Source: Henricia sp. BOLD:AAB3569 (lineage: Eukaryota > Echinodermata > Asteroidea > Spinulosida > Echinasteridae). From it: 64,000 bases of DNA. Of this stretch, positions 1 to 64,000 are shown piece by piece. Position 1 is the first letter of the stretch. Each line of letters opens with the position of its first letter. The notes beneath the pieces were generated by a model, which did no database searches, was not told the origin of the DNA, and saw only the letters and a list, made by a program, of their open reading frames with translations. Both the position numbers and the translations under genes were made by a program. The stretch covers positions 186,001 to 250,000 of the forward strand of contig JBBELK010000569.1 in assembly GCA_037783545.1 (NCBI GenBank). Direction: 5' to 3'.

Positions 1-17
1 AATTTGGAGGTCGAAAA

Positions 18-314
18 ATGTTCCGACGAACTTCAAATTTTGCATGCCCTAAGCTCTCTATATTGCGCACTTGTCATAAAAAATTGACAGACTTTCGCCG
101 GGAAATGGCAGAGAAATTTCAAAGTTTAGAAAAAACTGGGTTGAGGCTTCCTGACTGCTCTCACGCAAACCGTGGCTGTCTGTACACACCTCTTTGGGGT
201 ACTCCTGAGTTGTGCGCATGCTCAGTCATTCGGACTGTCGTAAACGCACCGCAGTTTGGCTCGGCAATTTGGTCAAAGTGTGGTCCAAACGTCGGCAAAT
301 TTGGAGGTCGAAAA
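18..314 (+). repeat. Representative 297-bp satellite monomer
   Basis: This is one full unit from ATG to the base before the next ATG. By hand count the consensus has 68 C and 70 G (46.5% GC) and 16 CpG dinucleotides, which is what base composition predicts. Recognisable landmarks in order are CCGACGAAC, GCATGCCC, TTGCGCACTTG, the A run, CGCCGGGAAATGGC, ACTGGGTTGAGGC, GTACACACC, the hairpin CAGTC-ATTCG-GACTG at 223-237, GTTAACGC (GTAAACG in this copy) and CGTCGGCAAATTTGG. There is no internal A/B-box pair, so the monomer itself is not tRNA-derived. I do not recognise it as a named satellite family. Confidence 0.9.
223..237. repeat. Monomer hairpin CAGTC-ATTCG-GACTG (first copy)
   Basis: Perfect 5-bp inverted repeat with a 5-base loop, present in almost every monomer. 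All eight SINE insertions fall inside this loop, after CAGTCAT. In some monomers of the right half the hairpin is weakened by CAGTAATTCGGAATG or CAGTAATTCGGACTG. Any role is inference; such short hairpins also arise by chance. Confidence 0.6.
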
Positions 315-3300
315 ATGTTCCGACGAACTTCAAATTTTGCATGCCCTAAACTCTCTTTATTGCGCACTTGTCATAAAAAATTGACAGACTTTCGCCGGGA
401 AATGGCAGAGAAATTTCAAAGTTTAGAAAAAAAACTGGGTTGAGGCTTCCTGACTGCTCTCACGCAAACCGTGGCTGTCTGTACACACCTCTTTGGGGTA
501 CTCCTGAGTTGTGCGCATGCTCAGTCATTCGGACTGTCGTTAACGCACCGCAGTTTGGCTCGGCAATTTGGTCAAAGTGTGGTCCAAACGTCGGCAAATT
601 AGGAGGTCGAAAAATGTTCCGACGAACTTCAAATTTTGCATGCCCTAAACTCTCTATATTGCGCACTTGTCATAACAAAATTGACAGACTTTCGCCGGGA
701 AATGGCAGAGAAATTTCAAAGTTTAGAAAAAACTGGGTTGAGGCTTCCTGACTGCTCTCACGCAAACCGTGGCTGTCTGTACACACCTCTTTGGGGTACT
801 CCTGAGTTGTGCGCATGCTCAGTCATTCGGACTGTCGTTAACGCACCGCAGTTTGGCTCGGCAATTTGGTCAAAGTGTGGTCCAAACGTCGGCAAATTTG
901 GAGGTCGAAAAATGTTCCGACGAACTTCAAATTTTGCATGCCCTAAACTCTCTATATTGCGCACTTGTCATAAAAAAATTGACAGACTTTCCCTGGGAAA
1001 TGGCAGAGAAATTTCAAAGTTTAGAAAAAAACTGGGTTGAGGCTTCCTGACTGCTCTCACGCAAACCGTGGCTGTCTGTACACACCTCTTTGGGGTACTC
1101 CTGAGTTGTGCGCATGCTCAGTCATTCGGACTGTCGTTAACGCACCGCAGTTTGGCTCGGCAATTTGGTCAAAGTGTGGTCCAAACGTCGGCAAATTTGG
1201 AGGTCGAAAAATGTTCCGACGAACTTCAAATTTTGCATGCCCTAAACTCTCTTTATTGCGCACTTGTCATAAAAAATTGACAGACTTTCGCCGGGAAATG
1301 GCAGAGAAATTTCAAAGTTGAGAAAAAACTGGGTTGAGGCTTCCTGACTGCTCTCACGCAAACCGTGGCTGTCTGTACACACCTCTTTGGGGTACTCCTG
1401 AGTTGTGCGCATGCTCAGTCATTCGGACTGTCGTTAACGCACCGCAGTTTGGCTCGGCAATTTGGTCAAAGTGTGGTCCAAACGTCGGCAAATTTGGAGG
1501 TCGAAAAATGTTCCGACGAACTTCAAATTGTGCATGCCCTAAACTCTCTATATTGCGCACTTGTCATAAAAAAATTGACAGACTTTCGCCGGGAAATGGC
1601 AGAGAAATTTCAAAGTTTAGAAAAAACTGGGTTGAGGCTTCCTGACTGCTCTCACGCAAACCGTGGCTGTCTGTACACACCTCTTTGGGGTACTCCTGAG
1701 TTGTGCGCATGCTCAGTCATTCGGACTGTCGTTAACGCACCGCAGTTTGGCTCGGCAATTTGGTCAAAGTGTGGTCCAAACGTCGGCAAATTTGGAGGTC
1801 GAAAAATGTTCCGACGAACTTCAAATTTTGCATGCCCTAAACTCTCTATATTGCGCACTTGTCATAAAAAAATTGACAGACTTTCGCCGGGAAATGGCAG
1901 AGAAATTTCAAAGTTTAAAAAAAAACTGGGTTGAGGCTTCCTGACTGCTCTCACGCAAACCGTGGCTGTCTGTACACACCTCTTTGGGGTACTCCTGAGT
2001 TGTGCGCATGCTCAGTCATTCGGACTGTCGTTAACGCACCGCAGTTTGGCTCGGCAATTTGGTCAAAGTGTGGTCCAAACGTCGGCAAATTTGGAGGTCG
2101 AAAAATGTTCCGACGAACTTCAAATTTTGCATGCCCTAAACTCTCTATATTGCGCACTTGTCATAACAAATTGACAGACTTTCGCCGGGAAATGGCAGAG
2201 AAATTTCAAAGTTTAGAAGAAACTGGGTTGAGGCTTCCTGACTGCTCTCACGCAAACCGTGGCTGTCTGTACACACCTCTTTGGGGTACTCCTGAGTTGT
2301 GCGCATGCTCAGTCATTCGGACTGTCGTTAACGCACCGCAGTTTGGCTCGGCAATTTGGTCAAAGTGTGGTCCAAACGTCGGCAAATTTGGAGGTCGAAA
2401 AATGTTCCGACGAACTTCAAATTTTGCATGCCCTAAACTCTCTATATTGCGCACTTGTCATAAAAAATTGACAGACTTTCGCCGGGAAATGGCAGAGAAA
2501 TTTCAAAGTTTAGAAAAAACTGGGTTGAGGCTTCCTGACTGCTCTCACGCAAACCGTGGCTGTCTGTACACACCTCTTTGGGGTACTCCTGAGTTGTGCG
2601 CATGCTCAGTCATTCGGACTGTCGTTAACGCACCGCAGTTTGGCTCGGCAATTTGGTCAAAGTGTGGTCCAAACGTCGGCAAATTTGGAGGTCGAAAAAT
2701 GTTCCGACGAACTTCATATTTTGCATGCCCTAAACTCTCTATATTGCGCACTTGTCATAAAAATATTGACAGACTTTCGCTGGGAAATGGCAGAGAAATT
2801 TCAAAGTTTAGAAAAAACTGGGTTGAGACTTCCTGACTGCTCTCACGCAAACCGTGGCTGTCTGTACACACCTCTTCGGGGTACTCCTGAGTTGTGCGCA
2901 TGCTCAGTCATTCGGACTGTCGTTAACGCACCGCAGTTTGGCTCGGCAATTTGGTCAAAGTGTGGTCCAAACGTCGGCAAATTTGGAGGTCGAAAATTGT
3001 TCCGACGAACTTCAAATTTTGCATGCCCTAAACTCTCTATATTGCGCACTTGTCATACAAAATTGACAGACTTTCGCCGGGAAATGGCAGAGAAATTTCA
3101 AAGTTTAGAAAAAACTGGGTTGAGGCTTCCTGACTGCTCTCACGCAAACCGTGGCTGTCTGTACACACCTCTTTGGGGTACTCCTGAGTTGTGCGCATGC
3201 TCAGTCATTCGGACTGTCGTAAACGCACCGCAGTTTGGCTCGGCAATTTGGTCAAAGTGTGGTCCAAACGTCGGCAAATTTGGAGGTCGAAAAATGTTCC

Positions 3301-6300
3301 GACGAACTTCAAATTTTGCATGCCCTAAACTCTCTATATTGCGCACTTGTCATAAAAAATTGACAGACTTTCGCCGGGAAATGGCAGAGAAATTTCAAAG
3401 TTTAGAAAAAACTGGGTTGAGGCTTCCTGACTGCTCTCACGCAAACCGTGGCTGTCTGTACACACCTCTTTGGGGTACTCCTGAGTTGTGCGCATGCTCA
3501 GTCATTCGGACTGTCGTAAACGCACCGCAGTTTGGCTCGGCAATTTGGTCAAAGTGTGGTCCAAACGTCGGCAAATTTGGAGGTCGAAAAATGTTCCGAC
3601 GAACTTCAAATTTTGCATGCCCTAAACTCTCTATATTGCGCACTTGTCATAAAAAAATTGACAGACTTTCGCCGGGAAATGGCAGAGAAATTTCAAAGTT
3701 TAGAAAAAACTGGGTTGAGGCTTCCTGACTGCTCTCACGCAAACCGTGGCTGTCTGTACACACCTCTTTGGGGTACTCCTGAGTTGTGCGCATGCTCAGT
3801 CATTCGGACTGTCGTTAACGCACCGCAGTTTGGCTCGGCAATTTGGTCAAAGTGTGGTCCAAACGTCGGCAAATTTGGAGGTCGAAAAATGTTCCGACGA
3901 ACTTCAAATTTTGCATGCCCTAAACTCTCTATATTGCGCACTTGTCATACAAAATTGACAGACTTTCGCCGGGAAATGGCAGAGAAATTTCAAAGTTTAG
4001 AAGAAACTGGGTTGAGGCTTCCTGACTGCTCTCACGCAAACCGTGGCTGTCTGTACACACCTCTTTGGGGTACTCCTGAGTTGTGCGCATGCTCAGTCAT
4101 TCGGACTGTCGTTAACGCACCGCAGTTTGGCTCGGCAATTTGGTCAAAGTGTGGTCCAAACGTCGGCAAATTTGGAGGTCGAAAAATGTTCCGACGAACT
4201 TCAAATTTTGCATGCCCTAAACTCTCTATATTGCGCACTTGTCATAAAAAATTGACAGACTTTCGCCGGGAAATGGCAGAGAAATTTCAAAGTTTAGAAA
4301 AAACTGGGTTGAGGCTTCCTGACTGCTCTCACGCAAACCGTGGCTGTGTGTACACACCTCTTTGGGGTACTCCTGAGTTGTGCGCATGCTCAGTCATTCG
4401 GACTGTCGTTAACGCACCGCAGTTTGGCTCGGCAATTTGGTCAAAGTGTGGTCCAAACGTCGGCAAATTTGGAGGTCGAAAAATGTTCCGACGAACTTCA
4501 AATTTTGCATGCCCTAAACTCTCTATATTGCGCACTTGTCATAAAAAAATTGACAGACTTTCGCCGGGAAATGGCAGAGAAATTTCAAAGTTTAGAAAAA
4601 ACTGGGTTGAGGCTTCCTGACTGCTCTCACGCAAACCGTGGCTGTCTGTACACACCTCTTTGGGGTACTCCTGAGTTGTGCGCATGCTCAGTCATTCGGA
4701 CTGTCGTAAACGCACCGCAGTTTGGCTCGGCAATTTGGTCAAAGTGTGGTCCAAACGTCGGCAAATTTGGAGGTCGAAAAATGTTCCGACGAACTTCAAA
4801 TTTTGCATGCCCTAAACTCTCTATATTGCGCACTTGTCATAAAAAATTGACAGACTTTCGCCGGGAAATGGCAGAGAAATTTCAAAGTTTAGAAAAAACT
4901 GGGTTGAGGCTTCCTGACTGCTCTCACGCAAACCGTGGCTGTGTGTACACACCTCTTTGGGGTACTCCTGAGTTGTGCGCATGCTCAGTCATTCGGACTG
5001 TCGTTAACGCACCGCAGTTTGGCTCGGCAATTTGGTCAAAGTGTGGTCCAAACGTCGGCAAATTTGGAGGTCGAAAAATGTTCCGACGAACTTCAAATTT
5101 TGCATGCCCTAAACTCTCTATATTGCGCACTTGTCATAAAAAAATTGACAGACTTTCGCCGGGAAATGGCAGAGAAATTTCAAAGTTTAGAAAAAACTGG
5201 GTTGAGGCTTCCTGACTGCTCTCACGCAAACCGTGGCTGTCTGTACACACCTCTTTGGGGTACTCCTGAGTTGTGCGCATGCTCAGTCATTCGGACTGTC
5301 GTTAACGCACCGCAGTTTGGCTCGGCAATTTGGTCAAAGTGTGGTCCAAACGTCGGCAAATTTTGAGGTCGAAAAATGTTCCGACGAACTTCAAATTTTG
5401 CATGCCCTAAACTCTCTATATTGCGCACTTGTCATACAAAATTGACAGACTTTCGCAGGGAAATGGCAGAGAAATTTCAAAGTTTAGAAAAAACTGGGTT
5501 GAGGCTTCCTGACTGCTCTCACGCAAACCGTGGCTGTCTGTACACACCTCTTTGGGGTACTCCTGAGTTGTGCGCATGCTCAGTCATTCGGACTGTCGTT
5601 AACGCACCGCAGTTTGGCTCGGCAATTTGGTCAAAGTGTGGTCCAAACGTCGGCAAATTTGGAGGTCGAAAAATGTTCCGACGAACTTCAAATTTTGCAT
5701 GCCCTAAACTCTCTTTATTGCGCACTTGTCATAAAAAATTGACAGACTTTCGCCGGGAAATGGCAGAGAAATTTCAAAGTTTAGAAAAAACTGGGTTTAG
5801 GCTTCCTGACTGCTCTCACGCAAACCGTGGCTGTCTGTACACACATCTTTGGGGTACTCCTGAGTTGTGCGCATGCTCAGTCATTCGGACTGTCGTTAAC
5901 GCACCGCAGTTTGGCTCGGCAATTTGGTCAAAGTGTGGTCCAAACGTCGGCAAATTTGGAGGTCGAAAAATGTTCCGACGAACTTCAAATTTTGCATGCC
6001 CTAAACTCTCTATATTGCGCACTTGTCATAAAAAATTGACAGACTTTCGCCGGGAAATGGCAGAGAAATTTCAAAGTTTAGAAAAAACTGGGTTGAGGCT
6101 TCCTGACTGCTCTCACGCAAACCGTGGCTGTCTGTACACACCTCTTTGGGGTACTCCTGAGTTGTGCGCATGCTCAGTCATTCGGACTGTCGTTAACGCA
6201 CCGCAGTTTGGCTCGGCAATTTGGTCAAAGTGTGGTCCAAACGTCGGCAAATTTGGAGGTCGAAAAATGTTCCGACGAACTTCAAATTTTGCATGCCCTA

Positions 6301-7005
6301 AACTCTCTATATTGCGCACTTGTCATACAAAATTGACAGACTTTCGCCGGGAAATGGCAGAGAAATTTCAAAGTTTAGAAGAAACTGGGTTGAGGCTTCC
6401 TGACTGCTCTCACGCAAACCGTGGCTGTCTGTACACACCTCTTTGGGGTACTCCTGAGTTGTGCGCATGCTCAGTCATTCGGACTGTCGTTAACGCACCG
6501 CAGTTTGGCTCGGCAATTTGGTCAAAGTGTGGTCCAAACGTCGGCAAATTTGGAGGTCGAAAAATGTTCCGACGAACTTCAAATTTTGCATGCCCTAAAC
6601 TCTCTATATTGCGCACTTGTCATAAAAAAATTGACAGACTTTCGCCGGGAAATGGCAGAGAAATTTCAAAGTTTAGAAAAAACTGGGTTGAGGCTTCCTG
6701 ACTGCTCTCACGCAAACCGTGGCTGTGTGTACACACCTCTTTGGGGTACTCCTGAGTTGTGCGCATGCTCAGTCATTCGGACTGTCGTTAACGCACCGCA
6801 GTTTGGCTCGGCAATTTGGTCAAAGTGTGGTCCAAACGTCGGCAAATTTGGAGGTCGAAAAATGTTCCGACGAACTTCAAATTTTGCATGCCCTAAACTC
6901 TCTATATTGCGCACTTGTCATAAAAAAATTGACAGACTTTCGCCGGGAAATGGCAGAGAAATTTCAAAGTTTAGAAAAAACTGGGTTGAGGCTTCCTGAC
7001 TGCTC

Positions 7006-8767
7006 TCACGCAAACCGTGGCTGTCTGTACACACCTCTTTGGGGTACTCCTGAGTTGTGCGCATGCTCAGTCATTCGGACTGTCGTTAACGCACCGCAGT
7101 TTGGCTCGGCAATTTGGTCAAAGTGTGGTCCAAACGTCGGCAAATTTTGAGGTCGAAAAATGTTCCGACGAACTTCAAATTTTGCATGCCCTAAACTCTC
7201 TATATTGCGCACTTGTCATACAAAATTGACAGACTTTCGCAGGGAAATGGCAGAGAAATTTCAAAGTTTAGAAAAAACTGGGTTGAGGCTTCCTGACTGC
7301 TCTCACGCAAACCGTGGCTGTCTGTACACACCTCTTTGGGGTACTCCTGAGTTGTGCGCATGCTCAGTCATTCGGACTGTCGTTAACGCACCGCAGTTTG
7401 GCTCGGCAATTTGGTCAAAGTGTGGTCCAAACGTCGGCAAATTTGGAGGTCGAAAAATGTTCCGACGAACTTCAAATTTTGCATGCCCTAAACTCTCTTT
7501 ATTGCGCACTTGTCATAAAAAATTGACAGACTTTCGCCGGGAAATGGCAGAGAAATTTCAAAGTTTAGAAAAAACTGGGTTTAGGCTTCCTGACTGCTCT
7601 CACGCAAACCGTGGCTGTCTGTACACACCTCTTTGGGGTACTCCTGAGTTGTGCGCATGCTCAGTCATTCGGACTGTCGTTAACGCACCGCAGTTTGGCT
7701 CGGCAATTTGGTCAAAGTGTGGTCCAAACGTCGGCAAATTTGGAGGTCGAAAAATGTTCCGACGAACTTCAAATTTTGCATGCCCTAAACTCTCTATATT
7801 GCGCACTTGTCATAAAAAATTGACAGACTTTCGCCGGGAAATGGCAGAGAAATTTCAAAGTTTAGAAAAAACTGGGTTGAGGCTTCCTGACTGCTCTCAC
7901 GCAAACCGTGGCTGTCTGTACACACCTCTTTGGGGTACTCCTGAGTTGTGCGCATGCTCAGTCATTCGGACTGTCGTTAACGCACCGCAGTTTGGCTCGG
8001 CAATTTGGTCAAAGTGTGGTCCAAACGTCGGCAAATTTGGAGGTCGAAAAATGTTCCAACGAACTTCATATTTTGCATGCCCTAAACTCTCTATATTGAC
8101 AGACTTTCGCCGGGAAATGGCAGAGAAATTTCAAAGTTTAGAAAAAACTGGGTTGAGGCTTCCTGACTGCTCTCACGCAAACCGTGGCTGTCTGTACACA
8201 CCTCTTTGGGGTACTCCTGAGTTGTGCGCATGCTCAGTCATTCGGACTGTCGTTAACGCACCGCAGTTTGGCTCGGCAATTTGGTCAAAGTGTGGTCCAA
8301 ACGTCGGCAAATTTGGAGGTCGAAAAATGTTCCGACGAACTTCAAATTTTGCATGCCCTAAACTCTCTATATTGCGCACTTGTCATAAAAAATTGACAGA
8401 CTTTCGCCGGGAAATGGCAGAGAAATTTCAAAGTTTAGAAAAAACTGGGTTGAGGCTTCCTGACTGCTCTCACGCAAACCGTGGCTGTGTGTACACACCT
8501 CTTTGGGGTACTCCTGAGTTGTGCGCATGCTCAGTCATTCGGACTGTCGTTAACGCACCGCAGTTTGGCTCGGCAATTTGGTCAAAGTGTGGTCCAAACG
8601 TCGGCAAATTTGGAGGTCGAAAAATGTTCCGACGAACTTCAAATTTTGCATGCCCTAAACTCTCTATATTGCGCACTTGTCATAAAAAAATTGACAGACT
8701 TTCGCCGGGAAATGGCAGAGAAATTTCAAAGTTTAGAAAAAACTGGGTTGAGGCTTCCTGACTGCTC
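7006..8767 (+). repeat. 1,762-bp HOR copy, complete
   Basis: Six monomers in the order m1 to m6, including the 276-bp m4 (deletion junction near 8095-8098) and m6 with GTGTGTACACAC near 8488. Length equals 6 x 297 minus 21 plus 1. The same unit recurs at 9957-11718 with the same length. Confidence 0.88.
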
Positions 8768-9956
8768 TCACGCAAACCGTGGCTGTCTGTACACACCTCT
8801 TTGGGGTACTCCTGAGTTGTGCGCATGCTCAGTCATTCGGACTGTCGTTAACGCACCGCAGTTTGGCTCGGCAATTTGGTCAAAGTGTGGTCCAAACGTC
8901 GGCAAATTTTGAGGTCGAAAAATGTTCCGACGAACTTCAAATTTTGCATGCCCTAAACTCTCTATATTGCGCACTTGTCATACAAAATTGACAGACTTTC
9001 GCAGGGAAATGGCAGAGAAATTTCAAAGTTTAGAAAAAACTGGGTTGAGGCTTCCTGACTGCTCTCACGCAAACCGTGGCTGTCTGTACACACCTCTTTG
9101 GGGTACTCCTGAGTTGTGCGCATGCTCAGTCATTCGGACTGTCGTTAACGCACCGCAGTTTGGCTCGGCAATTTGGTCAAAGTGTGGTCCAAACGTCGGC
9201 AAATTTGGAGGTCGAAAAATGTTCCGACGAACTTCAAATTTTGCATGCCCTAAACTCTCTTTATTGCGCACTTGTCATACAAAATTGACAGACTTTCGCC
9301 GGGAAATGGCAGAGAAATTTCAAAGTTTAGAAGAAACTGGGTTGAGGCTTCCTGACTGCTCTCACGCAAACCGTGGCTGTCTGTACACACCTCTTTGGGG
9401 TACTCCTGAGTTGTGCGCATGCTCAGTCATTCGGACTGTCGTTAACGCACCGCAGTTTGGCTCGGCAATTTGGTCAAAGTGTGGTCCAAACGTCGGCAAA
9501 TTTGGAGGTCGAAAAATGTTCCGACGAACTTCAAATTTTGCATGCCCTAAACTCTCTATATTGCGCACTTGTCATAAAAAATTGACAGACTTTCGCCGGG
9601 AAATGGCAGAGAAATTTCAAAGTTTAGAAAAAACTGGGTTGAGGCTTCCTGACTGCTCTCACGCAAACCGTGGCTGTGTGTACACACCTCTTTGGGGTAC
9701 TCCTGAGTTGTGCGCATGCTCAGTCATTCGGACTGTCGTTAACGCACCGCAGTTTGGCTCGGCAATTTGGTCAAAGTGTGGTCCAAACGTCGGCAAATTT
9801 GGAGGTCGAAAAATGTTCCGACGAACTTCAAATTTTGCATGCCCTAAACTCTCTATATTGCGCACTTGTCATAAAAAAATTGACAGACTTTCGCCGGGAA
9901 ATGGCAGAGAAATTTCAAAGTTTAGAAAAAACTGGGTTGAGGCTTCCTGACTGCTC

Positions 9957-11718
9957 TCACGCAAACCGTGGCTGTCTGTACACACCTCTTTGGGGTACTC
10001 CTGAGTTGTGCGCATGCTCAGTCATTCGGACTGTCGTTAACGCACCGCAGTTTGGCTCGGCAATTTGGTCAAAGTGTGGTCCAAACGTCGGCAAATTTTG
10101 AGGTCGAAAAATGTTCCGACGAACTTCAAATTTTGCATGCCCTAAACTCTCTATATTGCGCACTTGTCATACAAAATTGACAGACTTTCGCAGGGAAATG
10201 GCAGAGAAATTTCAAAGTTTAGAAAAAACTGGGTTGAGGCTTCCTGACTGCTCTCACGCAAACCGTGGCTGTCTGTACACACCTCTTTGGGGTACTCCTG
10301 AGTTGTGCGCATGCTCAGTCATTCGGACTGTCGTTAACGCACCGCAGTTTGGCTCGGCAATTTGGTCAAAGTGTGGTCCAAACGTCGGCAAATTTGGAGG
10401 TCGAAAAATGTTCCGACGAACTTCAAATTTTGCATGCCCTAAACTCTCTTTATTGCGCACTTGTCATAAAAAATTGACAGACTTTCGCCGGGAAATGGCA
10501 GAGAAATTTCAAAGTTTAGAAAAAACTGGGTTTAGGCTTCCTGACTGCTCTCACGCAAACCGTGGCTGTCTGTACACACCTCTTTGGGGTACTCCTGAGT
10601 TGTGCGCATGCTCAGTCATTCGGACTGTCGTTAACGCACCGCAGTTTGGCTCGGCAATTTGGTCAAAGTGTGGTCCAAACGTCGGCAAATTTGGAGGTCG
10701 AAAAATGTTCCGACGAACTTCAAATTTTGCATGCCCTAAACTCTCTATATTGCGCAATTGTCATAAAAAATTGACAGACTTTCGCCGGGAAATGGCAGAG
10801 AAATTTCAAAGTTTAGAAAAAACTGGGTTGAGGCTTCCTGACTGCTCTCACGCAAACCGTGGCTGTCTGTACACACCTCTTTGGGGTACTCCTGAGTTGT
10901 GCGCATGCTCAGTCATTCGGACTGTCGTTAACGCACCGCAGTTTGGCTCGGCAATTTGGTCAAAGTGTGGTCCAAACGTCGGCAAATTTGGAGGTCGAAA
11001 AATGTTCCAACGAACTTCATATTTTGCATGCCCTAAACTCTCTATATTGACAGACTTTCGCCGGGAAATGGCAGAGAAATTTCAAAGTTTAGAAAAAACT
11101 GGGTTGAGGCTTCCTGACTGCTCTCACGCAAACCGTGGCTGTCTGTACACACCTCTTTGGGGTACTCCTGAGTTGTGCGCATGCTCAGTCATTCGGACTG
11201 TCGTTAACGCACCGCAGTTTGGCTCGGCAATTTGGTCAAAGTGTGGTCCAAACGTCGGCAAATTTGGAGGTCGAAAAATGTTCCGACGAACTTCAAATTT
11301 TGCATGCCCTAAACTCTCTATATTGCGCACTTGTCATAAAAAATTGACAGACTTTCGCCGGGAAATGGCAGAGAAATTTCAAAGTTTAGAAAAAACTGGG
11401 TTGAGGCTTCCTGACTGCTCTCACGCAAACCGTGGCTGTGTGTACACACCTCTTTGGGGTACTCCTGAGTTGTGCGCATGCTCAGTCATTCGGACTGTCG
11501 TTAACGCACCGCAGTTTGGCTCGGCAATTTGGTCAAAGTGTGGTCCAAACGTCGGCAAATTTGGAGGTCGAAAAATGTTCCGACGAACTTCAAATTTTGC
11601 ATGCCCTAAACTCTCTATATTGCGCACTTGTCATAAAAAAATTGACAGACTTTCGCCGGGAAATGGCAGAGAAATTTCAAAGTTTAGAAAAAACTGGGTT
11701 GAGGCTTCCTGACTGCTC
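9957..11718 (+). repeat. 1,762-bp HOR copy, complete
   Basis: Same order and length as the copy at 7006, with the 276-bp monomer junction near 11046-11049. A private change TTGCGCAATTG appears near 10752. Confidence 0.88.
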
Positions 11719-13183
11719 TCACGCAAACCGTGGCTGTCTGTACACACCTCTTTGGGGTACTCCTGAGTTGTGCGCATGCTCAGTCATTCGGACTGTCGTT
11801 AACGCACCGCAGTTTGGCTCGGCAATTTGGTCAAAGTGTGGTCCAAACGTCGGCAAATTTTGAGGTCGAAAAATGTTCCGACGAACTTCAAATTTTGCAT
11901 GCCCTAAACTCTCTATATTGCGCACTTGTCATACAAAATTGACAGACTGTCGCAGGGAAATGGCAGAGAAATTTCAAAGTTTAGAAAAAACTGGGTTGAG
12001 GCTTCCTGACTGCTCTCACGCAAACCGTGGCTGTCTGTACACACCTCTTTGGGGTACTCCTGAGTTGTGCGCATGCTCAGTCATTCGGACTGTCGTTAAC
12101 GCACCGCAGTTTGGCTCGGCAATTTGGTCAAAGTGTGGTCCAAACGTCGGCAAATTTGGAGGTCGAAAAATGTTCCGACGAACTTCAAATTTTGCATGCC
12201 CTAAACTCTCTTTATTGCGCACTTGTCATAAAAAATTGACAGACTTTCGCCGGGAAATGGCAGAGAAATTTCAAAGTTTAGAAAAAACTGGGTTTAGGCT
12301 TCCTGACTGCTCTCACGCAAACCGTGGCTGTCTGTACACACCTCTTTGGGGTACTCCTGAGTTGTGCGCATGCTCAGTCATTCGGACTGTCGTTAACGCA
12401 CCGCAGTTTGGCTCGGCAATTTGGTCAAAGTGTGGTCCAAACGTCGGCAAATTTGGAGGTCGAAAAATGTTCCGACGAACTTCAAATTTTGCATGCCCTA
12501 AACTCTCTATATTGCGCACTTGTCATAAAAAATTGACAGACTTTCGCCGGGAAATGGCAGAGAAATTTCAAAGTTTAGAAAAAACTGGGTTGAGGCTTCC
12601 TGACTGCTCTCACGCAAACCGTGGCTGTCTGTACACACCTCTTTGGGGTACTCCTGAGTTGTGCGCATGCTCAGTCATTCGGACTGTCGTTAACGCACCG
12701 CAGTTTGGCTCGGCAATTTGGTCAAAGTGTGGTCCAAACGTCGGCAAATTTGGAGGTCGAAAAATGTTCCAACGAACTTCATATTTTGCATGCCCTAAAC
12801 TCTCTATATTGACAGACTTTCGCCGGGAAATGGCAGAGAAATTTCAAAGTTTAGAAAAAACTGGGTTGAGGCTTCCTGACTGCTCTCACGCAAACCGTGG
12901 CTGTCTGTACACACCTCTTTGGGGTACTCCTGAGTTGTGCGCATGCTCAGTCATTCGGACTGTCGTTAACGCACCGCAGTTTGGCTCGGCAATTTGGTCA
13001 AAGTGTGGTCCAAACGTCGGCAAATTTGGAGGTCGAAAAATGTTCCGACGAACTTCAAATTTTGCATGCCCTAAACTCTCTATATTGCGCACTTGTCATA
13101 AAAAAATTGACAGACTTTCGCCGGGAAATGGCAGAGAAATTTCAAAGTTTAGAAAAAACTGGGTTGAGGCTTCCTGACTGCTC
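11719..13183 (+). repeat. HOR copy lacking m6 (1,465 bp)
   Basis: Five monomers: m1, m2, m3, 276-bp m4 and m5. The GTGTGTACACAC monomer is absent and the extra A follows m5 instead. This is consistent with loss of one monomer by unequal exchange. A private change ACAGACTGTCGCAGG occurs near 11945. Confidence 0.85.
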
Positions 13184-14946
13184 TCACGCAAACCGTGGCT
13201 GTCTGTACACACCTCTTTGGGGTACTCCTGAGTTGTGCGCATGCTCAGTCATTCGGACTGTCGTTAACGCACCGCAGTTTGGCTCGGCAATTTGGTCAAA
13301 GTGTGGTCCAAACGTCGGCAAATTTTGAGGTCGAAAAATGTTCCGACGAACTTCAAATTTTGCATGCCCTAAACTCTCTATATTGCGCACTTGTCATACA
13401 AAATTGACAGACTTTCGCAGGGAAATGGCAGAGAAATTTCAAAGTTTAGAAAAAACTGGGTTGAGGCTTCCTGACTGCTCTCACGCAAACCGTGGCTGTC
13501 TGTACACACCTCTTTGGGGTACTCCTGAGTTGTGCGCATGCTCAGTCATTCGGACTGTCGTTAACGCACCGCAGTTTGGCTCGGCAATTTGGTCAAAGTG
13601 TGGTCCAAACGTCGGCAAATTTGGAGGTCGAAAAATGTTCCGACGAACTTCAAATTTTGCATGCCCTAAACTCTCTTTATTGCGCACTTGTCATAAAAAA
13701 TTGACAGACTTTCGCCGGGAAATGGCAGAGAAATTTCAAAGTTTAGAAAAAACTGGGTTTAGGCTTCCTGACTGCTCTCACGCAAACCGTGGCTGTCTGT
13801 ACACACCTCTTTGGGGTACTCCTGAGTTGTGCGCATGCTCAGTCATTCGGACTGTCGTTAACGCACCGCAGTTTGGCTCGGCAATTTGGTCAAAGTGTGG
13901 TCCAAACGTCGGCAAATTTGGAGGTCGAAAAATGTTCCGACGAACTTCAAATTTTGCATGCCCTAAACTCTCTATATTGCGCACTTGTCATAAAAAAATT
14001 GACAGACTTTCGCCGGGAAATGGCAGAGAAATTTCAAAGTTTAGAAAAAACTGGGTTGAGGCTTCCTGACTGCTCTCACGCAAACCGTGGCTGTCTGTAC
14101 ACACCTCTTTGGGGTACTCCTGAGTTGTGCGCATGCTCAGTCATTCGGACTGTCGTTAACGCACCGCAGTTTGGCTCGGCAATTTGGTCAAAGTGTGGTC
14201 CAAACGTCGGCAAATTTGGAGGTCGAAAAATGTTCCAACGAACTTCATATTTTGCATGCCCTAAACTCTCTATATTGACAGACTTTCGCCGGGAAATGGC
14301 AGAGAAATTTCAAAGTTTAGAAAAAACTGGGTTGAGGCTTCCTGACTGCTCTCACGCAAACCGTGGCTGTCTGTACACACCTCTTTGGGGTACTCCTGAG
14401 TTGTGCGCATGCTCAGTCATTCGGACTGTCGTTAACGCACCGCAGTTTGGCTCGGCAATTTGGTCAAAGTGTGGTCCAAACGTCGGCAAATTTGGAGGTC
14501 GAAAAATGTTCCGACGAACTTCAAATTTTGCATGCCCTAAACTCTCTATATTGCGCACTTGTCATAAAAAATTGACAGACTTTCGCCGGGAAATGGCAGA
14601 GAAATTTCAAAGTTTAGAAAAAACTGGGTTGAGGCTTCCTGACTGCTCTCACGCAAACCGTGGCTGTGTGTACACACCTCTTTGGGGTACTCCTGAGTTG
14701 TGCGCATGCTCAGTCATTCGGACTGTCGTTAACGCACCGCAGTTTGGCTCGGCAATTTGGTCAAAGTGTGGTCCAAACGTCGGCAAATTTGGAGGTCGAA
14801 AAATGTTCCGACGAACTTCAAATTTTGCATGCCCTAAACTCTCTATATTGCGCACTTGTCATAAAAAAATTGACAGACTTTCGCCGGGAAATGGCAGAGA
14901 AATTTCAAAGTTTAGAAAAAACTGGGTTGAGGCTTCCTGACTGCTC
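13184..14946 (+). repeat. 1,763-bp HOR copy, complete
   Basis: Six monomers in the m1 to m6 order. One extra A in m3 makes it one base longer than the 1,762-bp copies. The 276-bp monomer junction is near 14274-14277. Confidence 0.87.
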
Positions 14947-16410
14947 TCACGCAAACCGTGGCTGTCTGTACACACCTCTTTGGGGTACTCCTGAGTTGTG
15001 CGCATGCTCAGTCATTCGGACTGTCGTTAACGCACCGCAGTTTGGCTCGGCAATTTGGTCAAAGTGTGGTCCAAACGTCGGCAAATTTTGAGGTCGAAAA
15101 ATGTTCCGACGAACTTCAAATTTTGCATGCCCTAAACTCTCTATATTGCGCACTTGTCATACAAAATTGACAGACTTTCGCAGGGAAATGGCAGAGAAAT
15201 TTCAAAGTTTAGAAAAAACTGGGTTGAGGCTTCCTGACTGCTCTCACGCAAACCGTGGCTGTCTGTACACACCTCTTTGGGGTACTCCTGAGTTGTGCGC
15301 ATGCTCAGTCATTCGGACTGTCGTTAACGCACCGCAGTTTGGCTCGGCAATTTGGTCAAAGTGTGGTCCAAACGTCGGCAAATTTGGAGGTCGAAAAATG
15401 TTCCGACGAACTTCAAATTTTGCATGCCCTAAACTCTCTTTATTGCGCACTTGTCATAAAAAATTGACAGACTTTCGCCGGGAAATGGCAGAGAAATTTC
15501 AAAGTTTAGAAAAAACTGGGTTTAGGCTTCCTGACTGCTCTCACGCAAACCGTGGCTGTCTGTACACACCTCTTTGGGGTACTCCTGAGTTGTGCGCATG
15601 CTCAGTCAATCGGACTGTCGTTAACGCACCGCAGTTTGGCTCGGCAATTTGGTCAAAGTGTGGTCCAAACGTCGGCAAATTTGGAGGTCGAAAAATGTTC
15701 CGACGAACTTCAAATTTTGCATGCCCTAAACTCTCTATATTGCGCACTTGTCATAAAAAATTGACAGACTTTCGCCGGGAAATGGCAGAGAAATTTCAAA
15801 GTTTAGAAAAAACTGGGTTGAGGCTTCCTGACTGCTCTCACGCAAACCGTGGCTGTCTGTACACACCTCTTTGGGGTACTCCTGAGTTGTGCGCATGCTC
15901 AGTCATTCGGACTGTCGTTAACGCACCGCAGTTTGGCTCGGCAATTTGGTCAAAGTGTGGTCCAAACGTCGGCAAATTTGGAGGTCGAAAAATGTTCCAA
16001 CGAACTTCATATTTTGCATGCCCTAAACTCTCTATATTGACAGACTTTCGCCGGGAAATGGCAGAGAAATTTCAAAGTTTAGAAAAAACTGGGTTGAGGC
16101 TTCCTGACTGCTCTCACGCAAACCGTGGCTGTCTGTACACACCTCTTTGGGGTACTCCTGAGTTGTGCGCATGCTCAGTCATTCGGACTGTCGTTAACGC
16201 ACCGCAGTTTGGCTCGGCAATTTGGTCAAAGTGTGGTCCAAACGTCGGCAAATTTGGAGGTCGAAAAATGTTCCGACGAACTTCAAATTTTGCATGCCCT
16301 AAACTCTCTATATTGCGCACTTGTCATAAAAAATTGACAGACTTTCGCCGGGAAATGGCAGAGAAATTTCAAAGTTTAGAAAAAACTGGGTTGAGGCTTC
16401 CTGACTGCTC

Positions 16411-17370
16411 TCACGCAAACCGTGGCTGTCTGTACACACCTCTTTGGGGTACTCCTGAGTTGGGCGCATGCTCAGTCATTCGGACTGTCGTAAACGCACC
16501 GCAGTTTGGCTCGGCAATTTGGTCAAAGTGTGGTCCAAACGTCGGCAAATTTGGAGGTCGAAAAATGTTCCGACGAACTTCAAATTTTGCATGCCCTAAA
16601 CTCTCTATATTGCGCACTTGTCATAAAAAATTGACAGACTTTCGCCGGGAAATGGCAGAAAAATTTCAAAGTTTAAAAAAAACTGGGTTGAGGCTTCCTG
16701 ACTGCTCTCACGCAAACCGTGGCTGTCTGTACACACCTCTTTGGGGTACTCCTGAGTTGTGCGCATGCTCAGTCATTCGGACTGTCGTTAACGCACCGCA
16801 GTTTGGCTCGGCAATTTGGTCAAAGTGTGGTCCAAACGTCGGCAAATTTGGAGGTCGAAAAATGTTCCGACGAACTTCAAATTTTGCATGCCCTAAACTC
16901 TCTTTATTGCGCACTTGTCATAAAAAATTGACAGACTTTCGCCGGGAAATGGCAGAGAAATTTCAAAGTTTAGAAAAAACTGGGTTTAGGCTTCCTGACT
17001 GCTCTCACGCAAACCGTGGCTGTCTGTACACACCTATTTGGGGTACTCCTGAGTTGTGCGCATGCTCAGTCATTCGGACTGTCGTTAACGCACCGCAGTT
17101 TGGCTCGGCAATTTGGTCAAAGTGTGGTCCAAACGTCGGCAAATTTGGAGGTCGAAAAATGTTCCGACGAACTTCAAATTTTGCATGCCCTAAACTCTCT
17201 ATATTGCGCACTTGTCATAAAAAATTGACAGACTTTCGCCGGGAAATGGCAGAGAAATTTCAAAGTTTAGAAAAAACTGGGTTGAGGCTTCCTGACTGCT
17301 CTCACGCAAACCGTGGCTGTCTGTACACACCTCTTTGGGGTACTCCTGAGTTGTGCGCATGCTCAGTCAT
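16411..17370 (+). repeat. Satellite monomers leading into the first SINE
   Basis: Just over three monomers: one with GTAAACG and GAGTTGGGCGC, one with CTCTTTATTG followed by GGGTTTAGG, one with CACCTATTTGG, then a partial monomer ending in ATGCTCAGTCAT (17359-17370), the left target-site duplication of the SINE. The same succession recurs 1,484 bp downstream, so this is the left half of a tandem duplication that includes the SINE. Confidence 0.9.
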
Positions 17371-17654
17371 GGGCGGTCGGGTTGGCGTACGGGTTCTTTC
17401 CTCGACTTTCACCTCTGGCGTCCCGGGTTCGAATCCGGGGCGTGTATGTGGATTGGGTTTGCAGTCCCTACTTGACCGCGTGGGTTTTCCCCTGGGGCAT
17501 TTCTCTGGGGGTTTTCCTCCCACTTCAAAAACTGCAACTCCTTCTTCGTCATCTCAAGTTGATAATATAGTATTGTTTAATCTAAAAAACCGTATAGTTG
17601 ATGGCTTAAAGGGCCCTTAGTTGCCGAAGATGCCATAAAATATACAACAACAAC
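17371..17654 (+). mobile_element. tRNA-derived SINE, subtype A (284 bp), copy 1
   Basis: A non-autonomous retroposon. The head (about 17371-17445) is tRNA-like with an A-box-like TGGCGTACGGG (17383-17393) and a perfect B box GGTTCGAATCC (17426-17436) flanked by CCCGG/CCGGG. A central GT-rich segment (about 17475-17541) ends in GGTTTTCCTCCCAC and recalls conserved central domains of metazoan SINEs (from memory, not searched). The 3' end is the short tail ACAACAACAAC. It is bounded by a 12-bp direct repeat, ATGCTCAGTCAT, at 17359-17370 and 17655-17666, as expected of LINE-machinery target-primed insertion. No protein is encoded. tRNA finders may call its head a tRNA pseudogene. Confidence 0.88.
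17383..17436 (+). promoter_or_regulatory. Internal RNA polymerase III promoter (A and B boxes) of SINE copy 1
   Basis: The B box GGTTCGAATCC at 17426-17436 matches the pol III consensus exactly. The A-box candidate TGGCGTACGGG at 17383-17393 matches TGGCNNA and the final GG but not the middle two bases. The gap of 32 bases is normal for tRNA-type promoters. The other seven SINEs carry identical boxes at the same offsets. Activity is not shown by sequence alone. Confidence 0.7.
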
Positions 17655-18854
17655 ATGCTCAGTCATTCGGACTGTCGTTAACGCACCGCAGTTTGGCTCG
17701 GCAATTTGGTCAAAGTGTGGTCCAAACGTCGGCAAATTTGGAGGTCGAAAAATGTTCCGACGAACTTCAAATTTTGCATGCCCTAAACTCTCTATATTGC
17801 GCACTTGTCATAAAAAATTGACAGACTTTCGCCGGGAAATGGCAGAGAAATTTCAAAGTTTAGAAAAAACTGGGTTGAGGCTTCCTGACTGCTCTCACGC
17901 AAACCGTGGCTGTCTGTACACACCTCTTTGGGGTACTCCTGAGTTGTGCGCATGCTCAGTCATTCGGACTGTCGTAAACGCACCGCAGTTTGGCTCGGCA
18001 ATTTGGTCAAAGTGTGGTTCAAACGTCGGCAAATTTGGAGGTCGAAAAATGTTCCGACGAACTTCAAATTTTGCATGCCCTAAACTCTCTATATTGCGCA
18101 CTTGTCATAAAAAATTGACAGACTTTCGCCGGGAAATGGCAGAAAAATTTCAAAGTTTAGAAAAAACTGGGTTGAGGCTTCCTGACTGCTCTCACGCAAA
18201 CCGTGGCTGTCTGTACACACCTCTTTGGGGTACTCCTGAGTTGTGCGCATGCTCAGTCATTCGGACTGTCGTTAACGCACCGCAGTTTGGCTCGGCAATT
18301 TGGTCAAAGTGTGGTCCAAACGTCGGCAAATTTGGAGGTCGAAAAATGTTCCGACGAACTTCAAATTTTGCATGCCCTAAACTCTCTTTATTGCGCACTT
18401 GTCATAAAAAATTGACAGACTTTCGCCGGGAAATGGCAGAGAAATTTCAAAGTTTAGAAAAAACTGGGTTTAGGCTTCCTGACTGCTCTCACGCAAACCG
18501 TGGCTGTCTGTACACACCTCTTTGGGGTACTCCTGAGTTGTGCGCATGCTCAGTCATTCGGACTGTCGTTAACGCACCGCAGTTTGGCTCGGCAATTTGG
18601 TCAAAGTGTGGTCCAAACGTCGGCAAATTTGGAGGTCGAAAAATGTTCCGACGAACTTCAAATTTTGCATGCCCTAAACTCTCTATATTGCGCACTTGTC
18701 ATACAAAATTGACAGACTTTCGCCGGAAAATGGCAGAGAAATTTTAAAGTTTAGAAAAAACTGGGTTGAGGCTTCCTGACTGCTCTCACGCAAACCGTGG
18801 CTGTCTGTACACACCTCTTTGGGGTACTCCTGAGTTGTGCGCATGCTCAGTCAT
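17655..18854 (+). repeat. Four satellite monomers between SINE copies 1 and 2
   Basis: The segment is 12 bp of target-site duplication plus exactly 4 x 297 bp. It includes GTAAACG and CTCTTTATTG monomers matching those at 16411-17005 with a constant 1,484-bp offset. GTGGTTCAAACG near 18015 and CGCCGGAAAATGG near 18721 are private changes. The GAAATTTTAAAG near 18740 closes the open frame. It ends with ATGCTCAGTCAT (18843-18854). Confidence 0.93.
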
Positions 18855-19138
18855 GGGCGGTCGGGTTGGCGTACGGGTTCTTTCCTCGACTTTCACCTCT
18901 GGCGTCCCGGGTTCGAATCCGGGGCGTGTATGTGGATTGGGTTTGCAGTCCCTACTTGACCGCGTGGGTTTTCCCCTGGGGCATTTCTCTGGGGGTTTTC
19001 CTCCCACTTCAAAAACTGCAACTCCTTCTTCGTCATCTCAAGTTGATAATATAGTATTGTTTAATCTAAAAAACCGTATAGTTGATGGCTTAAAGGGCCC
19101 TTAGTTGCCGAAGATGCCATAAAATATTCAACAACAAC
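18855..19138 (+). mobile_element. tRNA-derived SINE, subtype A (284 bp), copy 2
   Basis: Nearly identical to copy 1 and at the same monomer base, with target-site duplications at 18843-18854 and 19139-19150. Boxes lie at 18867-18877 (A-like) and 18910-18920 (B). It shares CTTCGTCATC with copy 1 only, and has AATATTCAAC where the others have AATATACAAC. Its spacing of 1,484 bp from copy 1 equals four monomers plus one SINE and one duplication, so it is a tandem duplicate of copy 1 rather than a new insertion. Confidence 0.88.
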
Positions 19139-22100
19139 ATGCTCAGTCATTCGGACTGTCGTTAACGCACCGCAGTTTGGCTCGGCAATTTGGTCAAAGT
19201 GTGGTCCAAACGTCGGCAAATTTGGAGGTCGAAAAATGTTCCGACGAACTTCAAATTTTGCATGCCCTAAACTCTCTATATTGCGCACTTGTCATAAAAA
19301 ATTGACAGACTTTCGCCGGGAAATGGCAGAGAAATTTCAAAGTTTAGACAAAACTGGGTTGAGGCTTCCTGACTGCTCTCACGCAAACCGTGGCTGTCTG
19401 TACACACCTCTTTGGGGTACTCCTGAGTTGTGCGCATGCTCAGTCATTCGGACTGTCGTTAACGCACCGCAGTTTGGCTCGGCAATTTGGTCAAAGTGTG
19501 GTCCAAACGTCGGCAAATTTGGAGGTCGAAAAATGTTCCGACGAACTTCAAATTTTGCATGCCCTAAACTCTCTATATTGCGCACTTGTCATAAAAAATT
19601 GACAGACTTTCCCCCGGAAATGGCAGATAAATTTCAAAGTTTAGACAAAACTGGGTTGAGGCTTCCTGACTGCTCTCACGCAAACCGTGGCTGTCTGTAC
19701 ACACCTCTTTGGGGTACTTCTGAGTTGTGCGCATGCTCAGTCATTCGGACTGTCGTTAACGCACCGCAGTTTGGCTCGGCAATTTGGTCAAAGTGTGGTC
19801 CAAACGTCGGCAAATTTGGAGGTCGAAAAATGTTCCGACGAACTTCAAATTTTGCATGCCCTAAACTCTCTATATTGCGCACTTGTCATACAAAATTGAC
19901 AGACTTTCGCCGGGAAATGGCAGAGAAATTTCAAAGTTTAGACAAAACTGGGTTGAGGCTTCCTGACTGCTCTCACGCAAACCGTGGCTGTCTGTACACA
20001 CCTCTTTGGGGTACTCCTGAGTTGTGCGCATGCTCAGTCATTCGGACTGTCGTTAACGCACCGCAGTTTGGCTCGGCAATTTGGTCAAAGTGTGGTCCAA
20101 ACGTCGGCAAATTTGGAGGTCGAAAAATGTTCCGACGAACTTCAAATTTTGCATGCCCTAAACTCTCTATATTGCGCACTTGTCATAAAAAATTGACAGA
20201 CTTTCCCCGGGAAATGGCAGATAAATTTCAAAGTTTAGACAAAACTGGGTTGAGGCTTCCTGACTGCTCTCACGCAAACCGTGGCTGTCTGTACACACCT
20301 CTTTGGGGTACTCCTGAGTTGTGCGCATGCTCAGTCATTCGGACTGTCGTTAACGCACCGCAGTTTGGCTCGGCAATTTGGTCAAAGTGTGGTCCAAACG
20401 TCGGCAAATTTGGAGGTCGAAAAATGTTCCGACGAACTTCAAATTTTGCATGCCCTAAACTCTCTATATTGCGCACTTGTCATAAAAAATTGACAGACTT
20501 TCGCCGGGAAATGGCAGAGAAATTTCAAAGTTTAGAAAAAACTGGGTTGAGGCTTCCTGACTGCTCTCACGCAAACCGTGGCTGTCTGTACACACCTCTT
20601 TGGGGTACTCCTGAGTTGTGCGCATGCTCAGTCATTCGGACTGTCGTTAACGCACCGCAGTTTGGCTCGGCAATTTGGTCAAAGTGTGGTCCAAACGTCG
20701 GCAAATTTGGAGGTCGAACAATGTTCCGACGAACTTCAAATTTCGCATGCCCTAAACTCTCTATATTGCGCACTTGTCATAAAAAATTGACAGACTTTCG
20801 CCGGGAAATGGCAGAGAAATTTCAAAGTTTAGACAAAACTGGGTTGAGGCTTCCTGACTGCTCTCACGCAAACCGTGGCTGTCTGTACACACCTCTTTGG
20901 GGTACTCCTGAGTTGTGCGCATGCTCAGTCATTCGGACTGTCGTTAACGCACCGCAGTTTGGCTCGGCAATTTGGTCAAAGTGTGGTCCAAACGTCGGCA
21001 AATTTGGAGGTCGAAAAATGTTCCGACGAACTTCAAATTTTGCATGCCCTAAACTCTCTATATTGCGCACTTGTCATAAAAAATTGACAGACTTTCCCCG
21101 GGAAATGGCAGATAAATTTCAAAGTTTAGAAAAAACTGGGTTGAGGCTTCCTGACTGCTCTCGCGCAAACCGTGGCTGTCTGTACACACCTCTTTGGGGT
21201 ACTCCTGAGTTGTGCGCATGCTCAGTCATTCGGACTGTCGTTAACGCACCGCAGTTTGGCTCGGCAATTTGGTCAAAGTGTGGTCCAAACGTCGGCAAAT
21301 TTGGAGGTCGAAAAATGTTCCGACGAACTTCAAATTTTGCATGCCCTAAACTCTCTATATTGCGCACTTGTCATAAAAAATTGACAGACTTTCGCCGGGA
21401 AATGGCAGAGAAATTTCAAAGTTTAGACAAAACTGGGTTGAGGCTTCCTGACTGCTCTCACGCAAACCGTGGCTGTCTGTACACACCTCTTTGGGGTACT
21501 CCTGAGTTGTGCGCATGCTCAGTCATTCGGACTGTCGTTAACGCACCGCAGTTTGGCTCGGCAATTTGGTCAAAGTGTGGTCCAAACGTCGGCAAATTTG
21601 GAGGTCGAAAAATGTTCCGACGAACTTCAAATTTTGCATGCCCTAAACTCTCTATATTGCGCACTTGTCATAAAAAATTGACAGACTTTCCCCGGGAAAT
21701 GGCAGATAAATTTCAAAGTTTAGACAAAACTGGGTTGAGGCTTCCTGACTGCTCTCGCGCAAACCGTGGCTGTCTGTACACACCTCTTTGGGGTACTCCT
21801 GAGTTGTGCGCATGCTCAGTCATTCGGACTGTCGTTAACGCACCGCAGTTTGGCTCGGCAATTTGGTCAAAGTGTGGTCCAAACGTCGGCAAATTTGGAG
21901 GTCGAAAAATGTTCCGACGAACTTCAAATTTTGCATGCCCTAAACTCTCTATATTGCGCACTTGTCATAAAAAATTGACAGACTTTCGCCGGGAAATGGC
22001 AGAGAAATTTCAAAGTTTAGACAAAACTGGGTTGAGGCTTCCTGACTGCTCTCACGCAAACCGTGGCTGTCTGTACACACCTCTTTGGGGTACTCCTGAG

Positions 22101-23150
22101 TTGTGCGCATGCTCAGTCATTCGGACTGTCGTTAACGCACCGCAGTTTGGCTCGGCAATTTGGTCAAAGTGTGGTCCAAACGTCGGCAAATTTGGAGGTC
22201 GAAAAATGTTCCGACGAACTTCAAATTTTGCATGCCCTAAACTCTCTATATTGCGCACTTGTCATAAAAAATTGACAGACTTTCCCCGGGAAATGGCAGA
22301 TAAATTTCAAAGTTTAGACAAAACTGGGTTGAGGCTTCCTGACTGCTCTCACGCAAACCGTGGCTGTCTGTACACACCTCTTTGGGGTACTTCTGAGTTG
22401 TGCGCATGCTCAGTCATTCGGACTGTCGTTAACGCACCGCAGTTTGGCTCGGCAATTTGGTCAAAGTGTGGTCCAAACGTCGACAAATTTGGAGGTCGAA
22501 AAATGTTCCGACGAACTTCAAATTTTGCATGCCCTAAACTCTCTATATTGCGCACTTGTCATAAAAAATTGACAGACTTTCGCCGGGAAATGGCAGAGAA
22601 ATTTCAAAGTTTAGAAAAAAACTGGGTTGAGGCTTCCTGACTGCTCTCACGCAAACCGTGGCTGTCTGTACACACCTCTTTGGGGTACTCCTGAGTTGTG
22701 CGCATGCTCAGTCATTCGGACTGTCGTTAACGCACCGCAGTTTGGCTCGGCAATTTGGTCAAAGTGTGGTCCAAACGTCGGCAAATTTGGAGGTCGAAAA
22801 ATGTTCCGACGAACTTCAAATTTTGCATGCCCTAAACTCTCTATATTGCGCACTTGTCATAAAAAATTGACAGACTTTCCCCGGGAAATGGCAGATAAAT
22901 TTCAAAGTTTAGACAAAACTGGGTTGAGGCTTCCTGACTGCTCTCACGCAAACCGTGGCTGTCTGTACACACCTCTTTGGGGTACTTCTGAGTTGTGCGC
23001 ATGCTCAGTCATTCGGACTGTCGTTAACGCACCGCAGTTTGGCTCGGCAATTTGGTCAAAGTGTGGTCCAAACGTCGACAAATTTGGAGGTCGAAAAATG
23101 TTCCGACGAACTTCAAATTTTGCATGCCCTAAACTCTCTATATTGCGCAC
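19139..23150 (+). repeat. Satellite section with 594-bp dimeric HOR
   Basis: Two monomer types alternate for most of the section: one with TTTCGCCGGGAAATGGCAGAG and one with TTTCCCCGGGAAATGGCAGAT. Most copies also carry TTTAGACAAAACTGG instead of TTTAGAAAAAACTGG, a change nearly restricted to this section. The alternation slips once near 20500-20800, where two CGCC types are adjacent. Two copies with TCTCGCGCAAACC lie exactly 594 bp apart (near 21163 and 21757). At the right end a pair with CGTCGACAAATTT and GGTACTTCTGAG recurs at a 595-bp offset (near 22480 and 23075). Confidence 0.87.
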
Positions 23151-26100
23151 TTGTCATAAAAAATTGACAGACTTTCGCCGGGAAATGGCAGAGAAATTTC
23201 AAAGTTTAGAAAAAACTGGGTTGAGGCTTCCTGACTGCTCTCACGCAAACCGTGGCTGTCTGTACACACCTCTTTGGGGTACTCCTGAGTTGTGCGCATG
23301 CTCAGTCATTCGGACTGTCGTTAACGCACCGCAGTTTGGCTCGGCAATTTGGTCAAAGTGTGGTCCAAACGTCGGCAAATTTGGAGGTCGAAAAATGTTC
23401 CGACGAACTTCAAATTTTGCATGCCCTAAACTCTCTATATTGCGCACTTGTCATAAAAAATTGACAGACTTTCGCCGGGAAATGGCAGAGAAATTTCAAA
23501 GTTTAGAAAAAAATGGGTTGAGGCTTCCTGACTGCTCTCACGCAAACCGTGGCTGTCTGTACACACCTCTTTGGGGTACTCCTGAGTTGTGCGCATGCTC
23601 AGTCATTCGGACTGTCGTTAACGCACCGCAGTTTGGCTCGGCAATTTGGTCAAAGTGTGGTCCAAACGTCGGCAAATTTGGAGGTCGAAAAATGTTCCGA
23701 CGAACTTCAAATTTTGCATGCCCTAAACTCTCTATATTGCGCACTTGTCATAAAAAATTGACAGACTTTCCCCGGGAAATGGCAGATAAATTTCAAAGTT
23801 TAGAAAAAACTGGGTTGAGGCTTCCTGACTGCTCTCGCGCAAACCGTGGCTGTCTGTACACACCTCTTTGGGGTACTCCTGAGTTGTGCGCATGCTCAGT
23901 CATTCGGACTGTCGTTAACGCACCGCAGTTTGGCTCGGCAATTTGGTCAAAGTGTGGTCCAAACGTCGGCAAATTTGGAGGTCGAACAATGTTCCGACGA
24001 ACTTCAAATTTTGCATGCCCTAAACTCTCTATATTGCGCACTTGTCATAAAAAATTGACAGACTTTCGCCGGGAAATGGCAGAGAAATTTCAAAGTTTAG
24101 AAAAAAATGGGTTGAGGCTTCCTGACTGCTCTCACGCAAACCGTGGCTGTCTGTACACACCTCTTTGGGGTACTCCTGAGTTGTGCGCATGCTCAGTCAT
24201 TCGGACTGTCGTTAACGCACCGCAGTTTGGCTCGGCAATTTGGTCAAAGTGTGGTCCAAACGTCGGCAAATTTGGAGGTCGAAAAATGTTCCGACGAACT
24301 TCAAATTTTGCATGCCCTAAACTCTCTATATTGCGCACTTGTCATAAAAAATTGACAGACTTTCGCCGGGAAATGGCAGAGAAATTTCAAAGTTTAGAAA
24401 AAACTGGGTTGAGGCTTCCTGACTGCTCTCACGCAAACCGTGGCTGTCTGTACACACCTCTTTGGGGTACTCCTGAGTTGTGCGCATGCTCAGTCATTCG
24501 GACTGTCGTTAACGCACCGCAGTTTGGCTCGGCAATTTGGTCAAAGTGTGGTCCAAACGTCGGCAAATTTGGAGGTCGAAAAATGTTCCGACGAACTTCA
24601 AATTTTGCATGCCCTAAACTCTCTATATTGCGCACTTGTCATAAAAAATTGACAGACTTTCGCCGGGAAATGGCAGAGAAATTTCAAAGTTTAGAAAAAA
24701 CTGGGTTGAGGCTTCCTGACTGCTCTCACGCAAACCGTGGCTGTCTGTACACACCTCTTTGGGGTACTCCTGAGTTGTGCGCATGCTCAGTCATTCGAAC
24801 TGTCGTTAACGCACCGCAGTTTGGCTCGGCAATTTGGTCAAAGTGTGGTCCAAACGTGGGCAAATTTGGAGGTCGAAAAATGTTCCGACGAACTTCAAAT
24901 TTTGCATGCCCTAAACTCTCTATATTGCGCACTTGTCATAAAAAATTGACAGACTTTCGCCGGGAAATGGCAGAGAAATTTCAAAGTTTAGAAAAAACTG
25001 GGTTGAGGCTTCCTGACTGCTCTCACGCAAACCGTGGCTGTCTGTACACACCTCTTTGGGGTACTCCTGAGTTGTGCGCATGCTCAGTCATTCGAACTGT
25101 CGTTAACGCACCGCAGTTTGGCTCGGCAATTTGGTCAAAGTGTGGTCCAAACGTGGGCAAATTTGGAGGTCGAAAAATGTTCCGACGAACTTCAAATTTT
25201 GCATGCCCTAAACTCTCTATATTGCGCACTTGTCATAAAAAATTGACAGACTTTCCCCGGGAAATGGCAGATAAATTTCAAAGTTTAGAAAAAACTGGGT
25301 TGAGGCTTCCTGACTGCTCTCGCGCAAACCGTGGCTGTCTGTACACACCTCTTTGGGGTACTCCTGAGTTGTGCGCATGCTCAGTCATTCGGACTGTCGT
25401 TAACGCACCGCAGTTTGGCTCGGCAATTTGGTCAAAGTGTGGTCCAAACGTCGGCAAATTTGGAGGTCGAACAATGTTCCGACGAACTTCAAATTTTGCA
25501 TGCCCTAAACTCTCTATATTGCGCACTTGTCATAAAAAATTGACAGACTTTCGCCGGGAAATGGCAGAGAAATTTCAAAGTTTAGAAAAAAATGGGTTGA
25601 GGCTTCCTGACTGCTCTCACGCAAACCGTGGCTGTCTGTACACACCTCTTTGGGGTACTCCTGAGTTGTGCGCATGCTCAGTCATTCGGACTGTCGTTAA
25701 CGCACCGCAGTTTGGCTCGGCAATTTGGTCAAAGTGTGGTCCAAACGTCGGCAAATTTGGAGGTCGAAAAATGTTCCGACGAACTTCAAATTTTGCATGC
25801 CCTAAACTCTCTATATTGCGCACTTGTCATAAAAAATTGACAGACTTTCGCCGGGAAATGGCAGAGAAATTTCAAAGTTTAGAAAAAACTGGGTTGAGGC
25901 TTCCTGACTGCTCTCACGCAAACCGTGGCTGTCTGTACACACCTCTTTGGGGTACTCCTGAGTTGTGCGCATGCTCAGTCATTCGGACTGTCGTTAACGC
26001 ACCGCAGTTTGGCTCGGCAATTTGGTCAAAGTGTGGTCCAAACGTGGGCAAATTTGGAGGTCGAAAAATGTTCCGACGAACTTCAAATTTTGCATGCCCT

Positions 26101-27717
26101 AAACTCTCTATATTGCGCACTTGTCATAAAAAATTGACAGACTTTCCCCGGGAAATGGCAGATAAATTTCAAAGTTTAGAAAAAACTGGGTTGAGGCTTC
26201 CTGACTGCTCTCGCGCAAACCGTGGCTGTCTGTACACACCTCTTTGGGGTACTCCTGAGTTGTGCGCATGCTCAGTCATTCGGACTGTCGTTAACGCACC
26301 GCAGTTTGGCTCGGCAATTTGGTCAAAGTGTGGTCCAAACGTCGGCAAATTTGGAGGTCGAACAATGTTCCGACGAACTTCAAATTTTGCATGCCCTAAA
26401 CTCTCTATATTGCGCACTTGTCATAAAAAATTGACAGACTTTCGCCGGGAAATGGCAGAGAAATTTCAAAGTTTAGAAAAAAATGGGTTGAGGCTTCCTG
26501 ACTGCTCTCACGCAAACCGTGGCTGTCTGTACACACCTCTTTGGGGTACTCCTGAGTTGTGCGCATGCTCAGTCATTCGGACTGTCGTTAACGCACCGCA
26601 GTTTGGCTCGGCAATTTGGTCAAAGTGTGGTCCAAACGTCGGCAAATTTGGAGGTCGAAAAATGTTCCGACGAACTTCAAATTTTGCATGCCCTAAACTC
26701 TCTATATTGCGCACTTGTCATAAAAAATTGACAGACTTTCGCCGGGAAATGGCAGAGAAATTTCAAAGTTTAGAAAAAACTGGGTTGAGGCTTCCTGACT
26801 GCTCTCACGCAAACCGTGGCTGTCTGTACACACCTCTTTGGGGTACTCCTGAGTTGTGCGCATGCTCAGTCATTCGGACTGTCGTTAACGCACCGCAGTT
26901 TGGCTCGGCAATTTGGTCAAAGTGTGGTCCAAACGTCGGCAAATTTGGAGGTCGAAAAATGTTCCGACGAACTTCAAATTTTGCATGCCCTAAACTCTCT
27001 ATATTGCGCACTTGTCATAAAAAAATGACAGACTTTCGCCGGGAAATGGCAGAGAAATTTCAAAGTTTAGAAAAAACTGGGTTGAGGCTTCCTGACTGCT
27101 CTCACGCAAACCGTGGCTGTCTGTACACACCTCTTTGGGGTACTCCTGAGTTGTGCGCATGCTCAGTCATTCGAACTGTCGTTAACGCACCGCAGTTTGG
27201 CTCGGCAATTTGGTCAAAGTGTGGTCCAAACGTGGGCAAATTTGGAGGTCGAAAAATGTTCCGACGAACTTCAAATTTTGCATGCCCTAAACTCTCTATA
27301 TTGCGCACTTGTCATAAAAAATTGACAGACTTTCGCCGGGAAATGGCAGAGAAATTTCAAAGTTTAGAAAAAACTGGGTTGAGGCTTCCTGACTGCTCTC
27401 ACGCAAACCGTGGCTGTCTGTACACACCTCTTTGGGGTACTCCTGAGTTGTGCGCATGCTCAGTCATGGGCGGTCGGGTTGGCGTACGGGTTCTTTCCTC
27501 GACTTTCACCTCTGGCGTCCCGGGTTCGAATCCGGGGCGTGTATGTGGATTGGGTTTGCAGTCCCTACTTGACCGCGTGGGTTTTCCCCTGGGGCATTTC
27601 TCTGGGGGTTTTCCTCCCACTTCAAAAACTGCAACTCCTTCTTCTTCATCTCAAGTTGATAATATAGTATTGTTTAATCTAAAAAACCGTATAGTTGATG
27701 GCTTAAAGGGCCCTTAG
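22627..27717 (+). other. Longest open frame (1,696 codons), a by-product of the satellite, not a gene
   Basis: This frame stays open across about 16 monomers because each is 99 codons without a stop, then reads into SINE copy 3 and stops there. The predicted product is the same 99-residue unit repeated, with no recognisable domain, signal peptide or membrane segment. Elsewhere in the window the same frame is closed by TTTTGAGG, CCGATGAAC and AAATTTTAAAG variants and shifted by 276-, 298- and 299-bp monomers. The equivalent short open frames also occur on the opposite strand. I infer no coding selection. Confidence 0.85.
23151..27467 (+). repeat. Satellite section marked by GGTCGAACAATG blocks
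   Basis: Monomers with TCTCGCGCAAACC and GGTCGAACAATG, each followed by one with GAAAAAAATGGG, occur near 23830-24115, 25320-25600 and 26210-26490, at offsets of 1,485 bp (five monomers) and 891 bp (three monomers). Monomers with CATTCGAACTG and AAACGTGGGC (near 24800, 25095 and 27170) are another local subtype. The section ends at ATGCTCAGTCAT (27456-27467). Confidence 0.87.
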
Positions 27718-27751
27718 TTGCCGAAGATGCCATAAAATATACAACAACAAC
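27468..27751 (+). mobile_element. tRNA-derived SINE, subtype A (284 bp), copy 3
   Basis: Same site and same 12-bp target-site duplications (27456-27467 and 27752-27763). A-like box at 27480-27490, B box at 27523-27533. It keeps the subtype-A GGGGCATTTCTCTGGG and GTATAGTTGATGG, but has CTTCTTCATC like subtype B. It is therefore intermediate between copies 1-2 and copies 4-8. Confidence 0.88.
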
Positions 27752-28090
27752 ATGCTCAGTCATTCGGACTGTCGTTAACGCACCGCAGTTTGGCTCGGCA
27801 ATTTGGTCAAAGTGTGGTCCAAACGTCGGCAAATTTGGAGGTCGAAAAATGTTCCGACGAACTTCAAATTTTGCATGCCCTAAACTCTCTATATTGCGCA
27901 CTTGTCATAAAAAATTGACAGACTTTCGCCGGGAAATGGCAGAGAAATTTCAAAGTTTAGAAAAAACTGGGTTGAGGCTTCCTGACTGCTCTCACGCAAA
28001 CCGTGGCTGTCTGTACACACCTCTTTGGGGTACTCCTGAGTTGTGCGCATGCTCAGTCATTCGGACTGTCGTTAACGCACCGCAGTTTGG
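27752..28090 (+). repeat. Satellite fragment between SINE copy 3 and the composite insertion
   Basis: About 1.1 monomers. It begins with the right target-site duplication and is cut at CGCAGTTTGG (28090), where a 703-bp foreign segment begins. The monomer resumes at GGCAATTTGG (28794), so the three bases CTC are missing at the junction. Confidence 0.92.
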
Positions 28091-28123
28091 GGCGGTCGGG
28101 TTGGCGTACGGGTTCTTTCCTCG
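28091..28123 (+). mobile_element. SINE head fragment (33 bp)
   Basis: Identical over 33 bases to the start of the full-length SINEs, through the A-box-like TGGCGTACGGG up to TTTCCTCG. Then CTGGCCTGTG replaces the expected ACTTTCACC. There is no B box. It could be a truncated or chimeric SINE, or a related element sharing the same head. Confidence 0.75.
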
Positions 28124-28202
28124 CTGGCCTGTGATGACCGCTTTCCAAAGGACTACCCTTGCACATAGGTAGTTTGGAGGAGTTTTTCGCGGAATCCCGT
28201 GA

Positions 28203-28467
28203 TGTCCTGGAACGTTGCTCAATGATGGAGTGACCAGTACGTACGTCACGGGGAACGCCGATGCAATTTTGGAACACGATTGGATCCGAGTCTGCGGTCT
28301 TGATTCTTCCAGACCTGGACTGGTGACGATTGTGGTTTTATGAGGATGTACCTGTGGTGCTTCTCGAAGGATATGACCTGATACTCGGACACGATCGACC
28401 AAGATTGGTGATGATTGTGATGGAGAATACTCGCCGGATAATGACCTGGATTGGCAACGACAACGAA
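28203..28467 (+). pseudogene. Possible decayed LTR-retrotransposon (BEL/Pao-like) protease remnant
   Basis: Two short + strand stretches in different frames recall the two ends of a retropepsin-type aspartic protease. The first (28203-28323) reads T-L-L-N-D-G-V-T-S-T-Y-V near its start, resembling the catalytic L-L-D-D-G-S/T region of BEL/Pao peptidases, with N in place of the usual catalytic D. The second (28327-28467) contains Y-D-L-I-L-G-H-D, resembling the C-terminal hydrophobic-G motif. Their order fits, but the gap (about 53 codons) is shorter than expected. A stop lies just upstream (28200-28202) and a frame change separates them. If real, it is a truncated inactive relic. The resemblance is by eye from memory of the family, so chance similarity remains possible. 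Confidence 0.3.
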
Positions 28468-28713
28468 TGAGGAAATTTGGTGGATAAATGACCTGGACTG
28501 GCAACGACAACGAATGAGGAAATTTGGCAATAACGGCGAACAATTGGTGGATAAATGACCTGGACTGGCAACGACTACGAATGAGGAAATGTGGCAATAA
28601 CGGCGAACGCTTAGTGGATAAATGACCTGGACTGGCAACGACTACGAATGAGGAAATTTGGCAATAACGGCGAACGCTTAGTGGATAAATGACCTGGACT
28701 GGCAACGACAACG
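28441..28713 (+). repeat. 67-bp minisatellite, about four copies
   Basis: Units start with ATGACCTGGA at 28441 (47 bp, missing 20 bases inside), 28488, 28555 and 28622 (67 bp each), with a partial unit at 28689. Copies differ by a few bases, such as GACAACG versus GACTACG and AACAATTGG versus AACGCTTAG. Since 67 is not a multiple of three, any reading frame changes phase at each unit. Confidence 0.92.
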
Positions 28714-28759
28714 GCTGAAGCACTGGTTCTATCGGTAACAACGTTGGACTGGTTAGCGT

Positions 28760-28781
28760 GTTTTATTCGGACGAATAAAAC
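28760..28781. repeat. 22-bp perfect inverted repeat
   Basis: GTTTTATTCG and CGAATAAAAC form a 10-bp stem with a GA loop, twelve bases before the right edge of the composite insertion. It does not match the histone 3' stem-loop consensus. It could be an element end or a hairpin; the sequence does not decide. Confidence 0.8.
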
Positions 28782-28793
28782 ATTTTAGAAAAA

Positions 28794-31137
28794 GGCAATT
28801 TGGTCAAAGTGTGGTCCAAACGTCGGCAAATTTGGAGGTCGAAAAATGTTCCGACGAACTTCAAATTTTGCATGCCCTAAACTCTCTATATTGCGCACTT
28901 GTCATAAAAAATTGACAGACTTTCGCCGGGAAATGGCAGAGAAATTTCAAAGTTTAGAAAAAACTGGGTTGAGGCTTCCTGACTGCTCTCACGCAAACCG
29001 TGGCTGTCTGTACACACCTCTTTGGGGTACTCCTGAGTTGTGCGCATGCTCAGTCATTCGGACTGTCGTTAACGCACCGCAGTTTGGCTCGGCAATTTGG
29101 TCAAAGTGTGGTCCAAACGTCGGCAAATTTGGAGGTCGAAAAATGTTCCGACGAACTTCAAATTTTGCATGCCCTAAACTCTCTATATTGCGCACTTGTC
29201 ATAAAAAATTGACAGACTTTCGCCGGGAAATGGCAGAGAAATTTCAAAGTTTAGAAAAAACTGGGTTGAGGCTTCCTGACTGCTCTCACGCAAACCGTGG
29301 CTGTCTGTACACACCTCTTTGGGGTACTCCTGAGTTGTGCGCATGCTCAGTCATTCGGACTGTCGTTAACGCACCGCAGTTTGGCTCGGCAATTTGGTCA
29401 AAGTGTGGTCCAAACGTCGGCAAATTTGGAGGTCGAAAAATGTTCCGACGAACTTCAAATTTTGCATGCCCTAAACTCTCTATATTGCGCACTTGTCATA
29501 AAAAATTGACAGACTTTCCCCGGGAAATGGCAGATAAATTTCAAAGTTTAGAAAAAACTGGGTTGAGGCTTCCTGACTGCTCTCGCGCAAACCGTGGCTG
29601 TCTGTACACACCTCTTTGGGGTACTCCTGAGTTGTGCGCATGCTCAGTCATTCGGACTGTCGTTAACGCACCGCAGTTTGGCTCGGCAATTTGGTCAAAG
29701 TGTGGTCTAAACGTCGGCAAATTTGGAGGTCAACAAAATGTTCCGACGAACTTCAAATTTTGCATGCCCTAAACTCTCTATATTGCGCACTTGTCATAAA
29801 AAATTGACAGACTTTCGCCGGGAAATGGCAGAGAAATTTCAAAGTTTAGAAAAAACTGGGTTGAGGCTTCCTGACTGCTCTCACGCAAACCGTGGCTGTC
29901 TGTACACACCTCTTTGGGGTACTCCTGAGTTGTGCGCATGCTCAGTCATTCGGACTGTCGTTAACGCACCGCAGTTTGGCTCGGCAATTTGGTCAAAGTG
30001 TGGTCCAAACGTCGGCAAATTTGGAGGTCGAAAAATGTTCCGACGAACTTCAAATTTTGCATGCCCTAAACTCTCTATATTGCGCACTTGTCATAAAAAA
30101 TTGACAGACTTTCGCCGGGAAATGGCAGAGAAATTTCAAAGTTTAGAAAAAACTGGGTTGAGGCTTCCTGACTGCTCTCACGCAAACCGTGGCTGTCTGT
30201 ACACACCTCTTTGGGGTACTCCTGAGTTGTGCGCATGCTCAGTCATTCGGACTGTCGTTAACGCACCGCAGTTTGGCTCGGCAATTTGGTCAAAGTGTGG
30301 TCCAAACGTCGGCAAATTTGGAGGTCGAAAAATGTTCCGACGAACTTCAAATTTTGCATGCCCTAAACTCTCTATATTGCGCACTTGTCATAAAAAAATG
30401 ACAGACTTTCCCCGGGAAATGGCAGATAAATTTCAAAGTTTAGAAAAAACTGGGTTGAGGCTTCCTGACTGCTCTCACGCAAACCGTGGCTGTCTGTACA
30501 CACCTCTTTGGGGTACTCCTGAGTTGTGCGCATGCTCAGTCATTCGGACTGTCGTTAACGCACCGCAGTTTGGCTCGGCAATTTGGTCAAAGTGTGGTCC
30601 AAACGTCGGCAAATTTGGAGGTCGAAAAATGTTCCGACGAACTTCAAATTTTGCATGCCCTAAACTCTCTATATTGCGCACTTGTCATAACAAATTGACA
30701 GACTTTCGCCGGGAAATGGCAGAGAAATTTCAAAGTTTAGAAAAAACTGGGTTGAGGCTTCCTGACTGCTCTCACGCAAACCGTGGCTGTCTGTACACAC
30801 CTCTTTGGGGTACTCCTGAGTTGTGCGCATGCTCAGTCATTCGGACTGTCGTTAACGCACCGCAGTTTGGCTCGGCAATTTGGTCAAAGTGTGGTCCAAA
30901 CGTGGGCAAATTTGGAGGTCGAAAAATGTTCCGACGAACTTCAAATTTTGCATGCCCTAAACTCTCTATATTGCGCACTTGTCATAAAAAATTGACAGAC
31001 TTTCGCCGGGAAATGGCAGAGAAATTTCAAAGTTTAGAAAAAACTGGGTTGAGGCTTCCTGACTGCTCTCACGCAAACCGTGGCTGTCTGTACACACCTC
31101 TTTGGGGTACTCCTGAGTTGTGCGCATGCTCAGTCAT
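28794..31137 (+). repeat. Satellite section between the composite insertion and SINE copy 4
   Basis: About eight monomers. Variants include TTTCCCCGGGAAATGGCAGAT with TCTCGCGCAAACC (near 29515-29590), GTGGTCTAAACG and GGTCAACAAAATG (near 29705-29740, one base longer), ATAAAAAAATGACAG near 30392 and AAACGTGGGC near 30900. These mix features of the sections to the left and right. It ends with the target-site duplication ATGCTCAGTCAT at 31126-31137. Confidence 0.93.
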
Positions 31138-31420
31138 GGGCGGTCGGGTTGGCGTACGGGTTCTTTCCTCGACTTTCACCTCTGGCGTCCCGGGTTCGAA
31201 TCCGGGGCGTGTATGTGGATTGGGTTTGCAGTCCCTACTTGACCGCGTGGGTTTTCCCCTGGGGCAATCTCTGGGGGTTTTCCTCCCACTTCAAAAACTG
31301 CAACTCCTTCTTCTTCATCTCAAGTTGATAATATAGTATTGTTTAATCTAAAAAACCGTATAGATGATGGCTTAAAGGGCCCTTAGTTGCCGAAGATGCC
31401 ATAAAATATACAACAACAAC
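31138..31420 (+). mobile_element. tRNA-derived SINE, subtype B (283 bp), copy 4
   Basis: Same insertion base and duplications (31126-31137 and 31421-31432). A-like box at 31150-31160, B box at 31193-31203. Subtype B is defined by GGGGCAATCTCTGGG (one base shorter than subtype A) and GTATAGATGATGG. The flanking monomer to the right has CCGACGGACTTC, shared with copies 5 and 7. Confidence 0.88.
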
Positions 31421-34400
31421 ATGCTCAGTCATTCGGACTGTCGTTAACGCACCGCAGTTTGGCTCGGCAATTTGGTCAAAGTGTGGTCCAAACGTCGGCA
31501 AATTTGGAGGTCGAAAAATGTTCCGACGGACTTCAAATTTTGCATGCCCTAAACTCTCTATATTGCGCACTTGTCATAAAAAATTGACAGACTTTCGCCG
31601 GGAAATGGCAGAGAAATTTCAAAGTTTAGAAAAAACTGGGTTGAGGCTTCCTGACTGCTCTCACGCAAACCGTGGCTGTCTGTACACACCTCTTTGGGGT
31701 ACTCCTGAGTTGTGCGCATGCTCAGTCATTCGGACTGTCGTTAACGCACCGCAGTTTGGCTCGGCAATTTGGTCAAAGTGTGGTCCAAACGTCGGCAAAT
31801 TTGGAGGTCGAAAAAAGTTCCGACGAACTTCAAATTTTGCATGCCCTAAACTCTCTATATTGCGCACTTGTCATAAAAAATTGACAGACTTTCGCCGGGA
31901 AATGGCAGAGAAATTTCAAAGTTTAGAAAAAACTGGGTTGAGGCTTCCTGACTGCTCTCACGCAAACCGTGGCTGTCTGTACACACCTCTTTGGGGTACT
32001 CCTGAGTTGTGCGCATGCTCAGTCATTCGGACTGTCGTTAACGCACCGCAGTTTGGCTCGGCAATTTGGTCAAAGTGTGGTCCAAACGTCGGCAAATTTG
32101 GAGGTCGAAAAAAGTTCCGACGAACTTCAAATTTTGCATGCCCTAAACTCTCTATATTGCGCACTTGTCATAAAAAATTGACAGACTTTCGCCGGGAAAT
32201 GGCAGAGAAATTTCAAAGTTTAGAAAAAACTGGGTTGAGGCTTCCTGACTGCTCTCACGCAAACCGTGGCTGTCTGTACACACCTCTTTGGGGTACTCCT
32301 GAGTTGTGCGCATGCTCAGTCATTCGGACTGTCGTTAACGCACCGCAGTTTGGCTCGGCAATTTGGTCAAAGTGTGGTCCAAACGTCGGCCAATTTGGAG
32401 GTCGAAAAATGTTCCGACGAACTTCAAATTTTGCATGCCCTAAACTCTCTATATTGCGCACTTGTCATAAAAAATTGACAGACTTTCGCCGGGAAATGGC
32501 AGAGAAATTTCAAAGTTTAGAAAAAACTGGGTTGAGGCTTCCTGACTGCTCTCACGCAAACCGTGGCTGTCTGTACACACCTCTTTGGGGTACTCCTGAG
32601 TTGTGCGCATGCTCAGTCATTCGGACTGTCGTTAACGCACCGCAGTTTGGCTCGGCAATTTGGTCAAAGTGTGGTCCAAACGTCGGCCAATTTGGAGGTC
32701 GAAAAATGTTCCGACGAACTTCAAATTTTGCATGCCCTAAACTCTCTATATTGCGCACTTGTCATAAAAAATTGACAGACTTTCGCCGGGAAATGGCAGA
32801 GAAATTTCAAAGTTTAGAAAAAACTGGGTTGAGGCTTCCTGACTGCTCTCACGCAAACCGTGGCTGTCTGTACACACCTCTTTGGGGTACTCCTGAGTTG
32901 TGCGCATGCTCAGTAATTCGGAATGTCGTTAACGCACCGCAGTTTGGCTCGGCAATTTGGTCAAAGTGTGGTCCAAACGTCGGCAAATTTGGAGGTCGAA
33001 AAATGTTCCGACGAACTTCAAATTTTGCATGCCCTAAACTCTCTATATTGCGCACTTGTCATAACAAATTGACAGACTTTCGCCGGGAAATGGCAGAGAA
33101 ATTTCAAAGTTTAGAAAAAACTGGGTTGAGGCTTCTTGACTGCTCTCACGCAAACCGTGGCTGTCTGTACACACCTCTTTGGGGTACTCCTGAGTTGTGC
33201 GCATGCTCAGTCATTCGGACTGTCGTTAACGCACCGCAGTTTGGCTCGGCAATTTGGTCAAAGTGTGGTCCAAACGTCGGCCAATTTGGAGGTCGAAAAA
33301 TGTTCCGACGAACTTCAAATTTTGCATGCCCTAAACTCTCTATATTGCGCACTTGTCATAAAAAATTGACAGACTTTCGCCGGGAAATGGCAGATAAATT
33401 TCAAAGTTTAGAAAAAACTGGGTTGAGGCTTCCTGACTGCTCTCACGCAAACCGTGGCTGTCTGTACACACCTCTTTGGGGTACTCCTGAGTTGTGCGCA
33501 TGCTCAGTCATTCGGACTGTCGTTAACGCACCGCAGTTTGGCTCGGCAATTTGGTCAAAGTGTGGTCCAAACGTCGGCAAATTTGGAGGTCGAAAAATGT
33601 TCCGACGAACTTCAAATTTTGCATGCCCTAAACTCTCTATATTGCGCACTTGTCATAAAAAATTGACAGACTTTCGCCGGGAAATGGCAGAGAAATTTCA
33701 AAGTTTAGAAAAAACTGGGTTGAGGCTTCCTGACTGCTCTCACGCAAACCGTGGCTGTCTGTACACACCTCTTTGGGGTACTCCTGAGTTGTGCGCATGC
33801 TCAGTAATTCGGACTGTCGTTAACGCACCGCAGTTTGGCTCGGCAATTTGGTCAAAGTGTGGTCCAAACGTCGGCAAATTTGGAGGTCGAAAAATGTTCC
33901 GACGAACTTCAAATTTTGCATGCCCTAAACTCTCTATATTGCGCACTTGTCATAAAAAATTGACAGACTTTCGCCGGGAAATGGCAGAGAAATTTTAAAG
34001 TTTAGAAAAAACTGGGTTGAGGCTTCCTGACTGCTCTCACGCAAACCGTGGCTGTCTGTACACACCTCTTTGGGGTACTCCTGAGTTGTGCGCATGCTCA
34101 GTCATTCGGACTGTCGTTAACGCACCGCAGTTTGGCTCGGCAATTTGGTCAAAGTGTGGTCCAAACGTCGGCAAATTTGGAGGTCGAAAAATGTTCCGAC
34201 GAACTTCAAATTTTGCATGCCCTAAACTCTCTATATTGCGCACTTGTCATAAAAAATTGACAGACTTTCGCCGGGAAATGGCAGAGAAATTTCAAAGTTT
34301 AGAAAAAACTGGGTTGAGGCTTCCTGACTGCTCTCACGCAAACCGTGGCTGTCTGTACACACCTCTTTGGGGTACTCCTGAGTTGTGCGCATGCTCAGTC

Positions 34401-35592
34401 ATTCGGACTGTCGTTAACGCACCGCAGTTTGGCTCGGCAATTTGGTCAAAGTGTGGTCCAAACGTCGGCAAATTTGGAGGTCAAAAAAATGTTCCGACGA
34501 ACTTCAAATTTTGCATGCCCTAAACTCTCTATATTGCGCACTTGTCATAAAAAATTGACAGACTTTCGCCCGGAAATGGCAGAGAAATTTCAAAGTTTAG
34601 AAAAAACTGGGTTGAGGCTTCCTGACTGCTCTCACGCAAACCGTGGCTGTCTGTACACACCTCTTTGGGGTACTCCTGAGTTGTGCGCATGCTCAGTCAT
34701 TCGGACTGTCGTTAACGCACCGCAGTTTGGCTCGGCAATTTGGTCAAAGTGTGGTCCAAACGTCGGCAAATTTGGAGGTCGAAAAATGTTCCGACTAACT
34801 TCAAATTTTGCATGCCCTAAACTCTCTATATTGCGCACTTGTCATAACAAATTGACAGACTTTCGCCGGGAAATGGCAGAGAAATTTCAAAGTTTAGAAA
34901 AAACTGGGTTGAGGCTTCCTGACTGCTCTCACGCAAACCGTGGCTGTCTGTACACACCTCTTTGGGGTACTCCTGAGTTGTGCGCATGCTCAGTCATTCG
35001 GACTGTCGTTAACGCACCGCAGTTTGGCTCGGCAATTTGGTCAAAGTGTGGTCCAAACGTCGGCAAATTTGGAGGTCAAAAAAATGTTCCGACGAACTTC
35101 AAATTTTGCATGCCCTAAACTCTCTATATTGCGCACTTGTCATAAAAAATTGACAGACTTTCGCCGGGAAATGGCAGAGAAATTTCAAAGTTTAGAAAAA
35201 ACTGGGTTGAGGCTTCCTGACTGCTCTTACGCAAACCGTGGCTGTCTGTACACACCTCTTTGGGGTACTCCTGAGTTGTGCGCATGCTCAGTCATTCGGA
35301 CTGTCGTTAACGCACCGCAGTTTGGCTCGGCAATTTGGTCAAAGTGTGGTCCAAACGTCGGCAAATTTGGAGGTCGAAAAATGTTCCGACGAACTTCAAA
35401 TTTTGCATGCCCTAAACTCTCTATATTGCGCACTTGTCATAAAAAATTGACAGACTTTCGCCGGGAAATGGCAGAGAAATTTCAAAGTTTAGAAAAAACT
35501 GGGTTGAGGCTTCCTGACTGCTCTCACGCAAACCGTGGCTGTCTGTACACACCTCTTTGGGGTACTCCTGAGTTGTGCGCATGCTCAGTCAT
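31421..35592 (+). repeat. Satellite section between SINE copies 4 and 5
   Basis: About 14 monomers. Two have GAAAAAAGTTCC in place of GAAAAATGTTCC (near 31815 and 32112). CGGCCAATTT first appears here (near 32390, 32685 and 33280), with CAGTAATTCGGAATG (near 32912) and CAGTAATTCGGACTG (near 33804). GAAATTTTAAAG near 33995 is followed by a set with GGTCAAAAAAATG (298 bp), CCGACTAAC (near 34793) and CTCTTACGC (near 35225). This ordered set recurs in later sections. Confidence 0.93.
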
Positions 35593-35875
35593 GGGCGGTC
35601 GGGTTGGCGTACGGGTTCTTTCCTCGACTTTCACCTCTGGCGTCCCGGGTTCGAATCCGGGGCGTGTATGTGGATTGGGTTTGCAGTCCCTACTTGACCG
35701 CGTGGGTTTTCCCCTGGGGCAATCTCTGGGGGTTTTCCTCCCACTTCAAAAACTGCAACTCCTTCTTCTTCATCTCAAGTTGATAATATAGTATTGTTTA
35801 ATCTAAAAAACCGTATAGATGATGGCTTAAAGGGCCCTTAGTTGCCGAAGATGCCATAAAATATACAACAACAAC
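35593..35875 (+). mobile_element. tRNA-derived SINE, subtype B (283 bp), copy 5
   Basis: Same insertion base, with duplications at 35581-35592 and 35876-35887. A-like box at 35605-35615, B box at 35648-35658. No difference from copy 4 was noticed by eye, and the flanking CCGACGGACTTC is also shared with copy 4. Confidence 0.88.
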
Positions 35876-38857
35876 ATGCTCAGTCATTCGGACTGTCGTT
35901 AACGCACCGCAGTTTGGCTCGGCAATTTGGTCAAAGTGTGGTCCAAACGTCGGCAAATTTGGAGGTCGAAAAATGTTCCGACGGACTTCAAATTTTGCAT
36001 GCCCTAAACTCTCTATATTGCGCACTTGTCATAAAAAATTGACAGACTTTCGCCGGGAAATGGCAGAGAAATTTCAAAGTTTAGAAAAAACTGGGTTGAG
36101 GCTTCCTGACTGCTCTCACGCAAACCGTGGCTGTCTGTACACACCTCTTTGGGGTACTCCTGAGTTGTGCGCATGCTCAGTCATTCGGACTGTCGTTAAC
36201 GCACCGCAGTTTGGCTCGGCAATTTGGTCAAAGTGTGGTCCAAACGTCGGCAAATTTGGAGGTCGAAAAATGTTCCGACGAACTTCAAATTTTGCATGCC
36301 CTAAACTCTCTATATTGCGCACTTGTCATAAAAAATTGACAGACTTTCGCCGGGAAATGGCAGAGAAATTTCAAAGTTTAGAAAAAACTGGGTTGAGGCT
36401 TCCTGACTGCTCTCACGCAAACCGTGGCTGTCTGTACACACCTCTTTGGGGTACTCCTGAGTTGTGCGCATGCTCAGTCATTCGGACTGTCGTTAACGCA
36501 CCGCAGTTTGGCTCGGCAATTTGGTCAAAGTGTGGTCCAAACGTCGGCCAATTTGGAGGTCGAAAAATGTTCCGACGAACTTCAAATTTTGCATGCCCTA
36601 AACTCTCTATATTGCGCACTTGTCATAAAAAATTGACAGACTTTCGCCGGGAAATGGCAGAGAAATTTCAAAGTTTACAAAAAACTGGGTTGAGGCTTCC
36701 TGACTGCTCTCACGCAAACCGTGGCTGTCTGTACACACCTCTTTGGGGTACTCCTGAGTTGTGCGCATGCTCAGTAATTCGGAATGTCGTTAACGCACCG
36801 CAGTTTGGCTCGGCAATTTGGTCAAAGTGTGGTCCAAACGTCGGCAAATTTGGAGGTCGAAAAATGTTCCGACGAACTTCAAATTTTGCATGCCCTAAAC
36901 TCTCTATATTGCGCACTTGTCATAACAAATTGACAGACTTTCGCCGGGAAATGGCAGAGAAATTTCAAAGTTTAGAAAAAACTGGGTTGAGGCTTCCTGA
37001 CTGCTCTCACGCAAACCGTGGCTGTCTGTACACACCTCTTTGGGGTACTCCTGAGTTGTGCGCATGCTCAGTCATTCGGACTGTCGTTAACGCACCGCAG
37101 TTTGGCTCGGCAATTTGGTCAAAGTGTGGTCCAAACGTCGGCCAATTTGGAGGTCGAAAAATGTTCCGACGAACTTCAAATTTTGCATGCCCTAAACTCT
37201 CTATATTGCGCACTTGTCATAAAAAATTGACAGACTTTCGCCGGGAAATGGCAGAGAAATTTCAAAGTTTAGAAAAAACTGGGTTGAGGCTTCCTGACTG
37301 CTCTCACGCAAACCGTGGCTGTCTGTACACACCTCTTTGGGGTACTCCTGAGTTGTGCGCATGCTCAGTAATTCGGACTGTCGTTAACGCACCGCAGTTT
37401 GGCTCGGCAATTTGGTCAAAGTGTGGTCCAAACGTCGGCAAATTTGGAGGTCGAAAAATGTTCCGACGAACTTCAAATTTTGCATGCCCTAAACTCTTTA
37501 TATTGCGCACTTGTCATAAAAAATTGACAGACTTTCGCCGGGAAATGGCAGAGAAATTTTAAAGTTTAGAAAAAACTGGGTTGAGGCTTCCTGACTGCTC
37601 TCACGCAAACCGTGGCTGTCTGTACACACCTCTTTGGGGTACTCCTGAGTTGTGCGCATGCTCAGTCATTCGGACTGTCGTTAACGCACCGCAGTTTGGC
37701 TCGGCAATTTGGTCAAAGTGTGGTCCAAACGTCGGCAAATTTGGAGGTCGAAAAATGTTCCGACGAACTTCAAATTTTGCATGCCCTAAACTCTCTATAT
37801 TGCGCACTTGTCATAAAAAATTGACAGACTTTCGCCGGGAAATGGCAGAGAAATTTCAAAGTTTAGAAAAAACTGGGTTGAGGCTTCCTGACTGCTCTCA
37901 CGCAAACCGTGGCTGTCTGTACACACCTCTTTGGGGTACTCCTGAGTTGTGCGCATGCTCAGTCATTCGGACTGTCGTTAACGCACCGCAGTTTGGCTCG
38001 GCAATTTGGTCAAAGTGTGGTCCAAACGTCGGCAAATTTGGAGGTCGAAAAATGTTCCGACGAACTTCAAATTTTGCATGCCCTAAACTCTCTATATTGC
38101 GCACTTGTCATAAAAAATTGACAGACTTTCGCCGGGAAATGGCAGATAAATTTCAAAGTTTAGAAAAAACTGGGTTGAGGCTTCCTGACTGCTCTCACGC
38201 AAACCGTGGCTGTCTGTACACACCTCTTTGGGGTACTCCTGAGTTGTGCGCATGCTCAGTCATTCGGACTGTCGTTAACGCACCGCAGTTTGGCTCGGCA
38301 ATTTGGTCAAAGTGTGGTCCAAACGTCGGCAAATTTGGAGGTCGAAAAATGTTCCGACGAACTTCAAATTTTGCATGCCCTAAACTCTCTATATTGCGCA
38401 CTTGTCATAAAAAATTGACAGACTTTCGCCGGGAAATGGCAGAGAAATTTCAAAGTTTAGAAAAAACTGGGTTGAGGCTTCCTGACTGCTCTCACGCAAA
38501 CCGTGGCTGTCTGTACACACCTCTTTGGGGTACTCCTGAGTTGTGCGCATGCTTAGTCATTCGGACTGTCGTTAACGCACCGCAGTTTGGCTCGGCAATT
38601 TGGTCAAAGTGTGGTCCAAACGTGGGCAAATTTGGAGGTCGAAAAATGTTCCGACGAACTTCAAATTTTGCATGCCCTAAACTCTCTATATTGCGCACTT
38701 GTCATAAAAAATTGACAGACTTTCGCCGGGAAATGGCAGAGAAATTTCAAAGTTTAGAAAAAACTGGGTTGAGGCTTCCTGACTGCTCTCACGCAAACCG
38801 TGGCTGTCTGTACACACCTCTTTGGGGTACTCCTGAGTTGTGCGCATGCTCAGTCAT
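35876..38857 (+). repeat. Satellite section between SINE copies 5 and 6
   Basis: Exactly ten monomers plus the 12-bp duplication. Order: CGGCCAATTT (near 36548), CAGTAATTCGGAATG (near 36775), CGGCCAATTT (near 37142), CAGTAATTCGGACTG with the private CTCTTTATATTG (near 37495), GAAATTTTAAAG (near 37560), then near-consensus monomers, one with GCTTAGTCAT (38552). From about 36.0 kb to beyond the next SINE this matches 47.3-50.6 kb at a constant 11,287-bp offset. Confidence 0.93.
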
Positions 38858-39400
38858 GGGCGGTCGGGTTGGCGTACGGGTTCTTTCCTCGACTTTCACC
38901 TCTGGCGTCCCGGGTTCGAATCCGGGGCGTGTATGTGGATTGGGTTTGCAGTCCCTACTTGACCGCGTGGGTTTTCCCCTGGGGCAATCTCTGGGGGTTT
39001 TCCTCCCACTTCAAAAACTGAAACTCCTTCTTCTTCATCTCAAGTTGATAATATAGTATTGTTTAATCTAAAAAACCGTATAGATGATGGCTTAAAGGGC
39101 CCTTAGTTGCCGAAGATGCCATAAAATATACAACAACAACATGCTCAGTCATTCGGACTGTCGTTAACGCACCGCAGTTTGGCTCGGCAATTTGGTCAAA
39201 GTGTGGTCCAAACGTCGGCAAATTTGGAGGTCGAAAAATGTTCCGACGAACTTCAAATTTTGCATGCCCTAAACTCTCTATATTGCGCACTTGTCATAAA
39301 AAATTGACAGACTTTCGCCGGGAAATGGCAGAGAAATTTCAAAGTTTAGAAAAAACTGGGTTGAGGCTTCCTGACTGCTCTCACGCAAACCGTGGCTGTC
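36000..39400 (+). repeat. Duplicated SINE-bearing block, left copy (approximate ends)
   Basis: About eleven monomers and SINE copy 6. Every marker recurs 11,287 bp downstream: CGGCCAATTT, CAGTAATTCGGAATG, CTCTTTATATTG, GAAATTTTAAAG, and the SINE with AACTGAAACTCC. The match ends on the right before the CCGACTAAC monomer (39543) and on the left after SINE copy 5, which has no counterpart at that offset. Confidence 0.82.
38858..39140 (+). mobile_element. tRNA-derived SINE, subtype B (283 bp), copy 6
   Basis: Same insertion base, with duplications at 38846-38857 and 39141-39152. A-like box at 38870-38880, B box at 38913-38923. It carries AACTGAAACTCC where most copies have AACTGCAACTCC. Only copy 8 shares this, supporting a common recent origin. 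Confidence 0.88.
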
Positions 39401-42400
39401 TGTACACACCTCTTTGGGGTACTCCTGAGTTGTGCGCATGCTCAGTCATTCGGACTGTCGTTAACGCACCGCAGTTTGGCTCGGCAATTTGGTCAAAGTG
39501 TGGTCCAAACGTCGGCAAATTTGGAGGTCGAAAAATGTTCCGACTAACTTCAAATTTTGCATGCCCTAAACTCTCTATATTGCGCACTTGTCATAACAAA
39601 TTGACAGACTTTCGCCGGGAAATGGCAGAGAAATTTCAAAGTTTAGAAAAAACTGGGTTGAGGCTTCCTGACTGCTCTCACGCAAACCGTGGCTGTCTGT
39701 ACACACCTCTTTGGGGTACTCCTGAGTTGTGCGCATGCTCAGTCATTCGGACTGTCGTTAACGCACCGCAGTTTGGCTCGGCAATTTGGTCAAAGTGTGG
39801 TCCAAACGTCGGCAAATTTGGAGGTCAAAAAAATGTTCCGACGAACTTCAAATTTTGCATGCCCTAAACTCTCTATATTGCGCACTTGTCATAAAAAATT
39901 GACAGACTTTCGCCGGGAAATGGCAGAGAAATTTCAAAGTTTAGAAAAAACTGGGTTGAGGCTTCCTGACTGCTCTTACGCAAACCGTGGCTGTCTGTAC
40001 ACACCTCTTTGGGGTACTCCTGAGTTGTGCGCATGCTCAGTCATTCGGACTGTCGTTAACGCACCGCAGTTTGGCTCGGCAATTTGGTCAAAGTGTGGTC
40101 CAAACGTCGGCAAATTTGGAGGTCGAAAAATGTTCCGACGAACTTCAAATTTTGCATGCCCTAAACTCTCTATATTGCGCACTTGTCATAAAAAATTGAC
40201 AGACTTTCGCCGGGAAATGGCAGAGAAATTTCAAAGTTTAGAAAAAAACTGGGTTGAGGCTTCCTGACTGCTCTCACGCAAACCGTGGCTGTCTGTACAC
40301 ACCTCTTTGGGGTACTCCTGAGTTGTGCGCATGCTCAGTCATTCGGACTGTCGTTAACGCACCGCAGTTTGGCTCGGCAATTTGGTCAAAGTGTGGTCCA
40401 AACGTCGGCAAATTTGGAGGTCGAAAAATGTTCCGACGAACTTCAAATTTTGCATGCCCTAAATTCTCTATATTGCGCACTTGTCATAAAAAATTGACAG
40501 ACTTTCGCCGGGAAATGGCAGAGAAATTTCAAAGTTTAGAAAAAACTGGGTTGAGGCTTCCTGACTGCTCTCACGCAAACCGTGGCTGTCTGTACACACC
40601 TCTTTGGGGTACTCCTGAGTTGTGCGCATGCTCAGTCATTCGGACTGTCGTTAACGCACCGCAGTTTGGCTCGGCAATTTGGTCAAAGTGTGGTCCAAAC
40701 GTCGGCAAATTTGGAGGTCGAAAAATGTTCCGACGAACTTCAAATTTTGCATGCCCTAAACTCTCTATATTGCGCACTTGTCATAAAAAAATGACAGACT
40801 TTCGCCGGGAAATGGCAGAGAAATTTCAAAGTTTAGAAAAAACTGGGTTGAGGCTTCCTGACTGCTCTCACGCAAACCGTGGCTGTCTGTACACACCTCT
40901 TTGGGGTACTCCTGAGTTGTGCGCATGCTCAGTCATTCGGACTGTCGTTAACGCACCGCAGTTTGGCTCGGCAATTTGGTCAAAGTGTGGTCCAAACGTC
41001 GGCAAATTTGGAGGTCGAAAAATGTTCCGACGAACTTCAAATTTTGCATGCCCTAAACTCTCTATATTGCGCACTTGTCATAAAAAATTGACAGACTTTC
41101 GCCGGGAAATGGCAGAGAAATTTCAAAGTTTAGAAAAAACTGGGTTGAGGCTTCCTGACTGCTCTCACGCAAACCGTGGCTGTCTGTACACACCTCTTTG
41201 GGGTACTCCTGAGTTGTGCGCATGCTCAGTCATTCGGACTGTCGTTAACGCACCGCAGTTTGGCTCGGCAATTTGGTCAAAGTGTGGTCCAAACGTCGGC
41301 CAATTTGGAGGTCGAAAAATGTTCCGACGAACTTCAAATTTTGCATGCCCTAAACTCTCTATATTGCGCACTTGTCATAAAAAATTGACAGACTTTCGCC
41401 GGGAAATGGCAGAGAAATTTCAAAGTTTAGAAAAAACTGGGTTGAGGCTTCCTGACTGCTCTCACGCAAACCGTGGCTGTCTGTACACACCTCTTTGGGG
41501 TACTCCTGAGTTGTGCGCATGCTCAGTAATTCGGAATGTCGTTAACGCACCGCAGTTTGGCTCGGCAATTTGGTCAAAGTGTGGTCCAAACGTCGGCAAA
41601 TTTGGAGGTCGAAAAATGTTCCGACGAACTTCAAATTTTGCATGCCCTAAACTCTCTATATTGCGCACTTGTCATAACAAATTGACAGACTTTCGCCGGG
41701 AAATGGCAGAGAAATTTCAAAGTTTAGAAAAAACTGGGTTGAGGCTTCCTGACTGCTCTCACGCAAACCGTGGCTGTCTGTACACACCTCTTTGGGGTAC
41801 TCCTGAGTTGTGCGCATGCTCAGTCATTCGGACTGTCGTTAACGCACCGCAGTTTGGCTCGGCAATTTGGTCAAAGTGTGGTCCAAACGTCGGCCAATTT
41901 GGAGGTCGAAAAATGTTCCGACGAACTTCAAATTTTGCATGCCCTAAACTCTCTATATTGCGCACTTGTCATAACAAATTGACAGACTTTCGCCGGGAAA
42001 TGGCAGAGAAATTTCAAAGTTTAGAAAAAACTGGGTTGAGGCTTCCTGACTGCTCTCACGCAAACCGTGGCTGTCTGTACACACCTCTTTGGGGTACTCC
42101 TGAGTTGTGCGCATGCTCAGTAATTCGGAATGTCGTTAACGCACCGCAGTTTGGCTCGGCAATTTGGTCAAAGTGTGGTCCAAACGTCGGCAAATTTGGA
42201 GGTCGAAAAATGTTCCGACGAACTTCAAATTTTGCATGCCCTAAACTCTCTATATTGCGCACTTGTCATAACAAATTGACAGACTTTCGCCGGGAAATGG
42301 CAGAGAAATTTCAAAGTTTAGAAAAAACTGGGTTGAGGCTTCCTGACTGCTCTCACGCAAACCGTGGCTGTCTGTACACACCTCTTTGGGGTACTCCTGA

Positions 42401-45394
42401 GTTGTGCGCATGCTCAGTCATTCGGACTGTCGTTAACGCACCGCAGTTTGGCTCGGCAATTTGGTCAAAGTGTGGTCCAAACGTCGGCCAATTTGGAGGT
42501 CGAAAAATGTTCCGACGAACTTCAAATTTTGCATGCCCTAAACTCTCTATATTGCGCACTTGTCATACAAAATTGACAGACTTTCGCCGGGAAATGGCAG
42601 AGAAATTTCAAAGTTTAGAAAAAACTGGGTTGAGGCTTCCTGACTGCTCTCACGCAAACCGTGGCTGTCTGTACACACCTCTTTGGGGTACTCCTGAGTT
42701 GTGCGCATGCTCAGTAATTCGGACTGTCGTTAACGCACCGCAGTTTGGCTCGGCAATTTGGTCAAAGTGTGGTCCAAACGTCGGCAAATTTGGAGGTCGA
42801 AAAATGTTCCGACGAACTTCAAATTTTGCATGCCCTAAACTCTCTATATTGCGCACTTGTCATAAAAAATTGACAGACTTTCGCCGGGAAATGGCAGAGA
42901 AATTTTAAAGTTTAGAAAAAACTGGGTTGAGGCTTCCTGACTGCTCTCACGCAAACCGTGGCTGTCTGTACACACCTCTTTGGGGTACTCCTGAGTTGTG
43001 CGCATGCTCAGTCATTCGGACTGTCGTTAACGCACCGCAGTTTGGCTCGGCAATTTGGTCAAAGTGTGGTCCAAACGTCGGCAAATTTGGAGGTCGAAAA
43101 ATGTTCCGACGAACTTCAAATTTTGCATGCCCTAAACTCTCTATATTGCGCACTTGTCATAACAAATTGACAGACTTTCGCCGGGAAATGGCAGAGAAAT
43201 TTCAAAGTTTAGAAAAAACTGGGTTGAGGCTTCCTGACTGCTCTCACGCAAACCGTGGCTGTCTGTACACACCTCTTTGGGGTACTCCTGAGTTGTGCGC
43301 ATGCTCAGTCATTCGGACTGTCGTTAACGCACCGCAGTTTGGCTCGGCAATTTGGTCAAAGTGTGGTCCAAACGTCGGCAAATTTGGAGGTCGAAAAATG
43401 TTCCGACGAACTTCAAATTTTGCATGCCCTAAACTCTCTATATTGCGCACTTGTCATAAAAAATTGACAGACTTTCGCCGGGAAATGGCAGAGAAATTTT
43501 AAAGTTTAGAAAAAACTGGGTTGAGGCTTCCTGACTGCTCTCACGCAAACCGTGGCTGTCTGTACACACCTCTTTGGGGTACTCCTGAGTTGTGCGCATG
43601 CTCAGTCATTCGGACTGTCGTTAACGCACCGCAGTTTGGCTCGGCAATTTGGTCAAAGTGTGGTCCAAACGTCGGCAAATTTGGAGGTCGAAAAATGTTC
43701 CGACGAACTTCAAATTTTGCATGCCCTAAACTCTCTATATTGCGCACTTGTCATAAAAAATTGACAGACTTTCGCCGGGAAATGGCAGAGAAATTTCAAA
43801 GTTTAGAAAAAACTGGGTTGAGGCTTCCTGACTGCTCTCACGCAAACCGTGGCTGTCTGTACACACCTCTTTGGGGTACTCCTGAGTTGTGCGCATGCTC
43901 AGTCATTCGGACTGTCGTTAACGCACCGCAGTTTGGCTCGGCAATTTGGTCAAAGTGTGGTCCAAACGTCGGCAAATTTGGAGGTCAAAAAAATGTTCCG
44001 ACGAACTTCAAATTTTGCATGCCCTAAACTCTCTATATTGCGCACTTGTCATAAAAAATTGACAGACTTTCGCCCGGAAATGGCAGAGAAATTTCAAAGT
44101 TTAGAAAAAACTGGGTTGAGGCTTCCTGACTGCTCTCACGCAAACCGTGGCTGTCTGTACACACCTCTTTGGGGTACTCCTGAGTTGTGCGCATGCTCAG
44201 TCATTCGGACTGTCGTTAACGCACCGCAGTTTGGCTCGGCAATTTGGTCAAAGTGTGGTCCAAACGTCGGCAAATTTGGAGGTCGAAAAATGTTCCGACT
44301 AACTTCAAATTTTGCATGCCCTAAACTCTCTATATTGCGCACTTGTCATAACAAATTGACAGACTTTCGCCGGGAAATGGCAGAGAAATTTCAAAGTTTA
44401 GAAAAAACTGGGTTGAGGCTTCCTGACTGCTCTCACGCAAACCGTGGCTGTCTGTACACACCTCTTTGGGGTACTCCTGAGTTGTGCGCATGCTCAGTCA
44501 TTCGGACTGTCGTTAACGCACCGCAGTTTGGCTCGGCAATTTGGTCAAAGTGTGGTCCAAACGTCGGCAAATTTGGAGGTCAAAAAAATGTTCCGACGAA
44601 CTTCAAATTTTGCATGCCCTAAACTCTCTATATTGCGCACTTGTCATAAAAAATTGACAGACTTTCGCCGGGAAATGGCAGAGAAATTTCAAAGTTTAGA
44701 AAAAACTGGGTTGAGGCTTCCTGACTGCTCTTACGCAAACCGTGGCTGTCTGTACACACCTCTTTGGGGTACTCCTGAGTTGTGCGCATGCTCAGTCATT
44801 CGGACTGTCGTTAACGCACCGCAGTTTGGCTCGGCAATTTGGTCAAAGTGTGGTCCAAACGTCGGCAAATTTGGAGGTCGAAAAATGTTCCGACGAACTT
44901 CAAATTTTGCATGCCCTAAACTCTCTATATTGCGCACTTGTCATAAAAAATTGACAGACTTTCGCCGGGAAATGGCAGAGAAATTTCAAAGTTTAGAAAA
45001 AAACTGGATTGAGGCTACCTGACTGCTCTCACGCAAACCGTGGCTGTCTGTACACACCTCTTTGGGGTACTCCTGAGTTGTGCGCATGCTCAGTCATTCG
45101 GACTGTCGTTAACGCACCGCAGTTTGGCTCGGCAATTTGGTCAAAGTGTGGTCCAAACGTCGGCAAATTTGGAGGTCGAAAAATGTTCCGACGAACTTCA
45201 AATTTTGCATGCCCTAAACTCTCTATATTGCGCACTTGTCATAAAAAATTGACAGACTTTCGCCGGGAAATGGCAGAGAAATTTCAAAGTTTAGAAAAAA
45301 CTGGGTTGAGGCTTCCTGACTGCTCTCACGCAAACCGTGGCTGTCTGTACACACCTCTTTGGGGTACTCCTGAGTTGTGCGCATGCTCAGTCAT
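39141..45394 (+). repeat. Satellite section between SINE copies 6 and 7
   Basis: About 21 monomers in recurring sets. The CCGACTAAC monomer (near 39543), GGTCAAAAAAATG (39826) and CTCTTACGC (39975) come first. Then alternating CGGCCAATTT and CAGTAATTCGGAATG monomers (41298, 41525, 41892, 42119, 42487), CAGTAATTCGGACTG (42713) and GAAATTTTAAAG (42902 and 43496). The CCGACTAAC set then returns (44297 to 44730). AAAAACTGGATTGAGGCTACC near 45000 is private. Confidence 0.93.
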
Positions 45395-45677
45395 GGGCGG
45401 TCGGGTTGGCGTACGGGTTCTTTCCTCGACTTTCACCTCTGGCGTCCCGGGTTCGAATCCGGGGCGTGTATGTGGATTGGGTTTGCAGTCCCTACTTGAC
45501 CGCGTGGGTTTTCCCCTGGGGCAATCTCTGGGGGTTTTCCTCCCACTTCAAAAACTGCAACTCCTTCTTCTTCATCTCAAGTTGATAATATAGTATTGTT
45601 TAATCTAAAAAACCGTATAGATGATGGCTTAAAGGGCCCTTAGTTGCCGAAGATGCCATAAAATATACAACAACAAC
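45395..45677 (+). mobile_element. tRNA-derived SINE, subtype B (283 bp), copy 7
   Basis: Same insertion base, with duplications at 45383-45394 and 45678-45689. A-like box at 45407-45417, B box at 45450-45460. It has AACTGCAACTCC and the right-flank CCGACGGACTTC, grouping it with copies 4 and 5. Confidence 0.88.
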
Positions 45678-48600
45678 ATGCTCAGTCATTCGGACTGTCG
45701 TTAACGCACCGCAGTTTGGCTCGGCAATTTGGTCAAAGTGTGGTCCAAACGTCGGCAAATTTGGAGGTCGAAAAATGTTCCGACGGACTTCAAATTTTGC
45801 ATGCCCTAAACTCTCTATATTGCGCACTTGTCATACAAAATTGACAGACTTTCGCCGGGAAATGGCAGAGAAATTTCAAAGTTTAGAAAAAACTGGGTTG
45901 AGGCTTCCTGACTGCTCTCACGCAAACCGTGGCTGTCTGTACACACCTCTTTGGGGTACTCCTGAGTTGTGCGCATGCTCAGTCATTCGGACTGTCGTTA
46001 ACGCACCGCAGTTTGGCTCGGCAATTTGGTCAAAGTGTGGTCCAAACGTCGGCAAATTTGGAGGTCGAAAAATGTTCCGACGAACTTCAAATTTTGCATG
46101 CCCTAAACTCTCTATATTGCGCACTTGTCATAAAAAATTGACAGACTTTCGCCGGGAAATGGCAGAGAAATTTCAAAGTTTAGAAAAAACTGGGTTGAGG
46201 CTTCCTGACTGCTCTCACGCAAACCGTGGCTGTCTGTACACACCTCTTTGGGGTACTCCTGAGTTGTGCGCATGCTCAGTCATTCGGACTGTCGTTAACG
46301 CACCGCAGTTTGGCTCGGCAATTTGGTCAAAGTGTGGTCCAAACGTCGGCAAATTTGGAGGTCGAAAAATGTTCCGACGAACTTCAAATTTTGCATGCCC
46401 TAAACTCTCTATATTGCGCACTTGTCATAAAAAATTGACAGACTTTCGCCGGGAAATGGCAGAGAAATTTCAAAGTTTAGAAAAAACTGGGTTGAGGCTT
46501 CCTGACTGCTCTCACGCAAACCGTGGCTGTCTGTACACACCTCTTTGGGGTACTCCTGAGTTGTGCGCATGCTCAGTCATTCGGACTGTCGTTAACGCAC
46601 CGCAGTTTGGCTCGGCAATTTGGTCAAAGTGTGGTCCAAACGTCGGCCAATTTGGAGGTCGAAAAATGTTCCGACGAACTTCAAATTTTGCATGCCCTAA
46701 ACTCTCTATATTGCGCACTTGTCATAAAAAATTGACAGACTTTCGCCGGGAAATGGCAGAGAAATTTCAAAGTTTAGAAAAAACTGGGTTGAGGCTTCCT
46801 GACTGCTCTCACGCAAACCGTGGCTGTCTGTACACACCTCTTTGGGGTACTCCTGAGTTGTGCGCATGCTCAGTAATTCGGAATGTCGTTAACGCACCGC
46901 AGTTTGGCTCGGCAATTTGGTCAAAGTGTGGTCCAAACGTCGGCAAATTTGGAGGTCGAAAAATGTTCCGACGAACTTCAAATTTTGCATGCCCTAAACT
47001 CTCTATATTGCGCACTTGTCATAACAAATTGACAGACTTTCGCCGGGAAATGGCAGAGAAATTTCAAAGTTTAGAAAAAACTGGGTTGAGGCTTCCTGAC
47101 TGCTCTCACGCAAACCGTGGCTGTCTGTACACACCTCTTTGGGGTACTCCTGAGTTGTGCGCATGCTCAGTCATTCGGACTGTCGTTAACGCACCGCAGT
47201 TTGGCTCGGCAATTTGGTCAAAGTGTGGTCCAAACGTCGGCCAATTTGGAGGTCGAAAAATGTTCCGATGAACTTCAAATTTTGCATGCCCTAAACTCTC
47301 TATATTGCGCACTTGTCATAAAAAATTGACAGACTTTCGCCGGGAAATGGCAGAGAAATTTCAAAGTTTAGAAAAAACTGGGTTGAGGCTTCCTGACTGC
47401 TCTCACGCAAACCGTGGCTGTCTGTACACACCTCTTTGGGGTACTCCTGAGTTGTGCGCATGCTCAGTCATTCGGACTGTCGTTAACGCACCGCAGTTTG
47501 GCTCGGCAATTTGGTCAAAGTGTGGTCCAAACGTCGGCAAATTTGGAGGTCGAAAAATGTTCCGACGAACTTCAAATTTTGCATGCCCTAAACTCTCTAT
47601 ATTGCGCACTTGTCATAAAAAATTGACAGACTTTCGCCGGGAAATGGCAGAGAAATTTCAAAGTTTAGAAAAAACTGGGTTGAGGCTTCCTGACTGCTCT
47701 CACGCAAACCGTGGCTGTCTGTACACACCTCTTTGGGGTACTCCTGAGTTGTGCGCATGCTCAGTCATTCGGACTGTCGTTAACGCACCGCAGTTTGGCT
47801 CGGCAATTTGGTCAAAGTGTGGTCCAAACGTCGGCCAATTTGGAGGTCGAAAAATGTTCCGACGAACTTCAAATTTTGCATGCCCTAAACTCTCTATATT
47901 GCGCACTTGTCATAAAAAATTGACAGACTTTCGCCGGGAAATGGCAGAGAAATTTCAAAGTTTAGAAAAAACTGGGTTGAGGCTTCCTGACTGCTCTCAC
48001 GCAAACCGTGGCTGTCTGTACACACCTCTTTGGGGTACTCCTGAGTTGTGCGCATGCTCAGTAATTCGGAATGTCGTTAACGCACCGCAGTTTGGCTCGG
48101 CAATTTGGTCAAAGTGTGGTCCAAACGTCGGCAAATTTGGAGGTCGAAAAATGTTCCGACGAACTTCAAATTTTGCATGCCCTAAACTCTCTATATTGCG
48201 CACTTGTCATAACAAATTGACAGACTTTCGCCGGGAAATGGCAGAGAAATTTCAAAGTTTAGAAAAAACTGGGTTGAGGCTTCCTGACTGCTCTCACGCA
48301 AACCGTGGCTGTCTGTACACACCTCTTTGGGGTACTCCTGAGTTGTGCGCATGCTCAGTCATTCGGACTGTCGTTAACGCACCGCAGTTTGGCTCGGCAA
48401 TTTGGTCAAAGTGTGGTCCAAACGTCGGCCAATTTGGAGGTCGAAAAATGTTCCGATGAACTTCAAATTTTGCATGCCCTAAACTCTCTATATTGCGCAC
48501 TTGTCATAAAAAATTGACAGACTTTCGCCGGGAAATGGCAGAGAAATTTCAAAGTTTAGAAAAAACTGGGTTGAGGCTTCCTGACTGCTCTCACGCAAAC

Positions 48601-50144
48601 CGTGGCTGTCTGTACACACCTCTTTGGGGTACTCCTGAGTTGTGCGCATGCTCAGTAATTCGGACTGTCGTTAACGCACCGCAGTTTGGCTCGGCAATTT
48701 GGTCAAAGTGTGGTCCAAACGTCGGCAAATTTGGAGGTCGAAAAATGTTCCGACGAACTTCAAATTTTGCATGCCCTAAACTCTTTATATTGCGCACTTG
48801 TCATAAAAAATTGACAGACTTTCGCCGGGAAATGGCAGAGAAATTTTAAAGTTTAGAAAAAACTGGGTTGAGGCTTCCTGACTGCTCTCACGCAAACCGT
48901 GGCTGTCTGTACACACCTCTTTGGGGTACTCCTGAGTTGTGCGCATGCTCAGTCATTCGGACTGTCGTTAACGCACCGCAGTTTGGCTCGGCAATTTGGT
49001 CAAAGTGTGGTCCAAACGTCGGCAAATTTGGAGGTCGAAAAATGTTCCGACGAACTTCAAATTTTGCATGCCCTAAACTCTCTATATTGCGCACTTGTCA
49101 TAAAAAATTGACAGACTTACGCCGGGAAATGGCAGAGAAATTTCAAAGTTTAGAAAAAACTGGGTTGAGGCTTCCTGACTGCTCTCACGCAAACCGTGGC
49201 TGTCTGTACACACCTCTTTGGGGTACTCCTGAGTTGTGCGCATGCTCAGTCATTCGGACTGTCGTTAACGCACCGCAGTTTGGCTCGGCAATTTGGTCAA
49301 AGTGTGGTCCAAACGTCGGCAAATTTGGAGGTCGAAAAATGTTCCGACGAACTTCAAATTTTGCATGCCCTAAACTCTCTATATTGCGCACTTGTCATAA
49401 AAAATTGACAGACTTTCCCCGGGAAATGGCAGATAAATTTCAAAGTTTAGAAAAAACTGGGTTGAGGCTTCCTGACTGCTCTCACGCAAACCGTGGCTGT
49501 CTGTACACACCTCTTTGGGGTACTCCTGAGTTGTGCGCATGCTCAGTCATTCGGACTGTCGTTAACGCACCGCAGTTTGGCTCGGCAATTTGGTCAAAGT
49601 GTGGTCCAAACGTCGGCAAATTTGGAGGTCGAAAAATGTTCCGACGAACTTCAAATTTTGCATGCCCTAAACTCTCTATATTGCGCACTTGTCATAAAAA
49701 ATTGACAGACTTTCGCCGGGAAATGGCAGAGAAATTTCAAAGTTTAGAAAAAACTGGGTTGAGGCTTCCTGACTGCTCTCACGCAAACCGTGGCTGTCTG
49801 TACACACCTCTTTGGGGTACTCCTGAGTTGTGCGCATGCTCAGTCATTCGGACTGTCGTTAACGCACCGCAGTTTGGCTCGGCAATTTGGTCAAAGTGTG
49901 GTCCAAACGTGGGCAAATTTGGAGGTCGAAAAATGTTCCGACGAACTTCAAATTTTGCATGCCCTAAACTCTCTATATTGCGCACTTGTCATAAAAAATT
50001 GACAGACTTTCGCCGGGAAATGGCAGAGAAATTTCAAAGTTTAGAAAAAACTGGGTTGAGGCTTCCTGACTGCTCTCACGCAAACCGTGGCTGTCTGTAC
50101 ACACCTCTTTGGGGTACTCCTGAGTTGTGCGCATGCTCAGTCAT
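45678..50144 (+). repeat. Satellite section between SINE copies 7 and 8
   Basis: Exactly 15 monomers plus the 12-bp duplication. It contains a four-monomer (1,188-bp) tandem duplication marked by the private CCGATGAAC at 47266 and 48454. The CTCTTTATATTG monomer follows (near 48782), then GAAATTTTAAAG (near 48847), GACTTACGCCGGG (near 49117), a CCCCGGGAAATGGCAGAT monomer (near 49420) and AAACGTGGGC (near 49908). Confidence 0.93.
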
Positions 50145-50690
50145 GGGCGGTCGGGTTGGCGTACGGGTTCTTTCCTCGACTTTCACCTCTGGCGTCCCGG
50201 GTTCGAATCCGGGGCGTGTATGTGGATTGGGTTTGCAGTCCCTACTTGACCGCGTGGGTTTTCCCCTGGGGCAATCTCTGGGGGTTTTCCTCCCACTTCA
50301 AAAACTGAAACTCCTTCTTCTTCATCTCAAGTTGATAATATAGTATTGTTTAATCTAAAAAACCGTATAGATGATGGCTTAAAGGGCCCTTAGTTGCCGA
50401 AGATGCCATAAAATATACAACAACAACATGCTCAGTCATTCGGACTGTCGTTAACGCACCGCAGTTTGGCTCGGCAATTTGGTCAAAGTGTGGTCCAAAC
50501 GTCGGCAAATTTGGATTTCGAAAAATGTTCCGACGAACTTCAAATTTTGCATGCCCTAAACTCTCTATATTGCGCACTTGTCATAAAAAATTGACAGACT
50601 TTCGCCGGGAAATGGCAGAGAAATTTCAAAGTTTAGAAAAAAATGGGTTGAGGCTTCCTGACTGCTCTCACGCAAACCGTGGCTGTCTGT
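47290..50690 (+). repeat. Duplicated SINE-bearing block, right copy (approximate ends)
   Basis: Counterpart of 36.0-39.4 kb at an 11,287-bp offset, including SINE copy 8. Differences include CCGATGAAC at 48454, CCCCGGGAAATGGCAGAT near 49420 (CGCC in the left copy), GACTTACGCC near 49117 and GGATTTCG near 50514. Confidence 0.82.
50145..50427 (+). mobile_element. tRNA-derived SINE, subtype B (283 bp), copy 8
   Basis: Same insertion base, with duplications at 50133-50144 and 50428-50439. A-like box at 50157-50167, B box at 50200-50210. It shares AACTGAAACTCC with copy 6, at an offset of exactly 11,287 bp. The right flank has the private AATTTGGATTTCG (near 50511). Confidence 0.88.
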
Positions 50691-51261
50691 ACACACCTCT
50701 TTGGGGTACTCCTGAGTTGTGCGCATGCTCAGTCATTCGGACTGTCGTTAACGCACCGCAGTTTGGCTCGGCAATTTGGTCAAAGTGTGGTCCAAACGTC
50801 GGCAAATTTGGAGGTCGAAAAATGTTCCGACGAACTTCAAATTTTGCATGCCCTAAACTCTCTATATTGCGCACTTGTCATAAAAAATTGACAGACTTTC
50901 GCCGGGAAATGGCAGAGAAATTTCAAAGTTTAGAAAAAACTGGGTTGAGGCTTCCTGACTGCTCTCACGCAAACCGTGGCTGTCTGTACACACCTCTTTG
51001 GGGTACTCCTGAGTTGTGCGCATGCTCAGTCATTCGGACTGTCGTTAACGCACCGCAGTTTGGCTCGGCAATTTGGTCAAAGTGTGGTCCAAACGTCGGC
51101 CAATTTGGAGGTCGAAAAATGTTCCGACGAACTTCAAATTTTGCATGCCCTAAACTCTCTATATTGCGCACTTGTCATAAAAAATTGACAGACTTTCGCC
51201 GGGAAATGGCAGAGAAATTTCAAAGTTTAGAAAAAACTGGGTTGAGGCTTCCTGACTGCTC

Positions 51262-53342
51262 TCACGCAAACCGTGGCTGTCTGTACACACCTCTTTGGGG
51301 TACTCCTGAGTTGTGCGCATGCTCAGTAATTCGGAATGTCGTTAACGCACCGCAGTTTGGCTCGGCAATTTGGTCAAAGTGTGGTCCAAACGTCGGCAAA
51401 TTTGGAGGTCGAAAAATGTTCCGACGAACTTCAAATTTTGCATGCCCTAAACTCTCTATATTGCGCACTTGTCATAACAAATTGACAGACTTTCGCCGGG
51501 AAATGGCAGAGAAATTTCAAAGTTTAGAAAAAACTGGGTTGAGGCTTCCTGACTGCTCTCACGCAAACCGTGGCTGTCTGTACACACCTCTTTGGGGTAC
51601 TCCTGAGTTGTGCGCATGCTCAGTCATTCGGACTGTCGTTAACGCACCGCAGTTTGGCTCGGCAATTTGGTCAAAGTGTGGTCCAAACGTCGGCCAATTT
51701 GGAGGTCGAAAAATGTTCCGACGAACTTCAAATTTTGCATGCCCTAAACTCTCTATATTGCGCACTTGTCATAAAAAATTGACAGACTTTCGCCGGGAAA
51801 TGGCAGAGAAATTTCAAAGTTTAGAAAAAACTGGGTTGAGGCTTCCTGACTGCTCTCACGCAAACCGTGGCTGTCTGTACACACCTCTTTGGGGTACTCC
51901 TGAGTTGTGCGCATGCTCAGTAATTCGGACTGTCGTTAACGCACCGCAGTTTGGCTCGGCAATTTGGTCAAAGTGTGGTCCAAACGTCGGCAAATTTGGA
52001 GGTCGAAAAATGTTCCGACGAACTTCAAATTTTGCATGCCCTAAACTCTCTATATTGCGCACTTGTCATAAAAAATTGACAGACTTTCGCCGGGAAATGG
52101 CAGAGAAATTTTAAAGTTTAGAAAAACCTGGGTTGAGGCTTCCTGACTGCTCTCACGCAAACCGTGGCTGTCTGTACACACCTCTTTGGGGTACTCCTGA
52201 GTTGTGCGCATGCTCAGTCATTCGGACTGTCGTTAACGCACCGCAGTTTGGCTCGGCAATTTGGTCAAAGTGTGGTCCAAACGTCGGCAAATTTGGAGGT
52301 CGAAAAATGTTCCGACGAACTTCAAATTTTGCATGCCCTAAACTCTCTATATTGCGCACTTGTCATAAAAAATTGACAGACTTTCGCCGGGAAATGGCAG
52401 AGAAATTTCAAAGTTTAGAAAAAACTGGGTTGAGGCTTCCTGACTGCTCTCACGCAAACCGTGGCTGTCTGTACACACCTCTTTGGGGTACTCCTGAGTT
52501 GTGCGCATGCTCAGTCATTCGGACTGTCGTTAACGCACCGCAGTTTGGCTCGGCAATTTGGTCAAAGTGTGGTCCAAACGTCGGCAAATTTGGAGGACAA
52601 AAAAATGTTCCGACGTACTTCAAATTTTGCATGCCCTAAACTCTCTATATTGCGCACTTGTCATAAAAAATTGACAGACTTTCGCCCGGAAATGGCAGAG
52701 AAATTTCAAAGTTTAGAAAAAACTGGGTTGAGGCTTCCTGACTGCTCTCACGCAAACCGTGGCTGTCTGTACACACCTCTTTGGGGTACTCCTGAGTTGT
52801 GCGCATGCTCAGTCATTCGGACTGTCGTTAACGCACCGCAGTTTGGCTCGGCAATTTGGTCAAAGTGTGGTCCAAACGTCGGCAAATTTGGAGGTCGAAA
52901 AATGTTCCGACTAACTTCAAATTTTGCATGCCCTAAACTCTCTATATTGCGCACTTGTCATAACAAATTGACAGACTTTCGCCGGGAAATGGCAGAGAAA
53001 TTTCAAAGTTTAGAAAAAACTGGGTTGAGGCTTCCTGACTGCTCTCACGCAAACCGTGGCTGTCTGTACACACCTCTTTGGGGTACTCCTGAGTTGTGCG
53101 CATGCTCAGTCATTCGGACTGTCGTTAACGCACCGCAGTTTGGCTCGGCAATTTGGTCAAAGTGTGGTCCAAACGTCGGCAAATTTGGAGGTCAAAAAAA
53201 TGTTCCGACGAACTTCAAATTTTGCATGCCCTAAACTCTCTATATTGCGCACTTGTCATAAAAAATTGACAGACTTTCGCCGGGAAATGGCAGAGAAATT
53301 TCAAAGTTTAGAAAAAACTGGGTTGAGGCTTCCTGACTGCTC
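51262..53342 (+). repeat. 2,081-bp HOR unit, first of a tandem pair
   Basis: Seven monomers, two bases longer than 7 x 297 because two have GGTC/GGACAAAAAAATG runs with one extra base. The partner is 53343-55423. GGACAAAAAAATG (first unit only, near 52595) and GGTTGAAAAATG (near 53489) distinguish the two. Confidence 0.85.
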
Positions 53343-55423
53343 TCACGCAAACCGTGGCTGTCTGTACACACCTCTTTGGGGTACTCCTGAGTTGTGCGCA
53401 TGCTCAGTAATTCGGAATGTCGTTAACGCACCGCAGTTTGGCTCGGCAATTTGGTCAAAGTGTGGTCCAAACGTCGGCAAATTTGGAGGTTGAAAAATGT
53501 TCCGACGAACTTCAAATTTTGCATGCCCTAAACTCTCTATATTGCGCACTTGTCATAACAAATTGACAGACTTTCGCCGGGAAATGGCAGAGAAATTTCA
53601 AAGTTTAGAAAAAACTGGGTTGAGGCTTCCTGACTGCTCTCACGCAAACCGTGGCTGTCTGTACACACCTCTTTGGGGTACTCCTGAGTTGTGCGCATGC
53701 TCAGTCATTCGGACTGTCGTTAACGCACCGCAGTTTGGCTCGGCAATTTGGTCAAAGTGTGGTCCAAACGTCGGCCAATTTGGAGGTCGAAAAATGTTCC
53801 GACGAACTTCAAATTTTGCATGCCCTAAACTCTCTATATTGCGCACTTGTCATAAAAAATTGACAGACTTTCGCAGGGAAATGGCAGAGAAATTTCAAAG
53901 TTTAGAAAAAACTGGGTTGAGGCTTCCTGACTGCTCTCACGCAAACCGTGGCTGTCTGTACACACCTCTTTGGGGTACTCCTGAGTTGTGCGCATGCTCA
54001 GTAATTCGGACTGTCGTTAACGCACCGCAGTTTGGCTCGGCAATTTGGTCAAAGTGTGGTCCAAACGTCGGCAAATTTGGAGGTCGAAAAATGTTCCGAC
54101 GAACTTCAAATTTTGCATGCCCTAAACTCTCTATATTGCGCACTTGTCATAAAAAATTGACAGACTTTCGCCGGGAAATGGCAGAGAAATTTTAAAGTTT
54201 AGAAAAAACTGGGTTGAGGCTTCCTGACTGCTCTCACGCAAACCGTGGCTGTCTGTACACACCTCTTTGGGGTACTCCTGAGTTGTGCGCATGCTCAGTC
54301 ATTCGGACTGTCGTTAACGCACCGCAGTTTGGCTCGGCAATTTGGTCAAAGTGTGGTCCAAACGTCGGCAAATTTGGAGGTCGAAAAATGTTCCGACGAA
54401 CTTCAAATTTTGCATGCCCTAAACTCTCTATATTGCGCACTTGTCATAAAAAATTGACAGACTTTCGCCGGGAAATGGCAGAGAAATTTCAAAGTTTAGA
54501 AAAAACTGGGTTGAGGCTTCCTGACTGCTCTCACGCAAACCGTGGCTGTCTGTACACACCTCTTTGGGGTACTCCTGAGTTGTGCGCATGCTCAGTCATT
54601 CGGACTGTCGTTAACGCACCGCAGTTTGGCTCGGCAATTTGGTCAAAGTGTGGTCCAAACGTCGGCAAATTTGGAGGTCAAAAAAATGTTCCGACGTACT
54701 TCAAATTTTGCATGCCCTAAACTCTCTATATTGCGCACTTGTCATAAAAAATTGACAGACTTTCGCCCGGAAATGGCAGAGAAATTTCAAAGTTTAGAAA
54801 AAACTGGGTTGAGGCTTCCTGACTGCTCTCACGCAAACCGTGGCTGTCTGTACACACCTCTTTGGGGTACTCCTGAGTTGTGCGCATGCTCAGTCATTCG
54901 GACTGTCGTTAACGCACCGCAGTTTGGCTCGGCAATTTGGTCAAAGTGTGGTCCAAACGTCGGCAAATTTGGAGGTCGAAAAATGTTCCGACTAACTTCA
55001 AATTTTGCATGCCCTAAACTCTCTATATTGCGCACTTGTCATAACAAATTGACAGACTTTCGCCGGGAAATGGCAGAGAAATTTCAAAGTTTAGAAAAAA
55101 CTGGGTTGAGGCTTCCTGACTGCTCTCACGCAAACCGTGGCTGTCTGTACACACCTCTTTGGGGTACTCCTGAGTTGTGCGCATGCTCAGTCATTCGGAC
55201 TGTCGTTAACGCACCGCAGTTTGGCTCGGCAATTTGGTCAAAGTGTGGTCCAAACGTCGGCGAATTTGGAGGTCAAAAAAATGTTCCGACGAACTTCAAA
55301 TTTTGCATGCCCTAAACTCTCTATATTGCGCACTTGTCATAAAAAATTGACAGACTTTCGCCGGGAAATGGCAGAGAAATTTCAAAGTTTAGAAAAAACT
55401 GGGTTGAGGCTTCCTGACTGCTC
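53343..55423 (+). repeat. 2,081-bp HOR unit, second of a tandem pair
   Basis: Same ordered variants as the unit starting at 51262, shifted by 2,081 bp: CAGTAATTCGGAATG, CGGCCAATTT, CAGTAATTCGGACTG, GAAATTTTAAAG, consensus, GGTCAAAAAAATG with CGACGTACTTC, and CCGACTAAC. It leads into a CTCTTACGC monomer rather than a third copy. Confidence 0.85.
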
Positions 55424-58400
55424 TTACGCAAACCGTGGCTGTCTGTACACACCTCTTTGGGGTACTCCTGAGTTGTGCGCATGCTCAGTCATTCGGACTG
55501 TCGTTAACGCACCGCAGTTTGGCTCGGCAATTTGGTCAAAGTGTGGTCCAAACGTCGGCAAATTTGGAGGTCGAAAAATGTTCCGACGAACTTCAAATTT
55601 TGCATGCCCTAAACTCTCTATATTGCGCACTTGTCATAAAAAAATTGACAGACTTTCGCCGGGAAATGGCAGAGAAATTTCAAAGTTTAGAAAAAAACTG
55701 GGTTGAGGCTTCCTGACTGCTCTCACGCAAACCGTGGCTGTCTGTACACACCTCTTTGGGGTACTCCTGAGTTGTGCGCATGCTCAGTCATTCGGACTGT
55801 CGTTAACGCACCGCAGTTTGGCTCGGCAATTTGGTCAAAGTGTGGTCCAAACGTCGGCAAATTTGGAGGTCGAAAAATGTTCCGACGAACTTCAAATTTT
55901 GCATGCCCTAAATTCTCTATATTGCGCACTTGTCATAAAAAAATGACAGTCTTTCGCCGGGAAATGGCAGAGAAATTTCAAAGTTTAGAAAAAACTGGGT
56001 TGAGGCTTCCTGACTGCTCTCACGCAAACCGTGGCTGTCTGTACACACCTCTTTGGGGTACTCCTGAGTTGTGCGCATGCTCAGTCATTCGGACTGTCGT
56101 TAACGCACCGCAGTTTGGCTCGGCAATTTGGTCAAAGTGTGGTCCAAACGTCGGCAAATTTGGAGGTCGAAAAATGTTCCGACGAACTTCAAATTTTGCA
56201 TGCCCTAAACTCTCTATATTGCGCACTTGTCATAAAAAATTGACAGACTTTCGCCGGGAAATGGCAGAGAAATTTCAAAGTTTAGAAAAAACTGGGTTGA
56301 GGCTTCCTGACTGCTCTCACGCAAACCGTGGCTGTCTGTACACACCTCTTTGGGGTACTCCTGAGTTGTGCGCATGCTCAGTCATTCGGACTGTCGTTAA
56401 CGCACCGCAGTTTGGCTCGGCAATTTGGTCAAAGTGTGGTCCAAACGTCGGCCAATTTGGAGGTCGAAAAATGTTCCGACGAACTTCAAATTTTGCATGC
56501 CCTAAACTCTCTATATTGCGCACTTGTCATAAAAAATTGACAGACTTTCGCCGGGAAATGGCAGAGAAATTTCAAAGTTTAGAAAAAACTGGGTTGAGGC
56601 TTCCTGACTGCTCTCACGCAAACCGTGGCTGTCTGTACACACCTCTTTGGGGTACTCCTGAGTTGTGCGCATGCTCAGTCATTCGGACTGTCGTTAACGC
56701 ACCGCAGTTTGGCTCGGCAATTTGGTCAAAGTGTGGTCCAAACGTCGGCCAATTTGGAGGTCGAAAAATGTTCCGACGAACTTCAAATTTTGCATGCCCT
56801 AAACTCTCTATATTGCGCACTTGTCATAAAAAATTGACAGACTTTCGCCGGGAAATGGCAGAGAAATTTCAAAGTTTAGAAAAAACTGGGTTGAGGCTTC
56901 CTGACTGCTCTCACGCAAACCGTGGCTGTCTGTACACACCTCTTTGGGGTACTCCTGAGTTGTGCGCATGCTCAGTAATTCGGAATGTCGTTAACGCACC
57001 GCAGTTTGGCTCGGCAATTTGGTCAAAGTGTGGTCCAAACGTCGGCAAATTTGGAGGTCGAAAAATGTTCCGACGAACTTCAAATTTTGCATGCCCTAAA
57101 CTCTCTATATTGCGCACTTGTCATAACAAATTGACAGACTTTCGCCGGGAAATGGCAGAGAAATTTCAAAGTTTAGAAAAAACTGGGTTGAGGCTTCCTG
57201 ACTGCTCTCACGCAAACCGTGGCTGTCTGTACACACCTCTTTGGGGTACTCCTGAGTTGTGCGCATGCTCAGTCATTCGGACTGTCGTTAACGCACCGCA
57301 GTTTGGCTCGGCAATTTGGTCAAAGTGTGGTCCAAACGTCGGCCAATTTGGAGGTCGAAAAATGTTCCGACGAACTTCAAATTTTGCATGCCCTAAACTC
57401 TCTATATTGCGCACTTGTCATAAAAAATTGACAGACTTTCGCCGGGAAATGGCAGAGAAATTTCAAAGTTTAGAAAAAACTGGGTTGAGGCTTCCTGACT
57501 GCTCTCACGCAAACCGTGGCTGTCTGTACACACCTCTTTGGGGTACTCCTGAGTTGTGCGCATGCTCAGTAATTCGGACTGTCGTTAACGCACCGCAGTT
57601 TGGCTCGGCAATTTGGTCAAAGTGTGGTCCAAACGTCGGCAAATTTGGAGGTCGAAAAATGTTCCGACGAACTTCAAATTTTGCATGCCCTAAACTCTCT
57701 ATATTGCGCACTTGTCATAAAAAATTGACAGACTTTCGCCGGGAAATGGCAGAGAAATTTCAAAGTTTAGAAAAAACTGGGTTGAGGCTTCCTGACTGCT
57801 CTCACGCAAACCGTGGCTGTCTGTACACACCTCTTTGGGGTACTCCTGAGTTGTGCGCATGCTCAGTCATTCGGACTGTCGTTAACGCACCGCAGTTTGG
57901 CTCGGCAATTTGGTCAAAGTGTGGTCCAAACGTCGGCAAATTTGGAGGTCGAAAAATGTTCCGACGAACTTCAAATTTTGCATGCCCTAAACTCTCTATA
58001 TTGCGCACTTGTCATAAAAAATTGACAGACTTTCGCCGGGAAATGGCAGAGAAATTTCAAAGTTTAGAAAAAACTGGGTTGAGGCTTCCTGACTGCTCTC
58101 ACGCAAACCGTGGCTGTCTGTACACACCTCTTTGGGGTACTCCTGAGTTGTGCGCATGCTCAGTCATTCGGACTGTCGTTAACGCACCGCAGTTTGGCTC
58201 GGCAATTTGGTCAAAGTGTGGTCCAAACGTCGGCCAATTTGGAGGTCGAAAAATGTTCCGACGAACTTCAAATTTTGCATGCCCTAAACTCTCTATATTG
58301 CGCACTTGTCATAAAAAATTGACAGACTTTCGCCGGGAAATGGCAGAGAAATTTCAAAGTTTAGAAAAAACTGGGTTGAGGCTTCCTGACTGCTCTCACG

Positions 58401-59834
58401 CAAACCGTGGCTGTCTGTACACACCTCTTTGGGGTACTCCTGAGTTGTGCGCATGCTCAGTAATTCGGAATGTCGTTAACGCACCGCAGTTTGGCTCGGC
58501 AATTTGGTCAAAGTGTGGTCCAAACGTCGGCAAATTTGGAGGTCGAAAAATGTTCCGACGAACTTCAAATTTTGCATGCCCTAAACTCTCTATATTGCGC
58601 ACTTGTCATAACAAATTGACAGACTTTCGCCGGGAAATGGCAGAGAAATTTCAAAGTTTAGAAAAAACTGGGTTGAGGCTTCCTGACTGCTCTCACGCAA
58701 ACCGTGGCTGTCTGTACACACCTCTTTGGGGTACTCCTGAGTTGTGCGCATGCTCAGTCATTCGGACTGTCGTTAACGCACCGCAGTTTGGCTCGGCAAT
58801 TTGGTCAAAGTGTGGTCCAAACGTCGGCCAATTTGGAGGTCGAAAAATGTTCCGACGAACTTCAAATTTTGCATGCCCTAAACTCTCTATATTGCGCACT
58901 TGTCATAAAAAATTGACAGACTTTCGCCGGGAAATGGCAGAGAAATTTCAAAGTTTAGAAAAAACTGGGTTGAGGCTTCCTGACTGCTCTCACGCAAACC
59001 GTGGCTGTCTGTACACACCTCTTTGGGGTACTCCTGAGTTGTGCGCATGCTCAGTAATTCGGACTGTCGTTAACGCACCGCAGTTTGGCTCGGCAATTTG
59101 GTCAAAGTGTGGTCCAAACGTCGGCAAATTTGGAGGTCGAAAAATGTTCCGACGAACTTCAAATTTTGCATGCCCTAAACTCTCTATATTGCGCACTTGT
59201 CATAACAAATTGACAGACTTTCGCCGGGAAATGGCAGAGAAATTTTAAAGTTTAGAAAAAACTGGGTTGAGGCTTCCTGACTGCTCTCACGCAAACCGTG
59301 GCTGTCTGTACACACCTCTTTGGGGTACTCCTGAGTTGTGCGCATGCTCAGTCATTCGGACTGTCGTTAACGCACCGCAGTTTGGCTCGGCAATTTGGTC
59401 AAAGTGTGGTCCAAACGTCGGCAAATTTGGAGGTCGAAAAATGTTCCGACGAACTTCAAATTTTGCATGCCCTAAACTCTCTATATTGCGCACTTGTCAT
59501 AAAAAATTGACAGACTTTCGCCGGGAAATGGCAGAGAAATTTCAAAGTTTAGAAAAAACTGGGTTGAGGCTTCCTGACTGCTCTCACGCAAACCGTGGCT
59601 GTCTGTACACACCTCTTTGGGGTACTCCTGAGTTGTGCGCATGCTCAGTCATTCGGACTGTCGTTAACGCACCGCAGTTTGGCTCGGCAATTTGGTCAAA
59701 GTGTGGTCCAAACGTCGGCAAATTTGGAGGTCGAAAAATGTTCCGACGAACTTCAAATTTTGCATGCCCTAAACTCTCTATATTGCGCACTTGTCATAAA
59801 AAATTGACAGACTTTCGCCGGGAAATGGCAGAGA

Positions 59835-62800
59835 AATTTAAAGTTTAGAAAAAACTGGGTTGAGGCTTCCTGACTGCTCTCACGCAAACCGTGGCTGTCT
59901 GTACACACCTCTTTGGGGTACTCCTGAGTTGTGCGCATGCTCAGTCATTCGGACTGTCGTTAACGCACCGCAGTTTGGCTCGGCAATTTGGTCAAAGTGT
60001 GGTCCAAACGTCGGCAAATTTGGAGGTCGAAAAATGTTCCGACGAACTTCAAATTTTGCATGCCCTAAACTCTCTATATTGCGCACTTGTCATAAAAAAT
60101 TGACAGACTTTCGCCGGGAAATGGCAGAGAAATTTCAAAGTTTAGAAAAAACTGGGTTGAGGCTTCCTGACTGCTCTCACGCAAACCGTGGCTGTCTGTA
60201 CACACCTCTTTGGGGTACTCCTGAGTTGTGCGCATGCTCAGTCATTCGGACTGTCGTTAACGCAACCGCAGTTTGGCTCGGCAATTTGGTCAAAGTGTGG
60301 TCCAAACGTCGGCAAATTTGGAGGTCGAAAAATGTTCCGACGAACTTCAAATTTTGCATGCCCTAAACTCTCTATATTGCGCACTTGTCATAAAAAATTG
60401 ACAGACTTTCGCCGGGAAATGGCAGAGAAATTTCAAAGTTTAGAAAAAACTGGGTGAGGCTTCCTGACTGCTCTCACGCAAACCGTGGCTGTCTGTACAC
60501 ACCTCTTTGGGGTACTCCTGAGTTGTGCGCATGCTCAGTAATTCGGACTGTCGTTAACGCACCGCAGTTTGCTCGGCAATTTGGTCAAAGTGTGGTCCAA
60601 ACGTCGGGCAAATTTGGAGGTCGAAAAATGTTCCGACGAACTTCAAATTTTGCATGCCCTAAACTCTCTATATTGCGCACTTGTCATAACAAATTGACAG
60701 ACTTTCGCCGGGAAATGGCAGAGAAATTTGAAAGTTTAGAAAAAACTGGGTGAGGCTTCCTGACTGCTCTCACGCAAACCGTGGCTGTCTGTACACACCT
60801 CTTTGGGGTACTCCTGAGTTGTGCGCATGCTCAGATCATTCGGACTGTCGTTAACGCACCGCAGTTTGGCTCGGCAATTTGGTCAAAGTGTGGTCCAAAC
60901 GTCGGCAAATTTGGAGGTCGAAAAATGTTCCGACGAACTTCAAATTTTGCATGCCCTAAACTCTCTATATTGCGCACTTGTCATAAAAAATTGACAGACT
61001 TTCGCCGGGAAATGGCAGAGAAATTTCAAAGTTTAGAAAAAACTGGGTTGAGGCTTCCTGACTGCTCTCACGCAAACCGTGGCTGTCTGTACACACCTCT
61101 TTGGGGTACTCCTGAGTTGTGCGCATGCTCAGTCATTCGGACTGTCGTTAACGCACCGCAGTTTGGCTCGGCAATTTGGTCAAAGTGTGGTCCAAACGTC
61201 GGCAAATTTGGAGGTCGAAAAATGTTCCGACGAACTTCAAATTTTGCATGCCCTAAACTCTCTATATTGCGCACTTGTCATAAAAAATTGACAGACTTTC
61301 GCCGGAAATGGCAGAGAAATTTAAAGTTTAGAAAAAACTGGGTTGAGGCTTCCTGACTGCTCTCACGCAAACCGTGGCTGTCTGTACACACCTCTTTGGG
61401 GTACTCCTGAGTTGTGCGCATGCTCAGTCATTCGGACTGTCGTTAACGCACCGCAGTTTGGCTCGGCAATTTGGTCAAAGTGTGGTCCAAACGTCGGCAA
61501 ATTTGGAGGTCGAAAAATGTTCCGACGAACTTCAAATTTTGCATGCCCTAAACTCTCTATATTGCGCACTTGTCATAAAAAATTGACAGACTTTCGCCGG
61601 GAAATGGCAGAGAAATTTCAAAGTTTAGAAAAAACTGGGTTGAGGCTTCCTGACTGCTCTCACGCAAACCGTGGCTGTCTGTACACACCTCTTTGGGGTA
61701 CTCCTGAGTTGTGCGCATGCTCAGTCATTCGGACTGTCGTTAACGCACCGCAGTTTGGCTCGGCAATTTGGTCAAAAGTGTGGTCCAAAACGTCGGCAAA
61801 TTTGGAGGTCGAAAAAATGTTCCGACGAACTTCAAATTTTGCATGCCCTAAACTCTCTATATTGCGCACTTGTCATAAAAAATTGACAGACTTTCGCCGG
61901 GAAATGGCAGAGAAATTTCAAAGTTTAGAAAAACTGGGTTGAGGCTTCCTGACTGCTCTCACGCAAACCGTGGCTGTCTGTACACACCTCTTTGGGGTAC
62001 TCCTGAGTTGTGCGCATGCTCAGTCATTCGGACTGTCGTTAACGCACCGCAGTTTGGCTCGGCAATTTGGTCAAAGTGTGGTCCAAACGTCGGCAAATTT
62101 GGAGGTCGAAAAATGTTCCGACGAACTTCAAATTTTGCATGCCCTAAACTCTCTATATTGCGCACTTGTCATAACAAATTGACAGACTTTCGCCGGGAAA
62201 TGGCAGAGAATTTCAAAGTTTAGAAAAAACTGGGTTGAGGCTTCCTGACTGCTCTCACGCAAACCGTGGCTGTCTGTACACACCTCTTTGGGGTACTCCT
62301 GAGTTGTGCGCATGCTCAGTCATTCGGACTGTCGTTAACGCACCGCAGTTTGGCTCGGCAATTTGGTCAAAGTGTGGTCCAAACGTCGGCAAATTTGGAG
62401 GTCGAAAAATGTTCCGACGAACTTCAAATTTTGCATGCCCTAAACTCTCTATATTGCGCACTTGTCATAAAAAATTGACAGACTTTCGCCGGGAAATGGC
62501 AGAGAAATTCAAAGTTTAGAAAAAACTGGGTTGAGGCTTCCTGACTGCTCTCACGCAAACCGTGGCTGTCTGTACACACCTCTTTGGGGTACTCCTGAGT
62601 TGTGCGCATGCTCAGTCATTCGGACTGTCGTTAACGCACCGCAGTTGGCTCGGCAATTTGGTCAAAGTGTGGTCCAAACGTCGGCAAATTTGGAGGTCGA
62701 AAATGTTCCGACGAACTCAAATTTTGCATGCCCTAAACTCTCTATATTGCGCACTTGTCATAAAAAATTGACAGACTTTCGCCGGAAATGCAGAGAAATT

Positions 62801-64000
62801 TCAAAGTTTAGAAAAAAACTGGGTTGAGGCTTCCTGACTGCTCTCACGCAAACCGTGGCTGTCTGTACACACCTCTTTGGGGTACTCCTGAGTTGTGCGC
62901 ATGCTCAGTCATTCGGACTGTCGTTAACGCACCGCAGTTTGGCTCGGCAATTTGGTCAAAGTGTGGTCCAAACGTCGGCAAATTTGGAGGTCGAAAAATG
63001 TTCCGACGAACTTCAAATTTTGCATGCCCTAAACTCTCTATATTGCGCACTTGTCATAAAAAATTGACAGACTTTCGCCGGGAAATGGCAGAGAAATTTC
63101 AAAGTTTAGAAAAAACTGGGTTGAGGCTTCCTGACTGCTCTCACGCAAACCGTGGCTGTCTGTACACACTCTTTGGGGTACTCCTGAGTTGTGCGCATGC
63201 TCAGTCATTCGGACTGTCGTTAACGCACCGCAGTTTGGCTCGGCAATTTGGTCAAAGTGTGGTCCAAACGTCGGCAAATTTGGAGGTCAAAAAAATGTTC
63301 CGACGAACTTCAAATTTTGCATGCCCTAAACTCTCTATATTGCGCACTTGTCATAAAAAAATTGACAGACTTTCCGCCCGGGAAATGGCAGAGAAATTTC
63401 AAAGTTTAGAAAAACTGGGTTGAGGCTTCCTGACTGCTCTCACGCAAACCGTGGCTGTCTGTACACACCTCTTTGGGTACTCCTGAGTTGTGGCGCATGC
63501 TCAGTTCATTCGGACTGTCGTTAACGCACCGCAGTTTGGCTCGGCAATTTGGTCAAAGTGTGGTCCAAACGTCGGCAAATTTGGAGGTCGAAAAATGTTC
63601 CGACGAACTTCAAATTTTGCATGCCCTAAACTCTCTATATTGCGCACTTGTCATAACAAATTGACAGACTTTCGCCGGGAAATGGCAGAGAAATTTCAAA
63701 GTTTAGAAAAACTGGGTTGAGGCTTCCTGACTGCTCTCAACGCAAAACCGTGGCTGTCTGTACACACCTCTTTGGGGTACTCCTGAGTTGTGCGCATGCT
63801 CAGTCATTCGGACTGTCGTTAACGCACCGCAGTTTGGCTCGGCAATTTGGTCAAAGTGTGGTCCAAACGTCGGCAAATTTGGAGGTCAGAAAAATGTTCC
63901 GACGAACTTCAAATTTTGCATGCCCTAAACTCTCTATATTGCGCACTTGTCATAACAAATTGACAGACTTTCGCCGGGAAATGGCAGAGAAATTTCAAAG
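59835..64000 (+). repeat. Satellite section with many one-base indels, probably low-quality contig end
   Basis: About 14 monomers of the same satellite, but with unshared one-base gains and losses outside long homopolymers. Examples are GAAATTTAAAG (59839), CGCAACCGC (60264), CTGGGTGAGG (60455 and 60751), GTTTGCTCGG (60571), GTCGGGCAA (60607), CAGATCATT (60835), GCAGTTGGC (62646), CACACTCTTT (63168), TTTCCGCCCGGG (63373), TTGTGGCGC (63492) and CTCAACGCAAAACC (63740). Such changes are nearly absent in the previous 59.8 kb. Base-level detail here should be trusted less. Confidence 0.9.

Follow-up and report, generated by a model that had tools for sequence, protein, structure and literature searches.

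The window, a stretch of 64,000 nucleotides from a contig of Henricia sp. (JBBELK010000569.1), was recognised by TRF as a single satellite array with a period of 297 bp and 215.4 copies. Its monomers were cut and aligned, and after exclusion of the partial monomers at both window ends we analysed 204 of them, which were on average 99.2% identical to their consensus over the alignment columns. The array carries eight full-length SINE-like elements of 283-284 bp and one composite insert (Table 1). The first-pass annotation had placed the eight elements at the same monomer base, each with the same 12-bp duplication, and all its coordinates, the base and the duplication were confirmed. Each element lies on the plus strand after consensus base 267, with ...GCGCATGCTCAGTCAT before it and ATGCTCAGTCATTCGG after it. 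The duplication, the full-length 5′ end and the AACAACAAC tail are the same in 8/8 copies, with one base change just ahead of the tail in the copy at 18855. In the window ATGCTCAGTCATTCGG has 179 exact occurrences, including the eight downstream duplications, as against eight filled sites. Copies at many other monomer positions, which the annotation had said would count against a single insertion, were not found in the window: a low-threshold blastn search with copy 1 against the whole window returned, besides the eight full-length copies, a single 34-bp match (28090-28123), the head of the composite insert, and no 15-base seed of copy 1 was found on the minus strand. A stop-free frame in the monomer was checked and put aside as probably due to chance, and the exact satellite pattern had no match in viral contigs.

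Table 1. Positions of the array, the inserted elements and the duplicated blocks within the window (m, monomer).
Feature	Positions	Element	Strand	Basis or remark
Satellite array, 297-bp monomers (some 276 or 294-301 bp)	1..64000		+	TRF and monomer alignment
SINE copy 1 with both 12-bp duplications	17359..17666	17371-17654	+	
SINE copy 2 with both duplications	18843..19150	18855-19138	+	
SINE copy 3 with both duplications	27456..27763	27468-27751	+	Intermediate haplotype
SINE copy 4 with both duplications	31126..31432	31138-31420	+	A67G monomer next
SINE copy 5 with both duplications	35581..35887	35593-35875	+	A67G monomer next
SINE copy 6 with both duplications	38846..39152	38858-39140	+	Private C-to-A common to copy 8
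SINE copy 7 with both duplications	45383..45689	45395-45677	+	A67G monomer next
SINE copy 8 with both duplications	50133..50439	50145-50427	+	Private C-to-A common to copy 6
Box B-like pol III promoter motif GGTTCGAATCC	17426..17436		+	Motif scan of SINE copy 1, element base 56; same in 8/8
Four-monomer block, duplicated in tandem, with a SINE-bearing monomer at its end (m54-57, m58-61)	16213..19180		+	
Block m114-m122, paralogous to m150-m158 (47502-50469)	36215..39182		+	Monomer-string alignment without SINE information
Composite insert, 703 bp	28091..28793		+	One copy in window

The class of the elements was judged from copy 1. tRNA-derived SINEs are short and non-coding, and their head contains pol III boxes A and B. 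Copy 1 has an exact match to GGTTCGAATCC and, at base 13, the imperfect TGGCGTACGG, which from the motif consensus we take to be box B and a box A-like motif, respectively. Its open reading frames are short (47 aa inside the element) or overlap the satellite. The target-site duplication and simple 3′ tail expected of such SINEs are present in all eight copies, although all of them probably go back to one event. The middle part, GTGGGTTTTCCCC...CCTCCCAC, may resemble the conserved Nin central domain of the Nin-DC SINE superfamily. ARAGORN reported 0 tRNAs in the window, and Rfam at E up to 10 gave four weak matches over 17350-17680, none of them a tRNA and all taken as chance, the best for copy 1 having E 0.097 and 17.4 bits, where the gathering score is 49.5. 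As a tRNA-like head was thus not confirmed, although a diverged head is possible, we call the element SINE-like. The predicted fold of its RNA is unexceptional (z -1.88). Viral contigs contained no exact match to one pattern from the box B region or to one tail pattern, and phage records none to the SINE.

The composite insert begins with the first 34 SINE bases, of which the first G is common with the target, and continues with unrelated sequence of about 670 bp that includes a 67-bp tandem repeat, a 3′-end hairpin and AATAAA...AAAAA. It occupies a monomer base other than 267, where CTC was replaced, a 3-bp target loss with no duplication. Its longest fully internal ORF is of 130 aa on the minus strand, and one of 249 aa extends into the satellite. 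A Pfam scan of three of its ORFs gave nothing above the cut-off (best NapD, E 0.018, 15.6 bits versus 28), Rfam gave one match to the insert, taken as chance (E 3.4), and none over 26800-31800 at E up to 1, and the predicted RNA fold is unexceptional (z -1.04).

The eight SINE copies are nearly identical, differing pairwise at 0-6 sites with a mean of 0.96%, compared with a mutual difference of 1.07% among monomers 57-158. Their variants are nested without conflict. One base is common to 17371 and 18855, and a 1-bp length difference with two linked bases is common to 31138, 35593, 45395, 38858 and 50145; within these five, 38858 and 50145 are identical and carry the private C-to-A, and 31138, 35593 and 45395 are identical to one another.

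Variants in the surrounding monomers are linked to these haplotypes. A67G is confined to monomer +1 of the three identical copies, 31138, 35593 and 45395 (3/3 carriers, p 4e-5), C96T to monomer -4 of 38858 and 50145 (2/2 carriers), and G151A to monomer -2 of 17371 and 18855 (2/2 carriers). C34G lies in the SINE host monomer in four of its seven carriers (p 3e-5). These p values are the best of 611 tests, and after correction A67G and C34G each stand at about 0.02; the linkages of C96T and G151A are each not significant alone. By post hoc arithmetic, three private flank groups matching the SINE groups would arise by chance once in 1680. When the eight positions were shifted jointly by more than 12 monomers, the linkage statistic never reached the observed value (0/66) at any of four frequency limits. 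Shifts of 12 or fewer were left out of this null because after them the linkages still fall within the offsets scanned; with small shifts included, 7/90 equalled or exceeded the observed value at each limit. Under independent jitter it was reached in 1/1735, 11/1738, 72/1780 and 12/1749 trials at the four limits. Random sets of eight monomers reached it in 0, 14, 53 and 19 of 500 trials, which was counted against the reading of one insertion copied with the array.

Private flank variants accompany the SINE groups, but C34G, which lies in the host monomers of 27468, 31138, 38858 and 50145, crosses these groups, so that the flanks yield no clean tree and exchanges within the host monomer are needed. 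For most SINE pairs flank homology is not above the array average. A rigid register test with four monomers a side found 4/56 pair-sides that beat all shifts, where about 2.7 are expected by chance, and 2/28 pairs had flank scores beyond the 95% level for 3491 random pairs; of these two, the score of 17371/18855 is inflated by self-alignment through gaps. A Mantel test of SINE differences against flank scores gave rho -0.77 (p 0.0012), confounded by this inflated pair and by array distance (rho 0.64, p 0.003). Because block duplication has affected much of the array, flank scores set against random monomer pairs are of little use, and we relied on an ungapped comparison and on a shift control.

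Ordered flank variants extending over several monomers are common to three sets of blocks, m54-57/m58-61, m107-113/m137-144 and m114-122/m150-158. In the first, T280A, G151A and A98T+G181T recur in the same order, and the left flanks differ at 7 sites at the SINE register versus a shifted mean of 17.9 and a minimum of 12; the host monomers of 17371 and 18855 differ from each other at three sites. In the last, each block ends in a SINE with the private C-to-A. The monomer-string alignment, blind to the SINEs, paired 35593 with 45395 and 38858 with 50145. The latter two copies are 36 monomers apart, and the best sharing lags in monomers 98-189 are 36, 34 and 17. SINE-bearing monomers make up 8/204, all within monomers 57-158, with gaps of 4, 28, 9, 14, 10, 21 and 15, and in the aligned paralogous blocks host pairings with a SINE-less partner outnumber two-sided ones by 7 to 4. 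The proposal of a higher-order unit with the SINE as a structural part is thus not supported, and a regular unit with one SINE each is ruled out by the irregular gaps and the lag profile.

We infer that a single SINE-like retroposition was very probably followed by copying to eight copies through duplication within the array, the element being a passenger of array turnover and not a periodic unit. One retroposition with segmental copying, already suggested by the first-pass annotation, finds good support in the identity of duplication, 5′ end and tail among the copies and in the flank variants that match the SINE haplotypes. The element would have inserted once, after base 267 of one monomer, by target-primed reverse transcription that left the 12-bp duplication. 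Later duplications, for which unequal exchange accompanied by some gene conversion is the likeliest route, would have copied stretches including the filled monomer, giving eight copies over 102 monomers, and further exchanges would have broken and rejoined the flanks. A spread of the one insertion in which gene conversion of individual monomers, and not duplication of multi-monomer blocks, did most of the copying differs from this in the copying step only, and both may have acted. Several hosts indeed have different haplotypes (CONS, C34G and A117C+G140A+C158T), and many SINE pairs have no common extended flank, but the ordered variants of the three block sets make this the less likely course.

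An assembly artefact, in which SINE-bearing reads were falsely duplicated through collapse or mis-joining of the array, is very unlikely. The evidence comes from one contig only, and the final 14 of the analysed monomers (from 59683) have 20 one-copy indels, whereas the 190 before them have 2, of which one is a product of flank joining in the analysis, so that this end of the array looks poorly called. However, the linked variants of the copies and the contexts in which they lie are distinct, and one-copy indels number none in monomers 98-189 and two in monomers 57-97. Also very unlikely are repeated independent insertions, with the endonuclease of a partner LINE cutting a fixed site in the satellite. 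Target-specific non-LTR elements exist, and the same base and duplication in 8/8 copies would fit them. YURE elements of Ciona occasionally insert into a U2-derived satellite (PMC4640811), which we counted in favour. We nevertheless rejected this explanation on anatomy and linkage, since independent events should differ in 5′ truncation and in the lengths of tail and duplication and the eight copies differ in none of these, the SINE-internal variants agree with private flank variants, and the SINE-head insert at 28091 uses another monomer base, although it is a chimera and its machinery may differ.

Co-amplification of transposable elements with satellites is already known, and the present array appears to be a clean SINE-like case, adding such an example to a process that seems better known for LTR elements in plants. 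ATHILA insertions in the CEN178 centromeres of Arabidopsis were reportedly duplicated after integration together with satellite higher-order repeats; there too an element in a satellite was copied along with flanking monomers, whereas here it is a short, non-autonomous SINE-like element in a 297-bp monomer. An insertion is also known from the bovine 1.711b satellite. For CRM retrotransposons of Brachypodium, post-integration duplication within satellite-rich centromeres has likewise been suggested (PMC10910784), but these are LTR retrotransposons, while ours is SINE-like. In a further case transposable elements were amplified with tandem repeats but adjoin the arrays, the accessible text describing no single insertion point within a monomer. 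The RUDI SINE of the bivalve Donax trunculus is likewise a full-length SINE that splits a satellite monomer (DTHS3), but the part of that report available to us deals with one fragment, found no target duplication and describes no amplification (PMC5139131). PcH-sat of Patella also links a SINE to a tandem array, but there the monomer itself holds part of a Nin-SINE (PMC11121367), whereas the SINE of our array is only a rare passenger. In a literature search by word and not by sequence, no title or abstract opening among the matches listed describes this satellite or SINE, which does not imply absence from print.

The SINE is a natural marker inside the satellite: if inserted once, its copies trace the duplication and breakage of monomer stretches over about 33 kb, and such copies should not be counted as separate transpositions. 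The SINE with its duplication measures 295-296 bp, one or two bases under the 297-bp monomer, so the insertion may be register-neutral. It is conceivable, if improbable, that monomer phase was thereby kept for exchange or nucleosome positioning and the SINE was tolerated and copied as a pseudo-monomer, unlike inserts that differ in length, for example the 703-bp composite, which is present once.

The 64-kb window is a single array throughout, with a period of 297, from which 204 monomers (m0-m203) were extracted after the empty site had been restored at nine insertions. Length was used to split two intervals whose internal anchor had been lost, and the set leaves out the partial monomers at both window ends. 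Mean identity to the consensus was 99.2% over the 204 monomers. Eight of the insertions are SINE-like elements of 283 or 284 bp, at exactly the starts reported by the first-pass annotation, by which we name them (17371, 18855, 27468, 31138, 35593, 38858, 45395 and 50145). Each is directly preceded by ATGCTCAGTCAT and directly followed by a second ATGCTCAGTCAT, and in all eight the insertion point lies after consensus base 267. ATGCTCAGTCATTCGG occurs 179 times in the window, eight of these being the downstream duplications. Element and duplication together add 295-296 bp to a monomer of 297 bp (17371-50439), so each copy moved the phase of the array by just 1-2 bp.

An exact box B-like motif lies at base 56 of the element, box A is represented at base 13 by an imperfect motif, and the element ends in the tail AACAACAAC; together these features make up the general anatomy of tRNA-type SINEs. 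ARAGORN did not recognise a tRNA in the head, nor did the tRNA model of Rfam, and the middle may resemble the Nin domain. We therefore term the element SINE-like and give it no family.

The eight copies differ pairwise at 0 to 6 positions and have an average diversity of 0.96% per site; the corresponding figure is 1.07% in monomers 57-158 and 0.91% in monomers 98-158. In an unrooted tree of the eight array copies their variants nest, with 17371 and 18855 at one end and 27468 between; 31138, 35593, 38858, 45395 and 50145 are set apart by two linked bases and by 1 bp of length, and 38858 and 50145 have one further base in common. Among the monomer variants, tabulated over all 204 monomers, several are linked to these copies. 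A67G is present in three monomers, each immediately after 31138, 35593 or 45395, which are identical to one another, while C96T marks the two monomers lying four upstream of 38858 and of 50145, and G151A the two lying two upstream of 17371 and of 18855. When the eight positions were jointly shifted by >12 monomers, no shift (0/66) reached the observed linkage sum, whichever of four frequency limits was applied. With the positions jittered independently it was attained in 1/1735, 11/1738, 72/1780 and 12/1749 trials at the four limits, and random eight-monomer sets in 0/500, 14/500, 53/500 and 19/500. An alignment of monomer strings made blind to the SINEs (m103-135 vs m132-188) pairs 35593 with 45395 and 38858 with 50145, and nowhere in it does a SINE face an empty monomer. 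Monomers m58-61 repeat the block m54-57, with its SINE at the right edge.

Other results weaken the case for a simple tree. C34G, found in seven monomers of which four are hosts (SINE-bearing monomers), cuts across the SINE groups, and flank homology is no higher than the array average for many SINE pairs. In a register-shift test 4/56 pair-sides were better than all shifts, close to the chance expectation of 2.7. The left side of 35593/45395 fails this rigid test because an extra monomer, m142, adjoins one copy; the four monomers past it are identical. Over local alignments, four host pairings were two-sided and seven one-sided. The flank pattern fits repeated exchange with breakpoints close to the SINE, and some of the copies may have arisen by gene conversion.

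The first-pass annotation had also made the SINE a structural unit of the satellite, a reading that this evidence does not support: only 8/204 monomers carry it, the gaps are irregular (4, 28, 9, 14, 10, 21 and 15 monomers), and it is absent from the first 57 monomers (m0-56) and the last 45 (m159-203). Local multi-monomer patterns are present, with best lags of 27 and 6 at the left and of 36, 34 and 17 at the right, and the recurrence of the SINE is not locked to them as a fixed unit.

The ninth, composite insert (28091-28793) serves as a natural control for insertion-site choice. Its 5′ end is the first 34 SINE bases; the insert lacks box B, contains a tandem repeat of 67 bp and has at its end a hairpin with AATAAA and then AAAAA. 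It sits at a different monomer base, with 3 bp of monomer replaced (target loss), and thus shows that base 267 is not obligatory for insertions that include SINE sequence. It looks like a chimeric retrocopy generated by template switching to SINE RNA; comparable chimeras with U6 and L1 are known.

Duplication following integration has been suggested for ATHILA elements in Arabidopsis centromeres. In Brachypodium, CRM elements may likewise have been duplicated once integrated within centromeres (PMC10910784). The RUDI SINE splits a satellite monomer in Donax (PMC5139131), and a Patella satellite includes part of a Nin-SINE (PMC11121367). Passages of PMC11062924, PMC8010984, PMC5857280, PMC3747384, PMC4920115 and PMC11917152, consulted with regard to earlier cases, target specificity or SINE domains, showed no SINE amplified with a satellite. 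The co-amplification process is already known, and the present array is a clear SINE-like example.

Composite insert and further features of the array
Feature	Position	Strand	Occurrence
Composite insert, SINE head and unrelated sequence	~28090-28793		single copy in window
276-bp monomers	7996-16212		five
Stop-free monomer frame	22615-27714 and elsewhere	+	
One-copy indels	59683-63837		20 in last 14 monomers analysed

The 276-bp monomers have in common a 21-bp deletion, G63A and A74T, and mark a higher-order pattern of about six monomers towards the left end. The excess of one-copy indels at the right, compared with two in the first 190 monomers, suggests poor consensus quality at the contig end or array-edge decay. 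At 297 bp, or 99 codons, the monomer has one frame without stops, resulting in open stretches of up to 1700 codons. Pfam gave no match for one unit, and for two units all matches were below cut-off (best DUF371, E 0.002). Of the distinct variants in this frame, 14 are synonymous (208 possible), 52 are non-synonymous (639 possible) and 5 introduce a stop (44 possible), and frame-breaking insertions are found in 31 of the first 190 monomers. An open frame was also obtained in 68/3000 base-shuffled monomers, and that of the monomer is probably due to chance.
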